From positions 5,394,001 through 5,458,000 of the forward strand of contig NZ_CP133774.1 of the NCBI RefSeq assembly GCF_034344865.1: a stretch of 64,000 bases of DNA, read 5' to 3'. The position numbers were made by a program, and so were the translations under genes. A model generated the notes under the pieces. That model was not told where the DNA came from, ran no database searches, and was given only the letters and a program-made list of their open reading frames with translations. Position 1 is the first letter of the stretch; each line of letters opens with the position of its first letter. This DNA comes from Pseudomonas sp. 10S4 (GTDB lineage Bacteria; Pseudomonadota; Gammaproteobacteria; Pseudomonadales; Pseudomonadaceae). Below, piece after piece: positions 1 to 64,000 of the stretch.

Positions 1-205
1 CACATTTGCGAATCAGCCCCGAAGTGTACAGTCCGATATCGTACCCGCGCTGTTTGAGGCCGGTTTCTGCATCGCGGATACACTCCTTACAGCGTGGATT
101 ATATGTCCATCCAATTTGCGCGCCGCCCGAGTGGCTCGGTGCTTCTTAAGAAGCAGGATTTCATTTGTTCAAGCATCAAGAAATTTTTTCCAATCTTGCG
201 TGCAT
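1..205 (-). pseudogene. 5' part of an unknown gene running off the left edge, apparently frameshifted
   Basis: A minus-strand reading frame running off the window start shows a protein-like stretch with a Cys-x2-Cys motif (YNPRCKECIRDAETG) followed by YDIGLYTSGL. It ends upstream at a stop near 147. Just beyond, an ATG at 205 has a strong GGAGG site 4-5 bases upstream. Joining that start to the Cys-containing frame needs about two single-base corrections, one of them in the run of six A at 182-187. I do not recognise the family. It lies downstream of the PLD/Mrr genes on the same strand and could belong to the same operon. What is seen is the reading frame and the ribosome site; that it is one gene is inference. 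Confidence 0.35.
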
Positions 206-273
206 AGCCCCTCCACTACTCGTGTTGAGCATAAGCTTGCAAGCAGAAGTCGCTCACACCAGGGTTGCGGAAT

Positions 274-297
274 GTCCGCCTCGCGGACTACGCGACC
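274..297. repeat. Hairpin-tail element, copy A
   Basis: GTCCGC (274-279) and GCGGAC (283-288) form a 6 bp stem with a CTC loop, followed by the tail TACGCGACC. The architecture (GC-rich hairpin, then a tail ending GCGAC) matches copies at about 6072, 8545, 14007 and 16879. It lies exactly at the 3' end of the PLD gene. This is the most divergent copy in its tail. Confidence 0.45.
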
Positions 298-1648
298 TAA
301 TCATTAAGCCAATATACGTAGTTGAACAGAGCGTCTAACTCAGAGAGATTTTCCAACTCTAATTGGGTTTGAACCTCCCTGACGTCTCGGCAAAATTGCT
401 CGTAAAGCTCGGGGGTAACATTGGTCTTCAATGGCCGGAGGGGGTATTGATCGTAACCGGCGACGATCAACCCGCTCACCGCGTTCCGGTTCATGACCCC
501 AAATCGCTTGTTGTCCAACGCGTGGAGGATCTCCGTCAAGACATTGATGCCTGCTCGTTCAATATCTTCGAAATGGCTGTGCAATAACTCAAATGCTTCG
601 GCGGGTGTTGCGCGTTTCAGCTCCAATAACTCCGCAAGGGCACTGATGACGAGGTTCGATTTCTGCGACACGATACCCTTGCCGCGATGTAGCCCTCCGG
701 AATGAAAGCATCCGAGCAATCCTTCATAAGCCTCAAGGAAAGTATCGCGGGTGACCTTACCTAATCCCGCGATCTCTTTGACCCGTCGCCTCGCTATCAG
801 CCGATCTCTCGCCCGGTAGGTTTGTTGGGCCGTAAACCCGCAGGGCGAATCGTCAGCTTTCATGTCAGCCAACCAATCAGCCAACACCTCCAAGCTGTGC
901 ATGTCACCCCGGCAGATTTTTTCCGCACGTCGACTTGCCATTTTCCGCCAAGCCTCGTGAACGGCATAGAGTTTTGCGTACTCATTAATGCGTGGCATTG
1001 TTGCGCGAGCGAGCGCACCCTCTTCGATCAACCCTCCAAAGTGCTCTTGGATAGACGCCATCAATGCACCGTCGCGGTCGTTGACCAAAACCGATGCCTC
1101 GTAGTTGTTGGAAAAGCCGCCAGCAGTCATGTTGGCGGAGCCAACGATTACTCTGTGGCCTCCCGGCTCGCGCACTGCGTAGACCTTGGGATGAAAGGTT
1201 TCTTCTGTTGAACTCATATAGAGTTCCAGTTTGTTTTGGGAATTTTTTCCAACTTAAACAGCTCATACAGCATCGCGGGGTCGGTCACGAACAGGCTCAG
1301 ACCAACCGCCATCCGGGCTGTCATCCCACGAGCAATCGCCTGCTTGAGAGGCTCGAGGATCGTTTCGCTTGCGGAAGACTTAGCAAACGCAACCATGCAC
1401 TCCAAATGCTCAGCATTAGCCAGTAACCCGATGATTTCGTCGCCATGACCTGAGTCATAGCCATTCAGTAACAGCTTCAATCCTTGTACCATTACATCGC
1501 TCGCAGTTTGTGCCGCAGACTCGGTGTAATCGAAAATGATGATCTTTTTTGGTTGCCTAGAAGACGATGTAAGCGCTCCCTCTACAAGGGGGTAGTCGCT
1601 ACGAATGTTCGAGGTCGACTCAGAGAGATGCTGGTCACCACTTCCCAA
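297..1648 (-). pseudogene. Phospholipase D-fold nuclease, split by a one-base frameshift
   Basis: Two abutting frames make one protein of about 450 aa. The N-terminal half (1648-1214) has the helical lead-in seen in PLD-family nucleases. The C-terminal half (1217-297) begins just before the HKD-like box FHPKVY...GSANMT. The frames overlap by ATGA, but the HxK motif would then sit about 10 residues into the second protein. Lengthening the six-A run near 1236-1241 by one base joins them smoothly (residues NKLELYMSSTEE then FHPK). This makes a sequence-level indel more likely than two coupled genes. PLD-fold proteins with one HKD motif act as dimeric nucleases in several restriction systems. The start is probably a TTG overlapping the end of the Mrr-like gene by 14 bases, so the two are translationally coupled. 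A role in cutting foreign DNA is inference from context. Confidence 0.7.
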
Positions 1649-2596
1649 TGCCCTGCTCGATCAGAAGCTTCGCGAATTGATCACCATCTACCAGCTCGAT
1701 CTGAATCCCGGTAGCTTCGGCATAGTCCTCGGCCGCCTTTACAGCGCTTTCCGCAATTGTGCCGGACGTGATAACCATCCCTAGAGTGGCGTTCGCCGCC
1801 TCTATGCCGTCAATTAGCTGCTCGACGACCTTGTTGTTCACCGGGGCTTTGTCATTCCAGTGTTTGGCTTGTACGGCGAGTGTGTATTGAAAGGTTTCGG
1901 CAACACGAAACGTGGCAAGTATGTCCGCACCTTTATCCAAAAGTCTGGGAACAACCGTTGCTGTCTTTGCGCCCATCTGGATCAGCAAATCCTTAATCAG
2001 ATGCTCGAAAGAGAAGCTGTCCATATGGCCTGACCTGAGATGCTGAACTGTCTCTTTGACCAATGCGGTCTGCAGCTCGTACTTAAACGATGGTTTGTTC
2101 CCGGCCTCCGCCCGTGCAAGAGCATCTCGAATGTCGTCGAGCACATCGGTTGCCAGGGCAGTCGTACCATATACCTTCATTCTGGAAATCAATGGAGCTT
2201 TTGCGAAATCACGTGGAATCGCTTTCTTATTGTTGAGCCACCGTACGTTGCGCCGATAGCTCGTATCCTCGCCAGTGTGTTCCGGGAGATACAACGCGTC
2301 GCTTGTGATTTCAGCCAGGTAAAATTTTGGGCCGTTTGGAACGACCACCAGATCGCCCATCTTCATGTCTCGGACAAACCGCCACATATGTCCGGCAGCA
2401 CCACCAGCACGGCGGAGATTTTTTCGGGCGCGTAATGGGTGTCATGGAGTTTCTTTCTAAACGCCTTCCAAGATAGCGTTAGATCAAGAAGTCCGGCGGT
2501 TGCAGACCAGCCGATGATTACTTGATCGCTTTTCAGCGCCAGCGGCACCTTGTTTACGTTGCTGGGTGCAATTCTGAGAATAAATGCCTGTTGCAT
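1635..2596 (-). pseudogene. Mrr-like restriction endonuclease, split by a one-base frameshift
   Basis: The N-terminal part (2596-2363) carries an EVE/PUA-like restriction N-terminus with IIGWS. The main part (2387-1635) continues with WRFVRDMKMGDLVVVP and then an Mrr-type PD-(D/E)xK core, DKGADILATF followed by LAVQAKHW (the catalytic D and QAK). The parts are in different frames. Adding one A to the six-A run near 2415-2420 yields a continuous 320 aa protein with the expected linker (RRAGGAAGHMWRF). Start ATG at 2596 is the only start giving the whole N-terminal domain. It heads a two-gene unit with the PLD nuclease, overlapping it by 14 bases. Mrr-family enzymes cleave modified or foreign DNA. 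The pairing with a second nuclease suggests a restriction module, though no methylase or motor gene is visible in the window. Confidence 0.72.
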
Positions 2597-2808
2597 GCTT
2601 ACCGCCGTTTACCAGCCTATGTATCGCCCTAGGGCGTAGGCTGGATGGGTTGATTACGTCCGACTCCATGCGTGGAGAACACAAAGATGGTAAACCTCTT
2701 GATGCCTTTGATTGCGCCTCCCGGCCACTGATGGGAGGCTGTACCAGAACTGCCCTAGGCTTTCATTCCTTTCTTCTTTTTACCCGTCGTTGCTAGCCCA
2801 CGACGTGA

Positions 2809-3975
2809 CTATGCTGTTTCCTCGTCGGCCTGAAAAACCTCGATCAGTTTCTGATTGTAGTCATCCAAATAGCTCTGAAGCCCTTCCCGATCAACCAGCC
2901 GCACAGCTGCCGTACTCGCTAATTCTTTTGCAGACCTGGTGAAGTACGAGTTGGTAACGACCATCGCCTCATCGCAACCGTAAAAAGCTTTGGCGGAGAT
3001 GGCTTGCTGCACAGCGGAATTGCCCACCGAGCCAGAATAGTTTTTCGCCTGGATCACCATATTCTTGCCGAACCGGCTCACGAACAGATCAGCTCCTTGA
3101 TCAGCCGTTCTTTTGGTCTCTTTGACGTCGTAGCCAATGGTTTGGAAGATTTCGACAAGGAAGTCCTCAAACTTGAACCCGTCCATGGCGTCCACGAGAT
3201 ACATCGTGATGAACTGGTTTGGATCAAAATGCTCGAGTTGGCTCTCCAGGCGCTCCACCAAAATATCGAAATGAATCTCCTCACACAGGCTCAATGCGTT
3301 TCGAAATGCTTGCATTGGCAGTAGCGGGATTCCCGCCGTGGTGGCAGCTTGAGGGTTGAGTTGGATTCCTGAGAAAGAGACGTCGTTCTCCCATAGGAAG
3401 TAGTAGAACAAAGCGAGGTTAGCTCTGAAGCTGACACCAGCTTCCTCTATCCAAGATCGCAAGGTATCAGCCAGATTCACCTTGAGATGACGACTGAGCT
3501 CAACAGAGAAACCGTAGTATTCCGAGTTAAACGCAGTAGTCATTAACAGCTTATCTAGTAGAGATGGAAGCTCTTCAAGCTCATCGAATCCCTTGCGGAT
3601 TAGAACCTCCCTGAATAGCTCTCGCTCCGAATAGACGCCGTCCATTCTTGGCCCTGGCGCCCCGTGCCCATCTGCGCTCCCACCACCCTCGCGTGTCGTG
3701 TGAATGAAATTAATGAAGTACGGCTGCTTCAGCTCAGAATACTTTCTAAGGACGTTATTCAGCAGATCATTGAGCTGGGCCTGTTCTTTTTTCTTCCCAA
3801 AAAAATCTTGTAGGAGACCTTTCGACCTGTACTGAAAGTCCGGATAGAAAGATGGGTCGATAGGGGTCAGGTGGCGAGAGCTAAGCTCAGGCGACGGTGA
3901 AAGCTCAGAGCTTGTGCACCAGGGGCATGCCGTTTCAAACGTTGTTCGCTTGCATCCGTTGCATTGGTAGATCAT
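2809..3975 (-). CDS. Zinc-ribbon restriction endonuclease, Mrr-like catalytic domain
   Basis: This 388 aa protein starts at ATG 3975, preceded by GAAGGA at good spacing. A longer upstream frame exists but lacks protein-like character. Residues 1-20 form a zinc ribbon (CNGCKRTTFETACPWC). The middle (about 30-260) is mostly helical with a charged segment. The C-terminal 110 residues are an Mrr-type nuclease domain: FEDFLVEIFQTIGYDV, then DQGADLFVSRF with the catalytic Asp, then VIQAKNYSG with the QxK motif. It starts 37 bases downstream of the J-domain gene on the same strand, so it is probably co-transcribed. The zinc ribbon may act in DNA or partner recognition. A target has not been identified; restriction of invading DNA is inference from the domain. 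Confidence 0.8.
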   Translation of the reverse strand: MIYQCNGCKRTTFETACPWCTSSELSPSPELSSRHLTPIDPSFYPDFQYRSKGLLQDFFGKKKEQAQLNDLLNNVLRKYSELKQPYFINFIHTTREGGGSADGHGAPGPRMDGVYSERELFREVLIRKGFDELEELPSLLDKLLMTTAFNSEYYGFSVELSRHLKVNLADTLRSWIEEAGVSFRANLALFYYFLWENDVSFSGIQLNPQAATTAGIPLLPMQAFRNALSLCEEIHFDILVERLESQLEHFDPNQFITMYLVDAMDGFKFEDFLVEIFQTIGYDVKETKRTADQGADLFVSRFGKNMVIQAKNYSGSVGNSAVQQAISAKAFYGCDEAMVVTNSYFTRSAKELASTAAVRLVDREGLQSYLDDYNQKLIEVFQADEETA

Positions 3976-4012
3976 GGAATTCCTTCCCGTTGTAAAGGTA
4001 TCGCGTTTGAGA

Positions 4013-5448
4013 TTACTCAAACTCGTCTTCAGATAGGTTGTAGGTCGCCATGTTGCCGTTTTGGACTTTATACAGAGTGAGCGTGAGGTCACTGTATTGC
4101 GTGCCCCGGGAGGTTTTTCTCTTCAAGCGTGAATTGCTCGGAGCGCGACAGGTAGCCAGCGACAAGATCCCTGTAGCGCACATCATAGCTACCAGGTGTG
4201 ACTGCTTTGATCGTGAACCGCCCGTGCGCAGGAATGAACACAAAGCGAGCTGGTTTGGCGTAGTTTCCGGTTAGAGACACGAGCTTTACAAAGACATCTG
4301 AATTGTTCTGCCCATTGTCGATGGTGACAGTAGAAAGCCCATTGGAATTGGTTTGAGGGTAACCCTTCACATAAGACGCCAGCGTTGGCCACGGTTGCCC
4401 ATTTGGCGCCTTTGGAGGTCGCGTCCAAGCTCGCTTAGCAGTAGTGCCAGCACTCGTGGTGGGCGCTTGAGCTACAGGTTGGCGAGTTGTGGCTGTGCCG
4501 GCCGCATTTGATGCAGGTAGTCCAGTGGGCGAAGCCAGCTTGCCTTGACCGCCATTCGCAGTAAATTCAGAGAGGTATGGCTTAGGGCCTCGAGGTGGTG
4601 AATACGTGTGCGTCTGCGCGTTCATAGCTGCGAATGTAATGCCGCCAGCTACCGCAGCCACTACAGCTAATTGCACAAAAAACCGACGTTGCGTAAGCCT
4701 CCAGGCATTCCTGAGGCGGATAGTGTTGCCGCCGAGCGCGGTTAAGAACGCTTCAATATTTGCACGCAGCTTAGCCCCTTCATCATCGATGTATCCACCG
4801 CCGGACTTTTTTGCGAGGAATTTTTTGCGCCAAACGAAGCGCGTCCATGGCGACCGCACGAGCCATATCTGGGCGGCCAGAAGCAGCGAAATACCATGCC
4901 TGATGAGCAGCCAATCGCGCGTTTGGTAACACGGGTTGACTGCCACCGAGCAAATTCACCCAGAGGGCATGGATGGAATAGATTGGGCCCCACGGGACAC
5001 CCCACCAACCCAATGTCCAGGTAATCGCAGATGCCTGGAGAGCTTTCTTTTCTGCACAGGGGCTACAGAAAATCCCTTGGCTCATGGAACGTAGGGTGAA
5101 AACCAAAAAACTTTTGGCCTTTAAAAATATTACGTAGCGAGGCTGCGCAGATACTTTGCCACAACGGGAGCAGACGATCGGTTCGGGAACCTCAAACGTT
5201 TCGGCCGATCCTTCTTCGGCGGCCTCTACCGACATCGTGTCGTATTCGGCTCGAGACTCTGGTTCGCTCAGTACGGCATAGGCTTCATTAAGATGCTGAA
5301 ATTGGCTGGTGGCACCAGTTGACGCGTTTCGATCTGGATGTAGCTCCATCGCTCGCCGGCGATAAGCAGCTTTGATCGATGCCCCATCAGCCTCAGTATC
5401 TACTCCGAGAATTGCGTAGAAGCCCTTAGGATCCTTGCTGCCCATCAC
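4013..5448 (-). pseudogene. Membrane-anchored J-domain protein, split by frameshifts
   Basis: The N-terminal frame (5448-4783) starts with a J domain (residues 9-70, HPD motif in LHPDRN). It continues with a CxxC pair (CSRCGK), a second pair (CSPC) and a hydrophobic segment. The next frame (to about 4089) continues with an internal membrane helix (FVQLAVVAAVAGGITFAAM), a Pro/Thr/Ala-rich linker and a C-terminal beta-rich domain. A third short frame supplies the natural end, YSDLTLTLYKV...EDEFE, stopping at 4013. Both breaks fall at homopolymers: the six A at 4805-4810, and the A5 and C/G runs at 4104-4120. The joined product is about 478 aa. J domains recruit Hsp70 (DnaK). Here a membrane-tethered J protein precedes a nuclease gene. 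The start ATG 5448 puts the J domain at the very N-terminus. The frameshifts may be sequence errors. Confidence 0.68.
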
Positions 5449-6621
5449 GCCGCATCCCTGTCTTGTTTTAGTTTTTTCGTACGCATGATGTGGCCATCGA
5501 CAAGAATCAAAGTCCCTTGCGTCGTGCCATATCTAGCTTTCTGTTTGTAACCAAATTGGTTCGAACTGATTCTAGGGCAAATCGCCACTATTCAGAAGGA
5601 TCGAATCTGTTCGGACTCACGCTCCTATTTTCAATCCGGAAGTTGTGTTGCTCTCTTACCTGCTGTGAGTGCGATCGAAAGATCCATGGCCAGGCACCAC
5701 CAGGTGAGCCTAGGAACGATCGCTCAGGGCATGACGGGGCTGAAAGAGTATTGTCGAGGTGTTCTACATCACGCAGTTGAAGCGCACAGAGGCTACGTGT
5801 AACGCAGTTTTGTGCGATGTAACACACCCAACGTTACAGTGAGAAAAGTACGTTACAAACCAATGGTATGAGGGTGAAACCTCTAAATTGTACCGATAAG
5901 GGAACCCGATTTGTTGCAAGCGCCAGCCTTTCCGATGCAGCCGTAATCACCTTGAACGACACAATATTTACCGCCGTCGATAACCTAAGTCAGCAGGTGA
6001 TCTTGATCTCTATGAATGCAGGAAACCCAGGCTGCGCTCTCCAAAGATTTCAGGTGGCTTAAAAGGCTAGCCGCGACTCACGTCGCGAATAAGCGACCTG
6101 CCCTTCTCTACGAGTCGAGTTAGGCGTTCACTGCGGTCTTCACTTTTCATTGCCAAAGAGCCGGATCCTAGGCAAAAGCAGGAGAAGTCAATCGAGCCGG
6201 CTGACCTGAAAACTATGAATGCCAAAATATGGTGGAGGCTCCAAGATCTCTGCTTTTGTTTTGCTATCAAATAAGAACTCCGATTTCTTTTTTGGATTCA
6301 AGGGGCACTGCCAAAATAATTTTTTGGGTGGCTTCTTGGCGCTGCTTATCGCTAACTGATTCGGACGGTGCTGCCACGCTTTCCTAGCTAGTCTTGCTGG
6401 CTCTGGGGCCTTGTGCCAAAGCGGAAGCCGGCCACCATCTTCCCCACTTCAACATATTCAAGGTGCTCGGCATGACCAATGCCGACACGGCCGTACGTAA
6501 CGCTCTACGCCGCAACACGCGCGCCTGTGACGCACCTGCATCTTCGCGTTCGGTCGTTCTCCTTCGGTAGATATGGAGTCGTGCGTATACTTCACCCCTC
6601 CTCAACCGCTTAAGCTTTCCA
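5449..6621. other. Long gap without a convincing gene
   Basis: About 1.17 kb separates the J-domain gene from the EndA-like gene. Short open frames exist on both strands but none has a ribosome site with protein-like composition. Two ACGTTAC repeats lie at about 5831 and 5851, a possible regulator site. A hairpin-tail element sits at 6072. In the + frame from 6418 to about 6550 a protein-like stretch (HLPHFNIFKVLGM) has no start and may be a gene remnant. The divergent genes on each side imply two promoters here. Confidence 0.4.
6072..6100. repeat. Hairpin-tail element, copy B
   Basis: CGCGAC (6072-6077) pairs with GTCGCG (6082-6087) around a TCAC loop. The tail AATAAGCGACCTG follows. The stem sequence differs from the other copies while pairing is kept; the tail is nearly identical to copies C and D. 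Confidence 0.5.
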
Positions 6622-7587
6622 ATGAAAAAACTGCTTTCTGTAGTAGCGCTATTTCTCTCGGTAATTACCCCCGCTTTTTCAAACCCTCCATCGACCTTTT
6701 CCGAAGCAAAGGTCGTTGCAAAACAAAAGATCTACCTCGATCAAGCCGACAGCTCCATGGGCGAGCTGTATTGCGGCTGCAAATGGACGTGGGTAGGTAA
6801 GTCCGGTGGCCGTATCGATGCTGAGTCATGCGGCCTTAAGGCCAGAAAACAAGAGAATCGGGCAGAACGGACTGAGTGGGAACACATAGTTCCAGCCTGG
6901 ACATTCGGTAACCAACGCCAATGCTGGCAGAATGGCGGTCGAGAGAACTGTGTGGATGATGATCCCGTTTTCCGAGCCATGGAGGCCGATCTTTTTAACC
7001 TCTATCCATCTGTAGGTGAGGTGAACGGCGACCGTAGCAATTTCAATTACGGTATGGCCTCCGGGGTAGCGCCTCAGTATGGTCAATGCAAAACCCGAGT
7101 TGATTTCGATCAACGAGCTGCGGAACCGCGTGATGAGGTCAAAGGGCTGGTCGCGAGAACAACCTTTTACATGTTCGACAGATATAAACTGAGCATGTCT
7201 CGTCAGCAGCAACAGCTACTAATGGCCTGGGATAAGCAGTACCCGGTTTCGTCTTGGGAGAAAGAGCGAGATCGCCGCATTGCAGCAATCATGGGGCACT
7301 CGAATCCATTCGTAACTGGCGAGCGGCGATGGTCGCAGGGGTACAAGGCAGTTGGTGATGGGGTGGTTAGCACCGTTCCAATCAATCCTCCGCGGACACC
7401 AGTCCAGCCATCCCTTGCGAGCGCATCCGCAGTAGGCTCGATCATTGGTAACCGTAAAAGTCAGGTCTACCACCTCTCAATGGGGTGCCCAGGTTATGGG
7501 CAGGTGTCAGCGAAAAATCAGATTTCCTTCACTTCGGAATCGGAAGCTCAAGCGGCGGGATACCGAAAGGCAGGCAACTGCAAATAA
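6622..7587 (+). CDS. Secreted EndA-type endonuclease I with C-terminal Ada-like zinc domain
   Basis: This 321 aa protein has a signal peptide (MKKLLSVVALFLSVITPAFS), consistent with periplasmic or extracellular location. Residues 28-235 match endonuclease I: conserved Cys pair CGCKW, catalytic-region motif EWEHIVPAW, and the NLYPSVGEVNGDRSNF segment typical of the beta-beta-alpha metal nuclease fold. The last 45 residues (GNRKSQVYHLSMGCPGYG to the final GNC) resemble the small Ada-type metal-binding domain found at the ends of secreted nucleases. It degrades DNA, probably for nutrient use or to deal with extracellular DNA; a defence role is not shown. It is a single + gene between minus-strand units. 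Confidence 0.85.
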   Translation: MKKLLSVVALFLSVITPAFSNPPSTFSEAKVVAKQKIYLDQADSSMGELYCGCKWTWVGKSGGRIDAESCGLKARKQENRAERTEWEHIVPAWTFGNQRQCWQNGGRENCVDDDPVFRAMEADLFNLYPSVGEVNGDRSNFNYGMASGVAPQYGQCKTRVDFDQRAAEPRDEVKGLVARTTFYMFDRYKLSMSRQQQQLLMAWDKQYPVSSWEKERDRRIAAIMGHSNPFVTGERRWSQGYKAVGDGVVSTVPINPPRTPVQPSLASASAVGSIIGNRKSQVYHLSMGCPGYGQVSAKNQISFTSESEAQAAGYRKAGNCK

Positions 7588-7768
7588 TTGCTTCTCGTTG
7601 AAAAAGGTCTCGTGAAAACGAGGCTGTCTCCGATTCAACTGGCACCTTCAGATCGTTTTTTGGGGCACCGGTGATCCGCGGAGTGTCGGGAGCAATCCGT
7701 GGATTGTGTCTGTTTTTTGTGTTGTCGCTGCCTCACAGAAGGTGTTTGCCAGAGTTGTTATTTTCAGC

Positions 7769-8233
7769 TTACTTTTCCTTGATCGACAAGATTGTTACGT
7801 CTGCTGGTACGAGCTTTCCGTTCTCTACCGCGTAGAGAGTCGCCTCCGGGGGACAACCAGTATCTCCAACGCTCTGTGTTTTTTTGGTAGCCGAATAGGC
7901 CCCCGTTAAAGCAGCCACCATTTCAGGCACTTTGGTATCTGTGGTTTGCCCAACAGTAGCAATCATGCCTTGCGAAAGCGTAACGGTCAGATTCGATGAT
8001 CCTATTGCTCCCGACTTGAGCTTGAGGCGCTTCTTTTCAGTCGGAACCATCAACACTTGAGTGTTGTAAGTGCAATCCTTTGTGGATTGAATCAACACGT
8101 ATGGCGTGCCCTCGTAATACAACATCCCATCGTTCGTCTCGTCGCTCTCGCCGTGGTAGTCGAAGTCAATTGAGGCGCAAGCGGAAAGAGCGCAGAAAGG
8201 AAAGATCAACAGCCCCAGGAATCGACGATCCAT
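7769..8233 (-). CDS. Hypothetical lipoprotein
   Basis: 154 aa. The start ATG 8233 has GGAG eight bases upstream and gives a proper lipoprotein signal with lipobox LSAC (Cys about residue 20). The mature part has no motif I recognise. It contains two further Cys (CTYNTQ and CPPEAT) that could form a disulfide, and a KLKSGAIGSSNLTVTLSQG segment suggesting a beta-rich fold. It is an envelope protein of unknown function, transcribed alone. Confidence 0.65.
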   Translation of the reverse strand: MDRRFLGLLIFPFCALSACASIDFDYHGESDETNDGMLYYEGTPYVLIQSTKDCTYNTQVLMVPTEKKRLKLKSGAIGSSNLTVTLSQGMIATVGQTTDTKVPEMVAALTGAYSATKKTQSVGDTGCPPEATLYAVENGKLVPADVTILSIKEK

Positions 8234-8691
8234 GATTTTCTCCAAGTGGCGGCGGCATACTGTCCGCACTGGGATTCTAGTCGCACCCTAAGGATTTTCC
8301 TGCGGAGAATCGATCGGTTCGCGCTTGAGTGAATTCGGCCCCCACTCTAACGGCCAATTACGGTCGTTTCACATTTCAACACGAGGAAATGGCAAAACGG
8401 TCTTTACGAGAATCAACCGAAGGGATTTAAGAAAACGGTAGAGTCGTTAGGCTTGGTTTGGCAGTGATACCTATCACTGAGGGATTGACGACGCTAGAAA
8501 TGTTGCTTCCATCGTTAACAAAATACTGGGGTGACTAGGTGAGCCGGGCTTTACGGCCCGAAGAAACGACCTGCACATTCATGGCTTTACCTAACCAAAG
8601 TCGGGCGTTGGCTACGATTGCCTCCTCTCAGCTAGCTGTGATCACTCCTCCAACGTCGAGTCAGGCTCACACTCGTTCAAGATCAGTAATC
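8234..8691. other. Gap holding hairpin-tail element
   Basis: No supported gene is seen in these 458 bases. The dispersed element copy C lies at 8541-8573. The + frame here (8539-8865) overlaps the next gene and looks like its shadow. Confidence 0.4.
8541..8573. repeat. Hairpin-tail element, copy C
   Basis: GAGC then CGGGC (8545-8549) pairs with GCCCG (8556-8560) around TTTACG. The tail is AAGAAACGACCTG. The GAGCCGGGC start is shared with copies D and E. Confidence 0.55.
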
Positions 8692-9093
8692 TTATGCAGC
8701 ACCGGCATAGCAAGCTTTGCACTTGGGGCATGTCCATTTTCCAGCGAAATCAAAATCTGCAGGCATACTCGAGAGCCTGACTCGCTTCTTGCCATCATCC
8801 CAACAAGATGTACAAAAGCGTCCGCTTTCGCCCGCAAAACTGTAAACCCCTTCTTCAGTGTATGAGGGCTCACCTGCCTGGCGCTCCGCCAGTTGCTGCT
8901 CAAGATCAAGTACCCGTTCCTGCGCTGCGGCCAGCTTCATTTTCAGATCTCCTGACTCTAACTTCGCATCAGCCAGTGCAGAATGTAGATCGGCGAGCAG
9001 CATCCTAAAATCGGCGTCCTCAATTTTCTTGGATAGCTCCCGCAGCTTCGTTGATGCATCGAGCGCCTGCTGGAGTAAGGCCATAACATCCAT
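8692..9093 (-). CDS. Small coiled-coil zinc-ribbon protein
   Basis: 133 aa. The start ATG 9093 follows a GAGGG site. Residues 5-75 are helical with heptad-like Leu spacing (LRELSKKIEDAD, LEQQLAERQ), so a coiled coil is likely. The C-terminal 40 residues hold two Cys pairs (CTSC and CPKCKAC) forming a zinc ribbon. Similar small proteins are common next to mobile or defence genes, with no assigned role. It is followed by no same-strand partner within 450 bases. Confidence 0.65.
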   Translation of the reverse strand: MDVMALLQQALDASTKLRELSKKIEDADFRMLLADLHSALADAKLESGDLKMKLAAAQERVLDLEQQLAERQAGEPSYTEEGVYSFAGESGRFCTSCWDDGKKRVRLSSMPADFDFAGKWTCPKCKACYAGAA

Positions 9094-9202
9094 TTTCGAA
9101 CCCTCTAATTTGGGTATGCCAGGTTGGCTCCGCCCGACCATACGCCTAGCGCGTTACAAGGCGTTACTAATGATGGGTACATCGACTTCAAGAGATTTTG
9201 CG

Positions 9203-9571
9203 CTATTGAGTAGCCACAGTCGAACCGGGAGACGGGCCTTCGCTGAAGGTATAGTTAATGACGACGTCATTTCTGATCAGGACATCCAGAGTCTTCTGAG
9301 TACCCGTTGTCGTTACCTTCATCGTCACGACGTAGCTCTGCGCATGAGCTGAGCCGTTCGTGTATGTGTAGATCCATTTCTCGTCGGTTTCGCTCACAGC
9401 GCTCTTCGCGTATGGCTCACCAAAGAGCGATTTGAGCTCCGCAGTAGTCGTCTTCCCCTTCTCTAACCTGATCACATTTGCTGAGGAGAAATCCCGGCCA
9501 GCGGTGAAGTGGGAAGTGGCGCATCCGCCGAGCACGAAGCACATTCCAATTGCTACGATGAGTTTGTTCAT
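9203..9571 (-). CDS. BamE/SmpA-like small lipoprotein
   Basis: 122 aa. ATG 9571 has AGGGA five bases upstream and starts a signal with lipobox LGGC. The mature sequence contains the typical small outer-membrane lipoprotein pattern: a KGKTTTAELKSLFGEP motif, then a beta segment WIYTYTNGSA. This is the fold shared by BamE and related proteins, where LFGxP marks the turn. A link to envelope stress is inference. It could be co-transcribed with the 9093-8692 gene downstream, about 110 bases away. Confidence 0.68.
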   Translation of the reverse strand: MNKLIVAIGMCFVLGGCATSHFTAGRDFSSANVIRLEKGKTTTAELKSLFGEPYAKSAVSETDEKWIYTYTNGSAHAQSYVVTMKVTTTGTQKTLDVLIRNDVVINYTFSEGPSPGSTVATQ

Positions 9572-9765
9572 GGTCATCCCTGGTGAAGTAAAGAGTCTGA
9601 AGACTAATGCCCGCGACATCAAAATGCTATCACTCCAGCTGGGCCAATTTAAGCATTGCTATTATCGCAGCTTGCGAGTGCCTGCGACGTGATAGGCAAC
9701 TGCCCTGAAGAAAATACAATAGAATCGAGCGATTTAGCGTCTGGCGCGATACTCGAATGCTAGGT

Positions 9766-10569
9766 TCATGACTGCTGGCGCCGCAGTCGGTCGTTTTCAT
9801 CCAGAATAAACAGTCCCGACCAGATGGCAGCCCAGAACTGCAGCGTTACTATCCAGGGGCTGGACATGAGCCAAACCACCGTCCTACGCCAAAACGACCA
9901 GAACGTCTTCTTCGAAGACCGCCTGCTTGGTAGCGGGGTGTAAGCAGATCCCCCACGAATGCCGAATCCCCATCTCCAATACATCTCTATTTCGCGCTTC
10001 GCGTAGGCAATCGAATTGGAGTTCCAGCAAACACCCCACCGACGACTCCACGTGTCCTGCAGCAACCACGTGTGAGTAAGGTGAGAGGTAAGTGAATCGA
10101 ATTCCGTTACGCTTTGACCTCCTACCAGCTCAACGACACATTTACGAAATTGGTAGCTCTCCACGGAAAACCGAATATCGTTCTCAAGGTGCGAAAGGAA
10201 TTTTTGCGAAGGAATGCTCACAAGGTTAAAAACGATCGGAGAGCGATCTAGGTCATGCACAGTTATCGCGTCTTGATATCGAACACCCGCGCCCACTGCT
10301 TCAAATACGCATTCAAATTTCGTGACTCCAATCTCCACTGCTCGGAACGCCACCTTGGAAACTCGAGGCTCGGTGTCGGTAGGCTTTGCCAGATAAAGGG
10401 AATACTCGACATGCTGTCCTAGCTTTTGCCATCGAGCTCCAAGTCGGTGACGCTTCGTCCATCGTTGATGCGCGTCGGAATAGGTTTTATAGAACATCGC
10501 CTTGGTAAGGCGTTGCCAGCCCCATGCGACTGCCTTGAAAACTACTCCCCATAGCGTCGGTATCGTCAT
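9766..10569 (-). CDS. Hypothetical protein with C-terminal membrane segment, downstream of PHP-ATPase
   Basis: 267 aa. ATG 10569 has GGAG at good spacing. It is Trp-rich and basic at the N-terminus. A likely membrane helix near the C-terminus (WIVTLQFWAAIWSGLFIL) is followed by a charged tail. I do not recognise a family. It lies about 150 bases downstream of the PHP/SMC ATPase gene on the same strand and may be its partner, for example a membrane-acting subunit; that is inference from position only. Confidence 0.55.
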   Translation of the reverse strand: MTIPTLWGVVFKAVAWGWQRLTKAMFYKTYSDAHQRWTKRHRLGARWQKLGQHVEYSLYLAKPTDTEPRVSKVAFRAVEIGVTKFECVFEAVGAGVRYQDAITVHDLDRSPIVFNLVSIPSQKFLSHLENDIRFSVESYQFRKCVVELVGGQSVTEFDSLTSHLTHTWLLQDTWSRRWGVCWNSNSIAYAKREIEMYWRWGFGIRGGSAYTPLPSRRSSKKTFWSFWRRTVVWLMSSPWIVTLQFWAAIWSGLFILDENDRLRRQQS

Positions 10570-10717
10570 GTTCGCTCCTAGCAAATGTTTGTAATTACGT
10601 ACCTAGCTACGTCAAACCACACCACCTGGCCATCTGGTAGGCCAAACCGACGGAACTTCCTATACCCGTATCGCGAAGGCCAACGATATAGTGCGGCACT
10701 CATGTTCTGCCATCAGT

Positions 10718-13700
10718 TTACTGCAATCGATACTTACCTTGCCGGTTCTTGAAAGCAGGCTCAGTACCTTCAAGAATTTCGACCACACGTGCTTTGATGT
10801 CGGGATGCTCTATCGCCCCGGCTTCATAATCGAACCGACTCGCAGCCTTGTCACACGCAGCATGGATGATCTGCTCAGCATCACACACCACGGCTAGATT
10901 GGGGTTGTGCGTCACCATGATTACTTGCCGGCGCTCCTTCGCTCGCTTGATGCACTTCACCATAACTCGAAAAATAGTCTGGTTGTCCAAGTTCTCTTCG
11001 GGCTGATCAATGACAATCGGAATATCATCCTCATCCACCAAAAGGTAGAAAACCAGAAGGAGCAAGCCGCGTTCGCCGGGCGAAAGCTGCCCGATCTCCT
11101 GCCCCTCGTAAGTCAATGAGTACCGGGGAGCCAGGTAATCCAGGCAGTACAAATAATCCAACAATTCCTGTGCAGTCACGGTTCGAGCGAGCTGGTCGGC
11201 TAAGAGAATCTGTTTTTCGGGCTGCCCTTCTCGACGGTCGAAGTGAAGCAAATCGTCAATCGCGTCGGCAAAGGCCACGGCCTCATTCGCCGTTTCGAAA
11301 CTGGCGGCCAACAGTAGGTTGCGCAGCATCTGAGAGCTCTCGTCGACGCCCATGAATGATCCCCTAACCCTCTGATTGATTCGTTTCAGAAGCTGGTCGG
11401 CAAACCCTGTTTCTTCAATTCGAACCTGGAAATCCAGAGGAAGGTTGAGCTCGCGCTGCTCCTCCGAGTTAACGAAACGCTGTACAGGTAAATAGAGTCG
11501 GCTGAACTCATCAACCATGGACTGGATCAAGCCGTGCATCTCACAAGCTTTGTCAAAACGCTCAGCACGAAGTACCGTCTGCTGCGCTGGCAGGTCTGCC
11601 AACAATTCTATCTCGGCTTGCAGCTGCACAAGACTTCCCGGCTTGTCTGCAGCGCCAATGAGCTCTGCTTTGGCGCGCTCCCAGCTTGCCAGGTTTTCCC
11701 TGTAGACCACATACAGCCTTTGCGCTTCTCCTAACTTGCTTTTAGCTTCTACAAGTTGAGACGCAGCCAGCGCCTTGCGTTGTAAAATACTGCCCTGCTC
11801 CTCACTTCCCAGGTCGATATCAATCGCCTTGACTTGCGCTTGAGCCGCTGCGGCGATGGCGTCAACCGGCCCGGTATCGACCCTCATGGTTACTAGGGAG
11901 TCGATGGGTAACTCCACATCGAGATCTGCCATCAATACTTTCAGGTCACCGAGGAAGGCCGCATGCTGCTTGCCGTAATTGACTAAAGCAGTAGAGATTC
12001 GTTTGGCAACCGCTTCTCTCTTAAGCGAAACCGATCTGGCGGTCTTGAGCGCTGCTTCCTCGCCTTCGATCTTGCGACCTTCGCCTTCAAGGACGGCCAC
12101 TTGCTCTGCCGCCTGTTTCGTTTCAGCCAAGGCCTCAGGAGAAACACTTGGATCTAGTACTGGCTGCGGTTGAGCTTCATTTAATGCCGCAAGCTCTCCT
12201 TGCTTGGCAGCCAATTGCTCCTGCAGAGATTTAAGGAAATCTTTTGTCGACCGCCGTTCTGCTTCAATGATTTCTGCGTTGATCTTGCCAATGCTCTCCC
12301 TCAAGCCTTTGCGAGCCTTTTCTATTTCTGCGACCTTGAATTCTAGGAGTTCGTCCATAGAGGCTTTACCAAGCCGTTCCTCTTCAGGGACATGGGAGTA
12401 GATGATTTTTCGGAGCTCTGCATCAAAGGTTGAAGATCCACCCTCCCCAAGCTCATTACACAAATCTTCCAGATAACTTTGAGGGAGATACTTCACTCGT
12501 TCCACACTGCTGGGTTCAGGATCCTCTTGCAGAGATCTCTGCGTGACAGAGCCGTCCAGCCAAGTCAATGCACCTATGAAATTCTCCGCGAACTTCCGTT
12601 TTGGGCTGCGAAACCGTGTGTTTTTAAGGAATGAAAACTTCGCATGGTGCTTGGTGTTTCCCACCAGCGCGATGACATCGGATAGGGCGCTTTTACCACT
12701 GCCCTTGTTGCCAATGATCGCCACCAAGTCTGGATTTAGAGGAATATCCAAATCGAACCAGGGCTCCGGAAGAGCGGAGTCAGCCACCTTGCTAACTTTG
12801 ATTGAGCTTATGAATTTGGTTTTGCTCTGCTCAATCATCTTCTGCTTTGGTGGAGCATCGCCGACATACACCCGGTCATCGAACTCATGAATGGCTTGAA
12901 GCAGGCCCTGAAATGTAGAGTCGGCTTTGATCCATGTGAAACAGTTTCCGACACGGTCTTTATCTTTCGAGGTACTGAGCGAATGCGCATCGGAGCAATC
13001 AAGAAGGCGGGCATTGACCTGTGCCGCCTTCAATCCATTGCGCGCCTTCAAGTAGGCTTCCGGATTAGCAGCGGCGGTAAAAACTAGATCTGCGTCATTA
13101 ATTATCGTCTTCTTGTCCGCGATCGTATGGTCGTTCCAGCGCAGACTGTCCCACTCGCTTTTTCCCAAGGCGATGATGTGCTTACCATCAAAATGTTGTG
13201 TCTTAAGAGCCGCTCGGACAGCCTCGAAACTGACATTCAAGTTATTGAACCCGACCTTCAGCGCTGAAGGTGCACCGGCCCGCAATGCTTCCGGCATTGA
13301 CTTGAGGACTCGCTCCCCAAGGTCGATCAGATTGACTTTTGTAATGACTCCGGCCCAACGCCCGCCTGGCGACTCAGGTACGAGGGAGTACCCCTGAGAA
13401 ATTGCAGGCATAAACTGCTCACGAATCAGTTGAGGGTCTACCTCATCGAAAACAACATGGAGGTTGATCCGGCTCCAACTGGAAGGCTTATAACCCTCCT
13501 CGCCTTGCTCCAATATTCCGCCGAACTTATCTAGCCGCAGCTCCACTACAGGAAGAACAAGCTCAATATTTGCAAGACGCCCCTTACGCCGCTCCTCCAG
13601 AACACGGGCATATCCATCTACGAATAGGTAGTCGTTGATGCCTAGAACTTTGAACTCGGCTGGCAATCTCTCAAGGTCGTCTAGAAATGCCTCCCACGCC

Positions 13701-13798
13701 GCCTCCTTTTCGCCGGGGTAGTGGTGAACCAATGACTCGGGGGTGTGGACGTGAAGATCCCATTTTTTCCATGTCGAGCCCTGCAAAATTACTGGCAT
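10718..13798 (-). CDS. PHP-domain plus SMC-like ATPase (TrlF family)
   Basis: 1026 aa. The N-terminus carries a PHP phosphoesterase domain (WDLHVHT with the HxH metal site, about residues 10-300). A P-loop follows at about residue 365 (GNKGSGKS). A long coiled-coil region spans about 480-780. The C-terminal ABC/SMC half has signature LSPGERG, Walker B IPIVIDQPEENLDN and H-loop VTHNPN. PHP domains hydrolyse phosphoesters. Fused to an ABC ATPase with long coils, the protein probably senses or moves along nucleic acid and cleaves it. Related PHP-SMC proteins recur in defence islands; this placement between nuclease modules agrees. Start ATG 13798 immediately precedes the PHP motif. No frameshift is seen. 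Confidence 0.8.
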   Translation of the reverse strand: MPVILQGSTWKKWDLHVHTPESLVHHYPGEKEAAWEAFLDDLERLPAEFKVLGINDYLFVDGYARVLEERRKGRLANIELVLPVVELRLDKFGGILEQGEEGYKPSSWSRINLHVVFDEVDPQLIREQFMPAISQGYSLVPESPGGRWAGVITKVNLIDLGERVLKSMPEALRAGAPSALKVGFNNLNVSFEAVRAALKTQHFDGKHIIALGKSEWDSLRWNDHTIADKKTIINDADLVFTAAANPEAYLKARNGLKAAQVNARLLDCSDAHSLSTSKDKDRVGNCFTWIKADSTFQGLLQAIHEFDDRVYVGDAPPKQKMIEQSKTKFISSIKVSKVADSALPEPWFDLDIPLNPDLVAIIGNKGSGKSALSDVIALVGNTKHHAKFSFLKNTRFRSPKRKFAENFIGALTWLDGSVTQRSLQEDPEPSSVERVKYLPQSYLEDLCNELGEGGSSTFDAELRKIIYSHVPEEERLGKASMDELLEFKVAEIEKARKGLRESIGKINAEIIEAERRSTKDFLKSLQEQLAAKQGELAALNEAQPQPVLDPSVSPEALAETKQAAEQVAVLEGEGRKIEGEEAALKTARSVSLKREAVAKRISTALVNYGKQHAAFLGDLKVLMADLDVELPIDSLVTMRVDTGPVDAIAAAAQAQVKAIDIDLGSEEQGSILQRKALAASQLVEAKSKLGEAQRLYVVYRENLASWERAKAELIGAADKPGSLVQLQAEIELLADLPAQQTVLRAERFDKACEMHGLIQSMVDEFSRLYLPVQRFVNSEEQRELNLPLDFQVRIEETGFADQLLKRINQRVRGSFMGVDESSQMLRNLLLAASFETANEAVAFADAIDDLLHFDRREGQPEKQILLADQLARTVTAQELLDYLYCLDYLAPRYSLTYEGQEIGQLSPGERGLLLLVFYLLVDEDDIPIVIDQPEENLDNQTIFRVMVKCIKRAKERRQVIMVTHNPNLAVVCDAEQIIHAACDKAASRFDYEAGAIEHPDIKARVVEILEGTEPAFKNRQGKYRLQ

Positions 13799-14261
13799 CG
13801 CACTTTCCCCGATATCCCGATCAGAACCTCAGAGTGAAGCTCCTTCCGCCACTGAGGAAAGCTCATCGAAGCGACTTCTGCCGGGAAATGCACAAATTTG
13901 GCCACATGAAAGTGGGAAGAACGTTTTTTGGACGAGATCAATCAGACTCAACTGCAGAATCATTCTGCCAGCAGTATGGTACCTAGGCGCACACATGACG
14001 GCGAGCCGGGCTGTAGCCCGAAGAAGCGACAGTCCAAGGCACTGTCCAATAACTACCTTATGAACACAATCAGCCCTTCTCCAATCCACCGACCGCCCAT
14101 CAAGAAATGGCTCATGAGCCTGAATTTCTGGTCGTAGCTGGGAAGGTTGTTGCTAAGAGGCTCAAAGTCGCCCGGGAAAGCCGCGCACAATTTGATCTTT
14201 TTTCCAGCCATCAAGTCAGTGTTCATCTTGCCGATACAGCACGCAATTCAGTGAGTAAAGG
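13799..14261. other. Gap with hairpin-tail element
   Basis: No supported gene is visible in 463 bases between divergent modules. It contains hairpin-tail copy D at 14003-14032. A related tail without a clear stem (GAAGCGACTTCTG) occurs at 13869. The + frame 14107-14319 has no ribosome site and overlaps the next gene. Confidence 0.4.
14003..14032. repeat. Hairpin-tail element, copy D
   Basis: GAGC precedes the stem CGGGCT (14007-14012), which pairs with AGCCCG (14015-14020) around GT. The tail is AAGAAGCGACAG. It has the best-formed stem of the set. Confidence 0.55.
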
Positions 14262-15074
14262 TTGCGTGTGGAAACTTTTCGAAAATCGTTGCCGGTCGTC
14301 GCTAGATGGGTTGGGATAGCTTGGAGATGTTTTTCCAGTACTAGCGTGCTGGGCGTGCTTTCAGTTATAGCGACAACAATGTCGGCGTACGCTGCCTTTC
14401 TTTCCTTTCAGGCTACCCAGAGCGCCACCCGCGTGGCCGAAGCGTCCCAGGCTTTTTCTCAGAAAATCTATAGTGATCAGATCGCGATGGGGCGCCCATC
14501 CATATCTATTCTTTCCGGAGAAACATCGATTTTTGAGGTGTTAGAAAACTCGTACTCAAATCGAACTATAAAAAAATACACTGCGTCCCTCATTTTGAAG
14601 AACTCTGGACTACGTGACACACAAAGAGCCTGGATCGCCTTGTCCAGTGCCGGCTCCAAGGTTTCAGTCGCTACCCTCCCAAAGGATACCGAATACAGTG
14701 TTCCATTCGACATTAGCTGGGCATCAGAATCGGACTTAGACAGGAGCTCGTGGTATGCCGCAATTGTGTACGAAGACCAAGTACCAGTCGAAGGCCCCGC
14801 GCCGACAGCCCCTTCTTCAAGTCAAGAGGTGTCAAAGCCGGCACCCCTTCGTGTAGTTTGCTCAGATGTAGCCGTTTTCGAGATGACATCATGGCCAAAA
14901 GACCCAGCTCAAGATCCTTCAGTCAGAACCCTCTCCTCCGGCTCACCTGTTGCAGTCAGGCGAATGGCATCAGACAAGGAAAGCATTAATTGGGGCTCAG
15001 AGGATTATTCAGTCAGAAAGAGTGTCGTTGCTGCTATTAGAGATGCAAGGGCGTGTTCGGATAAGGTGTTTTGA
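14262..15074 (+). CDS. Membrane-anchored hypothetical protein
   Basis: About 270 aa starting at TTG 14262 or GTG 14268; AAGG lies just upstream. A membrane helix spans about residues 25-50 (VLGVLSVIATTMSAYAAFLSF). A helical stretch follows (SATRVAEASQAFSQ), then a beta-rich soluble domain, perhaps immunoglobulin-like, with a Pro/Ala/Ser linker around residue 180. Two late Cys (RVVCSD, RACSD) could pair. No family is recognised. It precedes a CoiA-like gene on the same strand, separated by 355 bases, so a shared operon is possible but unproven. Confidence 0.6.
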   Translation: MRVETFRKSLPVVARWVGIAWRCFSSTSVLGVLSVIATTMSAYAAFLSFQATQSATRVAEASQAFSQKIYSDQIAMGRPSISILSGETSIFEVLENSYSNRTIKKYTASLILKNSGLRDTQRAWIALSSAGSKVSVATLPKDTEYSVPFDISWASESDLDRSSWYAAIVYEDQVPVEGPAPTAPSSSQEVSKPAPLRVVCSDVAVFEMTSWPKDPAQDPSVRTLSSGSPVAVRRMASDKESINWGSEDYSVRKSVVAAIRDARACSDKVF

Positions 15075-15429
15075 ACGCAAGGGACACATCATTGAGGCAT
15101 CGATGACGCTCGAAACGTAGTTCAAGCGACGACTCGAGCGCAGAGCATTTTGAATACAACCTCTCCTCTCGCCGCCCGCGAAGTCTGCCAGGTACTGACG
15201 GACTTCGCGCTCGGCAAACGCATCATGATGGGAAGCACCGTCTACCACACTGAGCCAGCAATCCTGAAGGATGTAAAACAAGAAGCCAACGCTGATGAAG
15301 CTGCCGTAGCTTCGTCGACGTATCGTTACAGTGCTAGCCCACCACTTTCACATTCTCGAAACTCAAGCGTTTCAGGCCTGATAGCGAAACGCTATTCTCC
15401 CCGGCTATACCTCTTCGGATTGCATTGCT
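15075..15429. other. Intergenic region with two inverted repeats
   Basis: Two perfect inverted repeats lie here. CGCGAAGTC (15177-15185) pairs with GACTTCGCG (15201-15209), and AGCGTTTC (15366-15373) pairs with GAAACGCT (15386-15393). Neither is followed by a T-tract, so they look more like operators or RNA folds than terminators. The + frame 15150-15437 lacks a ribosome site. Confidence 0.4.
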
Positions 15430-16680
15430 ATGGATGACGCTCTGGTGGTCTTTTCACGGAAAGGCCTCTTCCAAACTCCGATTACGGCTTACGAAATTAA
15501 AAGCCGGGAGCATTATCGAAAGATGTGGCCCTTGGTCACTGCTGACAAACCCCACCGCCTCGTAAGCTGGGTGAGCCCTTGTTTCAATGATGATGGAAAG
15601 CTGAAAACACGCAGCTATTTCAGAACGTACACTGGCAAACGCGGCGTTCGAGCCGCGGACTATTTCGACAGCCAGGAACAAGCTCGACAACGTCATATTG
15701 GCGAAAGCGAGGAGCACAGGCGAGCCAAGCAGCTGATAGCCGATGAGCTTCAGCGCCGACTCGACGCAGGGCTCGCTATGCCCTGGTACTACAGGGATGA
15801 CACGATTAGCCAGTATCACCTGGCCGGCAATCTTCTGCTCGGGGCTAATGGCGTTACCCAAGAACAGAACATCAAGACACCGTTTGGCAACTCCTATCGC
15901 CTTGATGTGGCGGTGCTTGGCAAGCCCATTCTTCGGCATCCGATGGTGCTGGCGGGTATCGAAATTGAGCTTGGCCACGCATTTGATGGGCGAAAGGCTC
16001 TGGCTAGTCGCTCAATGGGCTTTCCTCTCATATCCATCGACATCACCGACATGAGTCTGGATCAGCTGACACCACAGTGGGCCCGGCAGGCACTGACTGC
16101 AACGAAGTCCAGTGATGATGAGAGCCGGCGCAAGACGTTCATCTACCTGAATGACCTGCTCTATCCACTGTATGTTCAGTTGCCCTCTACGCTGATCGAA
16201 GGGGATGACTTCCGACACCAGTTCATTGTATTTGCCGCTGATGAACATCTGGAGCGGGTAAAAGCGACGCTGGCCAAGGTCAGTTCGGCACTAGGGCTTC
16301 AGAGCCCTACGGTTCTACTGGGAGTCGTCAACGGCAAAAGCGAGTCAGCAGCCAAGCAAGTTGCCAACCTCGGCGACATCGCGGGGCCGGATTGGCGTGA
16401 GTTCAACGAGCACCGCTGCCTGACGATCACCTTGGATCGCCCCAGGACACCGCAGGACGAGCCGAGTCACCTCATGCACATTGCCATTGCCGCATTACTG
16501 GCTGGCAAGGGCAATGCCTTGGTGGGTTACAAGAACCGGCTCGGTATCATTAACCATCGTCCCGAAGAAGACGTCTGGAATGAGTATCGACGTGGAACCT
16601 GGCACCGCACCTTGCCCAAACGTCTTGCGGAGCCATTCCAGCGCTACTTGGCAGTGATTGACCAGCTACATAGCCAATAA
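15430..16680 (+). CDS. CoiA-like protein with a predicted PD-(D/E)xK nuclease fold
   Basis: 416 aa. Around residues 97-115 the pattern GESEEHRRAKQLIADEL resembles the helix that opens CoiA-like domains. It is followed about 60 residues later by YRLDVAVLG and then GIEIELGHAFDGRKAL, which supply candidate catalytic Asp, Glu and Lys of a PD-(D/E)xK nuclease core. The C-terminal 170 residues are unassigned. Start ATG 15430 has no obvious ribosome site; TTG or GTG alternatives upstream are out of frame. It ends just before a recombinase remnant. CoiA itself acts in competence. In a defence island a DNA-processing role is likely, but the substrate is unknown. Confidence 0.62.
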   Translation: MDDALVVFSRKGLFQTPITAYEIKSREHYRKMWPLVTADKPHRLVSWVSPCFNDDGKLKTRSYFRTYTGKRGVRAADYFDSQEQARQRHIGESEEHRRAKQLIADELQRRLDAGLAMPWYYRDDTISQYHLAGNLLLGANGVTQEQNIKTPFGNSYRLDVAVLGKPILRHPMVLAGIEIELGHAFDGRKALASRSMGFPLISIDITDMSLDQLTPQWARQALTATKSSDDESRRKTFIYLNDLLYPLYVQLPSTLIEGDDFRHQFIVFAADEHLERVKATLAKVSSALGLQSPTVLLGVVNGKSESAAKQVANLGDIAGPDWREFNEHRCLTITLDRPRTPQDEPSHLMHIAIAALLAGKGNALVGYKNRLGIINHRPEEDVWNEYRRGTWHRTLPKRLAEPFQRYLAVIDQLHSQ

Positions 16681-16707
16681 GCTCCATCCCTATCGGCTCT
16701 GAGCCGG

Positions 16708-16827
16708 ATGGCACAAATCAGGGCCATTTCTCCGTCAATCGCACGCAAGGATTACGAACAACGCCGCGAGCGCCAGGCACAGGACATTGCAAAGGTTAAA
16801 GCCGATGGCATCTATAGACGATGCTAA
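16708..16827 (+). pseudogene. Remnant of a serine recombinase (resolvase/invertase) C-terminal linker
   Basis: A 39-codon frame contains IARKDYEQRRERQAQDIAK followed by VKADGIYRR. This matches the helix E region just before the DNA-binding domain of Tn3/Hin-type serine recombinases. The catalytic domain and the helix-turn-helix are both absent. It lies 28 bases after the CoiA-like gene and before the Shango genes, so it is a scar of a past integration or resolution event at this module boundary. Confidence 0.6.
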
Positions 16828-16874
16828 AAATGTCGCTTCAACCGTGAAAGAGATGCTCGCCTGACTCCCTGCTT

Positions 16875-16907
16875 GAGCCGGGCCCAGGTGCCCGAAAAAG
16901 CGACTTC
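16875..16907. repeat. Hairpin-tail element, copy E
   Basis: GAGC is followed by CGGGC (16879-16883), loop CCAGGT, and GCCCG (16890-16894). The tail is AAAAAGCGACTTC. It lies in the 480-base gap before the Shango genes, between the recombinase remnant and sngA. A minus-strand frame at 17042-16824 covers the element but has no ribosome site. Confidence 0.55.
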
Positions 16908-17158
16908 TCCATCTGGCGTACCTGGCACCGCTAAGTGATGGGTAATCTCACCGCACGCGATATTAAAGGACATCCAGCGCAGCGCATTCGCCACGGCTAG
17001 AGATCGTTCGAGATCGACGGTTGAGAATTCATCTTCTTCCATTACTGCAACTGCTTAGATTTCCGATCAACAGCCTTGCGCAGCCCATAGATCTAGCAAT
17101 GCAATTATCAGATACTGCCATAGCGCCAGCACCCATCTTTCAAGGTTGAAAACGAATC

Positions 17159-19577
17159 ATGGCAAGGAAAAAGGCAGCAAATTCCGGCGGCACCGGCATC
17201 CTGATAATTTTTGCGCTGGCTTTTGGTGCGTTCGCTTCGATCCCGAAGAACGCCTGGGTCGCCATTGGCATCGTCGCTTGCATCGGCGCCATTATGTCGT
17301 TCTTCGCCAATCGTACAAAACGACAGCTTGAGCAATTGCAGAGGCCTGCTCCAGTCGCAACGCGCCAGCTGGAGCAGCGAAGGAAAGATGTGACCGTCTC
17401 TACACATGAGGTTTCGTCGAGCAATACTGCTGAAGAAACGTCCGACTTTTATACCGTCCAACTCGGTTCCCTCCCTTCCGACTCCTTTAAGATTCCAGAT
17501 GTAAGCAAACAGAAATCCGATACTCGCTGGGTGCAAGCGGGCGAATCGGTTGCTGTGTCTGGCTTTTCACTTCCCGGGGGAATGCTCTATATCGGAAGTG
17601 CGCTGGGTGGCCGTCACGATGCGCAAGAACCCTCACTGATCAACCCCAAACTTCGTATCGCCAAGACACATGTCGATATTGAAAAGCGACTGATGCCTTA
17701 CTGGCCAAGCTTTCACACCATCACACCTGAAGCTCGGCGTGGGTACCTCGAATGGTTGGCAGGAGGTCGCCGCCACCCTCTGGCGGACACTGGCTACGTT
17801 TTTTTGTTTTTCTATGGATTGGAGCGTCGAGCCCTTACTGATGCAATAAAGGATCCAGAGGCGAAGGCTGAGCTCTCTTTGATCGTCCAGGAAGTCCAAC
17901 GCCTGCTCAGAATTTATGGGGAAAACAGGTCGTTCAGGGGGTATGCGGATGGTTTCCTGGATTACCTCAGCAACACCACGGTTGATCCAAACCTCTACCT
18001 TGCCCCCCTCCCAAAGTTGCTGCTTACAGCTTCGAAATGCCACTGCCGCTGCGCGTCGGTCTGGGGCAACACGCCTCAAACAAGCGACCTCTCGATGCCG
18101 ATTGGGCATTAGCATGGGCGCTAGCTGACCCCAACATCAATAAGCGTACGCCAGTCACACGCTGTAGAGATGTCTTTTCGAGACTGTTCAAGCTCAAATA
18201 CACAAGTGCCCATCCAGCGGGTCTTATCCTGGCGCAAAACAAGACCAAGCTTAAGACCAGCTATCGGCCGGCCTCAGCAGTCCTAATGGCGCCCACACTT
18301 AGCTTGGGTGATCTTCCTGATGTCATGGCCACCTCCGGAACACGTAAATGCCTGCAGTTGCTAGTTGAGCTATGCACCAGCGAGCTTGAACCCTATAGCC
18401 GATATTTGGGCCGAAACCCTGAAAGCGCAGAAGCCCTTGAATGTCTTTTACAGCTTCCTGTCACTCTCTGGCCAGCGGCAGCTCGTACAGAATTGAACGA
18501 GCTTCAATTCAGGATCGGCGACGACCTTATTGTCATGAGCTTTGGCGAACTCGCAGGTCGATTCAAGAGCGCTGGAGCCTTGTCCCGGGACAAGGTACTC
18601 GCGCTTGCTCGCGCACTAGAATCGCTTAACATCGGTATGGAACCTGATGTACTGGCTGGCAGCAAGACACCGAAAGCTGAAGATCGTATCGCGCTGTTCG
18701 TTACCCAGCCCGAAGACGGATCACTACGGGCCTCAGCGGCCTACAACGCGGCCTCAGTCACGCTTGATCTGGCCAGTGCAGTAGCATGTGCCGATGGCGA
18801 CACCTCCAATGAAGAGGTCACATTGCTTGCTAAGCACATCGATTCCTGGAGTCACCTGAGTGTTGCCCATCGCAAACGTCTCAAGGCGCACCTGCGACTC
18901 CAGATCCAGCAACCACCAACGCTGGCAAGCCTGAAGAAAAAACTCGATCCATTAACTGTCGAAGCCAAGCGCACGATTGCCAGCTTCCTTGCCCACCTGG
19001 CGCAAGCCGATGGAATCGTCAGTCCTTCGGAAGTGAAACTTCTTGAGCGCGTTTACAAGGCGCTGCAACTAGATAGTCAATTGCTGTACAGCGATCTACA
19101 CGGGGCTGCATCCGGAGCGAGGATTCCCCCATTAAACCTACAACAAGCTCTACTCAAACCGTGCCGGGCACACAGTCAGCTGCCATTGCGAAGCAAGGCT
19201 TCGTGCTCGATCACGAGCGAATTGCTGAGCTGCAACGTGAAACGGCTGAAGTCTCTGCCCTCCTCGCCCAGGTATTCACTGATGCCCAGGTGGAGGAACC
19301 GGAACAGTCCGTTGAGGCTGTGGAATCGGCGACAGAAACGAGCGCTGACGTTGCCGGCCTCGATCTAGATCATTCTGCATTCCTACGCTTGTTAATCTCG
19401 CGTGCTGAATGGAGCCGATCCGAACTTGAAGCCGCCGCCAGCGACATGGAACTGATGCTCGATGGAGCCTTGGAGCAAATCAACGACATGGCTTTTGAAC
19501 GTTTCGACATGCCCGTCACTGAAGGTGATGATCCCATCGAGATCAATACAGACATTCTGGAAGAGTTAGCCCTATGA
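17159..19577 (+). pseudogene. sngA: Shango SngA-like TerB-domain protein, split by two one-base frameshifts
   Basis: Three frames (17159-18112, 18037-19368, 19161-19577) join to about 806 aa. The N-terminus has a short hydrophobic segment (residues 12-45). A TerB-N domain follows (about 125-320, WVQAGESVAVSGFSLPGGM through PLPL). The central TerB domain is at about 540-640 (LASAVACADGDTSNEE, LAQADGIVSPSE), and a TerB-C domain closes the protein. Each break is repaired by one extra C: in the C6 run near 18003 and in the C5 run near 19126. TerB/TerB-N/TerB-C proteins with the ATPase and helicase that follow form the Shango anti-phage system. Start ATG 17159 is the first in frame. The next gene overlaps it by 4 bases. 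The repairs suggest it is intact in the organism. Confidence 0.75.
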
Positions 19578-20869
19578 GCACTATCAGAGCCAAGGATCGC
19601 GACGCGGTCATCCAATCATTGCGTGCTGGCGTTGTTCCTCGCGTCGGTCAACACTTGATTCAGGTCGGCCGGGTGGGCGAGCTCGATGCACTGATCAAAG
19701 ACGTCAATCGACTGGTCGAAAGCGGATCGGCATTTCGAGTGGTGATTGGCGAATACGGTGCAGGCAAGACGTTCTTTCTGAACTTGGTTCGAGCCATCGC
19801 CATGGAGCGAAAACTCGTGACCATGCACGCGGACTTAAACCCAGATCGCAGGCTGCACGCCACCGGCGGCCAGGCACGCTCGCTTTACTCCGAGTTGGCC
19901 AAGAACATGTCGACACGCACGAAGCCCGACGGTGGGGCCATGCAAGGCATTGTGGAAAAATTTATCTCGCAAGCCAAAACCGAAGCCAAGGCGGCAGGAA
20001 CAGACAGCGAGACTGTCATCCGAGCACACTTAGCTGAGTTGACGGAGATGGTCAACGGCTATGATTTCGCTGAAGTGATCGCTGCGTATTGCCGAGGTTT
20101 CGAGGAAGGCAACGAACAACTCAAGGCTGATGCGATTCGTTGGTTACGTGGCGAGTTCACCACCAAGACCGATGCCCGAGCGGCCCTGGGTGTACGAACC
20201 ATCATTGATGATGCCTCCGTTTACGATCAGCTCAAGCTGCTATCGAGATTCGTCAGACTCGCAGGTTTTGGCGGCCTGATGATCTGCCTCGACGAACTGG
20301 TAAACCTCTACAAGCTGGCCAATACGCAGGCACGCAATGCCAACTATGAGCAGATCCTTCGCATCCTCAATGATTCGCTGCAGGGATCGTCTGAGGGGCT
20401 TGGATTTGTCCTGGGTGGCACTCCCGAGTTTTTGATGGACACTCGCCGGGGGCTGTATAGCTACCCTGCCCTGCAATCGCGACTGGCAGAAAACTCGTTT
20501 GCCAAATCAGGACTGGTTGATCTTTCGGGCCCGGTTATTCGCCTCACCAGCCTCACGCCAGAAGACTTCTACGTGTTGCTTCAGAAGCTCCGTCACGTCT
20601 ACGCAGCCGGTGATACTGAGAAGTATTTACTGCCTGACGAGGCGATTCCATTATTCATGGCGCACTGCAACCAGCGATTGGGTGAGGCCTATTTCCGCAC
20701 ACCTCGCACGACGATCACCGCCTTCATCAACCTGCTGGCCATCCTGGAGCAAAACCCGGGTGCTGATTGGCGCGCACTGCTTGGAGCTGTAGAAGTAGCC
20801 AAGGATATGGGCGGCGAAGAAGATACGAAAGTCGATACGGACGATGAACTTGCCACCTTCACACTCTGA
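19574..20869 (+). CDS. sngB: Shango SngB-like ATPase (BrxD/DUF2791 family)
   Basis: 431 aa. This P-loop ATPase has Walker A GEYGAGKTFF at residue 57, Walker B GLMICLDELVNL at about 235, and a later conserved segment FVLGGTPEFLMDTRRGL. This pattern is that of the DUF2791 ATP-binding proteins also called BrxD when found with BREX. The ATG overlaps the stop of the TerB gene (ATGA), and its own end overlaps the helicase start by 26 bases, so the three are translationally coupled. In Shango this ATPase is essential for protection in published work. Its exact action on phage DNA is not known. Confidence 0.82.
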   Translation: MSTIRAKDRDAVIQSLRAGVVPRVGQHLIQVGRVGELDALIKDVNRLVESGSAFRVVIGEYGAGKTFFLNLVRAIAMERKLVTMHADLNPDRRLHATGGQARSLYSELAKNMSTRTKPDGGAMQGIVEKFISQAKTEAKAAGTDSETVIRAHLAELTEMVNGYDFAEVIAAYCRGFEEGNEQLKADAIRWLRGEFTTKTDARAALGVRTIIDDASVYDQLKLLSRFVRLAGFGGLMICLDELVNLYKLANTQARNANYEQILRILNDSLQGSSEGLGFVLGGTPEFLMDTRRGLYSYPALQSRLAENSFAKSGLVDLSGPVIRLTSLTPEDFYVLLQKLRHVYAAGDTEKYLLPDEAIPLFMAHCNQRLGEAYFRTPRTTITAFINLLAILEQNPGADWRALLGAVEVAKDMGGEEDTKVDTDDELATFTL

Positions 20870-23087
20870 GTCATCGTGCTTCGATCAGCTGGAGCCACGA
20901 ATCCAGCGATGGATTTGGGCTGAAGGCTGGACGTCCTTGCGAGACGCCCAGGAAAGAGCTGTCCCGGTGCTGATGGATGCTGACCAGGATGTCATCATCG
21001 CTGCAGCAACAGCTGCAGGGAAAACTGAAGCTGCCTTCCTACCCATACTCACCAATTTACTCAACAGCAACGACCCGCCGGGTTCGGTGTTGTACATCAG
21101 CCCGCTCAAGGCCTTAATCAATGACCAATGGGACAGGTTAGGCCGCCTCTGTGAGCAGCTTGAAATTTCCGTAGTGGCTTGGCATGGGGACATTTCATCG
21201 AGCAAAAAGCATCGCTTCCTGAAGTCACCTGAAGGGGTTCTACTGATCACGCCTGAATCCCTTGAGGCACTGTTCGTCAATCGAGGTTCCAGCCTTACGG
21301 GGGTGTTCCAGAATCTGCGCTATATCGTCGTGGACGAACTGCATGCGTTCATTGGAAGTGAGCGAGGCAAACAGCTTCAGTCCCTGATGCACCGCGTAGA
21401 GCTCGTTGCCGGGCGTCGACTCCCCAGGGTAGGGCTTTCGGCCACACTCGGAGATATGACGTTGGCGTCAGAGTTTCTGCGCTCAGGAGGCGTCGACGGG
21501 GTGACTGTCATTGAGTCCAAAAACTCAAACCAGACACTCCAGGTGCAAATTCGCGGCTACATCCAGCCGCCCATGAATGAGCTCAGAAAGGCTCACGTCC
21601 AGCCTTCTAATGAGGAAGGCGACGAAGACGAAACGGAAAACAAAGCAAGCCCAGACTTCGCTATCGCTGATCATCTCTACAAGGTATTGCGTGGCAGCAA
21701 TAATCTGATTTTCCCAAACAGCCGCCAGCAGGTTGAATGGTATGCAGACCAATTGCGTCGGCGCTGTGAGAATGATGGTTTGCCCAACGAGTTCTGGCCT
21801 CATCACGGCAGCCTTTCGAAAGATCTGCGGGAGCAAGCTGAGCATGCACTCAAGGCAGGTGATCATGCGGCATCGGCAATATGCACCACGACGCTTGAGC
21901 TCGGCATAGACATCGGCAGCATCAAGACAGTGGTGCAAATTGGCGCCCCACCATCGGTAGCGAGCCTGCGCCAGAGATTGGGGCGTTCGGGCAGACGCCC
22001 GGGGGAAAACGCTGTCTTGCGCGTTTACTGCAAAGAGTCTCCACTCAAAGATGGATCAAGCATTTCAGATCAGCTGCGCCAGGGATTAGTTCAGACCATT
22101 GCGATGGTTCGTCTTTTAATTGGAGGGTGGTTTGAACCTCCTCGGGCTCAGGGTATTCATGCGTCCACTCTCGTTCAGCAATGCCTCTCCGTAATTGCTC
22201 AGTGCGGTGGCGCTTCCGCTGCTGATCTTTGGAAAAGCCTTATCGCGGAAGGAGCATTCCAAAACGTCGAGAAGGCAGACTTCATCAAGCTGCTCAAGTC
22301 TCTAGGGGAACATGAACTCATCGTTCAGGAAAGCTCAGGATTGTTGCTTCCAGGGACGGTTGGTGAACGCCTGATCAACCACTATGAGTTCTACAGCGCA
22401 TTCACCAGTGACGAGGAGTTCCGACTGGTGTGCGACGGTAAAGCACTTGGTTCAGTACCCGTAAGCCGGCCGCTGACCAAGGATCAACGCATTATCTTCG
22501 GAGGCCGAAGGTGGCAGGTTCGCGATGTTGATCTCCAAGCCAAGGTCATCATTGTTTCCGCCGCACGCGGTGGTGCCCCTCCTCAGTTCGATGGTCTGGG
22601 TGCGATGGTGCATGACAAAGTGCGCCAAGAAATGCGAGCCGTCCTGGCAGACCCTATCCCCTGCCCATTCATTGATCGCGATGCCCAAGCGTTGCTCGAC
22701 GAGGCTCGCAAGACATTTAACGCATTAGGCCTTGGTGAGCGCTACGTCATTGAGTCCGGCGGTAAGTGCTATCTAATCAGTTGGCTGGGTGATTACGCCA
22801 ACGATGCACTGCGCCTGTTACTCAATCATGTGGGCCTTTCGTGTAACAACGTGGGCTTGGCGATTGAGGTTGACGCCAACATCCATCGGACACTGGCGGC
22901 ACTCAAGGATGTAGGTGGCTTGGACGCGAGCGATCTCGATGCGGTTCTCGCGGATGTAGAGAATATGCTGCGGGAAAAATGGGATTGGGCATTGCCGGAG
23001 TCATTATTGATGAAATCGTTTGCTTCAATATCTCTGGATATCTCTACCGCAACCGGTTTTGCGCAGAATGTGACTTTGGCTGAGTAA
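20844..23087 (+). CDS. sngC: Shango SngC-like DEAD/DEAH helicase (Lhr-like)
   Basis: 747 aa superfamily 2 helicase. Motif I is AATAAGKTEAAF, motif Ia is YISPLKALINDQ, motif II is VVDELHAF (DELH variant), motif III is GLSATLG, and motif VI is RLGRSGRRPG. About 300 C-terminal residues follow as in Lhr-like helicases. It is likely to translocate on or unwind DNA or RNA together with the ATPase and TerB protein. Start ATG 20844 lies inside the end of sngB. No downstream same-strand gene follows closely, so it ends the operon. Confidence 0.82.
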   Translation: MNLPPSHSESSCFDQLEPRIQRWIWAEGWTSLRDAQERAVPVLMDADQDVIIAAATAAGKTEAAFLPILTNLLNSNDPPGSVLYISPLKALINDQWDRLGRLCEQLEISVVAWHGDISSSKKHRFLKSPEGVLLITPESLEALFVNRGSSLTGVFQNLRYIVVDELHAFIGSERGKQLQSLMHRVELVAGRRLPRVGLSATLGDMTLASEFLRSGGVDGVTVIESKNSNQTLQVQIRGYIQPPMNELRKAHVQPSNEEGDEDETENKASPDFAIADHLYKVLRGSNNLIFPNSRQQVEWYADQLRRRCENDGLPNEFWPHHGSLSKDLREQAEHALKAGDHAASAICTTTLELGIDIGSIKTVVQIGAPPSVASLRQRLGRSGRRPGENAVLRVYCKESPLKDGSSISDQLRQGLVQTIAMVRLLIGGWFEPPRAQGIHASTLVQQCLSVIAQCGGASAADLWKSLIAEGAFQNVEKADFIKLLKSLGEHELIVQESSGLLLPGTVGERLINHYEFYSAFTSDEEFRLVCDGKALGSVPVSRPLTKDQRIIFGGRRWQVRDVDLQAKVIIVSAARGGAPPQFDGLGAMVHDKVRQEMRAVLADPIPCPFIDRDAQALLDEARKTFNALGLGERYVIESGGKCYLISWLGDYANDALRLLLNHVGLSCNNVGLAIEVDANIHRTLAALKDVGGLDASDLDAVLADVENMLREKWDWALPESLLMKSFASISLDISTATGFAQNVTLAE

Positions 23088-23270
23088 ATTGATAGGCCTA
23101 CGCGAGTATCCGTACTGTCAAGCAAGCTCGTGAGAGGCTGCTCGATCAGTCAAACATCGAGTCATCTCTTATCGAAAACTCATCACCGACATTCTGAAGA
23201 TACTAATGTGCATTTGTTCCGATTGCATAGCTTGGGCGACTGAGCCCAGAACACGAAAAAGTGGAGACTC

Positions 23271-23513
23271 ATGATCGTGCCCTATGATTTCCATTACAGG
23301 GCACTCGATCAAATTTGGTACATCGAGAAGCAGGTAGGCCCAGCTATCGAGCGTTCAGTTCTCTTGTCCGTGCTTATTGCTACTCTGCAGATGTGTGCCA
23401 GCAAGAATTTCAAGCTGGTATCTTCATTTTTCAACCTAAGCCTACGAGTTCGCGCCGATATACACCCCAAAGTCCTGCTCCCGGAGGTAAATCGTGCCAT
23501 CAATCAGCACTGA
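23271..23513 (+). CDS. Possible small protein downstream of Shango
   Basis: 80 aa with GGAG five bases before the ATG. A hydrophobic stretch (SVLLSVLIATLQM) is present. It overlaps the 3' end of the convergent Pycsar cyclase by about 70 bases, which weakens the case. The gap before it contains GAGCCCAGAACACGAAAAAG, possibly a degraded hairpin-tail element. No family is recognised. Confidence 0.25.
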   Translation: MIVPYDFHYRALDQIWYIEKQVGPAIERSVLLSVLIATLQMCASKNFKLVSSFFNLSLRVRADIHPKVLLPEVNRAINQH

Positions 23514-24764
23514 AACTGACATGTAGTGCAGACCGGTATAAGCTGTGTCTCGCCAATACTTGGCAAAATATTCTCCTCGCTCATGGTTGTAGGCTGGCTC
23601 CACTTCGTCCTCGTACTTACAGTGTGTCAGCCCAAGTGACTCAGCATCGTTACCGTGATTGGTAACGCGAAAATTAACCGTTACTTTCCCAGCCGTCTTA
23701 GGCATTTTAAAGCGCGCCTTGAACTCTATACCTTGACCCTTCGGAATAGATCGCGAACATGGATAGTAATTTTCGCCAGTACCGATTGCGTCTTTATTTG
23801 CCTTCAATACTGCCGCCAACTGAATTGGTGCATGGCTCCACTCAGGTTTTGGAAGCAGACCAAAATAATGCTTTTGCGAAAGGACAAATTTCCTGTAGTT
23901 TACTGGTTTGCCATCCGCACCGGTGTAATTAGGGTAGATAAAACGTTCAAAAATATCTTCACCTGCCTCCTTCACTTTCTTCAACTCGACGACACCGTCG
24001 TGCAAGTCAAGAAGAGACTTCAAGGACTCACCAATCATCACCCTGTTACGAGGAGCTGCTTGCTGTAGTTTCGCAGCGACATCCACATAGAACGATGTCG
24101 CAGTAACCTCCGAAGACCCCTCAAAGCCGTACATCCCCCAGAGGACTTTGTCGTGCTGACCATAGTCAACACCCACCCGGATTCCAACATCTTCCGCAAC
24201 GTTGTTATCACGTAGCTTAGGCGCCACTAACTGGCGCATGAACTCAACCAGATAACAGCCACAATTCACTGCATCAATAGCGGCATTTCGAGCCGAAACA
24301 CCATCTCCTCGAAAGAATGCAAGAACAGCATCCCCCATAATTCGATGCACATGCCCATCAAATGCGCGAATCGTTTCGATAGTACAGCGAATAATGGTAT
24401 TTTTAATGAAGAACACTTCTTCAGGGCTATAAATTAAGCCAAGCTTTGTCGACCCCTTAATATCCATGAAAAGCGAGACATTAAAGCCGTATTCTATCGC
24501 ACCAGGCTCTTTCAAATGATCAAAATGCGGATGCCCGCCGATGCTATGCGGATTAATATCCTTCTTCCCAAAGAGGCCCCGTATGGCTTGTTGAATTCCA
24601 AATTCTGCTCCTGCGGCGCTATCGAGAAATTGCTGACTGTCCATGGCATATGCAGTGTTCCCTGTAACGGACTCAAATACCATGCTCCTAGACTGCATAC
24701 TCTTTGTAAGAGTTCGATCAAACACACTATCGAATGACTTATAAACATCTTTTAACGAAGACAT
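23442..24764 (-). CDS. pycC: Pycsar pyrimidine nucleotide cyclase (PycC-like)
   Basis: 440 aa. A class III nucleotide cyclase domain spans about residues 90-280. The first metal Asp is in LFMDIKGSTK and the second in RIMGDAVLAFF. GIRVGVDYGQ follows, then the dimer-interface segment WGMYGFEGSSEVTA. The last 100 residues are beta-rich (FKARFKMP, VNFRVTNHG, YMSVSVLIDGTIYLREQ), like the sensor-type C-terminal domains found on defence cyclases. In Pycsar the enzyme makes cCMP or cUMP on phage infection and activates the adjacent effector; base choice cannot be told here. ATG 24764 follows GGGGA and overlaps the effector gene by 13 bases. The effector gene lies upstream in the same operon. Confidence 0.85.
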   Translation of the reverse strand: MSSLKDVYKSFDSVFDRTLTKSMQSRSMVFESVTGNTAYAMDSQQFLDSAAGAEFGIQQAIRGLFGKKDINPHSIGGHPHFDHLKEPGAIEYGFNVSLFMDIKGSTKLGLIYSPEEVFFIKNTIIRCTIETIRAFDGHVHRIMGDAVLAFFRGDGVSARNAAIDAVNCGCYLVEFMRQLVAPKLRDNNVAEDVGIRVGVDYGQHDKVLWGMYGFEGSSEVTATSFYVDVAAKLQQAAPRNRVMIGESLKSLLDLHDGVVELKKVKEAGEDIFERFIYPNYTGADGKPVNYRKFVLSQKHYFGLLPKPEWSHAPIQLAAVLKANKDAIGTGENYYPCSRSIPKGQGIEFKARFKMPKTAGKVTVNFRVTNHGNDAESLGLTHCKYEDEVEPAYNHERGEYFAKYWRDTAYTGLHYMSVSVLIDGTIYLREQDFGVYIGANS

Positions 24765-25306
24765 AGCTCGATCCCCATGCTATTTTTCAAAACTACTACA
24801 AAGATCAGGGCCATCAATAGCAGACTCCACTTTACAGCCCGGGCCGCTTTCGACACTACTTTAAATTTCTTAGTAGTTACTTCTGCCACCTCATGCACCT
24901 GTATAGCCAAATCCCTTTCCAAGTCATCCATTGATATGGAATGAACAGTGTCCGCATAGCTTTTTGAATCGAACTTACTGGCAACGGAGTGAAAGAAAAA
25001 CAAAGATGGCTTGTTTACCCCAGACTTGTTCGTAGACAAGTCCGGCCATATCGTGCGCACCACCCAATAGATACTGAGCAAAGAGAGAAAAACCAAACCA
25101 CACAAGAGAACAACTAAAACATAATCCAACCCTCCTCCGATCTTGATAAGCTCATCTGCCTTTAGCAGTACACCACCGAAGATCGCGGCAGAAAACGATG
25201 TAATCAATCCGCATCGAAAATTCACCGTAGAAATATAACCATCGTAGCGTTTCAGCGTATCCCACATTGCTGACATACGAATTTTCTGCTCATCATCTAT
25301 AGCCAC
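24752..25306 (-). CDS. pycTM: Pycsar transmembrane effector (PycTM-like)
   Basis: 184 aa. The GTG start at 25306 has AGGAG six bases upstream. Two N-terminal membrane helices (about 32-50 and 60-82, with YVLVVLLCGLVFLSLLSIYW) are followed by a soluble loop with the pattern FFFHSVASKF typical of Pycsar effector domains. A third helix lies near the C-terminus (WSLLLMALIFVVVLK). Binding of the cyclic pyrimidine nucleotide leads to membrane disruption and abortive infection in characterised relatives. It is the first gene of the two-gene operon and overlaps the cyclase gene. Confidence 0.83.
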   Translation of the reverse strand: MAIDDEQKIRMSAMWDTLKRYDGYISTVNFRCGLITSFSAAIFGGVLLKADELIKIGGGLDYVLVVLLCGLVFLSLLSIYWVVRTIWPDLSTNKSGVNKPSLFFFHSVASKFDSKSYADTVHSISMDDLERDLAIQVHEVAEVTTKKFKVVSKAARAVKWSLLLMALIFVVVLKNSMGIELCLR

Positions 25307-25416
25307 CTAAATCTCCTGTAGGTATCGCTAGATTAAAACACAACTTTCACTTAGGGCTCGACGCATATTAAATCATTAAGAATTTTATAACATCTTGGAA
25401 TAGTGTCTCACTTAGA

Positions 25417-25441
25417 AGCCCGCTACTCTAGCAACGGGCCT
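25417..25441 (-). terminator. Weak hairpin terminator after small-gene operon
   Basis: On the minus strand GCCCG/CGGGC enclose an inner GCTA-GAG-TAGC stem, followed by TTCT. It starts about ten bases past the end of the 25450-25656 gene. The short T-run makes it a weak intrinsic terminator. Confidence 0.35.
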
Positions 25442-25449
25442 CTGCAGAT

Positions 25450-25656
25450 TTAGCTGGTGTGACACAGCGAAGAACACCAGCGGGAGCCATTCGACTGGCG
25501 ATAGGTGAGACGTGCCTGGCGTACCGCCGACGAGCAGGTTGCGTGCAGACCAAGATCGAGACGATTTATCGCCAAGGGCAGATAGCTGCAAGTGCTGGTA
25601 TGCACCTCGTGATCACCGTTAGTCTGGGCATTCTTATTGACCAAATACTGAGCCAT
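25450..25656 (-). CDS. Small Cys-containing conserved hypothetical protein
   Basis: 68 aa. ATG 25656 is two bases past the stop of the preceding gene, with GAGG in that gene's end. The protein carries HEVHTSTCSYLP and a final Cys pair (CSSLCHTS), a pattern I recall from short Pseudomonas and enterobacterial hypothetical proteins. A metal or redox role is possible but unsupported. It is coupled to the 25659-25913 gene. Confidence 0.6.
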   Translation of the reverse strand: MAQYLVNKNAQTNGDHEVHTSTCSYLPLAINRLDLGLHATCSSAVRQARLTYRQSNGSRWCSSLCHTS

Positions 25657-25658
25657 GA

Positions 25659-25913
25659 TCAGTTACCTCGCTCTTTGTTGGATTGCGAGAGAACCACCCC
25701 TGCGAGGGTCTTGGTCGTAGCGTTGTACTTATCGCTTTCCAGCACGTGGCTAGCCTTCGTTTCCATCTCGGCACTGGTCTGCTTGCCGGTGGAAGCTTGT
25801 GCCATCGCGGAGGCGGCCAGTTGCTTTTGGATAGCCGAAGCGCTCGAGCTGCGCAGGGTTTCGGAAGCCAAAGTAGCGACCGAAGAAGAGGTTTCTTTGG
25901 TGTTCTTAGACAT
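25659..25913 (-). CDS. Small Ser/Thr/Ala-rich conserved hypothetical protein
   Basis: 84 aa starting at ATG 25913 with GGAG nine bases upstream. It is a low-complexity helical protein (VATLASETLRSSSASAIQKQ, then KQTSAEMETKAS), typical of a conserved family of unknown function in Proteobacteria. It is probably soluble, has no Cys, and is first of a two-gene operon. Confidence 0.65.
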   Translation of the reverse strand: MSKNTKETSSSVATLASETLRSSSASAIQKQLAASAMAQASTGKQTSAEMETKASHVLESDKYNATTKTLAGVVLSQSNKERGN

Positions 25914-26204
25914 GGTACTGCACTCCACATACTGCTCAATTTTGATAGCAGACAGGAACCCCCTCTATCGATAGCTACGCAGGGCGTTGACACCCCCAGC
26001 ATGAGTTATCTCTAATGCGCATCCCGCCAGTGTTTGCATTTGGGTTCAGGGTAGTACGTGCGCGCGTTCCGTCTCCAAACATAGCGCGTGCACTTACTGA
26101 CATTACCTTAGCCTTCGACAGCCAGACAAAACACAAGATGTGGTGCCTAGATTCGGCTTCAACACAAGATAATGTGCTTTTTGGGGTTATGCAAGGTGAC
26201 AGCC

Positions 26205-26265
26205 TGTGGATAACCTGTGCATTTGTGCCGAACTGGATCCACAAAATAGACTGTACGTATCCACA
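26205..26265. promoter_or_regulatory. Cluster of DnaA-box-like 9-mers
   Basis: TGTGGATAA at 26205-26213 is the exact reverse complement of TTATCCACA. GGATCCACA at 26235-26243 matches 7 of 9 bases and GTATCCACA at 26257-26265 matches 8 of 9. Three such sites within 61 bases in an otherwise gene-free stretch (25914-26640) may bind DnaA. No replication gene is adjacent, so an origin is not claimed. Confidence 0.35.
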
Positions 26266-26379
26266 GCTTTGATTCTCAAGACTTTCTTCGAAAAAACCTG
26301 AAATATCTTGTTACGAATTGTGCTGGCTATGTCCTTAGCCAGTGATTATCGAACTAAACCCGAACTAGAACTGACGCAT

Positions 26380-26405
26380 AAATGGCGCAATGAAATGCCA
26401 TTTTT
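26380..26405 (+). terminator. Intrinsic terminator-like hairpin
   Basis: AAATGGC (26380-26386) pairs with GCCATTT (26397-26403), followed by TT. A second hairpin, CTGGCTA/TAGCCAG, lies about 40 bases upstream. No + gene is clearly upstream, so the pair may end a short untranslated RNA. Confidence 0.35.
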
Positions 26406-26440
26406 ATGGCGAGGACTGTTCATTCCTCAAGGAGCCCAAC

Positions 26441-26500
26441 ATGGTCATGTCGCAGCAATCGACCAAAGCAGCCGTTCAAGCAAATCGAACGGTAACGTAA
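26441..26500 (+). CDS. Possible 19-aa peptide with strong ribosome site
   Basis: AAGGAG sits 6-7 bases before an ATG opening a 19-codon frame (MVMSQQSTKAAVQANRTVT). It follows the 26380 terminator-like hairpin. It may be a leader peptide or a frame cut by an indel. It ends well before the 26646 gene. Confidence 0.2.
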   Translation: MVMSQQSTKAAVQANRTVT

Positions 26501-26645
26501 ATCCGGCCTCTTTTCTGTCTACCCCCTTTTCCGTCCTTTTTCCACTTTGCAGGGCATAGCGACGCAAGCCGAGTTGAAGTCAACGCGCCATAAAAGGCAA
26601 CATGCTGCGCAAACCATAAGATTGTAACGCCGCAAGGAAGCCCTC

Positions 26646-26960
26646 ATGGCCCGGACTATTTACGACAAGCCTACCCGTGCTCTGCTCAAGGACATGCTCG
26701 TGAGCTGGAATCTCCAGCCCGGTCAAGTATTCACCGCTGCTCGCGCGATACAGTGGTTTGCGACGCACTACCCCAAACTGAAGCCAGGCAGTATCCGCGC
26801 GCATTTAGTCCAGGCTGCCACGAACGATCCTAGTCGCTTGCATCATCCTTCGACCAATAGCACTGATGACATTCTGTTCAAGGTTGCCCCTGGGGAGTTT
26901 CGATGCTATGAAGCGGATAAGGATCCGGCGCCCATTCGTGAAATGGTAATGACTTTTTGA
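26646..26960 (+). CDS. Small DUF7669-like hypothetical protein
   Basis: 104 aa. It contains the pattern ARAIQWFATHYPKLKPGSI, then VQAATNDPSRL, then DDILFKVAPGEFRCYE. This recalls the small wing-helix-like domain (DUF7669) found in stand-alone form and at restriction enzyme N-termini. A nucleic-acid-binding role is possible. AAGGAAG lies upstream of ATG 26646. Single gene. Confidence 0.55.
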   Translation: MARTIYDKPTRALLKDMLVSWNLQPGQVFTAARAIQWFATHYPKLKPGSIRAHLVQAATNDPSRLHHPSTNSTDDILFKVAPGEFRCYEADKDPAPIREMVMTF

Positions 26961-27101
26961 TCAAACAGTACAAATAGAGCAGATCTATTTTTTGTAGATT
27001 TCCCGTTCTTACCGGCCTCATCGAGTCATTACCGGTAGCTTTGGGTCGTTCTCTGCCCGCCACTGATTCTCCGCTCACACAACTTCTACCTAAGGACGCT
27101 C

Positions 27102-27845
27102 ATGGCCGATTCCAGCACCAGCATTAGTAAAGCCATCACCACTAGCACCACCTTCGTCGATAAAGCGGTTGAATTTCGACACTTCATACTGCTGATATCC
27201 TTCCTGCTTGCACTAGATTCTTGTCTGATGATTTTTCACCAAAAAAACCTGCTGCAGTCGTTCAGCAAATTGGACGCTCCCGAGGTCAACGCAGGAGGAG
27301 CATTAGTTTTCCTGGGGATTTTTGCGTTTCTAATGACCTTGTTTTTTCCTGCTTTGCGAAAGGTATTACTAGCATTTACCACAGCGATCAAATTGATGTG
27401 CGGAAACAAAGGCAAGGAGATCAACCATGACTTTCGCGATACGGCCACGGCGCGCCGAGAAGCGCTCATTCATAGAGACAAGCTAATAATTGAGCTGCTG
27501 GACAAGCAGGAGGCACAGAGAAAGGATCACGATACCAACATGAATATTGCCTTTGGTCTGGTGCTGATGTTCGCTATCAACTTTCTGAATCTTGGAACCT
27601 CCCAGGTGTTGTCGCTCACCCAAACGGCAGCCTCGTTGCCGGGCAACATCACCGGCTTCTGGGTCAATGCTTTCATCTTAGCGGCGTTGTTCACATTCAC
27701 CGCATTCCTATTAGCAATGCTCGCCATGTCGCTGACACCTGAAACTAGCGACAAACTCTACTTGCCTGAGTCCAACGAAGAGAAGGCTGCGCGAATAGAA
27801 AGAGAAAAGAAGATGCGGCTGCCAAATGGTGTCTACCTAGGCTAA
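27102..27845 (+). CDS. Four-helix membrane protein of unknown function
   Basis: 247 aa. Four predicted membrane helices: about 27-45, 65-85, 150-170 and 195-215 (FILAALFTFTAFLLAMLAM). A cytoplasmic charged region lies between the second and third (ATARREALIHRDKLIIELLDK), and a charged C-terminal tail ends RLPNGVYLG. AAGGA lies about ten bases before ATG 27102. No family is recognised. The following small gene 27899 may be co-transcribed. Confidence 0.6.
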   Translation: MADSSTSISKAITTSTTFVDKAVEFRHFILLISFLLALDSCLMIFHQKNLLQSFSKLDAPEVNAGGALVFLGIFAFLMTLFFPALRKVLLAFTTAIKLMCGNKGKEINHDFRDTATARREALIHRDKLIIELLDKQEAQRKDHDTNMNIAFGLVLMFAINFLNLGTSQVLSLTQTAASLPGNITGFWVNAFILAALFTFTAFLLAMLAMSLTPETSDKLYLPESNEEKAARIEREKKMRLPNGVYLG

Positions 27846-27898
27846 AGACCATCTATGTTTTTCACTGCCATGCTGTCACCGCTCACGGAGAAATCGCG

Positions 27899-28108
27899 AT
27901 GTCAAATTCAGACCTGCTACCCTCCCTGCTTTTCAAGATCAACGAAAATCAGCTAGCCCTTGAGGCTGCCATCATGGAGCTCACACTTTGGGTGGAGCAG
28001 CGTGGATCTGCGGACGTCGCCGACAACGTGCGCGGGGCCCTGGCCACAATCGATAAAAACGAAGAGTTCGTCAAAATGACGCTCGCGGTATTGATGACAC
28101 CGGAGTGA
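27899..28108 (+). CDS. Small helical protein, paralogue of the 60796 gene
   Basis: 69 aa. It shares the order LAL/AAI, WVE or WLS, a Gly/Ala-rich turn, DKN and a final Met/Leu helix with the protein at 60796-61020. GGAG is present upstream of the ATG. Both are short helical proteins of unknown function. It follows the membrane protein gene by 53 bases. Confidence 0.6.
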   Translation: MSNSDLLPSLLFKINENQLALEAAIMELTLWVEQRGSADVADNVRGALATIDKNEEFVKMTLAVLMTPE

Positions 28109-28248
28109 ATCCCCCAATACGTCGAAGAAGCCTGTTGAGTAGCCGGATGTGTGCCTTAGTAGACGCCGGCCATACGCATGTCGATTCGCTGCGGCCATTA
28201 AAGCGAATGCGCATCAGAGGGCATACATATCGCTCAGACAAAACCAAT

Positions 28249-28482
28249 TCACGGCTCCAGTAGCGCCTCGTGGATCTCAATAGATGGAATGGCTACGTCC
28301 TTACGTTTGTTGGCAAGCCAAATCCTTGTTTTACTCACATCGAAAATCTGCCCCTGCTCCATCAGCGTCAACACCAGCGCATCTGAAACTCGATAGCGAC
28401 CACAGGCCGGACAATCTCTCTCCTCCCACGGGCCACGGCACTGAATGCGTTCAGCGACACCCGCACAAATAAGACAGCTCAT
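28249..28482 (-). CDS. Small zinc-ribbon protein
   Basis: 77 aa. The N-terminal MSCLICAGVAER and later CPACGRYRVSD form a CxxC/CxxC zinc site, then a segment KTRIWLANKRK suitable for nucleic acid contact. The ribosome site is weak. Transcribed alone. Confidence 0.5.
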   Translation of the reverse strand: MSCLICAGVAERIQCRGPWEERDCPACGRYRVSDALVLTLMEQGQIFDVSKTRIWLANKRKDVAIPSIEIHEALLEP

Positions 28483-28616
28483 GGGATCACCATTTTTTTA
28501 GTCTGCACCCGATCCGTCTTTTTTCCAGCCGCTTTCCATCTGATAGGCACTGCCATTGGCGCGTCGTTGCCAGTAGCAGGCTCCAATCAATAATGAAGTC
28601 AGCAACGGGAAAACTT

Positions 28617-29564
28617 TTAACTGGAAGACATTGCAGATGAACATACCCGCGCCCTGCCCGCGTTCTTAGCTCCGTAAAGTTGCTTGTCCGCGGCTTCTAT
28701 CAAAGCCTCGAATCCATGTTCGCCAGCGGGCGTCAATGTTGCGACGCCTAGAGAGATAGTCATCACGCGATCGACATCAGAAGCAGAATGCTCGATGCCC
28801 AGCGACCGGACACGCTTTTGCATTTTTTCTGCAATGTCGACCGCACCCGAAAGAACGGTATTGGGCAGAACGCAGGCGAACTCTTCGCCACCGTACCGAG
28901 CGACCAGGTCGTAGGGGCGTCTAACCGTTTCAGCTAACGCTTGGGCAATGGATTTCAAACAGCCATCTCCAGCCTGGTGCCCGTACTGGTCGTTGTAGCG
29001 TTTGAAATAGTCGACATCCACCAAAATGAGCGATAGCGGCTTGTGCTCTCGAAAGCACTGACGCCAATCCGCCAATATATCCTCATTAAATTTTCGTCGA
29101 TTGGCCACCCCAGTAAGACCATCTATCAACGCCATGGAACGCAGCAGATCGCTCTGTAGTTTCAGGGTTAGATGTGTTCGTACCCGTGCTTTAACAATGA
29201 CCGGGTTGATGGGTTTGGTGATGAAGTCCACCGCGCCAAGCTCCAGAGCTATCACTTCATCTGACTCCTGCTGCTGTGCGGTAATGAAGATGATGGGGAT
29301 GCTCTGGGTCGCAGGATCAGCTTTGAGTCGACGGCATACTTCATGCCCGTCCATACCCTCCATAACCACGTCCAGAAGAATCAAATCAGGTAGCAGGGTC
29401 TGGCATACGCTGATTGCCTGCTCACCGCTGGAGGCCATGAAAACATCACAGTCCTCACGAAATAGCTCATGAAGTACCCGGATATTAGTCGGTTGGTCGT
29501 CGACAATAAGCAGCTTTGGACGGCTAAATGAATGCGGTATCCAGGTTTCCATTGATTGTTCCAT
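28617..29564 (-). CDS. Response regulator with diguanylate cyclase output (REC-GGDEF)
   Basis: 315 aa. The REC domain at residues 13-130 has Asp-Asp in VDDQP, phospho-Asp in LILLDVVMEGMDG and Lys in ITKPINP. The GGDEF domain at 148-310 has active GGEEF (ARYGGEEF) and an RPYD I-site five residues upstream, so it makes cyclic-di-GMP with product feedback. It is last in the operon 35323-28617 and abuts the hybrid kinase gene, sharing one base, so phosphotransfer from that kinase through its Hpt domain is likely. Confidence 0.88.
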   Translation of the reverse strand: MEQSMETWIPHSFSRPKLLIVDDQPTNIRVLHELFREDCDVFMASSGEQAISVCQTLLPDLILLDVVMEGMDGHEVCRRLKADPATQSIPIIFITAQQQESDEVIALELGAVDFITKPINPVIVKARVRTHLTLKLQSDLLRSMALIDGLTGVANRRKFNEDILADWRQCFREHKPLSLILVDVDYFKRYNDQYGHQAGDGCLKSIAQALAETVRRPYDLVARYGGEEFACVLPNTVLSGAVDIAEKMQKRVRSLGIEHSASDVDRVMTISLGVATLTPAGEHGFEALIEAADKQLYGAKNAGRARVCSSAMSSS

Positions 29565-32500
29565 CAGGCAGATCTCAACAGGTCGCGACCAATCGGCATC
29601 GCAGCGGAAAAGTCTAGAGACTGCACCCTTTCAACGAGTTCGTCGAACTGTCGGCGCAAGGATTGCGGCGTTTTTGACACCAACGCGTCTGCCAGCTCTA
29701 TGGCTTGAAGATTACCGGCTTCCAGCAATAGCAAAATCTCTTCGAGGGATTCCTTCCACTGCGTCGGTTCCATGATTTGGTTGCCAGCACTGATCTTTGC
29801 TCGCGGGCTCTGACCAAAGTCGACACTCATCTGCTCAAGACTGAGTTGCAACAACCTGCTTAATTCGTCAAACCAGGTGACGTCAGCAAAGATGCTCGCT
29901 GCAGACGCTGGATCTTTCAGAGTCTGCTCCAGGTTGCCGGCCAGCTGTGACAGCGCCTTGGCGCCCATGGTGCCGCTGCTGCCTTTAATGGAATGGAGTA
30001 CAAAAGCGGCCCCCGATGCGTCTTGATGCTGGATCTGATCGTGCAACCGGACTAGCTGCTTTTCCAGCTCCGGGCCGAAGTTTTTCAGCACGATGCGGAT
30101 CAAATCGAGGTCGCCACCAAAACGATCAATGATTGACGCCCGGGAATCGATGACGCCTTCGCCCATCATGGTTTGCCCCAGGCCTGAAGCTGCTTGGCTG
30201 CCCTCGCGGCCCACTTGCAAGAGCAACGTTACGACGAGTTGCTCTAGGTCTATAGGTTTGCCGACATGATCATTCATCCCCGCAGCAAGACAGGCTTCAC
30301 GGTCGGTATTGGAGGCATTTGCGGTCATTGCCACAATCGGCAGCGTTGCGAAGCGTGGGTTCGATCGAATGCGACGAGTCGCCTCCAAGCCATCAATATC
30401 CGGCATCTGGATATCCATTAATACGACGTCGAAGGGCACATGCTCATTCATCACCTTACTCACACCTTCCAGCCCGCCTTCAGCCAGCGTCACCTGCGCG
30501 CCTTCTCTTGTCAGTAACTCATCGGCTACCTGGCGATTGAGCATATTGTCTTCCACCACCAATAGTCGCAGCCCGGCCAGACGCTGCGGCCTGTCAACCG
30601 TTGACCGGGGAAGAGGAGAATGCAGCAGGTCTTTGCCCTTGAGTGCTCGCTGAACTGCGTCGGCTAGCTGCTTGGGAGTGACAGGTTTGGTGAGGAACCC
30701 CACGAAGGGAGCGTCTCCCGCCTGGTGGGCGTCAGCCAATACCTCGCGACCGTAAGCAGTGATCATAATGACCATTGGAGGTGGGACACCGTTGCCCTGC
30801 TGATGGATCAATTGCGCAGCGCTCAGCCCATCCATATCGGACATCCGCCAGTCCATCAGCACCACGTCGTAGGCTTCACCTAGCGCCTGGGCTTTCCTCA
30901 CCCATTCCACCGCTTGCGTGCCACCACTCACGCGGTCAGCGTTCCATCCCAATGCATGTACGGTTCGCAACAGCAATTCACCCGCCATGGCGTTGTCGTC
31001 GACGACCAGAATCCGTAAGGACACATCGACTCCTGTACAGGCGGAGCTCAGCAGTGACGTCGGCGCTACATCCAGAGTGATATCAAACCAGAAACGACTC
31101 CCTACACCTTGCTGGCTCTCCACCTGAAGTTCACCACCCATCAAGGCGACCAACCGCTTGCAGATCACCAGACCCAAGCCTGTGCCACCAAAGCGCCGGG
31201 AAGTTGAAGCCTCGGCCTGAGTGAATCCTTCAAAAATACGCTGAAGCTGTTCGGTGCTGATACCGATGCCGGTATCAGAAACGGCGATGCGCAAGCTCAC
31301 GGCATTTTCCGTGCGTTTCAGTTGTTCAATGCTGACCACAATCTGGCCTTCCAGGGTGAACTTGAGGGCATTACCCGCCAGGTTGATCAGTACCTGTTGC
31401 AGTCGCAGGCTATCGCCGATCAGGTCGTTGGGTAAATTGGAGTCCAGGTCGAACATGACCTCAACCTCCTTCTCGCCCTGGTTACCTGCAAGCACTACAG
31501 CGAGGTCACGCATGAGCGGTTCGAGCTCGAACGGGTGCACATCGAGTTGCAACTTGCCAGCCTCAATCTTGGAGTAATCAAGGATGTCATTGAGCAACCC
31601 CAGCAGTGATTTAGCAGCAGTCTGCGCTTTGGTCACATAATCGAGTTGGCGACCATTCAGGTCGGTGTTCTGCACTAACTGCAACATACCCAACACGGCG
31701 TTCATCGGTGTGCGTATCTCATGACTCATGTTAGCCAGGAATGCAGACTTGGCCGCACTCCCGGCATCGGCCTGTTCCTTGGCGTAAAGCAGATGTGACT
31801 CTAGCTCGCGTTGAACAGTGATGTCCCTATTGATACCAGTAACGCGCAAAGCTGTACCGTCTGGACTGCGTTCTATCTGTGCGCCGGCATGTATGAAGCG
31901 GAGTTGGCCGTCCGGGCGAACGACACGGAAAATGGTGTCATACACATCAGTCCCCTCGACGGCGGCATTCAGCTTTGCAGCCGCTGCCACGACATCCTCG
32001 GGGTGAACACGCGAGTACCAGTGCATGTAGTTCAGACCTGTATCGCGCAACGATAGTGGCTGCCCGTAGAACTCGAACATGCGGTCATTCCATTTCAAAG
32101 CGTTGTCTGCCAATGTCCAAGACCAGACGCCCAATTCGGCCACTTCAGCAGCCATCAGCAGCTGATCGTGCACCGTCATCAGTTCGCTACGTTGTTCCAG
32201 TGTCGTCTTCAGGCTCGCGGCCAGTTCCTTTTCTGCCGCTTTACGTTTGGTGATGTCTACCGCGATACCCAGGTAACCGCTCGATACCCCATCGGCATTG
32301 CGCATGGAGGTGACCACTAGCGTGACAGGAAACCGAGAGCCATCCTTGCGAATGTAAGTCCACTCTCGGGTTTCTGCGCCTTCAAGCTCAGGTTTATGGG
32401 TAAACACACGGAAACCGTCGATGGGCTGGGCGTATTCCTCGCTCAGCTCAACACCACGGGCAGCGATGTCTTCGGGTACATGGAAGAGCGCTGGGGTGTC

Positions 32501-34108
32501 TTTGCCCACTACCTCATCGGCGTCATAACCCAACAAATGCTCGGCGCCTTTGTTGAATACACGGATAACGCCATCGAGATCCGTCGCAATGATCGAAACC
32601 TCAGTCGCCGAACTCAGCACGGAGCCCAACAACAGATTGAGATGCCGCAACTCGGACGTTCGCTGTGCAACCTGCTCCTCAAGGTTGGAATTGAGTTCGA
32701 GAATTCGAGCCTCTGCTGCTTTTTTCGCCGAGATATCCCTTAACGTCTTGGAGGCGCCAATTACGCGACCACCCTCGCCATAAATAGGGGAGATGCTGGT
32801 GGATACGTCGATCAGCCGGCTATCTTTTCGGCGGCGTTGAGTATCAAAGCTGGTGATTCGCTCTCCCGTCCTTATGCGCGCAAGGATATGGGCTTCCTCA
32901 GCTACAAGCTCCTCAGGAACAATCAAGCTGGCCAGTGTGTGGCCGACCGCCTCCTCAGCGGTATAGCCAAACAGATGCTCGGCGCCCTTGTTCCAGTTGG
33001 TGACGACGCCATCGAGTGTTTTTCCGATAATGCCATCTGCCGAGCTTTCAACGATGGAAGCCAGCCTTGCCTGCTCTGCAAATATCTGCCGCCGACGTTG
33101 ACGGCTGACACTCACGACACTCGCCAAGGTCGCCAGAAGAAGCGTGAGAAAACCACCGAAAAACAGCACAACTTTTGGTGAGACCTGATGCAGGCGCTGA
33201 ATGAACAGCGAGTTTGCGTCGAGTTCGATTTCCCACCGCCTCCCGTAGACCTCGCGCTCCAGCTGATGGGTCATCAGCGTTTCACGGCGAGCCGAGTCGT
33301 CAGTGCTTCCATAAAACAGCGTCTCTTGCCCTGGGACGGTGATATCCCTTAATCGTAGATGTACCGCCTCATTTTCTATGCGCAGGCCTTTGAGCACCTC
33401 CTCTGTCCGTAACACGACATAGCTCCAGCCAAAAGCTGCGGCCTCGCGTTCAGCAGCAGTCACCGGAGTGACTCCATCGCGAAAGATGGGCATCAACACC
33501 AGGAATGACTGCTGCGGTTTCCCCTGGGCCTGTATTAGCGTGATGGGCCCAGTGATCCGTGCCGCACCGCTTTGTATCGAGGATTGTGCCGCCTCTCGCC
33601 GCGATGTTTCCGAAGCGATGTCCAAGCCAATGGCGGCCTGGTTTTCTTCAGCCGGTTCGACATACTGGACAACGTAACGCTCACCTGAATGGGGCGAGAA
33701 TTGCCGAATGGAGAAATCAGCTTTGCCGTCGGCCCGAGCATGCTTGAGAAACTCACTTTCATCCTGCTCCAGCACACGCCTGATAAAACCAAAAGCACTG
33801 GCGCCGGGGAACTCGGAAGCGAGGTCACGGGTTCTATGATATCGGCGAAACACTTCACGGCTAATGCCATACTCGCCCGCTGTCAGCACAGCGCCACGAG
33901 CGCCTCGCAATCCGTATTGGTAAAGATTGAGACGTGTTAAAACCAACTCTGCGGCGTCTTCGGTCGCCGCTGCGATCGCTTCTTGAGCCTGCTCTTCGTT
34001 GATACGTTCAAGGATCCAGCCACCCAGAATGCTTACCCCTAACCCCACGGCCAGAGTGATGGCTACTCCCCAGTTGAATGCAAAAAACTTATACTTTCTC
34101 ACCCGCAT
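29564..34108 (-). CDS. CHASE-PAS hybrid histidine kinase with two REC domains and Hpt
   Basis: 1514 aa. Membrane helix 1 lies near residue 20, the CHASE sensor at about 50-290, and helix 2 at about 305-330. Three PAS domains follow (about 345-465, 490-630, 650-775), with a linker helix EEQVAQRTSELRH. HisKA is near 800 (NMSHEIRTPMNAVLG). HATPase is at about 905-1025 (NALKF, DTGIGI, GGTGLGL). The two REC domains are at about 1045-1165 and 1182-1300 (VLMDW and VLMDI phospho-Asps), and Hpt is at about 1320-1430 (HSIKGSSGTMGA). Periplasmic ligand sensing feeds a phosphorelay to the adjacent REC-HDOD and REC-GGDEF proteins. Start ATG 34108 gives the complete first membrane helix. No frameshift over 4.5 kb. 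Confidence 0.9.
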   Translation of the reverse strand: MRVRKYKFFAFNWGVAITLAVGLGVSILGGWILERINEEQAQEAIAAATEDAAELVLTRLNLYQYGLRGARGAVLTAGEYGISREVFRRYHRTRDLASEFPGASAFGFIRRVLEQDESEFLKHARADGKADFSIRQFSPHSGERYVVQYVEPAEENQAAIGLDIASETSRREAAQSSIQSGAARITGPITLIQAQGKPQQSFLVLMPIFRDGVTPVTAAEREAAAFGWSYVVLRTEEVLKGLRIENEAVHLRLRDITVPGQETLFYGSTDDSARRETLMTHQLEREVYGRRWEIELDANSLFIQRLHQVSPKVVLFFGGFLTLLLATLASVVSVSRQRRRQIFAEQARLASIVESSADGIIGKTLDGVVTNWNKGAEHLFGYTAEEAVGHTLASLIVPEELVAEEAHILARIRTGERITSFDTQRRRKDSRLIDVSTSISPIYGEGGRVIGASKTLRDISAKKAAEARILELNSNLEEQVAQRTSELRHLNLLLGSVLSSATEVSIIATDLDGVIRVFNKGAEHLLGYDADEVVGKDTPALFHVPEDIAARGVELSEEYAQPIDGFRVFTHKPELEGAETREWTYIRKDGSRFPVTLVVTSMRNADGVSSGYLGIAVDITKRKAAEKELAASLKTTLEQRSELMTVHDQLLMAAEVAELGVWSWTLADNALKWNDRMFEFYGQPLSLRDTGLNYMHWYSRVHPEDVVAAAAKLNAAVEGTDVYDTIFRVVRPDGQLRFIHAGAQIERSPDGTALRVTGINRDITVQRELESHLLYAKEQADAGSAAKSAFLANMSHEIRTPMNAVLGMLQLVQNTDLNGRQLDYVTKAQTAAKSLLGLLNDILDYSKIEAGKLQLDVHPFELEPLMRDLAVVLAGNQGEKEVEVMFDLDSNLPNDLIGDSLRLQQVLINLAGNALKFTLEGQIVVSIEQLKRTENAVSLRIAVSDTGIGISTEQLQRIFEGFTQAEASTSRRFGGTGLGLVICKRLVALMGGELQVESQQGVGSRFWFDITLDVAPTSLLSSACTGVDVSLRILVVDDNAMAGELLLRTVHALGWNADRVSGGTQAVEWVRKAQALGEAYDVVLMDWRMSDMDGLSAAQLIHQQGNGVPPPMVIMITAYGREVLADAHQAGDAPFVGFLTKPVTPKQLADAVQRALKGKDLLHSPLPRSTVDRPQRLAGLRLLVVEDNMLNRQVADELLTREGAQVTLAEGGLEGVSKVMNEHVPFDVVLMDIQMPDIDGLEATRRIRSNPRFATLPIVAMTANASNTDREACLAAGMNDHVGKPIDLEQLVVTLLLQVGREGSQAASGLGQTMMGEGVIDSRASIIDRFGGDLDLIRIVLKNFGPELEKQLVRLHDQIQHQDASGAAFVLHSIKGSSGTMGAKALSQLAGNLEQTLKDPASAASIFADVTWFDELSRLLQLSLEQMSVDFGQSPRAKISAGNQIMEPTQWKESLEEILLLLEAGNLQAIELADALVSKTPQSLRRQFDELVERVQSLDFSAAMPIGRDLLRSA

Positions 34109-34198
34109 TGTCCCATTGCAGAAGGCCTGAAGCCTTCAAGATTAAAGTTCGAGCCCTGTTGGTATGGCCGATATCCAACCTGCAAGCCCCGAATACGC

Positions 34199-35323
34199 TC
34201 AGGTCAGGCCGGCTAATCGTTGAAGTCTTTCAATGTCTGCTTCGGGTTCGCCGTTGTTCATAGCAGCGGCAAGGCGCATCACCACTTGTTCGCGGCGGAC
34301 TTGCATGGGCGGCAAGGCATAAATAGCACCTATCAACTCACGTAGAACCATTGGCAGCCCCCAGCTTGCTTTCAAGCGAACGGCAAAAGGCGCTGCAAAA
34401 TCACGGACAGCGTGCGTGAGCGTTTCTTCGGTCACGCTATTGCCCTGGTTCTCCCATTTCTGAGTTTGGTACAGCACACAGAGTTCGCCCATGCGGTGCA
34501 ACAGGGCGGCACTTTGCAGCGGCGCGGGATCCAGACCGCTTTGTTGAGCCAGGAGCACAACCCTTTCAGCCAAACGCTCAGCATCATCCAAATGAGTCTG
34601 GATGAAAGTCATCAGCATGCCGTCAGGTTGAGTATTGGTTTGTCGCAGGGCCTGGCTAATTGCAAGATTCACACTGGTAAGCCCTCCCAGCCGTGTCAGG
34701 GCACCGTTCAAATTCGTGCAGGGCTGGCCGAGCCCGAGATACGTAGCACCGTTGGCGGCGGCGATCAAATGGGCGCACAGCGCCGGGTCATGCTGCCAGT
34801 CATTGGCGAGTTCTCGCAGATCCAATAAGGCCCCGCCATAGCCGAGCTGAAGCTTGTCTTTGACCGAGGCCAGTAAAGGCAAGTCCAACTCAGCCGCAGA
34901 CAAACCACTGAGATAGTTGATCAGGTCTTCAGTGTTGATAGTGGTGGCGCGTGGGGGCTCGTCAAGCGGAAGGAGACTTTCCAGGCATTGTACGACCCGC
35001 GAAACCTGGAATGGCTTCGTGAAAAAGGCGCTGACTCTCAGCGACTTTACCGCCAGTACGCTGTCTCGATCAGCGCGCCCGGTGATCATGATCAGCGGCG
35101 TGTCTTGATCTTTTTCGCGAATTTTCTGCAGCAGGTTGACGCCGGGGGCATCCGGTAGATTCCAGTCGGCCATCACCAATTGATAGGTGCTTGGCTGCCA
35201 AGCGTCTAAAGCACTAGCGACATCGGCAAAGCAATCGACTTGGGCAACCGGGCGGATGCTCAACACGAGCTGTTTTAAAAGATCTGATATCCAGGGGTCA
35301 TCATCCAGAATCATCACTCGCAT
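34199..35323 (-). CDS. Response regulator with HDOD output (REC-HDOD)
   Basis: 374 aa from ATG 35323, with GAGG upstream. A longer frame would add 23 residues before the REC fold. The REC domain at residues 1-120 has MILDDDPW, phospho-Asp in LVMADWNLP and Lys in FFTKPFQ. The HDOD domain at about 150-350 shows LLASVKDKLQ, DPALCAHLIAAANGA and LGGLTSVNLAISQA; like other HDOD domains it lacks an HD metal motif. HDOD proteins act as signalling scaffolds rather than hydrolases. It is the first gene of the phosphorelay operon. Confidence 0.85.
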   Translation of the reverse strand: MRVMILDDDPWISDLLKQLVLSIRPVAQVDCFADVASALDAWQPSTYQLVMADWNLPDAPGVNLLQKIREKDQDTPLIMITGRADRDSVLAVKSLRVSAFFTKPFQVSRVVQCLESLLPLDEPPRATTINTEDLINYLSGLSAAELDLPLLASVKDKLQLGYGGALLDLRELANDWQHDPALCAHLIAAANGATYLGLGQPCTNLNGALTRLGGLTSVNLAISQALRQTNTQPDGMLMTFIQTHLDDAERLAERVVLLAQQSGLDPAPLQSAALLHRMGELCVLYQTQKWENQGNSVTEETLTHAVRDFAAPFAVRLKASWGLPMVLRELIGAIYALPPMQVRREQVVMRLAAAMNNGEPEADIERLQRLAGLT

Positions 35324-35864
35324 TCGGTAATCCTCACTGGATTGACGCGCAACTTCGCAACGTCTTAGTGGCTGACTAGCAGCCAACAGCAACGATAGTC
35401 GACGCTGAGGTCAGAGGGAGGGGTTGTAACCGAGCGAATTTGAGTAAGTCACGGCAATTTCCCTTTGACTGATGGCTAGATGGCATCCTTGAAAGGTTGA
35501 ATCTATTCCTGACCAGCTAACTATACAAGCAAGCAAACAGCTCGCAGGTGAAAAGGAATGCGGAGGTTAATGCATGAACGCCGCAATGGCGGAATTGCTT
35601 GAGTGGTTCCATTGAGTCGATAACGATGTGGGTCGATCAGAGGGGATCCACTGGCGTTTCAAGCACCGTCCTTGGTGCTATCGCCACGCTCGACTTGAAT
35701 ACCGAGTCCGTCAGAAAGGGAATTGAGGCACTGAGAAAAACCATCAGATGAAACCTAGCCCCCAATTCCCTGTATCGCTTGAGTCAATACTTAGACCTCG
35801 AAAGGGTGCGAGCTCTTTTCAGGCTCGTCATTGACCCGAGCTACCTCATGAAAGGATTCTCGTG
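35324..35864. other. Gap with possible gene remnants
   Basis: No clear gene. A + frame starting at ATG 35626 reads MWVDQRGSTGVSSTVLG and continues about 40 codons to GIEALRKTIR, protein-like but with no ribosome site. A second short frame, MNAAMAELLEWFH, stops at 35615. Either could be a frameshifted small gene. Confidence 0.3.
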
Positions 35865-36047
35865 ATGCTGATCAAAATCGAAGAAGCGAACACGCCCGAG
35901 GGTTGGCTTGTGTGGATGGATGCATGGTGCGTCAAATTTCGCAGCTATGCCGAAGCCGAAGCGTTCGTAAAAACGCTGGAAGATCGTGTAAATGCAGCCC
36001 ACCCCTTGCCTATCAGCATAAACAGACCTGTGGTTGAACTGTCTTAA
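35865..36047 (+). CDS. Small conserved hypothetical protein
   Basis: 60 aa. AAAGGA lies 8 bases before ATG 35865; a GTG three bases earlier could also serve. The sequence WLVWMDAWCVKFRSYAEAE with a helix VKTLEDRVNAA resembles a compact alpha/beta peptide. It apparently overlaps the convergent CHAD gene, but only because that gene's end is shifted by an indel. Confidence 0.5.
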   Translation: MLIKIEEANTPEGWLVWMDAWCVKFRSYAEAEAFVKTLEDRVNAAHPLPISINRPVVELS

Positions 36048-36927
36048 GGTGCTGGCATTGATGGAAAAACCAATCATCGATTTGTAACTTTCTGCCCGCC
36101 ATACTCAGGCCATTCAAAACGCGCTCATTCTTTCGCTGCCACTTTAGGCAGCTTTTTTTGCCCGAAGATTTTGGCAACCGTGCTGCCAAGTTTTTTAACT
36201 GGATCTCAGCTTTTTCGAGTGCGGTTGCTGCACAGCGCTGCCAAACCTTTTCCAGCGGGAGCAGGTCAGATTCGATCAGTGCCCTTTGGCACCACTGATA
36301 ATGGTCATGCCAGGCACCCAAAGCCGATTGCAGGGTTTTGAGAGAGCTCGCCGCTTTTCCCGAAAGCGGTGACAGTTTGGGAAAAGCCTCTGTCTGGTAA
36401 CGAGTTCGCTTGACCAGGATTCTTAACTCGTGCCGATCACTTTCAGCGTCATCTACCGCCGCATGCAATCGGTCGATCTGCTTTGTCAGCGCTTTTTCAA
36501 TTTGAGTCTGGACATGCTTCAAACCACCGTTGACCTCAACCGAGCGAAAGGTTGTAGGCCACTCATCCAAGTGAATGAACAGGTTCTTGAGAGCCGGGCT
36601 TTTTAGAATTTTGGAGTAGTCCGAATCCAGATGCGCTTTCCTGAACTGCGCCTGGTCAGGAAAGCCCCTCTCCTCTAGCTCTTCGATCAATACCTCAAGA
36701 TCGCGAGCCGGCGTGGTCAGCCTTCCCACTTCCGCCGCAGCATTATTCAGCGCGGTGACCTCACTCATCGAACGCATCGGTCGGAGGAGGCTCCGGATGC
36801 GCCTCACAGATATCCTGAGGTCATGCAAAGCCTCGCTATCAGTCCTGGCCTCCAATCGTGCACGGGAGTGATACAGGGCGACTTGAAGCGTCAGTATCTC
36901 AGCAACGAACTTGTCAACGAAGGACAT
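36013..36927 (-). CDS. CHAD domain protein with a frame-shifted tail
   Basis: The start is most likely ATG 36927 (MSFVDKFVAEI), with AAGAG upstream; a start at 37020 is possible. The CHAD domain covers the protein: HDLRISVRRIRSLLRP near residue 40, DLEVLIEELEERG near 85, and HELRILVKRTRYQTEAF near 165, with conserved basic residues and His for binding polyphosphate-type anions. The annotated end at 36013 follows a frame that changes in the seven-A run at 36152-36158. With eight A the protein ends KKKLPKVAAKE at 36125, giving about 267 aa, a more typical end. CHAD proteins associate with polyphosphate granules. The in-window tail of about 40 aa is probably artefact. Confidence 0.75.
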   Translation of the reverse strand: MSFVDKFVAEILTLQVALYHSRARLEARTDSEALHDLRISVRRIRSLLRPMRSMSEVTALNNAAAEVGRLTTPARDLEVLIEELEERGFPDQAQFRKAHLDSDYSKILKSPALKNLFIHLDEWPTTFRSVEVNGGLKHVQTQIEKALTKQIDRLHAAVDDAESDRHELRILVKRTRYQTEAFPKLSPLSGKAASSLKTLQSALGAWHDHYQWCQRALIESDLLPLEKVWQRCAATALEKAEIQLKNLAARLPKSSGKKSCLKWQRKNERVLNGLSMAGRKLQIDDWFFHQCQHLKTVQPQVCLC

Positions 36928-37201
36928 GCAGTCATCTCTTTGAAACGCCATGGGCACGAGCTTAGCAGAAGCGCTAGTCGCCAAATATTGACCCTGCTCG
37001 CGGCTTGATAAGGTCATCAATGATCTAGCCTCAGCGCATTGACCTGTACCGTGCTCGGCATGGCGGTGCGCTACAGCGATTACTCACTATAGGCTACTAT
37101 TTTGCTTCAGTTTTAAGTCAGGCACGTTTGACCGTACAACCCTACGTTGACCAATCTAACCACCGCCTGATTCAAATAGAACCGTGACGAAATCGCCCTA
37201 C

Positions 37202-37480
37202 ATGGATGTTGCTATGAATTCAACGCTAGACGTAGTACGTGCTCAAATGCAAGAGGCAGAGCCGGTATTGAAGCAGCTTGATGTGGAGCTGGAAGCTATC
37301 AACTTTGATCCCTTTATCCCCTCAAGCGTTGACGCAGCCATCGAGAGGGTTACGGCAGTCATAGATACCCTTCTGGTGAACTTTCGAGCCAATCCGATAC
37401 TCAGCCCGATGGCCGACCAATTGAAAACTCAATACCTCGACGCGATTCATCATCAGGTTGATTCAGCTCAAGGCGGGTGA
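37202..37480 (+). CDS. Small helical hypothetical protein
   Basis: About 92 aa from ATG 37202; GTG 37184 and ATG 37214 are alternatives, none with a strong ribosome site. Acidic, helical (VRAQMQEAEPVLKQLDVELE), no Cys, no membrane segment. No family recognised. Two hydrophobic helices in the second half suggest a helical bundle. Confidence 0.5.
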   Translation: MDVAMNSTLDVVRAQMQEAEPVLKQLDVELEAINFDPFIPSSVDAAIERVTAVIDTLLVNFRANPILSPMADQLKTQYLDAIHHQVDSAQGG

Positions 37481-37617
37481 GGTGACCGCCCCCTGGCGCT
37501 TTTGGGCGCCCTGCTTGGCTTTAAAAAATAGCCACTAATCTGATATCGCCAACTTGTCTCATTTCTGTCACGTAAGCCCCGTAGCGTTCGCTAGCCAAGA
37601 CGCTGGAGGGTGATCTT

Positions 37618-37857
37618 ATGAATGCAGAGAGCCGGGTAAAAATTCGACGTTTAGCTGCAAACGCAGACGTCCGAAAGAGAGTGATCGGTGCTTTCTGGAG
37701 AAGCCAAATGCTGGTGCGGCAGACCGCGGAATACAGGATTGCGCTTTTGCACCGATATCCTGCTGGATTGGTAAACGATGCTGAAATTGAAGCCTTGCTG
37801 GAAAGCTGGCCCCTCCAACGTACCCTTGCACATACCTATTCAGCTGCGGCGGCTTGA
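37618..37857 (+). CDS. Small basic hypothetical protein
   Basis: 79 aa with a GGAGGG site 8 bases before ATG 37618. It is Arg-rich at the N-terminus (VKIRRLAANADVRKRVIGAF) and Ala/Leu-rich later. No family recognised; nucleic acid binding is possible but not shown. The strong ribosome site is the main support. Confidence 0.5.
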   Translation: MNAESRVKIRRLAANADVRKRVIGAFWRSQMLVRQTAEYRIALLHRYPAGLVNDAEIEALLESWPLQRTLAHTYSAAAA

Positions 37858-37960
37858 TTAAGTCTCTGCGATTTTCCGGGCTACTTAACGTTGTGCAAAT
37901 ACGCTCGACTGGAGAGACCTCCACCAGAACCGCTTTATCCGTTTGGGTGCGATGATGAAT

Positions 37961-38833
37961 TCACTCGTCAGTAAAATGATGAGTATGCGCCAGCAACGAG
38001 TCGGGTATCCCGTCGCGGATCAATCCGCCCTCCTGTATCCAAACTAGGGTTGATTGATAAGCACGCTGCAGCAGTTGATCTGTCTGGTTGAAATCGAACA
38101 CTGAAGCGTCCAGTGGGCACAAAGGCGGGACGACATGGATGGCTGCACGTGTGCGGTACAACTCGATGTCTCGCACCAGTTGACGCATGCTCATCAAATT
38201 GAGCGTGTGCAAGGCCAGCGCAACGAGTCCGTTGGGCGGACATGGGCAGGCACAACCGAACCCGGTGGGCAGCACCAGAACCCGTGTTGCGCCCAATGCC
38301 ACCGCACTGGCAATCGGCGTGTTGCTGCTGACGCCGCCGTCGACCAAGAACTTTTCTCCGACTCGCACGCTGGGAAACACCAGCGGAATCGCAGCGCTGG
38401 CGAGCAAAGCCTGTTCAGCGCTGCCACTGGACAATAGCTCCTCGGCACCGCTGAGCAGATTGGTGGTGACGATATAAAGCGGCAACTCAGTGTCTTCAAT
38501 CCGTTTGACTGGCAGTGACCTGCTCACCAAGCGATGCAACGCGGATGCACTCAGCAGGTGACCGCGACGATTGAGAATGCCCTTGATTGTGTCGAACGCC
38601 GAGAACGGAAACACATCCGACTTGCGCAGGCTGCGCCAGAAGTCCGCAAGTTCGCTCACGCCTTGGGCATTCGGTCTGGCGGCGAAGTAGGCGCCGTTGA
38701 TGGCGCCGACCGATGCTCCCACCACCAGGTCGAACACGACTTCAGCCTCAACCAGAGCCTGTAACATCCCGACTTGAACCGCGCCCAGGCTGCCACCTCC
38801 GGCCAGGACAAGCGCTGTTTTCGCAATTGGCAT
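37961..38833 (-). CDS. Patatin-like phospholipase (RssA type)
   Basis: 290 aa. It shows the patatin pattern: oxyanion GGGSLGAVQVG at residue 12, nucleophile elbow GASVG near residue 41, and DGG near 166, forming the Ser-Asp dyad. An oddity is the Cys-rich loop GFGCACPCPPNG after the dyad. It hydrolyses acyl ester bonds in phospholipids or storage lipids, cytosolic by lack of a signal peptide. ATG 38833 gives the N-terminal strand typical of the fold. Confidence 0.85.
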   Translation of the reverse strand: MPIAKTALVLAGGGSLGAVQVGMLQALVEAEVVFDLVVGASVGAINGAYFAARPNAQGVSELADFWRSLRKSDVFPFSAFDTIKGILNRRGHLLSASALHRLVSRSLPVKRIEDTELPLYIVTTNLLSGAEELLSSGSAEQALLASAAIPLVFPSVRVGEKFLVDGGVSSNTPIASAVALGATRVLVLPTGFGCACPCPPNGLVALALHTLNLMSMRQLVRDIELYRTRAAIHVVPPLCPLDASVFDFNQTDQLLQRAYQSTLVWIQEGGLIRDGIPDSLLAHTHHFTDE

Positions 38834-39008
38834 AACCCCGCCCTCACCTCATCGGCTTCTTCAGGCTACAAGCCTAGCTGGCTGGCGACCGTTTCCACGA
38901 GAATGATGACGCTACGCTACACCCACACTTAATTGAGCATCGTGGTTTAGGTTAGCGTCTACACTCGAACTTAGGTTATGACGTTATTCAGATTTGGAGC
39001 TTTCTCCA

Positions 39009-39647
39009 ATGCTTGGTGCACCAGAAACGACCAGTACCAAAAAGCTGAATTCGCAAAACAGCCATCCTCGCTGGTTGAGGCTGGCCCATTGGCTGAACGC
39101 CCTGGCGGTGTTGGTCATGGTCACGAGCGGATGGCGTATTTACAACGCCTCTCCCCTTTATGGTTTTGATTTTCCAAAGTCGATTACCTTGGGCGGCTGG
39201 TTGGGAGGCGCGTTGCAATGGCATTTCGCAGCCATGTGGGTGCTGGTTGTAGTCAGCCTGTTCTACATACTTTTCAATCTTTTTAGTGGTCGGCTGTCAC
39301 GACGTTTTTTCCCTGTATCACCCAAAGGCTTTTTTCATGACCTGTGGTCTGCACTCCATGGTCGGCTGGGGCATGACGATATAAGCCATTACAACCATGT
39401 GCAGCGTGTGGCGTATTTGTTCGTGATGCTCGACGTTACCGTTCTGGTGATTTCCGGGTTGGTCTTGTGGAAGTCAGTTCAGTTTCCGCTACTACGCGAA
39501 CTGCTGGGCGGCTACGACAGCGCACGGCACGTGCACTTCATTGCGATGTCTCTGCTGGTGGCGTTCATCGCAGTGCATCTGGTTATGGTCGCACTGGTTC
39601 CAAAGACGTTATTGGCCATGATTGTCGGCCATAGGGAGCGCGTATGA
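39009..39647 (+). CDS. Prokaryotic cytochrome b561-type membrane subunit
   Basis: 212 aa. ATG 39009 has GGAG eight bases upstream. Four membrane helices are seen: WLRLAHWLNALAVLVMV, WHFAAMWVLVVVSLFYIL, a helix at about 140-160, and FIAMSLLVAFIAVHLVMVAL. Histidines in helices 1, 2 and 4 are placed for b-type haem ligands. It passes electrons between quinol and a periplasmic partner. The next gene, a sulfite-oxidase-fold protein, overlaps its stop by four bases, so the two likely form a redox complex. Confidence 0.8.
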   Translation: MLGAPETTSTKKLNSQNSHPRWLRLAHWLNALAVLVMVTSGWRIYNASPLYGFDFPKSITLGGWLGGALQWHFAAMWVLVVVSLFYILFNLFSGRLSRRFFPVSPKGFFHDLWSALHGRLGHDDISHYNHVQRVAYLFVMLDVTVLVISGLVLWKSVQFPLLRELLGGYDSARHVHFIAMSLLVAFIAVHLVMVALVPKTLLAMIVGHRERV

Positions 39648-40429
39648 GGAAGCGCGAGCAAAGCCCAGAGCTGGATGAGTCGTCCATTTTGAAGGATGCA
39701 CGCAAAATTATTTCGCTCCAGGTCGAAGATCGCTCACGGCGCGCCTTCCTGCTGCGTAGCTTGACCCTGGGCGGAGTGGCGATGCTGTCCGGCTGTAACA
39801 TTTCCGATAACGATCAAGTTGAAACGGCTCTGTCCTTCATGTCGCGCTTCAATGACAGGGTGCAGGGCTGGCTGTTCAACCCGAACGCCATGGCCCCGAC
39901 CTACGCAGAGTCGATGATTACACGGCCATTTCCCTTCAATGCCTTCTACGGCATCGACGAAGCGCCCGTCGTCGATGAAGACTCCTATCGACTGGAAGTA
40001 ACCGGCATGGTCGCCGACAAGCACAGCTGGAAGCTTGATGAACTGCGAGCCATGGCCCAGACCGATCAAATCACCCGGCACATCTGTGTCGAGGGCTGGA
40101 GCGCCATCGGTCGATGGGGTGGCATACGCTTCAGTGATTTCCTCAAGCGCGTTGGTGCTGAGACCGACGCAAAGTACGTCGGCTTCAAATGCGCCGACGA
40201 TTACTACACCAGTATCGACATGGCCACGGCACTGCATGCTCAAACGCTGCTGACGCTGACCTACGACGGTGCCGTACTGCCGCGTGAATATGGCTTCCCA
40301 ATGAAGCTGCGCATGCCCACCAAGCTTGGTTATAAGAACCCAAAACACATACAAGCGATTTTCGTCACTAATACCTATCCGGGTGGTTACTGGGAAGACC
40401 AGGGCTACAACTGGTTCGGTGGCAGCTGA
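39644..40429 (+). CDS. Sulfite-oxidase-fold molybdopterin oxidoreductase (MsrP-like)
   Basis: 261 aa. A twin-arginine-like signal (RSRRAFLLRSLTLGG) and a Cys in MLSGCN suggest export and perhaps lipid attachment. The Moco ligand Cys lies in ICVEGWSAIGRWGG, the conserved loop of sulfite oxidase/MsrP-family enzymes. FPMKLRMPTKLGYKNPK near the end completes the fold. The ATGA overlap with the b561 gene means membrane electron supply. Substrate is unknown; methionine sulfoxide or sulfite are possible by family. Confidence 0.82.
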   Translation: MRKREQSPELDESSILKDARKIISLQVEDRSRRAFLLRSLTLGGVAMLSGCNISDNDQVETALSFMSRFNDRVQGWLFNPNAMAPTYAESMITRPFPFNAFYGIDEAPVVDEDSYRLEVTGMVADKHSWKLDELRAMAQTDQITRHICVEGWSAIGRWGGIRFSDFLKRVGAETDAKYVGFKCADDYYTSIDMATALHAQTLLTLTYDGAVLPREYGFPMKLRMPTKLGYKNPKHIQAIFVTNTYPGGYWEDQGYNWFGGS

Positions 40430-40499
40430 CGTCCATGGCAACCTCATTGCGCGGCCCGGGCTGCGCTTATTCGCAACCTGAGCTTCAAGGAGCCTCAAT

Positions 40500-40781
40500 A
40501 TGAAAACTTTAACTACCGCAATCCTAGGTTTTTGCTTGGCAGTGGGCGTCGCAACTGTGTATGCCGATGACACGATGAACAACGACACTATGAAAAAGGA
40601 CTCCATGTCCAAAGATACAATGCAAAAGGACACTATGAAAAAGGATGAAATGCACAAAGACTCAATGAGTAAGGACGCGATGAAGAAAGATAGTATGGGC
40701 AAAGACACGATGAAGAAAGATTCCATGTCCAATGACGGCATGAAGAAAGACGATATGAAGAAGAATGATATGTCCCAATAG
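40500..40781 (+). CDS. Pentapeptide MxKDx repeat protein
   Basis: 93 aa. A signal peptide (MKTLTTAILGFCLAVGVATVYA) is followed by about 14 tandem five-residue units of the form MKKDS, MSKDT, MQKDT. AAGGAG precedes the ATG. The mature part alternates Lys and Asp with Met every fifth residue, so it is highly charged and probably disordered; a metal or Met redox role fits its place after a Moco enzyme but is inference. The repeats may be a source of length variation. Confidence 0.85.
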   Translation: MKTLTTAILGFCLAVGVATVYADDTMNNDTMKKDSMSKDTMQKDTMKKDEMHKDSMSKDAMKKDSMGKDTMKKDSMSNDGMKKDDMKKNDMSQ

Positions 40782-40819
40782 ATCAGAGCTTCATAGGAAA
40801 AATCAAATGCGTTTGGAAA

Positions 40820-40838
40820 GCCCGCCTCGGCGGGTTTC
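40820..40838 (+). terminator. Intrinsic terminator of the b561 operon
   Basis: CCCGCC-TC-GGCGGG stem followed by TTT, about 40 bases past the MxKDx stop codon. Confidence 0.65.
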
Positions 40839-41534
40839 CTCGATGGCATTTACAGGTACTCTCCTGCTTCAACGCCGATGGTATGGGGAGTAAGCTGGAA
40901 CGCTCTACTCTTCTCGGCAACGCGCTTGTAGTTCCGAACACAGGAGATTTTTTGGTTGGCCAAGATAGTTATTTTAATGCTTACTCGAGGGAGGACTTTT
41001 TGATCAGATGAAAACTATTGATACTAACCAATAAAAACCACCTCAATATATAAGAATCAAGGATTCACTCATACATTGCGAAGGGAGGAATTCCAAGCGA
41101 ATGCTAGTACCTACTCATGTGCTCTCAACGGTTACCCGACCGTCATGCAGTTACATAATTGAGCGAAATATTGCTAATCCCAGGCCACCAGAATCATCTG
41201 ACTGATTGAGTGACGGGGCGCACCGATACAAGCGCTCAAACAGTCGAGGTAGATATTCCGCTGAAATCAGCTGGTCTTGTTTGTGCGCAGTGACTACACA
41301 AGACGGAGAGCACGATTATAAAGACTATCCAACCTTGGCTGAACCCCGGCAACACCTACAAGCCAAAATGGCCTTGCCCAAAAACCCGAAGGCAAAGATA
41401 TTTTTGACTTAAATGCATAGGCCGTTTCAATGTGCTCAACTGCTGTGAGCACCTTCAGGCTGCTGATGCCGCCCGTCTGTCAAGACACGCACCAAGTTCA
41501 GGGGTAGAACTGTTGAGCCCTATCCCTTAACTAT
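40839..41534. other. Mostly gene-free gap
   Basis: AT-richer than its neighbours. The only frame of note is + 41206-41412 (68 aa, contains CAVTTQDGEHDYKDYPTLAE), with no ribosome site; it may be a degraded small gene. It probably holds the end region of the convergent effector/immunity operon. Confidence 0.3.
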
Positions 41535-41987
41535 TTATTGGCGTTTGAAGTGAATGACGTTGACAGCCAACGACTCGGTATATTGAAAGATCATCCGAAC
41601 TGATCCATAAATCTTCGGATCTAGACTATAAGCATCCCAACCGCCTTTCTTGCCGAGCACTGGAAGCGTTACGGGCCCTTTTGAGTCTACCGGGGCACCA
41701 AATCTTTCTCTCACCCAGCTTTGGTTTATCTGTTTGACCAAGGGCTCAGGCAAGGGGCCTTTATACTCTTTGGTGCCCTCAACAGTTGTAAGAAGTGTCA
41801 CATAGACATGCTGAAGTATCTTCTCCTCAGAAAAGCTCAAGCTCAAACCGTCCTCAACAGTCAAATATGGCTCATTATCACCTTCAAATAAATATTGAAG
41901 ACTCTTTTTAGGAATTTCACCTTCCGCCAGCAATACGGAATAGCTCTTGCCGATACTTTTTACGTACTCGTCTACTTTAGTAGTCAT
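41535..41987 (-). CDS. DUF6392-like immunity protein
   Basis: 150 aa from ATG 41987, which overlaps the toxin stop (ATGA). It contains YVKSIGKSYSVLLAEGE, LSLSFSEEKILQHVYVTLLT and a late VIHFKRQ, as in DUF6392 proteins that follow Pseudomonas S-type pyocin-like toxins. The coupling to the nuclease domain suggests it protects the producer by binding it. Cytosolic. Confidence 0.7.
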   Translation of the reverse strand: MTTKVDEYVKSIGKSYSVLLAEGEIPKKSLQYLFEGDNEPYLTVEDGLSLSFSEEKILQHVYVTLLTTVEGTKEYKGPLPEPLVKQINQSWVRERFGAPVDSKGPVTLPVLGKKGGWDAYSLDPKIYGSVRMIFQYTESLAVNVIHFKRQ

Positions 41988-43602
41988 TTGTACCACCCCT
42001 GCTCTTTGTGCAGATTATGCAATTCTTCGCGAGCCTTTTCAATATCACTTTCTGCGTAACCCTCTTCGAGCAATCCTCGCTTGATAGCCTCAAAGTTACT
42101 ATCAACTGCTGCTTTTAGATTTGAGGCGTCGAGTCTTTGTTTGGCCTTTACATTTCGACCCGCGTAGGTTTCGCCATACTTCCTGTGAACCGATTGCGGA
42201 ATCGCGATACTTGGAGCCTGAGACAGTAGATACTTAATCTCCTCTGGCGTCACGCTGTCGAAGTTATCGACGATATATGTTCTTAGGGCGGCTTGAGAAG
42301 TGATGTGATCAATATCAAGCGTGTCCTTCACACTTCTGTTGCTTAGATCCTTGTACACCCCGACTTCTAAAGGATTTACTGCCGGCTTTGCAAAAACAAT
42401 ATAAAGCGGTGGAACGCCTGACTTTGGCGGGAATACCAGGATGCAGTCCTGCCAGGTTATGTCATTTTCGGCGGGATAAATCTCGATCTGGGCATCAGTG
42501 TCCTCGGTATTGGGTGTACCAATACTTTTGAAAGCTCGTCTGACACACCAGGATACGGCGATGGAGCAGTGATTACAGGGCCATCATTTGGAGTCCAGAT
42601 GACAGTAACGCCGCCCACATGCGCTTCGATGTGCTGCTTGTCCGCACTCCACTTAGCATTCACAACAGGAACACTTGCCATCCCAGATGACTGGGCCGTA
42701 TGTACTCCGTAGACCTGAGTCTCTCCTTTTTCGTCTTTTCGGAATTGGAAGCGAACCCTCGTCGCCGCCTCGCTCATACCTCTCAGTTGCTCTTCGGTAT
42801 AGAGACTGCCGTCAGCTATGTCTCTAGGCAAGAACGCGAGAAGCAATCCGGTAGCGACAGAACTAGCTGTCACAGCACTACGAAGGGCCCACGTGCCAAG
42901 TCCCTCAGTGCCAAGCTGCCCAGCGATTCGACCAAGATAAGTTATTCCATCGGAACCAGCCTCAACACTTGCAGGGGCTCCAACAGCCCCAAGAACCGCG
43001 ATCTTACCGAAATTATCTGCCGGCTCTTTACCCTTCCCAGCGTCTATCGAGCCAGCAGGGACTGTGCAGGACTTCGCGAACACGCAGAGTTTCGGGGACT
43101 TGTAACCACATAAATTATTGGTAGGAATGCCTGCCGTGAATTCGCTTTTATACGACCCATCGCTGATGGCTTGAGCCCAGATGTGGGTAGCAGCTTGGGC
43201 TTTGGCAGCAAAGTCAGGAGCAATGGCAACACTCACATCTTCAGCGGCCATTGTACTGGTCTGGGTGGAAATAAGACGGTTGCTACCGAAGGGACAACCA
43301 CACTGGACAGCATGGCCATGTGTAGCAATAGCTACGAACTCATCGATGACTGTGGGGTTGCCCTCGGCGATAAAACCCATCGAACTGCATTTGGGGCACC
43401 ACACCGGATCACTGATGCGTGCTGCCTTTTGATACTCGACAGTGGTGTTCGTGGAGTCAGCTCCACCCCTGCTACGTTCTCGGGAAATCGAATGCGTCAC
43501 CCAACCATCAGAAACCAGGTTGATTAGCGTGGCATCCACATAGCGATTCAGCTCACGAATCTGTGCTGGGAGGATATTTTGGCTAATCTGGATTGGGTTC
43601 AA
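41984..43602 (-). pseudogene. PAAR / S-type pyocin / HNH nuclease effector, split by a one-base frameshift
   Basis: Two frames (43602-42457 and 42358-41984) join to about 539 aa if the CCC near 42506-42516 has one more C; the connecting frame then reads VHPNTEDTDAQIEIYP. The N-terminus has Cys pairs and a PAAR-like segment HAVQCGCPFGSN. The middle has a hydrophobic stretch (ASSVATGLLLAFL) and an S-type pyocin domain (VRFQFRKDEKGETQVYGVHT, VIWTP). The C-terminus is an HNH-family nuclease with LDIDHITSQAAL and an AIPQSVHRKYGETYAGRN motif. Probably a type VI effector or bacteriocin that cuts DNA in rivals. The true start is unclear; no ATG precedes the PAAR part. The next gene is its immunity protein. 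Confidence 0.75.
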
Positions 43603-43821
43603 TGGCCAGCGATGGTTGTGACCGTTCTCGCTGCATGGCTAATCGGATCGCAGCGACCAGAACGGCGAATGACCGGGTTTGTATGCTTCAGTTTGAGCAA
43701 CGTGTTGTGGATGACTTGGGGAGTTTACGCGGGGGCGTATGCGCTAATCGTCTTGCAGATTTGCCTTTTCCTTATGAACTTACGCGGGTTCAAAAAGAAT
43801 TTTAAAGTCCAGCAGACGTAA
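43579..43821 (+). CDS. Small three-helix membrane protein, paralogue of the 45883 gene
   Basis: 80 aa. TTG start with a GGAGG site five to six bases upstream. The sequence WPAMVVTVLAAWLIGSQRP then LWMTWGVYAGAYALIVLQ recurs in the 45883-46134 protein. Three short helices; similar to small PQ-loop-like proteins in topology, though a transport function is not claimed. It diverges from the effector gene, sharing 5' sequence with it. Confidence 0.65.
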   Translation: MANLDWVQWPAMVVTVLAAWLIGSQRPERRMTGFVCFSLSNVLWMTWGVYAGAYALIVLQICLFLMNLRGFKKNFKVQQT

Positions 43822-43863
43822 GCCCCTCACGCGCGTCGACGGCTCGCAGCTTTTCTCAACTCT

Positions 43864-44037
43864 CTAGGTTCCCTCACCAATGCCCTCCACAGCTTGGGCA
43901 TACCGTTTAGTCGTCTCGATCACCAAGCTTTCCCGTTCTTCGCGACTGATGAAACCTTGTTTTAGATATTCTTCGGTAAGCCTCAGTAATTCTTCGTGTT
44001 GCACTTGAACAGTCTTTCGAATTTCAGGCTTGTCCAT
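43864..44037 (-). CDS. Possible 57-aa helical protein
   Basis: ATG 44037 opens a clean 57-codon frame: MDKPEIRKTVQVQHEELL, then YLKQGFISREERESL. It is strongly helical and charged, like short coiled-coil regulators. The ribosome site is weak. Probably co-oriented with the DUF2934 gene upstream. Confidence 0.4.
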   Translation of the reverse strand: MDKPEIRKTVQVQHEELLRLTEEYLKQGFISREERESLVIETTKRYAQAVEGIGEGT

Positions 44038-44332
44038 CAATGACTGCCACGTCTCAAGCGCCCATAACTAACGCTCCCGACTATGTGCGGAGAACCGTGG
44101 AGCGGCACGATATTCATCTGATACGCGTGTGGCAAACTCAGGCCATCATCTGAATAAACACAGGCCACCAGCCTCCAAAGCAAGGTTGCAGGGTTTGGAT
44201 CTGACCTTATAAAGGATCGGCATATCAAAGCTATCACCTAAGGCGCTTCTCCCGGATAAGAAAGAATTTGGGTGCTAACCCTTCGACGCCATCATCTTCC
44301 CCACCTTTCTAGATGCAGCGTCTCCACGCAAA

Positions 44333-44536
44333 TCACGTGGAGAAAGCAAAGGTATCAAGTACATCGCTTTTCACGTTATCAAATGCAAGATTACGCGCAT
44401 CAGATTCTTGCGCTTGCACCTGGGTTAGAAGCTGCTCCCGCGCCAGGTGCCAGTAGAATTTCGCAGCTCCTTCCGGACAAGCATCCTTTTCCCACAGTGC
44501 ATACGCTCGTTCGCGGATGGCTGAATCGTCAATCAT
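44333..44536 (-). CDS. DUF2934 protein
   Basis: 67 aa from ATG 44536 with GGAGAAGG upstream. IRERAYALWEKDACPEGAA followed by YWHLAREQLL is the DUF2934 signature (RAYELWE, then W..A...L). Function unknown; members are common near stress genes. A paralogue lies at 45209 in the opposite orientation. Confidence 0.75.
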   Translation of the reverse strand: MIDDSAIRERAYALWEKDACPEGAAKFYWHLAREQLLTQVQAQESDARNLAFDNVKSDVLDTFAFST

Positions 44537-44616
44537 GACCTTCTCCTCGGTGATCAAGGTGCCGCACCACAGCCCTCGATTTGAATTTGATGTAAACGAA
44601 ACTTCTGCTCCTTGTA

Positions 44617-44844
44617 CTAGCCTTTGCTGTGCTCCGGAGAGGTTGGCCCCTCCTTGATTCCCCGTGGCCCTGCCACCCCCCAAACAATCAATCCCAAAAC
44701 GGGAAAGATTATGAGACCGATGGCCCAGGCTGCTTTTATGCCCACGGTTTTGTCACTACGAAAAACGCTGATCATTGCCCATAGATCCAAAAGCAAAATG
44801 ATCACAGCGACGGCGATAGCGAAGTAAGTGGTGGCTTCCGACAT
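44617..44844 (-). CDS. Small PLDc_N-type membrane protein
   Basis: 75 aa. ATG 44844 with GGAGG eight bases upstream. Two helices (AIAVAVIILLLDLWAMISVF and AAWAIGLIIFPVLGLIVWGV) and the PxLGLIVW motif typical of the N-terminal domain of cardiolipin synthases, here stand-alone. Upstream of the DUF2934 gene by 80 bases on the same strand. Confidence 0.78.
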   Translation of the reverse strand: MSEATTYFAIAVAVIILLLDLWAMISVFRSDKTVGIKAAWAIGLIIFPVLGLIVWGVAGPRGIKEGPTSPEHSKG

Positions 44845-44872
44845 GATTCGACCCTCCAAGCGCTAGTAAAAC

Positions 44873-45112
44873 TTAGGCCTCGGCGTCACGCCTGCGTTCA
44901 AACCAATTTGTTTTTGCAACGTGCGAAGTAATGCAACGCGTGGCCTCCATGACATCGACTTCTGACAAACGGGCGAGGCGCATTGCATGGGAGCAGAACT
45001 CAGCCGCTAGTCGGATTGTTTTTTCTCCAACGTGCCGCCACACATTCGTGGCTTGACCGAGACATAAATGCGCATGCGAAATCTGACGAGCAGCAATGAT
45101 GGAGCCTGTCAT
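44873..45112 (-). CDS. Possible small hypothetical protein
   Basis: 79 aa. ISHAHLCLGQATNVWRHVGEK and later ARLSEVDVMEATRC suggest a helical protein with two Cys. The ribosome site is weak. It heads a minus-strand run with PLDc_N and DUF2934, and diverges from the next DUF2934 gene, so a promoter pair lies at 45113-45208. Confidence 0.4.
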   Translation of the reverse strand: MTGSIIAARQISHAHLCLGQATNVWRHVGEKTIRLAAEFCSHAMRLARLSEVDVMEATRCITSHVAKTNWFERRRDAEA

Positions 45113-45208
45113 GGCGCCTATGCTAAATGTTGTGTCGAATAGGGGGCACCACTGCTTTCTCCCGTTGACCCGAAATTATCTCACTGAGCCAATGGGAGGA
45201 AATTTACG

Positions 45209-45427
45209 ATGGATGAGCAAAAAATTCGAGAAGCGGCCTATTGGCTTTGGGAGAGCGAAGGCAAGCCGCAAGGGCAAGATCTGGAGCACTGGCTCACTGC
45301 TGAAAAATCAGCCGGCGAAGAAGATTTTGACAGTTCAACCTCCGGCTCAACATTAGGGAGCGAAAATGCCCCGTCTCAAGCTGACTCTACCACCGAGCCT
45401 GAAAACCCAGATATCGATGGTCGTTAA
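45209..45427 (+). CDS. DUF2934 protein, second copy
   Basis: 72 aa with GGAGG eight to nine bases before ATG 45209. IREAAYWLWESEGKPQGQ and DLEHWLTAEK mark DUF2934. The C-terminal half is acidic and probably disordered (SSTSGSTLGSENAPSQADST). Its paralogue at 44333 points the other way. Confidence 0.78.
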   Translation: MDEQKIREAAYWLWESEGKPQGQDLEHWLTAEKSAGEEDFDSSTSGSTLGSENAPSQADSTTEPENPDIDGR

Positions 45428-45507
45428 ACCTTGAGTTGGATGAAGCAACCACTGGCGGATACCCACCGATGGCGCGCACGCATCGAATGAGCCCTATCAC
45501 CGCGAAT

Positions 45508-45744
45508 TTAGAAGGTGTCCGGGGGTGAGGGGACACTCTGCAGCCGCCGCAGGTTTAACCACTGGCACTCAGCCTCAGCCTCTTGTCGACTCAGAAAGGT
45601 AGCTTGCGAGCGCAACTTTTTCTCATTGTCGTAAATGTTAAAACCTATTGGTGCTGTTTTGAAGTATCCGGGCATTTGCCTACGCGAGGAGCCAGTTTCA
45701 GTGGGAACTGCAGGGACAACAACGAATCTTTGGATCATCTTCAC
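45508..45744 (-). CDS. Small hypothetical protein
   Basis: 78 aa. Contains PGYFKTAPIGFNIYDNEKKL and a helix LSRQEAEAECQWLNL. Rather basic, with one Cys. No family recognised. No strong ribosome site was seen; the codon-like pattern is the main support. Confidence 0.42.
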   Translation of the reverse strand: MKMIQRFVVVPAVPTETGSSRRQMPGYFKTAPIGFNIYDNEKKLRSQATFLSRQEAEAECQWLNLRRLQSVPSPPDTF

Positions 45745-45882
45745 GTCCTCACAGAGATACCTTCACCATAGGTCACATCTGCAAAAGTCTTCGTCTGTTT
45801 CCGATAAAACACGCGAGCTTGCGATTACTCTCTTTCAGTTCTTTCGTGTGGACAGTCGCGCTTGGTCTATGGCGCCATGTCG

Positions 45883-46134
45883 TCAGGATGCTCGATACCC
45901 GTTGAGATTCTTTTTGAAACCTCGGGCGTTCATTCCCAGCAGAGCACAGTCAAGGACTATCAACGCGTAAGCATTTGCGTTGAATCCCCAAATAACCCAC
46001 AACGCATTACTCACGATGAATCCCCAAAAGGCGATCATGCGCCTACGGGGTCTTTGCGAACCGACAAACCAAGCGGAGATCACCGTCACCACCATGGCGG
46101 GCCATTGCACAAAGTCGATGTATTCCAAATTCAT
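45883..46134 (-). CDS. Small three-helix membrane protein, paralogue of the 43579 gene
   Basis: 83 aa from ATG 46134 with GGTGGGGG immediately upstream. FVQWPAMVVTVISAWFVGSQ, SNALWVIWGF and YALIVLDCALLGMNARGFK closely match the 43579 protein. It follows the glycosyltransferase gene by 20 bases on the same strand and is probably co-transcribed with it. Confidence 0.7.
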   Translation of the reverse strand: MNLEYIDFVQWPAMVVTVISAWFVGSQRPRRRMIAFWGFIVSNALWVIWGFNANAYALIVLDCALLGMNARGFKKNLNGYRAS

Positions 46135-46153
46135 CCCCCACCAGGCCTGCAAT

Positions 46154-46852
46154 TCAGGAAGCAACAGCACTGACCAGAGGGTTAAGTAGAGGGACTCCAA
46201 GCGTAGTGCCGAGAGAGGTCAAATACTCGCCAAACCCGCCCCGACATTTGAAATCCAGACGTGCGCTGGTAATCACCGGGTTCGTCGCTGTCCAAACAAT
46301 GCGTGCACCGATCCTCTCAAGATCGGCCGCCAAGTGAACGTCTTCATGTGCGGCAAGATGCTGAAAGCCACCGGCGTTTCGATACGCTTCGGCGCTTAGT
46401 CCGAGATTAGCTCCGTGAATATGGCGATGGTTCTCGACGAATTGGTATAACTCGAGATACTTGGAACGTACCAGGTCTCCATGCTCATTCCAGTTGTCCA
46501 CTTCAACCGTTCCACATACCGCATCAGCTTTGAACTCAATCTGGCGAGCGAGCCAGTCGTGAGGAACGACTGTGTCGGCATCGGTGAAAGCTAGCCACTG
46601 TGCGCCTGCATTAAGCAATTCCTGCGCTCCAGTCGCTCTGGCCTTACCCACATTCTGAAAAGTGGCCTCGAGCTTTGCGACACCCTGAGCCGAGACCAAC
46701 TGCGCGGTTTTGTCCGAACAATCGTCCAAGACGACAAGTATCGTGACCAATTGACCATGCAAGTCTGGATGCCCCGCAGCCACCAGGACAGATGACAGGC
46801 AGTCGGTGATGTAGTTTTCTTCGTTATGGGCGGGTATCACAACACCGATCAT
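46154..46852 (-). CDS. Family 2 glycosyltransferase
   Basis: 232 aa from ATG 46852. GT-A fold: VVIPAHNEENYITDCL at the N-terminus, LVVLDDCSDKT for the nucleotide pocket, and a DxD-type motif in FTDADTVVPHDW near residue 95. AGGFQHLAAHEDVHLA near residue 170 holds the acceptor-side acidic residues (ED). Transfers a sugar to an unknown acceptor. A frame upstream of 46852 adds 16 residues without sense. Confidence 0.8.
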   Translation of the reverse strand: MIGVVIPAHNEENYITDCLSSVLVAAGHPDLHGQLVTILVVLDDCSDKTAQLVSAQGVAKLEATFQNVGKARATGAQELLNAGAQWLAFTDADTVVPHDWLARQIEFKADAVCGTVEVDNWNEHGDLVRSKYLELYQFVENHRHIHGANLGLSAEAYRNAGGFQHLAAHEDVHLAADLERIGARIVWTATNPVITSARLDFKCRGGFGEYLTSLGTTLGVPLLNPLVSAVAS

Positions 46853-47088
46853 TGGCGTTCTCTCGTTCAAGCAAATTTTTAGCTCTCCAGTTATCGACAC
46901 CCGGCTTTAAATGAAGGTTTAAAGAATCTACATCATCGCAAGGATCAGCTTCATGACGTCCTCAGCAGGAAAAAATCATTCGGATCAAGCTTCAAAGTCC
47001 CAGTCCTATGACTGAGTCATCAAACGAAATGCAGTGGGGCTGCAAATCCATCGATTGGGCATACACTCAGAGCCGGGCTTTTATGACG

Positions 47089-47104
47089 CTGGCACGTTTT
47101 TGCA
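47089..47104 (+). promoter_or_regulatory. Imperfect sigma-54 promoter-like sequence
   Basis: CTGGCACGTTTTTGCA has both sigma-54 elements (TGGCAC and TTGC), but GG and GC are 9 bases apart instead of 10. One more T in the T5 run would make it perfect. It lies 40 bases before the response-regulator remnant. Confidence 0.25.
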
Positions 47105-47144
47105 CTACTAAGGAATCAATGAGTGAATGTTAATTGGGAAAGCA

Positions 47145-47264
47145 TTTGCCAACTCTAGGAGTCGTAGTAGCCGTAGAAGACGATCCGACCTTGCGTTCAC
47201 TGATGGTGGATATCGTCGCTGAAAATAGGTGCCAAGGCTCTACCGACACGCGCTATGCGCTATA
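47145..47264 (+). pseudogene. Truncated copy of a response regulator
   Basis: A frame opening TTGGGAAAGC reads LPTLGVVVAVEDDPTLRSLM, matching SVIVIEDDPTLRALMEE of the 53849 protein, and shares the 20 bases GAAGACGATCCGACCTTGCG with it. After residue 33 it shifts frame: one fewer A would give EIGAKAL, like EVGGKAI in the intact copy. It then stops. It retains only the first third of a REC domain, so it is a decayed duplicate. Confidence 0.6.
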
Positions 47265-47377
47265 GACCTGTCGTTCTGACCCTGATACTCATCTCCCTAA
47301 TTTTGGCAACGGGTGCGGCATTGAGTTTCTTTAGCCTGTTCGGGCCTAGTAAACCTCCGACGGGAGCTGGTTCATAA
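47255..47377 (+). CDS. Possible 40-aa single-helix membrane peptide
   Basis: Starting in the remnant's 3' end, a 40-codon frame reads MRYRPVVLTLILISLILATG and ends with a Pro/Gly-rich tail. One membrane helix with basic N-terminus fits a small inner-membrane peptide. No good ribosome site. Confidence 0.3.
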   Translation: MRYRPVVLTLILISLILATGAALSFFSLFGPSKPPTGAGS

Positions 47378-47450
47378 AATCACTAACCAGCCCCCCTAAT
47401 CGCTCGGCGTTTATGGCCAAAAGCGGTACCTAAAATTGGCCGAGTCGCGC

Positions 47451-47711
47451 CTACTGGTTGTTTCGACTGCCATCAACACTGGGTTGATCGACGACCATAA
47501 TCTGTGCCAGCCCTACCAGTTCAGCCTGCTTCAAAATCTCGTCTGGCGTCGCGTCAGCAGTGGGCATGATCAAGCTGTTCTCACCGTCCCCAAAATGGAG
47601 CTGTAGCAAGTGCATCGCGGCCTCATGAGCGGACAACCGAGCCTGCTTGATTTCAAATTGATGCGTGCGGGGCTCGCCTTTGAACAGGTATTCAATCTTG
47701 TAAATCTGCAT
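47451..47711 (-). CDS. Small conserved hypothetical protein
   Basis: 86 aa with GGAGA eight bases before the ATG. MQIYKIEYLFKGEPRTHQFE begins a beta hairpin, followed by a helix SAHEAAMHLLQLHFG. It resembles the DUF6555 protein at 55205 in its opening (IEYxxxGxP), so the two may be distantly related. Soluble, unknown function. Confidence 0.6.
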   Translation of the reverse strand: MQIYKIEYLFKGEPRTHQFEIKQARLSAHEAAMHLLQLHFGDGENSLIMPTADATPDEILKQAELVGLAQIMVVDQPSVDGSRNNQ

Positions 47712-47945
47712 GGTTGGATTCTCCTATCGGGTGCCATTAACAAATCTGACTTACAGGTCAGTTTTTAGTTTAACTGCAGATCCAAAAATCGGTTATCGAC
47801 GGAGCTTCATGCGCCTTGATACGCGGCCTGCAATCGCCAAGTGCCGTCAGCCCTTGGCGTTGAACTCTTCTGTCATGGATACCGTCTAGCACATAGAAGC
47901 GGATAGAAATTAAGCTTTAAATCCCTGGCGTTATAGGACATATCC

Positions 47946-48206
47946 ATGACCGACCGCGCACGTTTGAGTTACTTAAACGACACCCTCTTCGGCCCCATCG
48001 CTAAAACAATTGAATGCGACGTACTCATCACGCCCATTACGCCAGGTGCCTTTCAGGTACAGGTTATGTCGCCGGTGCCAGATGACCTACACAAGGCCCA
48101 CTCCTTGACCATTATTCTTTCTTCAGGAGGACAGCGCTTGAACGGCACGGTGGCTCACGCCCGCAGACTGGAAAATGCTGATTTGGAGTTGCAGATCGAT
48201 ACATGA
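47946..48206 (+). CDS. Small hypothetical protein
   Basis: 86 aa; AGGA precedes ATG 47946. Predicted beta-rich: AKTIECDVLITPITPGAF and LTIILSSGGQRLNGT. No motif recognised. It lies 38 bases upstream of the cupin gene and may be in the same operon. Confidence 0.55.
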   Translation: MTDRARLSYLNDTLFGPIAKTIECDVLITPITPGAFQVQVMSPVPDDLHKAHSLTIILSSGGQRLNGTVAHARRLENADLELQIDT

Positions 48207-48243
48207 AAAACCATCGCCGCATCTAGGTCTCGGAGATCCTTAA

Positions 48244-48774
48244 ATGAACAAACCGCGAGCTGAGACAGCTACCGTTCAAACCCTGATGCTTGAACGCAAC
48301 CAATGGGTTCCCAACAACCCGCGACTGCCGGTACTCATTTACCCAACCGCGATTGCAGTTCAAGGCAACGATCCGGCTGCACTGTTCGAGCGAACCTTCA
48401 TCGCCAATGGCTGGCCACCACAATGGCGATATGGGGTTTACAGCTACCACCACTACCATACTGAAGGTCATGAAGTGCTTGGCGTCGCCAGTGGTTGGGC
48501 TCGGTTGATGCTGGGTGGCCCGGATGGTCATGTACTTGAAGTCAGTCCAGGCGACGTGTTGCTACTGCCTGCCGGCACTGGCCACTGCAATTTAGACTCA
48601 AGCGAAAACTTTCTGGTCGTCGGTGCTTATCCGCCGGGACAACATGCAGATATCTGCCGCGAGGCACCAACCAGAGCCCAACTGGCGAGCATCGACACGC
48701 TGCCGTTTCCCGACCAGGATCCGGTGCAAGGCTCGCAAGGCGCCGTACACCGGTATTGGGCTGGCCAGCGTTGA
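48244..48774 (+). CDS. Cupin (YjlB-like)
   Basis: 176 aa. Cupin fold with metal-binding His cluster in YSYHHYHTEGHEVLGV and later VLLLPAGTGHCN. This pattern is that of YjlB-like cupins; the ligand is unknown. Its end faces the convergent cioB gene with only four bases between stop codons. Confidence 0.78.
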   Translation: MNKPRAETATVQTLMLERNQWVPNNPRLPVLIYPTAIAVQGNDPAALFERTFIANGWPPQWRYGVYSYHHYHTEGHEVLGVASGWARLMLGGPDGHVLEVSPGDVLLLPAGTGHCNLDSSENFLVVGAYPPGQHADICREAPTRAQLASIDTLPFPDQDPVQGSQGAVHRYWAGQR

Positions 48775-48778
48775 GAAG

Positions 48779-49777
48779 TCAATCACGAACGGCGCGAACC
48801 TTTCCGCTGAAGACTCTGAAACCGTAGGTGTTGTAGATAAGCGTCACCGGGATCAGCACGGCGAAACCGACCAACATGAACATCTGACTGGTGGGACTTG
48901 AGGCGGCTGCTTGCAAGGTCAGGTTAGGCGGGACAATCAATGGAAAGAGCGCTGCGATCATCAAGGCGAACGCCGAGATGAAGATCCCCAGTGCGGCGAA
49001 TAGAGGCAGATAGTGCCGGCGGCTTCGAAAGCTCAAGGTGAAGCTGATCAGCAGTGCAGTGGGCAATATTGCGGCTGGCAGCCAGACCAGTGGATTGGAA
49101 AGCCGCTGCGCATATCGAGCATCCAGCGTCGCTGTCCAGACCACTAACACGGCCAAAAGCACCGTGGTTACGATGGCCAGCACCCTCGCCTGTCGACCTG
49201 ATCGACATTGCAGATCATCTACAGTACGCCAATACAGCCAGCACGCGCCCAACCACATATAGCCCAATACGAGCACGGCGCCACAATACAGCGGAAACAG
49301 GCCCGACCATTCCCAGCCGTTCCCGCTGTACTGCCCGTTCTGATACGGCACGCCTTGTACAAGCGTTCCCAGCACTATCCCCTGAGTAGCCCCGGCTAGC
49401 AGTGAACCGATCAACAGCAAGCCATCGACCATTCGCTTCACACGATAGCTTTTCGAGTAATCGCGAAACTCCAGCGCTACTGCGCGAAGAATCAATGCCA
49501 GGAACATCGCGATAAATGGCAAATAAAGCGCCGGCAACAGGATGGCGTAAGCCAGCGGAAACAACGCCAGCAGACCGCCGCCACCGAGCACAAGCCACGT
49601 TTCATTGGCGTCCCAAATCGGAAGGATAGTCACCGCCATGGCCCGTCGATGCTTACTGCAACGAGTAAGACCCAGCAACACGCCCACACCAAGATCAGTG
49701 CCATCCAACAGCACGTAGTTCAATACCGAAAACCCCAGCGCGGCAGCGGACAACAGTGTTATCCAGTCAGTGTCCAT
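48779..49777 (-). CDS. cioB: Cytochrome bd-type ubiquinol oxidase subunit II
   Basis: 332 aa with eight to nine membrane helices. The N-terminal helix contains LLDGTDLGVGVLLG, and the family pattern NETWLVLGGGGLLALFP follows. It pairs with subunit I to reduce oxygen at the inner membrane without pumping protons. ATG 49777 (a second ATG lies just upstream) begins 13 bases after the cioA stop, so it is the second gene of the operon. The cyanide-insensitive CioB name is by similarity and by genus. Confidence 0.85.
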   Translation of the reverse strand: MDTDWITLLSAAALGFSVLNYVLLDGTDLGVGVLLGLTRCSKHRRAMAVTILPIWDANETWLVLGGGGLLALFPLAYAILLPALYLPFIAMFLALILRAVALEFRDYSKSYRVKRMVDGLLLIGSLLAGATQGIVLGTLVQGVPYQNGQYSGNGWEWSGLFPLYCGAVLVLGYMWLGACWLYWRTVDDLQCRSGRQARVLAIVTTVLLAVLVVWTATLDARYAQRLSNPLVWLPAAILPTALLISFTLSFRSRRHYLPLFAALGIFISAFALMIAALFPLIVPPNLTLQAAASSPTSQMFMLVGFAVLIPVTLIYNTYGFRVFSGKVRAVRD

Positions 49778-49792
49778 CATGGATGTCAGCCC

Positions 49793-51168
49793 TCAAGATT
49801 TACCTGTCTCGTCCGCCAAAGTAGGTTGTGGCCCAGGCTCGTCTTCGTGAGGCGGCTCGCGCAATAATCGCAGCAGCACCCAAAGCCCCACACCGAAGAT
49901 CACCAGATAAAACGCCAGGATTGTCCACGTCGCCCCTATTACCTTCTGACGTGACACCGAAGACAGACTGTCAGCAGTGCGCATCAACCCATAGACAGTG
50001 AAGGGCTGACGGCCAACCTCTGTAACAACCCACCCACTCAGCATCGCCAGAAATCCGGCAGGTGCCATCAGCACACACCCTCGGAGCATCCAGCGCGCGG
50101 CATATAAACGATGTCGCCAGCGCAGTACCACACTGAGCAGCCCCTGCCCCATCATCAATAGTCCCAAACCGACCATGACACGGAACGCGAAGAACACCGC
50201 AGGCACCGGCGGGATGTCCTCAGGCGGAAACTCATCAAGCGCAGCTATGGTGCCGCTCAGGTCATGTCGCAAGTACAACGACGCTACACGCGGAATCGCC
50301 ACCTCCCAATGGTTGCGTCGCTCAGCCATATCTGGAAGGGCGAATAAACGTAATGGCTCCCCCTCACCGTCCGCTGGTCGTGTCCAGGAACCTTCTATGG
50401 CGGCAACCTTTTGCGGCTGAACTTTAAGGCTGTGCTCACCATGAAGATCCCCCACCAAGATTTGCACAGGTGTAAGCACCACGATCAACCACAACGCCAT
50501 GGAGTATGCGAGACGAGCTCGCGGGTTCTGCCGTTCACCTAATAACTGCCAAGCGCTGATACCGGCCACTAGCGTGGCGGTGCCTATAAACGCGGCCAAC
50601 GTCATATGCGTTAACCGGTAAGGGAACGAGGGATTAAAGATGATCGCCCACCAGCTTTCGGCTATGAAACGCCCATTGGCTCCGAGGGAATACCCGGCGG
50701 GTGTCTGCATCCAGGAATTGGCCGACAAGATCCAGAAGGCGCTGATCAAAGAGCCGAGGGCGACGGCGCAGGTGGCGAAGAGATGCAGACGAGGGCCAAC
50801 TTTTTCATTCCGAATAACATGATCCCGAGGAAACCTGCCTCCAGGAAAAATGCCGCCTGCACTTCGTAGAACATCAACGGGCCAAGAATATCTCCTGCCT
50901 GAGTCGAAAGCCGCGACCAATTCAGCCCGAACTGGTACTCCAAAATCAGACCTGACGCTGTGCCTACCGCAACGTTAAGCGCAAATACTTTTAACCAGTA
51001 AAGATAAACATCCAGGTAGATCCTTTGACCGCGCCATAGCCACAGTGCCTCCAACACCATGAGAAAATTGGCTAAGCCAATGGTGAAGGCCGCCAGCACG
51101 ATATGAAAGCTTATAGCAATCGCAAACTGAGCACGCGCTGCCGCCAGAGCTGAATCAACTGCGTTCAT
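49793..51168 (-). pseudogene. cioA: Cytochrome bd-type ubiquinol oxidase subunit I, split by a one-base frameshift
   Basis: The N-terminal frame (51168-50746) covers AIAISFHIVLAAFTIG, the haem-ligand His in helix 1, and FEYxxxW-type quinol-site helices to FLGIMLFGMKK. The other frame (to 49793) continues VGPRLHLFATCAVALG and the remaining helices, with a short Q loop as in the CIO subfamily. One extra A in the A5 run at 50798-50802 joins them into 458 aa, the usual length. Probably intact in the organism. Start ATG 51168 with a GGTGGG region upstream. Confidence 0.82.
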
Positions 51169-51177
51169 ACCACCCAC

Positions 51178-51619
51178 CCACCGTTTGCAAGAACGTCAGC
51201 GACGTCGACCGTTTTTTGAAGAGTGCAACGACTAGAGACATTGCTAAACGGGCTATCGAAGGTAAGCATTACAGATGTCCAATGTGCAGTATTGTCGGTT
51301 GACTCTCGCAATCCGCAATGATTCATAACGCCAAGAGAAGGCCAAATACCGCACATTGTGAAACGGACTCGAAGGTTTCTCCGGAAAATTATTTATCTTG
51401 AATCAGTACAACTGCGCATCCCGTAAACTGCAACCCATGAAAATATCAACCTTGCAAAATACACGAGAAAATCAGTTCAAAAGGCAACTCAATGTATTGA
51501 ATTAATTGAGATTTATCCGATGGTTATGGTTGGCACATCCTATGCAATCTAACGTTTCTGCGTAGCGTTGGCAGACTGATCGACGCGCGTCTAACCGTGA
51601 TAACCAGAGGAGTCTCGAC
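51178..51619. other. Divergent promoter region between cioA and hemerythrin
   Basis: 440 bases, AT-rich, with no gene. It must hold the cioAB promoter and the promoter of the hemerythrin gene, including a sigma-54-like site at 51530. Confidence 0.45.
51530..51546 (+). promoter_or_regulatory. Sigma-54-like promoter
   Basis: TTGGCACATCCTATGCA fits the -24 element (TTGGCAC) and the -12 element (TGCA) with GG-to-GC spacing of ten bases, one mismatch in each half. It lies 74 bases before the hemerythrin start. Confidence 0.45.
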
Positions 51620-52096
51620 ATGAACGCCATTGACCTCTTGAAAGCAGACCACGAGCGCGTGAAGGCCATCCTCACCCAGCTCAGTGAGTCGACTGAGCGA
51701 GGTATCAAAAAGCGCACTGAATTACTGGCCAAGCTAGAGATGGAAATCACCATCCACACCAAGCTGGAGGAAGAAATCCTCTACCCAGCATTCAAAGAGG
51801 CTGGGGGTAAGGAGCAGGACGTAATGTATTACGAAGCGAAGGAAGAGCACCGAACTGTAGACTCTCTGGTACTCCCAGATCTGAAAGCGACAGATCCTGG
51901 CACGCCAGAATTCTCTGGTCGTGTGAAAGTAGTGAAGGAACTACTGGAGCATCACATCGAGGAAGAAGAAACAGAAATGTTTCCTCAAGCTAACAAGCTC
52001 CTCGGTAAGGCCAAACTGAATGAACTCGGACAGCAGATGGAAGACATGAAAGCGGCGTACAAAAAAGCGCTTTCGAGCTCAAGTCTCGCGGCTTAG
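51620..52096 (+). CDS. Hemerythrin-domain protein
   Basis: 158 aa. Iron ligand positions: the N-terminal His in LLKADHERVKA, HTKLEEEILYPAF, EEHRTVDSL and HHIEEEETEMFP. This HxxxE/HxxxxE pattern is that of stand-alone hemerythrin-like proteins that bind diiron and O2 or NO. GAGG precedes ATG 51620. A sigma-54-like promoter upstream and a strong terminator downstream mark it as a single-gene unit. Confidence 0.88.
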   Translation: MNAIDLLKADHERVKAILTQLSESTERGIKKRTELLAKLEMEITIHTKLEEEILYPAFKEAGGKEQDVMYYEAKEEHRTVDSLVLPDLKATDPGTPEFSGRVKVVKELLEHHIEEEETEMFPQANKLLGKAKLNELGQQMEDMKAAYKKALSSSSLAA

Positions 52097-52107
52097 TTGA
52101 ACTGAAT

Positions 52108-52133
52108 GGCCTGGCTAAGCGCCGGGCCTTTTT
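52108..52133 (+). terminator. Intrinsic terminator after hemerythrin gene
   Basis: GGCCTGGC (52108-52115) pairs with GCCGGGCC (52121-52128) around TAAGC, then TTTTT. Confidence 0.8.
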
Positions 52134-52139
52134 GTGTCC

Positions 52140-52165
52140 AAAAAAGCCCGCAATTTCTGCGGGCT
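52140..52165. terminator. Second hairpin, terminator-like on the minus strand
   Basis: AGCCCGC and GCGGGCT form a 7 bp stem preceded by six A. On the minus strand this is a stem followed by six T. Confidence 0.6.
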
Positions 52166-52363
52166 AATGAGGTCACTCACGCGAGCAATCCCGCTCGTAC
52201 ATGTTTGAGGTTCATCCATCGCAGAACGTTTAACTGAATAGAGATCAGTCAGACCAACGGCACGGCGCAGCCCGCTAGTCATCTCCCGTTCTATTTCTCT
52301 GAACTAACCTTTCCCATCGCTCCTCTCCCACTTACCACTAAGTTATTGAGGGGGCAAGACGTC

Positions 52364-53587
52364 ATGAGAGCACTCACCTACCACGGCGCGCACAGCGTAA
52401 AAGTCGATACTGTTCCTGATCCAGTTATCGAGGATAGCGACGACATCATTCTTCGAGTAACAGCCACCGCGATTTGTGGATCCGACCTTCATCTTTACCG
52501 AGGGAAGATCCCAACCGTCGAACATGGCGATATCTTCGGCCACGAGTTCATGGGCATCGTTGAGGAAACAGGTTCAGCTGTCACTGCTGTACAGGCGGGT
52601 GACCGGGTGGTGATCCCTTTCGTGATCGCCTGCGGCAGCTGCTTTTTCTGCCAAATGGATTTGTTCGCCGCGTGTGAAACCACCAATACGGGGCGCGGCG
52701 CCATTCTGAATAAAAAGGCCATCCCACCGGGCGCCGCCCTTTTTGGCTTCAGCCACATGTATGGCGGCATTCCTGGAGGGCAAGCCGAGTTCGTGCGTGT
52801 TCCCAAAGCTAATACCGGGCCTTTCAAAGTCCCTGGGACGCTGTCGGACGAGAAAGTTCTGTTCCTCTCGGACATCTTGCCGACCGCCTTCCAGGCCGTG
52901 ACAAACACCGGCATTAGCGCTGGATCAAGCATTGCCATCTACGGCGCAGGGCCGGTCGGATTGTTGAGCGCCGCCTGCGCGCGAATGCTGGGTGCTGATC
53001 AGATTTTCATGGTTGATCACCACGCCTATCGCTTGGCTTATGCACAGAAAACTTATGGCGTGATTCCGATAAATTTTGACGAAGACGATGATCCTGCAGA
53101 CACGATCATTCGACAAACCAAAGGCATGCGGGGCGTGGATGGTGTCGTGGATGCAGTAGGTTTTGAAGCCAAAGGCAGTACCACCGAAACGGTGCTTGCG
53201 ACCCTCAAGCTCGAAGGCAGTAGCGGCAAGGCATTACGCCAATGTATCGCAGCGGTTAGACGCGGCGGAGTTGTGAGTGTGCCTGGTGTGTACTCGGGCT
53301 TCATTCACGGATTCCTATTTGGTGACGCGTTCGACAAGGGGCTGACCTTCAAAATGGGACAAACCCATGTGCAACGTTTTCTTCCAGAACTACTCGGCCA
53401 CATCGAGACGGGTCGCCTTGCCCCGGACGTCATCATCAGCCATCGCATGTCGCTCGAACAGGCAGCTGAGGGCTACAAGATTTTCGACAAGAAGGAAGAG
53501 GATTGCAGAAAGGTCATTCTGACACCTGGCGATAGCCACATCGCTAGTCCGGAGCGCGATAGCAGCGCAACACTGTTGACCACCTAA
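52364..53587 (+). CDS. Zinc-dependent alcohol / formaldehyde dehydrogenase family protein
   Basis: 407 aa medium-chain dehydrogenase from ATG 52364, with GAGGGG upstream. Catalytic zinc ligands are in [12 protein letters not shown] and DIFGHEFMG. The structural zinc lobe is [16 protein letters not shown]. The NAD-binding GxGxxG is in [14 protein letters not shown] long loop at [13 protein letters not shown] resembles glutathione-independent formaldehyde dehydrogenases, so small-aldehyde oxidation is likely. It ends at a nested hairpin. Confidence 0.85.
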
Positions 53588-53602
53588 GTCTATCGGTAAG
53601 TG

Positions 53603-53649
53603 GAAAGGACGAGATGGTTCGGTTCTTTACCGAAAACTCTCGTCCTTTC
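53603..53649. terminator. Nested long hairpin after dehydrogenase
   Basis: GAAAGGACGAGA (53603-53614) is perfectly repeated inverted as TCTCGTCCTTTC (53638-53649), and the loop holds a second stem, TTCGGT/ACCGAA. It lies 15 bases past the stop codon. Only a short T-run follows, so it may also be an RNA-stability element. Confidence 0.55.
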
Positions 53650-53848
53650 ATTTGGGGGGCGATCCGAAAATGGTAACGGTTTTCCACCCTGGTCGGCCTC
53701 GACTCTCCAGTTCGTTCAGGTATTGAAGACGATCTGTGATCTGTGTCATCAATAGATTCGCAAGGGGCCACAAAATCCTGAAATGCGAATACACTCACAA
53801 ACTGACTCATCAAACGCCGGCAGGTGCGCTCGGCTAAGGGATCTCTGA

Positions 53849-54259
53849 TTGATCGTACAGTGGGAAGGTTTTCTGCCTATTGAAGGATCGGTGATCGTCA
53901 TCGAAGACGATCCGACCTTGCGAGCATTGATGGAGGAAATCGTATCGGAGGTCGGAGGGAAGGCAATCTCCTTTGAGACAGCAGATGATGCGTTAACCTA
54001 TTTGCTTCAAACTCATGAACAGTGTCGTTTGGTGATCGCAGATCACGGCGTACCCGGCCAGATACAAGGGATCGAATTTATCGAGATGGTAGGTAGTCGA
54101 TGGCCATCGATTTCGGCAATCCTGACCTCTGGATATCTGATAGATCCTGAGGCAGTGCCGGCTTCTAGCATCTATCTGCACAAGCCGTGGTCATTAGATG
54201 ATCTGGTTATCGCAATGGCGACTTTGTTGCAGCCTGGCATCGCGATTCATAAAGCCTGA
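53849..54259 (+). CDS. Stand-alone response regulator (REC only)
   Basis: 136 aa starting TTG 53849, with AAGGGA seven bases upstream. The REC domain shows EDDPTLRALME, phospho-Asp in LVIADHGVPG, and Lys in YLHKPWSLDD. No output domain, so it likely relays phosphate or acts on a partner. A decayed copy lies at 47145. The nearest kinase is at 58118; a functional link is inference. Confidence 0.8.
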   Translation: MIVQWEGFLPIEGSVIVIEDDPTLRALMEEIVSEVGGKAISFETADDALTYLLQTHEQCRLVIADHGVPGQIQGIEFIEMVGSRWPSISAILTSGYLIDPEAVPASSIYLHKPWSLDDLVIAMATLLQPGIAIHKA

Positions 54260-54260
54260 T

Positions 54261-54515
54261 TCACAGGATCGGAGCTGCGAGGTAGACTGGGATGGACTCG
54301 ATTGTTCCTCTCATCAGAAGCTTGGTTAAAGCTTCCTCTATCTCATCAGCGGCACCGTGTTTGTGCTCCGTGAGTGACCACTGCCAGTAACGATCTGCCA
54401 TCAGGCCGCCTACCGCTTCTGCACATAAGGCATCACAGCTCACGCCCATCTTTGTGGCTGATGCGATGACCGCTAAGAGTGCTTGCTCAAGTTGCTGAGT
54501 TCTATCGGAGGACAA
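54261..54515 (-). CDS. Small helical hypothetical protein
   Basis: 84 aa; TTG start with GGAG at eight-base spacing. Helical with Cys in SCDALCAEAVGG and Trp-rich YWQWSLTEHK. No family recognised. It converges on the response regulator, one base from its end. Confidence 0.55.
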   Translation of the reverse strand: MSSDRTQQLEQALLAVIASATKMGVSCDALCAEAVGGLMADRYWQWSLTEHKHGAADEIEEALTKLLMRGTIESIPVYLAAPIL

Positions 54516-54611
54516 GATACCGACTCCATGAAAAATGAAGCCGTAGCATGAGCCGATATCAATTTGACATCAAAGGCGATCTATAAGGTTGATCCTCCCG
54601 CATCTATCTGC

Positions 54612-54881
54612 TCAATGTCCCGGAGCTCTGCATTCGCTTGATTCAAAGCTGGTTTTACGTGCAGCCATCTCACTGCGAAGCTCGCCTATCAGTTCGGCAA
54701 TCGCACGACTCGAATTAAGTGGGGCCGTCGACACACCAGTGACCAAAAGCTCAACGCTACCTGATGAAGGCTCTGTGACCTTGATCATCAGCGAACCATC
54801 CAGGTTCAGGGTGCAAGAGCAGGACAGAGGCAGGAAACCGCACTCAATAATATGTCGGAGTTCAAGAGCGGAAATCATCAC
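54612..54881 (-). CDS. DUF1652 protein
   Basis: 89 aa. MMISALELRHIIECGFLPLS with a CxC pair (CSCTL), then a beta segment SVELLVTGVSTAPL and a helix RAIAELIGELRSEM match the DUF1652 family found widely in Pseudomonas. AGGAGAACGTG precedes the ATG. Function unknown, cytosolic. Confidence 0.8.
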   Translation of the reverse strand: MMISALELRHIIECGFLPLSCSCTLNLDGSLMIKVTEPSSGSVELLVTGVSTAPLNSSRAIAELIGELRSEMAARKTSFESSECRAPGH

Positions 54882-55204
54882 GTTCTCCTAAGGGCAGTGT
54901 TCATTGATTGTTGTCCAAATTCGCAGCTAGTCAAAGGCTCGATGAAGCAATTTCGACACGCATTTTAAGACTACTTTTGCTGAAACGTTGCTGCTGCCTG
55001 TGTGCACTGCAACGCATTTCTGACAAAGAATTACGCATCGCTCTGACCCTTCTATTTCGCAGCTGTTCGGGGTGCCAATCAAAAAACGAGGAGATTTCGA
55101 ACGCAGAAAGCCAGGCTAAAAAACGCCCTCAAAGAAAGACAGAAAAACGTTGGAATTTTTTCTGAGAGCACCACTCTGTTGCCTATGAGCGTAAGGAGGG
55201 ACTC

Positions 55205-55453
55205 ATGAGCCTAACGGATATTTTCGTCATCGAGTACAAGCTTCACGGGCAGCCAAAGTCATTCGTCATTCGCGCCAAAACAATGCGCAATACAGACGCA
55301 TGGCATTGGGCAAGCTGCGATGCAGGCCTAGCCCCAATTCCTAAACCTGGTAAACCTCCGTTGAAGGTCGTGTCAAAACCTCAGGCAGAGCGGTACGGTG
55401 TCACAGATGTGAAATGGCGCGAGACAGCTGCCCTGAATTGGACGGATGCATAG
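55205..55453 (+). CDS. DUF6555-like small protein
   Basis: 82 aa. Excellent site AAGGAGGGACTC before the ATG. IEYKLHGQPKSFVIRAKTMR and WHWASCDAGLAPIPKPG match the DUF6555 family as I recall it in Pseudomonas. Function unknown. Confidence 0.72.
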   Translation: MSLTDIFVIEYKLHGQPKSFVIRAKTMRNTDAWHWASCDAGLAPIPKPGKPPLKVVSKPQAERYGVTDVKWRETAALNWTDA

Positions 55454-55858
55454 ACAAAGATATTTTACGTAGCGATATCCCTGCGAGTTTTAGTGCAGAA
55501 GAGGAGCAGTCAGATGCTGAAGCAGATGCCCGCGATGAACAAACCGACATTCTTGCGAGCCAAGTGGGCATCGACGTGCGACAGCTAATCAGCACCTTTC
55601 GCGCAAAGGTTTTCCGCCAAACCCGTCATGGGCTTTGCCATCATAGTCAGACAATCGGCTATGCCCAGGCGCCCCCTTCTTCGATTTTCGAGATGAAGCT
55701 TTTGCGCCTTCTGCCAATGCTTCGACTTGGTCGGCAGCGGTAACGCCGAACTGGCCAAATTGCGCACCTGCTTTCTATCTCAGACAGCCGAGCGCCTCAG
55801 GGATGTCCTACTGCAGCTGTTGAAAATCCTGAAGCGTCCCATCATGGTGGCGCGAATG
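55454..55858. other. Gap with an unexplained minus-strand frame
   Basis: No clear gene. On the minus strand 55755-55589 encodes a protein-like end, GVTAADQVEALAEGAKAS then KPLRERC, closed upstream by a stop and without a start. It could be the tail of a frameshifted small gene. Confidence 0.3.
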
Positions 55859-55990
55859 TCAGGCAATCGGCACCTTCATGAGAAAAGTGGTGCCTTGCTC
55901 CAAATCAGAAATAACGTCGATGGATCCTTTATGTGAGGAGACGATTTCTGAAGCCATAAAAAGGCCTAAAGGAAGAGTCGCGATATTAGT
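55859..55990 (-). pseudogene. C-terminal remnant of a histidine kinase
   Basis: A minus-strand frame of about 42 codons reads LPLGLFMASEIVSSHKGSID then EQGTTFLMKVPIA. This is the final G2-box strand and helix of a HATPase domain, and lines up with GLGLFIVSEIVKAHGGTVS in the 58118 kinase. A stop closes it upstream, and no catalytic core remains. Confidence 0.6.
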
Positions 55991-56006
55991 AGCTTACCCA
56001 TGAACT

Positions 56007-56396
56007 TCAAATGGGGACTGAGCCCCAGCCTTTCTCATTGATGTACATGATTGACGCATCGCCGGTTTTCACAGCTATTTTGATGTTCTTGATCAATAAG
56101 TCAGAGCAGCCTTGAGCCGGTAGCGCTGAAAGCCTGTGCACGCCCATAGTAAGTCCAAAATTGGCTACCTCCCCCGCTTCAAAATCGGCAGCGGGCGTCC
56201 CATCTATAAAAAAATGGATCGTGCACTGGCCATCATCTGATTCGTCACGCACCACGACCAGATGGGCATCTGATCGATTGGTGAAACCGTAAAGCCTCGA
56301 CGTTGGAACCAGGTCGGCTTGATCTGGAGAATAATGTGACAACTGAACGCATCCTGAAATCGCAGCAACTGCAGCAAGGAAAATGATAGATTTCAT
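56007..56396 (-). CDS. Hypothetical lipoprotein
   Basis: 129 aa from ATG 56396, with GGAAGGG upstream. Signal MKSIIFLAAVAAISGC ends in a lipobox. The mature part is beta-rich, with two Cys (GQCTIHFFIDG, QGCSDLLIK) likely to form a disulfide, resembling small DUF2846-like lipoproteins with a sugar- or peptide-binding sandwich. Unknown function. Confidence 0.65.
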   Translation of the reverse strand: MKSIIFLAAVAAISGCVQLSHYSPDQADLVPTSRLYGFTNRSDAHLVVVRDESDDGQCTIHFFIDGTPAADFEAGEVANFGLTMGVHRLSALPAQGCSDLLIKNIKIAVKTGDASIMYINEKGWGSVPI

Positions 56397-56435
56397 CCCT
56401 TCCCCCAAAAGTTCTTGCACCAGAATGTGGAAATG

Positions 56436-56675
56436 TTAGAGGCCTAACGTCAAGGATCTAAGCCTCTTTTCAAGCACATCCTCGAAATGCGCTAAAAGCA
56501 AATCACATCGATCTTGGGTGAGGCCTGACCAACAAGAAATTCCCAATATGAAACCCTCGGCCTTCGCTCCATTTTTCACAGCAAGAATCATCGATCCAGC
56601 ATTTTCAATATCATGGATTATCCTCTCTGCTCGACGCCTTATCTCCTTAGGCAGATCGCCTGTATGGTCGCTCAT
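56436..56675 (-). CDS. Small helical hypothetical protein
   Basis: 79 aa with GGGAGG seven bases before the ATG. Helices KEIRRRAERIIHDIENAG and LLLAHFEDVLEKRLR flank a Gly-rich turn. No family recognised. It precedes the lipoprotein gene by 40 bases and is probably co-transcribed. Confidence 0.55.
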   Translation of the reverse strand: MSDHTGDLPKEIRRRAERIIHDIENAGSMILAVKNGAKAEGFILGISCWSGLTQDRCDLLLAHFEDVLEKRLRSLTLGL

Positions 56676-56757
56676 GGCTTACCTCCCGCCTCCTCCAATA
56701 ATGCATTTCGCTGGCAGCCGGAGCATCACGGCCATATGCATTAACGGACAGAAATGA

Positions 56758-57276
56758 CCGGTTGTAGTTTCGATTTTTTGGAGTACAGGAGAGTCGTTGG
56801 GGGCCCATCAAAGCGGTCGGCAGACGCTGGGGCGCTCATCACACAACCGCGCTGGCTTAGACAGCTTCTTGGATTCTTAGCGTGGCAGCCCGTCAGGTGC
56901 GATTGCAACGTTGCTGGTTAGCAGACGAAAAATCCTAGAAAACTGCGCATGGCCGCCCTAATTGCTGGAGTTCAGAACCTGAATTGGCCTCGAGCCTGTA
57001 GGTTTGGGGAGTACATTGTTAATCGCTGCTACGGCGTTCGATACCACTTATGACGCACAGACCTATCTGTTCAAATCATACGACCAGTGCCGGCTGTGAG
57101 TCGCAAACCACAGGGCTTCTGGTAAAGTTTCGAGCTCACCGAACAAATGTGAAGTGCCTGCCGGTGCATGAGATCGGCCATCACGCCTGGGACATTTTGT
57201 GTAATACAGCTCGGGATGTCTCAGTCACCTAAATCAAAGCAACATTTCTACCAGCTATTCTTCGAAGTCGGAGGAG
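56758..57276. other. Gap with no supported gene
   Basis: 520 bases. A short + frame from ATG 57211 (MSQSPKSKQHFYQLFFEV) runs into the 3' end of the convergent gene and has no clear ribosome site. I see no hairpin-tail element or terminator. Confidence 0.35.
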
Positions 57277-57516
57277 CTAACCTAGGCCCCCTCGCGTGTC
57301 GTTTGAATGCTGCTCCAGCTCAATGGCCTCAAGTAGATATTCCCGGAGCACACTCATCAGGCGAAACGAAGCGAAGCTAGCCTCCGCATCGGATTCTTCC
57401 TTAAAAGCTTCCGCCTGCTCGGGAGTTTTGCACCGGTATCGATATCCTTCACGGTCTGTTGCTTCGCCATAGAAAACATCGCCATCGGGACTGGTAAGCC
57501 TCACTACCCAGGTCAT
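57277..57516 (-). CDS. Small hypothetical protein
   Basis: 79 aa from ATG 57516 with GGAG seven bases upstream. MTWVVRLTSPDGDVFYGEA and RYRCKTPEQAEAFKE suggest a small beta-alpha fold. No family recognised. It follows the 57765 gene closely, forming a two-gene unit. Confidence 0.52.
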   Translation of the reverse strand: MTWVVRLTSPDGDVFYGEATDREGYRYRCKTPEQAEAFKEESDAEASFASFRLMSVLREYLLEAIELEQHSNDTRGGLG

Positions 57517-57546
57517 AACGGCTCCATCGAGCACATAGCGCCGGCC

Positions 57547-57765
57547 TCAATCATGTGGTGAAACACGTTTGGGGTGATCTTCTGCAGGTGTACTCAGAAA
57601 TGCATCCCAGAGTGCATACGCATTACGCTGTCTATTGGCCGCCGCATCCCATTGATGCCCTGACACACATCTCGATGCAACCAGCGTCATCATTCCCATC
57701 GTAGCGGCGTCAAGCTCAATCAAAAGCTCGTGAGATTTGATCCTGAAATCTTCAATCGATGTCAT
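57547..57765 (-). CDS. Small hypothetical protein
   Basis: 72 aa with GGGAGG upstream of the ATG. Helical N-terminus FRIKSHELLIELDAATMGMM; one Cys in SRCVSGHQWDAAANRQ. No family recognised. First gene of a pair with 57277-57516. Confidence 0.55.
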   Translation of the reverse strand: MTSIEDFRIKSHELLIELDAATMGMMTLVASRCVSGHQWDAAANRQRNAYALWDAFLSTPAEDHPKRVSPHD

Positions 57766-57823
57766 TGCTTTTTCCTCCCTTGGAAATTGAGCCTATGAAC
57801 TGATGTCTCATAGGAGGTTGAGT

Positions 57824-57907
57824 ATGGCAATTCGAAAGTATTCAAGCGCCCTGACCGCCGGCAAATTACTCCAACGGAAATCTGTCACGGCTATTCGACG
57901 ACGCTAG
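57824..57907 (+). CDS. Possible 27-aa basic peptide
   Basis: ATG 57824 has GGAGG six bases upstream and opens a basic frame (MAIRKYSSALTAGKLLQRKS...) of 27 codons. Strong site, very short product. It may be a leader or a small Arg/Lys-rich peptide. Confidence 0.25.
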   Translation: MAIRKYSSALTAGKLLQRKSVTAIRRR

Positions 57908-58117
57908 GGCATCAATTCATCGCCCTAGTACGAGGTGCGCGCAAATTTTCTTACGATTTCCGTTCGAAGAATATTGATAAACGCAGACGCGGATGCCTGT
58001 TCAGCTTTCGGGCAACCAGTAGATGCGCCCCAGGAAAGTTGCTTAGTCACGCCCCTAGCCGGTGACGGTGACTATGACAGCTGAGATTTGATCACGGAGT
58101 TCTGTGAGTGCCTTCCC

Positions 58118-59629
58118 TCAGATCGGAAACAAAGCCTTGAATGTTGTCCCAGCATCAATTGTAGAGGTAACGGAAACCGTGCCACCGTGTGCCTTTACGA
58201 TTTCGCTTACGATGAAAAGCCCCAAACCTACGCTGCGGGTATCTTGAGGAAGATTGACTCCGCGAGTCATCGGGCTAAAAACAGTGGCAAGGAAGTCTGG
58301 AGAAATCGGTGTACCCCAGTTGTGCACCAACAACTCAAAGCCCAATTTCGTAATGGAGGATGTAACCGTCACGGGACGGTCTTCCGCACCGTAAGTGACT
58401 GCGTTAGAAATTAAGTTACCTGCCAATTGCGCAAGCCTATCGCCATCCGCGATACATAAACCATTGCCATGTGTTGAATGGACAAGCTCTCGTTTGGGAT
58501 AAACGATTCTGAGTTGCTCGACGGTTCCCGCGATGAGCAGATGAAGATCGGTGGTCGCTTTCGTAATTCCGATACCACGCCCTATACGCGCCTGCGTGAA
58601 GTCCAACAAATCGTTGATGAGCCTGCGCGCTCTTAGCGCCGCGTCCTGAGCGTGACGAACAAATTTTTGCTGCTTCGGCGTTAATGCCTGGCGATCAAGC
58701 ATTTCCATGGACATTGATATCACCGAAAGAGGGTTACGCAGGTCGTGACTTACGATCCCGATCATCTGCTCGGAAAAAAGGGCGCGATCTTCAGCCGCAG
58801 CTTGCTCACGTTTTACGTCGGTAATGTCATGAAGGATGCCAACAAACCGAACAAGCTTATTATCAGGATCGAATGCGGCGCGACCAGTCGACAGCACGGT
58901 ACGCTGAACGCCGTCAATTCCGTTCAATCGATAGATGCAGCGATATTCCTGAGCTACCGACTCAAGAGCCGCCGAAAAGAGACCGGCTTCCCGGTGCTGG
59001 TCTTGGGGCTCAATGAAGGTTGAGTAAGCGGCTGCGGAAACAAACTGGCTAGATGAGTAACCAAGCAGGCGCGCGACGCTCTCATCGTAACGGCGCTCGC
59101 GTGTCACAGGGTCGACATCCCAGACATGCATCTGGGCAGACTCTAACGCAACCCGCAGCCTGGCATCGGCTACCGAAAGATCTCGCTGGAGCGCTAAGTG
59201 TGCTTCGAGTGAATCCTCTGCCTGCCGCTTGGAAATCAATACTTCTTGCTCGAACCGGTGCCTCTCGATCACCACAAATGCCGAAACCTCATCGAAAGTG
59301 CCACCCGAGTGCTCTCTTCTTCTCACGTTGACAATCATCGGCACTTTTTTTCCGTCAGACGTTGCAAACTCAAGCTTTACCTCGGAAATGGAACCTTGCA
59401 TTTCCAATAAAGGTATCCAATGAGTTTGATGAAAAATTCGCCCCCCGATGGTAAGCAATTCTTGCAATTTACGATGGCCAATTAACTGGTCTTTCGGGTA
59501 TCCAAGCCATTCGCAAAAAGTGGTGTTCACCCGGAGGATTACTCCGGCCTTACTCGTGACAATAAGGGCACAGGGAGCGTACTCATAAAGTGGATCAGCA
59601 CCAGGAAGCGAGTCGGCATCAGCCTGCAT
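58118..59629 (-). CDS. PAS-domain histidine kinase coupled to an RsbQ-like hydrolase
   Basis: About 503 aa from ATG 59629, which lies inside the end of the upstream hydrolase gene; a longer start at 59725 is possible. Two PAS regions occur: YEYAPCALIVTSKAGVI (about residues 12-130) and a second at about 175-290 ending in the PAC motif FVGILHDITDVKREQ. HisKA has FSEQMIGIVSHDLRNPLSV. HATPase has NLISNAV (N box) and GLGLFIVSEIVKAH (G2 box). No membrane segment, so it is a soluble sensor. The hydrolase next to it parallels Bacillus RsbQ with PAS protein RsbP, suggesting the hydrolase generates or carries the PAS ligand. Confidence 0.85.
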   Translation of the reverse strand: MQADADSLPGADPLYEYAPCALIVTSKAGVILRVNTTFCEWLGYPKDQLIGHRKLQELLTIGGRIFHQTHWIPLLEMQGSISEVKLEFATSDGKKVPMIVNVRRREHSGGTFDEVSAFVVIERHRFEQEVLISKRQAEDSLEAHLALQRDLSVADARLRVALESAQMHVWDVDPVTRERRYDESVARLLGYSSSQFVSAAAYSTFIEPQDQHREAGLFSAALESVAQEYRCIYRLNGIDGVQRTVLSTGRAAFDPDNKLVRFVGILHDITDVKREQAAAEDRALFSEQMIGIVSHDLRNPLSVISMSMEMLDRQALTPKQQKFVRHAQDAALRARRLINDLLDFTQARIGRGIGITKATTDLHLLIAGTVEQLRIVYPKRELVHSTHGNGLCIADGDRLAQLAGNLISNAVTYGAEDRPVTVTSSITKLGFELLVHNWGTPISPDFLATVFSPMTRGVNLPQDTRSVGLGLFIVSEIVKAHGGTVSVTSTIDAGTTFKALFPI

Positions 59630-60440
59630 CAGCAATTCGACTCTGAACGCTTTCAATAAAGCTTTGGATCGCATTAATGCAGAGATCAGGTGCACTGAGG
59701 TGTGGACAGTGGCCCATGTTTTCAATCACCTCAAGTCGATTATCTGGGATCACCTTATGGAGGTAGTGACCAACCTCTACAGGCGCGATGATGTCCTCGG
59801 ACGACTGAATAATCAGCGCCGGCGCCTGCAACCTAGCGACATCACTACGATTGTCCGAAAGGAAGGTCACCCTCGCGAATCGCTTTGCAATGTCCGGATC
59901 TGTCTGACAGAAACTGTTAGTCAACTCGACGCCAAGGTGTGGTTGTCCAGGCGCGCCCATGATGGCGGGAGCCATGGAGCTCGACCAGCCAAGGTAATTG
60001 CTTTCCAGAGTATCCAAGAGAGAGTCGATGTCTTCCCGGCTGAATCCGCCAAAGTAATCCCCATCGTTGATGTAGGAGGGAGAAGGCCCAACCATCACAT
60101 GCGCTCCGATAAGGCCCGGACGCGTATTGGCAGCGATTACTCCAGCCATAGCACTGACTGAATGCCCCACAAATATGACCGGCCCGCTGGCAAACTCATT
60201 GATGATTTCGACGATGTCCTGTGCGTATCCTTTCAAGGTTGAATATCTTGCAACCTCATAAGCCGAAAGGTCAGACTTACCACACCCTACAACGTCGAAA
60301 AGAATCGTTTGATAGCTTTCTGAAAAAGCAGGCTCAACCAGTCTCCACATATTTTGATCGCAACCAAAACCGTGCGCAAAAACCAAAGTGGCAGGGCCCG
60401 AACCTCGAACGCGAACGTTGTTGCGAATTTGTATAGACAT
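59619..60440 (-). CDS. RsbQ-like alpha/beta hydrolase
   Basis: 273 aa. Oxyanion region VFAHGFGCDQNMW, nucleophile elbow VGHSVSAMAG (Ser near residue 97), acid in SSEDIIAPVEVGH, and His in ENMGHCPHLSAPD. This set and the overall pattern match RsbQ and the related plant D14/KAI2 receptors. RsbQ is needed for PAS-dependent energy-stress sensing in Bacillus. Here it immediately precedes a PAS kinase and overlaps it by about 11 bases, so the pair probably forms one sensor. AGGG precedes ATG 60440. Confidence 0.83.
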   Translation of the reverse strand: MSIQIRNNVRVRGSGPATLVFAHGFGCDQNMWRLVEPAFSESYQTILFDVVGCGKSDLSAYEVARYSTLKGYAQDIVEIINEFASGPVIFVGHSVSAMAGVIAANTRPGLIGAHVMVGPSPSYINDGDYFGGFSREDIDSLLDTLESNYLGWSSSMAPAIMGAPGQPHLGVELTNSFCQTDPDIAKRFARVTFLSDNRSDVARLQAPALIIQSSEDIIAPVEVGHYLHKVIPDNRLEVIENMGHCPHLSAPDLCINAIQSFIESVQSRIADAG

Positions 60441-60795
60441 GTTTGACCCTGCGTCGATGGGGATTGGATTCGTTGAAGCGGGTTTTGGCAGTCTACGTCG
60501 TGTGCCTCAACTGCAGCTGAGAGGGGGCTGCATAGCTCGCTCGCTACCTTGTGAAAGATATTATAGGTACGGGGCGGCCAACGAAGCATGAATAGGCATC
60601 AGACAAACAAGACGCCAATGAATTCATTCGAGCGGATGGTTAGCAGTGAGCCACCAGTATAACGCCTTGTGAGCTTGGGCTTATGTCCATGACTATGCCT
60701 GCTCATTGCACCAAGAGCTCACTGAAAGACGACGGTTCAGCTAGGCTTTCCTCATCGAAAGCTCAAGCCTCATCGAAAGCTCAAGGAAGATCCCC
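60441..60795. other. Divergent intergenic region
   Basis: 355 bases with no gene. It holds the promoter of the RsbQ-kinase operon and, at its right end, two adjacent 18-base repeats before the 60796 gene. Confidence 0.4.
60750..60785. repeat. Two tandem 18-base repeats
   Basis: CCTCATCGAAAGCTCAAG occurs twice end to end (60750-60767 and 60768-60785). It ends ten bases before the ATG at 60796, across the ribosome site region. Could affect translation or be a slipped duplication. Confidence 0.7.
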
Positions 60796-61020
60796 ATGCC
60801 AGATAGCTCTGAAGCGAACATAGCAGCAGCAGACGCTCTCACACTGCTACTTCACAACCAACATGCAATCTGCGCGGCCATTGAAGAGGTAACCAACTGG
60901 CTCTCTGAAAGCGGAGCGGAACACATCGCCGCCAATGCAATCGCATCGATGGAAACGCTCGACAAGAATGCTCAAGGCATCACAGATGCCATCATGCGCC
61001 TACGTCAATCCTACGCTTAA
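60796..61020 (+). CDS. Small helical protein, paralogue of the 27899 gene
   Basis: 74 aa with AAGGAAG upstream. LLLHNQHAICAAIEEVTNWL and ASMETLDKNAQGITDAIMRL align with the 27899 protein. Unknown function. First of a likely + operon with the 61105 and 61657 genes. Confidence 0.62.
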   Translation: MPDSSEANIAAADALTLLLHNQHAICAAIEEVTNWLSESGAEHIAANAIASMETLDKNAQGITDAIMRLRQSYA

Positions 61021-61104
61021 ACGTCAGCCTTTCAGTCATCTCGATGGAACGTTGCGCCAGACCCCATCCTCTATCGCAACACCAGCGTATCTGAGGACTT
61101 CATC

Positions 61105-61602
61105 ATGATTGACCCAGCAACCGGTATGAAGGCAGGCGAGCGCTACATCGTAAAAAGTCTCGGACGCACACGACATTTCCCAGGCTTCTTCCTCGACGGG
61201 AAATATTACCTCTGCCCCGAATTGATGACGGCCATAGGTTGGCTGGAAGGACAGCAGTTTTATTACGATGAGCTTGATCCCACGGGTGAGCCAGTATTTC
61301 CCGATCGACTTGCCGGCACTGTCGAAGACCTCACCCTGATTCTCGCGGACGGTGCGCGTTTGCCGTTAAACGAAATGCAGTACGAAGCAGAGATCGATCT
61401 CTCTGACATTCCGATCAGTCTTACTCCACCGGCATCAGGAGAACGACATGCTCCGACAAGCGATCAACACGGAGCTGAGGGCATCCGGATGTCAGGTAAA
61501 CATCCCTACCCAATACTCCTGGCGGCGGGCGCTGCGCTGATACTGGGAATACTGTTTGGGGTCAAACAAGCTAAACGCCTTCCTACCCGAAAGCTGAGGT
61601 AG
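61105..61602 (+). CDS. Hypothetical protein with C-terminal membrane helix
   Basis: 165 aa with GAGG eight bases before the ATG. The N-terminal part has a tight beta pattern (GERYIVKSLG, HFPGFFLDGKYYLCPEL). A disordered His/Ser stretch follows, then one membrane helix (ILLAAGAALILGILFG) and a basic end, so it is a tail-anchored membrane protein. No family recognised. Confidence 0.58.
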   Translation: MIDPATGMKAGERYIVKSLGRTRHFPGFFLDGKYYLCPELMTAIGWLEGQQFYYDELDPTGEPVFPDRLAGTVEDLTLILADGARLPLNEMQYEAEIDLSDIPISLTPPASGERHAPTSDQHGAEGIRMSGKHPYPILLAAGAALILGILFGVKQAKRLPTRKLR

Positions 61603-61656
61603 TCGTCCTTCGTGAATTCTCTGCAGAAGCGCCCTTTGAAAGGTCGTAGAGAAGTA

Positions 61657-61977
61657 ATGCATCCAGTGACCCCTGACGGTCGTTACTTCGTTGTCCAGGG
61701 ACAGCTGTGGCGATGTTCCAATCCTGCCCTGAAAGACGATGAGCGGCAGAGTCTTGTAAACGAGCTTATGGCAGCTCGACGTGACGTTAAGAAAGCAAAG
61801 GCTTCGGGAGACGCCTCGCAGGTTAAGTTGGCTCGGGAAAACGTACTAAAAGCCAAGGTAGCCCTCGGGGAACGGGGCCCTGTTTGGTGGAACGATGGGA
61901 GGCAAGACTTCAATATGCACCAGGTCATCAATTCACCCTATGCTGAGTGGTTCAGCTCGCTTCTTGAATCTGATTAA
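61657..61977 (+). CDS. Conserved hypothetical protein, common in Pseudomonas
   Basis: 106 aa from ATG 61657 (MHPVTPDGRYFVVQGQLWRC); the ORF extends 15 residues upstream but the family starts here. LVNELMAARRDVKKAKASGD is a helical arm, and GERGPVWWNDGRQDFN a conserved end. One Cys after LWR. Function unknown. It is followed by a strong bidirectional terminator. Confidence 0.75.
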   Translation: MHPVTPDGRYFVVQGQLWRCSNPALKDDERQSLVNELMAARRDVKKAKASGDASQVKLARENVLKAKVALGERGPVWWNDGRQDFNMHQVINSPYAEWFSSLLESD

Positions 61978-62020
61978 TTTCCGGTTCAAGGTCGATATCT
62001 AATTAACACAGTCGGCTAAC

Positions 62021-62046
62021 AAAAAAGGCCCTCAAGGGCCTTTTTT
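62021..62046. terminator. Bidirectional intrinsic terminator
   Basis: AAAAAAGGCCCT-CA-AGGGCCTTTTTT is a perfect palindromic stem with A and T tracts on both sides. It serves the + operon ending 61977 and the minus gene ending 62074. Confidence 0.85.
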
Positions 62047-62073
62047 GCAATCAATGCTGGAAGACCGACTCTT

Positions 62074-62529
62074 TCAACACAATCGCCTTCCACGCGTCCC
62101 CACCGCAAGAGCGGATTGCAAGAAGATATCGATTGCAATCGAAGTCATATGATACGCACTGCGCTCAATTTTTTTTGCAAGCAACTTTTCGACTAAATCT
62201 ATGACTTCCAAGATTTTGAAAGGCTTGCGCAGGAATGAAGCGTAGCCAGAGCATCTTTCCGCCACAGTAGGCTCGGGCAAGGAACTCATCAGAATTATGG
62301 GAATTTTCTTTAGCTCTGGATGGTTGGACAGGGAGGCAATTAGCGCAGCCCCATCCATAACCGGCATCATAAAATCGGTGATCACCAGATCTGGACGCGT
62401 TTCACCCGCTTTTTCTAATGCTTGCCGTCCGTTAGCAGCAAGGATCGAACGATGGCCCTCATCCTCAAGTACGTCCTCAAGGAGGCTGGCAATACCAAAC
62501 TCATCATCGACGATCAGGACGATAGCCAT
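62074..62529 (-). CDS. Response regulator (REC) paired with a KaiC-like ATPase
   Basis: 151 aa. REC domain: LIVDDEFGIASL, phospho-Asp in LVITDFMMPVMDG, Lys in SFLRKPFKI. After residue 120 a 30-residue tail has no known domain. ATG 62529 is two bases from the stop of the KaiC-like gene, so it is translated as part of that operon. It probably receives phosphate from a kinase to the right of the window. Confidence 0.82.
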   Translation of the reverse strand: MAIVLIVDDEFGIASLLEDVLEDEGHRSILAANGRQALEKAGETRPDLVITDFMMPVMDGAALIASLSNHPELKKIPIILMSSLPEPTVAERCSGYASFLRKPFKILEVIDLVEKLLAKKIERSAYHMTSIAIDIFLQSALAVGTRGRRLC

Positions 62530-62531
62530 AA

Positions 62532-64000
62532 TTAGTCCTTGCCTTTCGGTTGCAGCGCAGCCGAACTTGCAACTGTGATCCGCTCCGCTGTTGGGTCGAC
62601 TTGTGACAGGATGGTTTCGGCAGTTTCGTATGTATCGTTAATGACCAGCCCGGAATTAGTGATGGTGTATTCGTGTAGCGACGGATTGAAATTGCTGTTT
62701 CTCACTTTCAAAATTGAGAGCAGCCGGTACAGACTGGATCGTACTTCGACGAAACGTAACAGCACCATATTCTCAGCGATGCTAGAGATATCATTGACAG
62801 GTATTCGAATAGCCGGGCCCAAGATGTCAGGCACTTCCAAAGAATAAACAGTCGTTACGCCTAGCACTCGCAGCTCATTAGCCAGCGCGGTGAAAAAATG
62901 ATCCATTCTCGCTGGCTCAACTGCTGCCTTGGTAAAGCCTCCAAGCCCGTCTATGAACAGTCGACGAACTCCGCGTCGTCGGATGGCCGCCAGCAATCTT
63001 TCACCGTAGGCGTCAAGCAGGTCGTCGGTGGGAGGCTGCCACATGATTTCCACGGTGCCTGCGTCGATCATATTGGCTAAAGCTGTGCTCATCACCTCGA
63101 CTTTGGCCCGAGTGCGCTCGGGGGTTTCATAAAACCCGAACATTAGGCCAGGCTCATCTTCTGATGACTCAGATAGGAAGTGCAGACCAATTGTTGTCTT
63201 TCCGGCTCCCGATGGCCCCATGACCATGGTCGTTGACGCAGCAGGAAGGCCTCCATCAAGCATTTCATCCAGCCTGGCGAGTCCGGTTGATGCTCTTTTG
63301 GTTATAAGTGCTTCCTTCTGAGAGGGGCGGCCAAGCAATGCCTCTATTCGGGGGTGCACGACAAAACCTGCATCCGTAATCTTGTATGCGTGACGTCCGC
63401 GCAGAAACGCGCCGCCACGAAATTTGGTCACTTGCAGGTCGCTCTCTGAGCGCCAACCGTAATTTTGATCTCTCAGCCTTATTAACCCATCCACCATTGT
63501 TTGCTCGGGTGATACCTCGCCCATACCAGCATTGTTCGTCATGATCATGGTGCAATCGGTTGCGAGCGCGATTTCCTGCAAGCTGTGAATAAACTCTTTG
63601 AATGCCTGATCAGATTCCGCAGTGGTTTGCGCCGAGACTATTCCGTCAATCACCAGCAACGAACATCTGCGGCGTAATATTTCACGGCGCAGGAGAGTGG
63701 TGAGCCCTTTGGTGCCATCCTCCCGCAGCGCGTTGAAGGCGCTGAGATAGGTCAATCCATCGGGAATGCGACTTTGATCGAAGAAGGAGAGTCCGCGCAG
63801 ATTACTCATCATCCGAGCATGGTTCTCGGCGAGTAGGGTAACGAACAGTGCTCGACTACCTTCCACCTTGGAAATATGGTGGAAGCAGATCTGATTCGTA
63901 AGGATCGTCTTACCTGCTCCGGGGTCGCCTTGGACGATGTAAATTCCTCCCTGCATAAGACCACCATTTAAGATGGTATCGAGTCCCGAAATGCCCGTTG
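62532..64000 (-). CDS. KaiC-like double RecA-fold ATPase (5' end outside window)
   Basis: The frame stays open to the right edge (TGISGLDTILNGGLMQGGIY precedes GDPGAGKT), so the gene is partial here; 474 aa follow the first in-window ATG. First P-loop QGDPGAGKT and Walker B SLLVIDGIVSAQ; second P-loop GPSGAGKTT and FIDGLGGF. EETxxRT-like ATPase/kinase sites of KaiC are in the KAE/TPERTRAKVEV region. Bacterial KaiC homologues outside cyanobacteria act with stress two-component genes. It heads the operon with the REC protein. Confidence 0.85.
   Translation of the reverse strand, partial: TGISGLDTILNGGLMQGGIYIVQGDPGAGKTILTNQICFHHISKVEGSRALFVTLLAENHARMMSNLRGLSFFDQSRIPDGLTYLSAFNALREDGTKGLTTLLRREILRRRCSLLVIDGIVSAQTTAESDQAFKEFIHSLQEIALATDCTMIMTNNAGMGEVSPEQTMVDGLIRLRDQNYGWRSESDLQVTKFRGGAFLRGRHAYKITDAGFVVHPRIEALLGRPSQKEALITKRASTGLARLDEMLDGGLPAASTTMVMGPSGAGKTTIGLHFLSESSEDEPGLMFGFYETPERTRAKVEVMSTALANMIDAGTVEIMWQPPTDDLLDAYGERLLAAIRRRGVRRLFIDGLGGFTKAAVEPARMDHFFTALANELRVLGVTTVYSLEVPDILGPAIRIPVNDISSIAENMVLLRFVEVRSSLYRLLSILKVRNSNFNPSLHEYTITNSGLVINDTYETAETILSQVDPTAERITVASSAALQPKGKD

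Follow-up and report, generated by a model that had tools for sequence, protein, structure and literature searches.

Hairpin sites and cargo in the window

The window, i.e. the whole stretch of 64,000 nucleotides of Pseudomonas sp. 10S4 that was analysed, carries four copies of an element made of an AGC, a hairpin and a tail, whose stem and tail can be read directly at positions 6072, 8545, 14007 and 16879, all on the plus strand. Site 1 occupies positions 6069-6096 (AGC 6069-6071, hairpin 6072-6087 with arms CGCGAC/GTCGCG, tail 6088-6096), site 2 positions 8542-8569 (AGC 8542-8544, hairpin 8545-8560, tail 8561-8569), site 3 positions 14004-14029 (AGC 14004-14006, hairpin 14007-14020, tail 14021-14029) and site 4 positions 16876-16903 (AGC 16876-16878, hairpin 16879-16894, tail 16895-16903). 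A single search over 35 sources with the covariance model R1 scored them at 36.1 bits (E 2.7e-8), 44.6 bits (E 4.2e-11), 42.5 bits (E 2.0e-10) and 43.4 bits (E 1.0e-10), respectively. The preliminary description had listed these four and a fifth copy at 274; the latter shows a 6-bp stem together with a tail-like CGCGACCT, but neither the AGC nor the AA positions, and R1 gives no match at E ≤ 1. The same threshold recovered neither the possible degraded copy at 23241 nor the bare tails at 13869 that had been reported with them.

Throughout the 7.27-Mb genome, R1 returned 5 matches at E ≤ 2.3e-6, namely the four window copies and one at genome position 5491531. The four copies being among the 58 sites used to build R1, this search shows exclusivity and not discovery. 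So few matches give no support to the genome-wide dispersal implied by the small mobile repeat initially envisaged. The stem and tail pattern GAGCCGGGC-N(2-10)-GCCCGAA occurs 3 times in the genome, always within the window (1 for the backward control). The tail alone is not in excess in the window, with 24 matches (≤ 3 mismatches) against 19.6 +/- 4.3 in shuffles. Single window copies were predicted to fold as DNA no better than shuffles (z -0.6 to -1.1, plus strand), and the best predicted fold of the copy at 14007 differs from the proposed hairpin.

The sites delimit proposed cassettes. The one at 6097-8569 (plus strand) comprises an endonuclease I gene (6622-7587; Pfam PF04231), a small minus-strand gene, an exonuclease remnant and site 2; the endonuclease I family is found in the array regions of 4 genomes, and its orientation relative to the sites is the same in each. 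The remnant (8366-8531, plus strand), left of site 2, was detected by tblastn with the 205-aa exonuclease of the relative G011 and covers residues 151-205, interrupted by a stop. The proposed cassette at 8570-14029 contains small genes, a 1026-aa AAA-type protein similar to Ppl (10718-13798, minus strand) and site 3. That at 14030-16903 (plus strand) contains ORFs 14262-15074 and 15430-16680, the remnant (15150-15437) of a small gene recurrent in arrays, and site 4, preceded on its left by an exonuclease 3' remnant (16733-16861, plus strand; residues 157-205) whose match is weak (E 0.028) and whose last codons look alike by eye. After site 4, PADLOC identified a Shango-type (SngABC) module at 17060-23094 on the plus strand, in which sngA reads as two ORFs. 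This 6.0-kb stretch is also present in three other arrays (84-90% identical by blastn), and its right edge does not coincide with a site. The window array has no multi-recombinase operon, the nearest PF00589 match being at 5372614, about 27 kb left of site 1.

Form and distribution of the site family

The family consensus, AGC-[CGGGC-loop-GCCCG]-AARRAGCGAY, is compact (25-29 nt). The hairpin measures between 13 and 17 nt, while the form of the AGC and of the tail is constant. Positions are numbered from the first base after the stem (index 0), negative positions lying left of the hairpin. With one representative per family (26 left and 42 right families), conservation was strong from -3 to index 8 and no further strong conservation was found within 45 nt on either side of the site. 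A left partner box of the attC type was sought, and only weak conservation was seen, at -16 to -14 and -9.

Pairing kept despite sequence change, as initially claimed, was examined over the 58 sites: 96% of the cells pair and 16 cells are altered on both sides. None of 500 shuffles was as high on paired cells, two-sided changes or covariation score; 4/500 were on pairs with a double change and 60/500 on pair types. This test is biased, most of the 58 sites coming from a scan that required a perfect stem and favoured compensated changes. As a less biased check, we used 23 exonuclease 3' ends picked by protein similarity alone, these copies being mutually related: a stem of at least 5 was found within 45 nt after 17 of them, whereas 200 shuffles gave 2.7 on average and 6 at most.

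In a survey of the genus, 34 of 398 genomes (own included) gave R1 matches at E ≤ 1e-4. Two or more matches, mostly close together and on the same strand, were found in 21 of these 34. The rest of the class yielded 3 positives among 368 other genomes, with one marginal match each. No site was detected at E ≤ 1e-4 in G237, the one relative listed as conspecific, and an exact pattern scan of viral contigs matched one stretch. Around the genus matches we kept 136 sites in 46 regions, with a single strand per region, a count that holds after removal of the weak rows, and with a median spacing of 3.0 kb. The preliminary description had anticipated a family enriched at island junctions, which these clusters bear out in the main.

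The blocks that precede the sites are unrelated, the compact site being common to them. An exonuclease or its remnant precedes 39 of the 136 sites, the other 97 being unassigned to exonuclease. Between full exonuclease copies the similarity extends over some 650-700 bp, with identities of roughly 70-87%. In 19 of the 39 cases the exonuclease is 5'-truncated, without a site at that left edge. Because of these truncations and of the right edge of the Shango stretch, which has no site either, other rearrangements must also shape the arrays. We rejected the idea that the repeat is the exonuclease 3' end serving as attachment site for whole islands, since sites were found after unrelated genes. Searches of plasmids and phages returned only distant exonuclease relatives (<60% identity), those in viral contigs reaching 37% identity at best.

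Partner exchange and candidate recombinases

All array comparisons were made between species. Neighbouring blocks switch partners: sequence as far as the AGC goes with the left block, and sequence starting some 10 bases past the hairpin with the right one. For the 740 pairs that share the left block but not the right one, identity at index 10 was 0.33, near that of unrelated pairs (0.25). For the 246 pairs that have only the right block in common, it was 0.84 at index 10 and 0.32 at -5, left of the AGC. Some excess identity extended to about index 25 in left-only pairs (e.g. 0.59 vs 0.33 at 15) and was seen at -7, -9 and -15 in right-only pairs; hairpin similarity was about equal in both.

Blocks A and B, adjacent in G273, are split in P. 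fragi L092 by a block X of 3,039 bp. We collected 53 such triples (A|B versus A|X|B), representing 21 filled loci and 22 joined sites. Informative bases followed the left block by 38 to 5 at -4 and the right block by 22 to 2 at index 10. Within the site itself the triples gave no uniform picture (left to right: whole hairpin 1 to 10, hairpin length 12 to 16, index 2 1 to 9, index 6 10 to 0). These alignments place the cut only to within the site, where hairpin and tail bases sometimes go with the left block and sometimes with the right one. A cut at exactly nine bases after the hairpin, which would leave the hairpin on the left block, was rejected because triples and pair averages are mixed inside the site.

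Among 1,536 matches between regions, similarity started at sites in both partners 73 times and ended there 284 times, random sites giving 0.1 each and at most 2. In a shift control, left ends were more numerous at -200 (90) than at the site itself (73), and 107 right ends were still counted at +60; we think that the surplus of left ends at -200 is due to exonuclease fragments. Orientation to the sites was constant in 19 of the 28 most widespread gene families (21/0, 0/16, 17/0 and 0/8 for the largest) and mixed in the other 9. A 2.98-kb query from window positions 28617-31600 gave only short weak matches in seven relatives, in which no empty locus could be placed.

Operons with several tyrosine recombinases, of several types, were found near 8 of the 46 array regions within the stretch examined. 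In G249 the last operon ORF is followed by a site 158 nt further on, in G121 a weak site lies 95 nt past the operon, and in G283 the operon is on the opposite strand. The left end of the G011 array carries three recombinase-like ORFs (PF00589 E 1.3e-9, 5.8e-4 and 3.3e-3) and a 139-aa ORF. For nine proteins of such operons and one leader protein, drawn from three arrays, the only matches were sub-threshold ones of XerC/XerD/XerA-type and integrase_1, no family, integron integrase included, being above its cut-off. A Y1 transposase was rejected as the enzyme, as none of the 37 matches listed for 14 array genomes falls in array stretches.

Cassette interpretation and known systems

Three origins had been proposed for the element, and partner exchange at the site between genomes supports that of a recombination site. 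From these comparisons we consider it likely that each element is a site of site-specific recombination and forms the 3' end of a cassette in a defence-rich array, all ends of an array pointing one way. Homologous recombination could also shuffle modules if the repeated gene were the exonuclease with its downstream hairpin, the latter being a passenger. The 39 exonuclease-linked sites and the long similarity of full copies are in line with this, as are the many left-only pairs that are exonuclease pairs, a shared left block alone needing no site-level event. We nevertheless judge it unlikely, given the 97 sites outside this association, the same-right pairs with an unrelated left block that switch at the site, and a P. 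fragi X|B junction whose aligned flank holds no exonuclease sequence.

Single-strand HUH transposons end with a hairpin and then the element end about 10 nt further, a geometry that the site matches. The hairpin-tail could then be the end of such a transposon (IS200/IS605- or Helitron/IS91-like) carrying cargo and inserting beside older copies, and the 5'-truncated copies, whose 3' end is constant, are as expected from one-ended movement; we consider this quite improbable, the Y1 matches listed for 14 array genomes lying outside the array stretches. A Rho-independent terminator, as first suggested, or an RNA processing hairpin at operon ends would agree with the 81 of 136 sites for which the nearest left ORF end within 300 nt is that of a plus-strand ORF. 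It is very hard to reconcile with 135 of 136 sites having no T-run (TTTT within 15 nt after the stem in 1/136), with the minus-strand ORF preceding 35 sites, with exchange of partners at the site, with five strong matches in a whole genome and with the 0 matches of an Rfam search of window positions 1-30000 at gathering score.

In the recombination-site reading, cargo blocks would be linked in series, every block terminating in AGC, hairpin and AARRAGCGAY, and neighbours would be exchanged within the site. Cassettes may move in and out as circles or in single-stranded form. Recognition of the site would be as an extruded hairpin, because its length varies while AGC and tail keep their form. 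As enzyme a tyrosine recombinase is envisaged, which might be encoded in the multi-recombinase operons found near eight arrays; having no such operon, the window array would be an orphan. More tentatively, and with somewhat less than even confidence, the arrays could represent a second natural system for cassette capture, besides that of integrons and independent of it, in which a 25-29-nt folded DNA site, recognised single-stranded or as a cruciform by a multi-subunit SE/GInt-type tyrosine recombinase, builds and reshuffles anti-phage defence arrays in Pseudomonas, orphan arrays included.

How enigmatic defence hotspots are built is a question posed in a passage of PMC10250203. The gain and exchange of systems in defence islands is an open question, on which a defined site gives a direct handle. 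One covariance model finds arrays, and the edges of blocks can be located to the precision of a site; genes of unknown role that lie between two sites can be taken as possible defence genes, and assays can be used to look for the recombinase.

The REPs of Pseudomonas are also short GC-rich extragenic hairpins (REP/REPIN), but they are scattered over the genome, in contrast to the five strong matches in 7.27 Mb here. Our open-access literature search, subscription papers and preprints being outside its scope, found no description of these sites. Like the arrays, the Pseudomonas defence hotspots, in the portions consulted of PMC10250203 and PMC12629846, gather variable defence modules, Shango included, at one locus. 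The route proposed in that part of PMC10250203 is transduction and homologous recombination, and the main text of PMC12629846 contains none of the terms cassette, repeat, GInt, exonuclease, integron and tyrosine recombinase. Strand-biased circularizing integrative elements (SEs) also have a four-gene recombinase operon at their left end but are described as moving in one piece between terminal motifs (6-bp spacer), and the sections consulted of PMC10214605 mention no internal cassette sites. GInts carry at their 5' end the ginABCD operon of three tyrosine recombinase genes and a small gene; the parts read of PMC5385486 describe no cassette sites in their cargo and state that there is no empirical evidence of GInt integrases acquiring cargo. 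The G011 array is similar in its varied cargo and may resemble them in its left end, with three recombinase-like genes and a small gene; the window has no such operon.

Integrons share with the arrays the succession of blocks in one orientation, each ended by a site with an imperfect hairpin and a variable loop, and the varied cargo. Their attC boxes are RYYYAAC ... GTTRRRY, with exchange at G|TT, and integrase-less attC clusters are known as CALINs. Here the consensus has AGC-hairpin-AARRAGCGAY in place of these boxes, the left partner box was not found, none of the nine tested operon proteins is an integron integrase above cut-off, and blocks are large, with genes often on either strand. By analogy, the best reading is that the site would work like integron attC while differing from it in sequence.

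The site in the window and across Pseudomonas

Five hairpin-tail copies had been proposed in the window. The four at 6072, 8545, 14007 and 16879 were read directly, all on the plus strand, and agree with the preliminary description. The one at 274 was not recovered by R1, the covariance model of the site (AGC-hairpin-AARRAGCGAY); neither were the possible degraded copy at 23241 and the bare tails at 13869. By a count over the window, the tail by itself is not enriched, and according to a genome scan and R1 the combination of stem and tail is almost confined to the window island. R1 gave 5 matches at E <= 2.3e-6 and one more at E 0.3 in the 7.27-Mb one-contig genome, of which the window forms bases 5394001-5458000. 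A lone fifth site on the same strand lies at G000:C1:5491531-5491571 (own genome), some 80 kb to the right of the window copy at 16879.

The first lead was an exonuclease. The sequence around 16879 has three related copies (72-79% identical) in a relative, G011, where the hairpin comes after the stop codon of a 205-aa exonuclease (Pfam PF00929), which we take to be ERI1-like, partly from phage annotation. In the window, a remnant of the exonuclease 3' end precedes both the copy at 8545 and the one at 16879. Relatives with at least 75% identity occur in at least 6 of 298 genus genomes, several copies being present in some; in 293 of the 298 a match of some kind reaches E <= 1e-6, mostly near 40% identity among the matches listed. 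Close relatives are also present in named records, among them P. fluorescens PS862, P. arsenicoxydans E3, P. umsongensis DSM 16611, P. fragi D12 and Pseudomonas sp. TH43. Among the exonuclease copies preceding a site, 19/39 are cut on the 5' side with the 3' end retained. It is as if the exonuclease 3' end and its site were reused for making new cassettes.

A structural scan of the fetched islands (1.44 Mb over both strands, partly redundant) yielded 97 hits versus 23 in reversed sequence, many of them located after genes unrelated to the exonuclease: the site is wider in occurrence than the exonuclease. Alignment A1 and model R1 were both made from 58 sites. In A1, 96% of the stem cells are paired, 16 cells, in three pairs, are changed on both sides, and the covariation score is 0.140 versus 0.053 +/- 0.010 in shuffles, bearing in mind that the scan demanded perfect stems and thereby favoured compensated changes. 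When exonuclease 3' ends were picked by protein similarity alone, 17 of 23 had a downstream stem of at least 5, compared with 2.7 in shuffles.

At E <= 1e-4, R1 matched 34 of 398 genomes across the genus (own included), 13 of these with a single match, and 4 of 369 across the class, where the three besides the own genome have one match each (E 8.7e-6 to 8.4e-5). The hairpin measures 13 to 17 nt in the 136 kept sites. Taking one sequence per family and numbering from the first base after the stem (index 0), conservation is strong from AGC at -3 through A at index 8, index 9 is C or T, and positions -16 to -14, -9 and 12 are more weakly conserved. One exact match to the site pattern was seen in a viral contig, IMGVR_UViG_3300045738_001353 (L243:2975-3002).

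Arrays and their cargo

Stretches around matches were fetched and then searched with R1 in two runs. The site set leaves out 21 first-run rows from loci repeating the same records (L081, L085, L086, L089 and L090), 7 weak first-run rows at E 8.5e-4 and above (L076:1938, E 0.002, was retained) and 5 weak second-run rows at E 0.004 and above. The kept set comprises 136 sites in 46 regions which, being located via the exonuclease or R1, are not a random sample; 33 regions have at least 2 sites. Spacing has a median of 3.0 kb (range 0.36-19.4 kb). Kept sites occupy a single strand within each of the 46 regions; dropped rows on the opposite strand were L087:3097 (E 8.5e-4), L208:2114 (E 0.018) and L072:10728 (E 0.88).

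The window cargo includes endonuclease I, a Ppl-like AAA protein, Shango and a Pycsar cyclase, with Mrr-type nucleases left of the site at 6072. The Pycsar cyclase gene and a neighbouring ORF (23442-25306) follow the Shango module. In the Shango-type operon, sngA (17159-19368) consists of two overlapping ORFs matching consecutive portions of a single SngA model, where related arrays carry a single ORF of about 805-811 aa; the window sngA looks broken from its reading frames. The G011 array carries Shedu, a TIR effector, a DpnII/MboI-type nuclease and an NYN protein. Ten large array proteins, chosen by size and position in four genomes (G249, G295, G172 and G267), were compared with PADLOC models: 8/10 matched at E <= 1e-10, including Gabija GajA, HEC-08, PDC-M68B, PDC-S73 and PDC-S06, two of the ten lying right of their array's last kept site and some matches reflecting shared domains only. 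Among the 28 most widespread gene families, 19 have one orientation relative to the sites and 9 do not. A LysR-type family of mixed orientation (7/11) may be part of the chromosome surrounding the arrays. A small gene recurrent in the arrays probably belongs to family DUF7693.

Partner exchange at the site

Flanks were compared for 135 sites, those having 250 nt to either side. The pairs, which are not independent, shared the left flank only in 740 cases, the right only in 246 and both in 160. At index 10, identity was 0.33 in left-only pairs versus 0.25 in unrelated pairs, and the left-only pairs stayed somewhat above background until about index 25. Right-only pairs had 0.84 at index 10; to their left, identity was 0.32 at -5 and, further out, mostly close to background apart from raised values at -7, -9 and -15. 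Single linkage sorted the flanks into 26 left and 42 right families, which occur in 65 combinations. The largest family on the left, with 64 sites, was combined with 26 on the right, and the largest on the right, with 40 sites, was combined with 9 on the left.

The clearest exchange case, judged from aligned flanks, opposes G273, where an exonuclease block directly adjoins a small-gene block, to P. fragi D12 (L092), where these two blocks are separated by a stretch of 3,039 bp bounded by a site on either side. Identity is 90% between the left flanks and 85% between the right flanks; the switch is located between the hairpin and about index 17. Comparisons of A|B with A|X|B gave 53 triples, drawn from 21 filled loci and 22 joined sites. 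At -4, informative bases favoured the left block by 38 to 5, and at index 10 they favoured the right block by 22 to 2; in between, the left-to-right counts are mixed (hairpin 1 to 10, index 3 17 to 17, index 6 10 to 0), and the cut is therefore not placed within the site. The hairpin clearly sides with the right block in some pairs involving G298:30538; the left flank of that site looks like a second, degraded site immediately before it.

Among 1,536 between-region similarity stretches, 284 have their end, and 73 their beginning, at a site in both partners, compared with at most 2 beginnings or ends in 200 sets of random sites. A shift control speaks against site-specific edges: sites moved by -200 gave 90 left ends and sites moved by +60 gave 107 right ends.

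Recombinase operons and known systems

Operons with tyrosine-recombinase-like genes fall into at least three kinds. They are located to the left of the first site, in the site direction, in G011, G249, G267, G273 (both arrays), G121 and G254, the last interrupted by the contig end; in G283 the operon is at the left on the other strand. A weak site in G121 (20.5 bits, E 0.004; outside the set of 136) starts 95 nt past the operon, and the first site of G249 (24.5 bits) 158 nt past the last operon ORF. A leader ORF stands between operon and first site in G011 (L018:8037-8744), in one G273 array (G273b), G121 and G254, with relatives in G059c, L082 and L092; neither Pfam nor NCBIfam gave a match for the G011 copy. 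Four tandem copies of a 31-nt unit (with ATATTGACA), spaced by 34-35 bases, are located where the G011 multi-recombinase operon starts (L018:1781-1914). In the other 38 regions no relative of these operons was found within the fetched stretches, often short on the left, and the multi-recombinase operon as source of the enzyme is therefore put forward as a proposal. Phage-integrase matches were found in 20 more genomes, and no Y1 HUH transposase in the array stretches, both among the matches listed.

Terms of comparison were attC box motifs, CALIN, REP/REPIN and Helitron/IS91 end geometry. The site departs from the integron attC consensus, and nine operon proteins and one leader protein from three arrays included no integron integrase above cut-off; the arrays are thus not filed as an integron. 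We found no earlier description of the site in the open-access literature, and the claim of novelty is limited to that scope, preprints and subscription papers lying outside it. Passages of the GInt paper, PMC5385486, describe no cassette structure, and PMC10121019 reports that GInts carry defence genes. The multi-recombinase operons found here resemble those of GInts and SEs, and the arrays would work like an integron cassette array.
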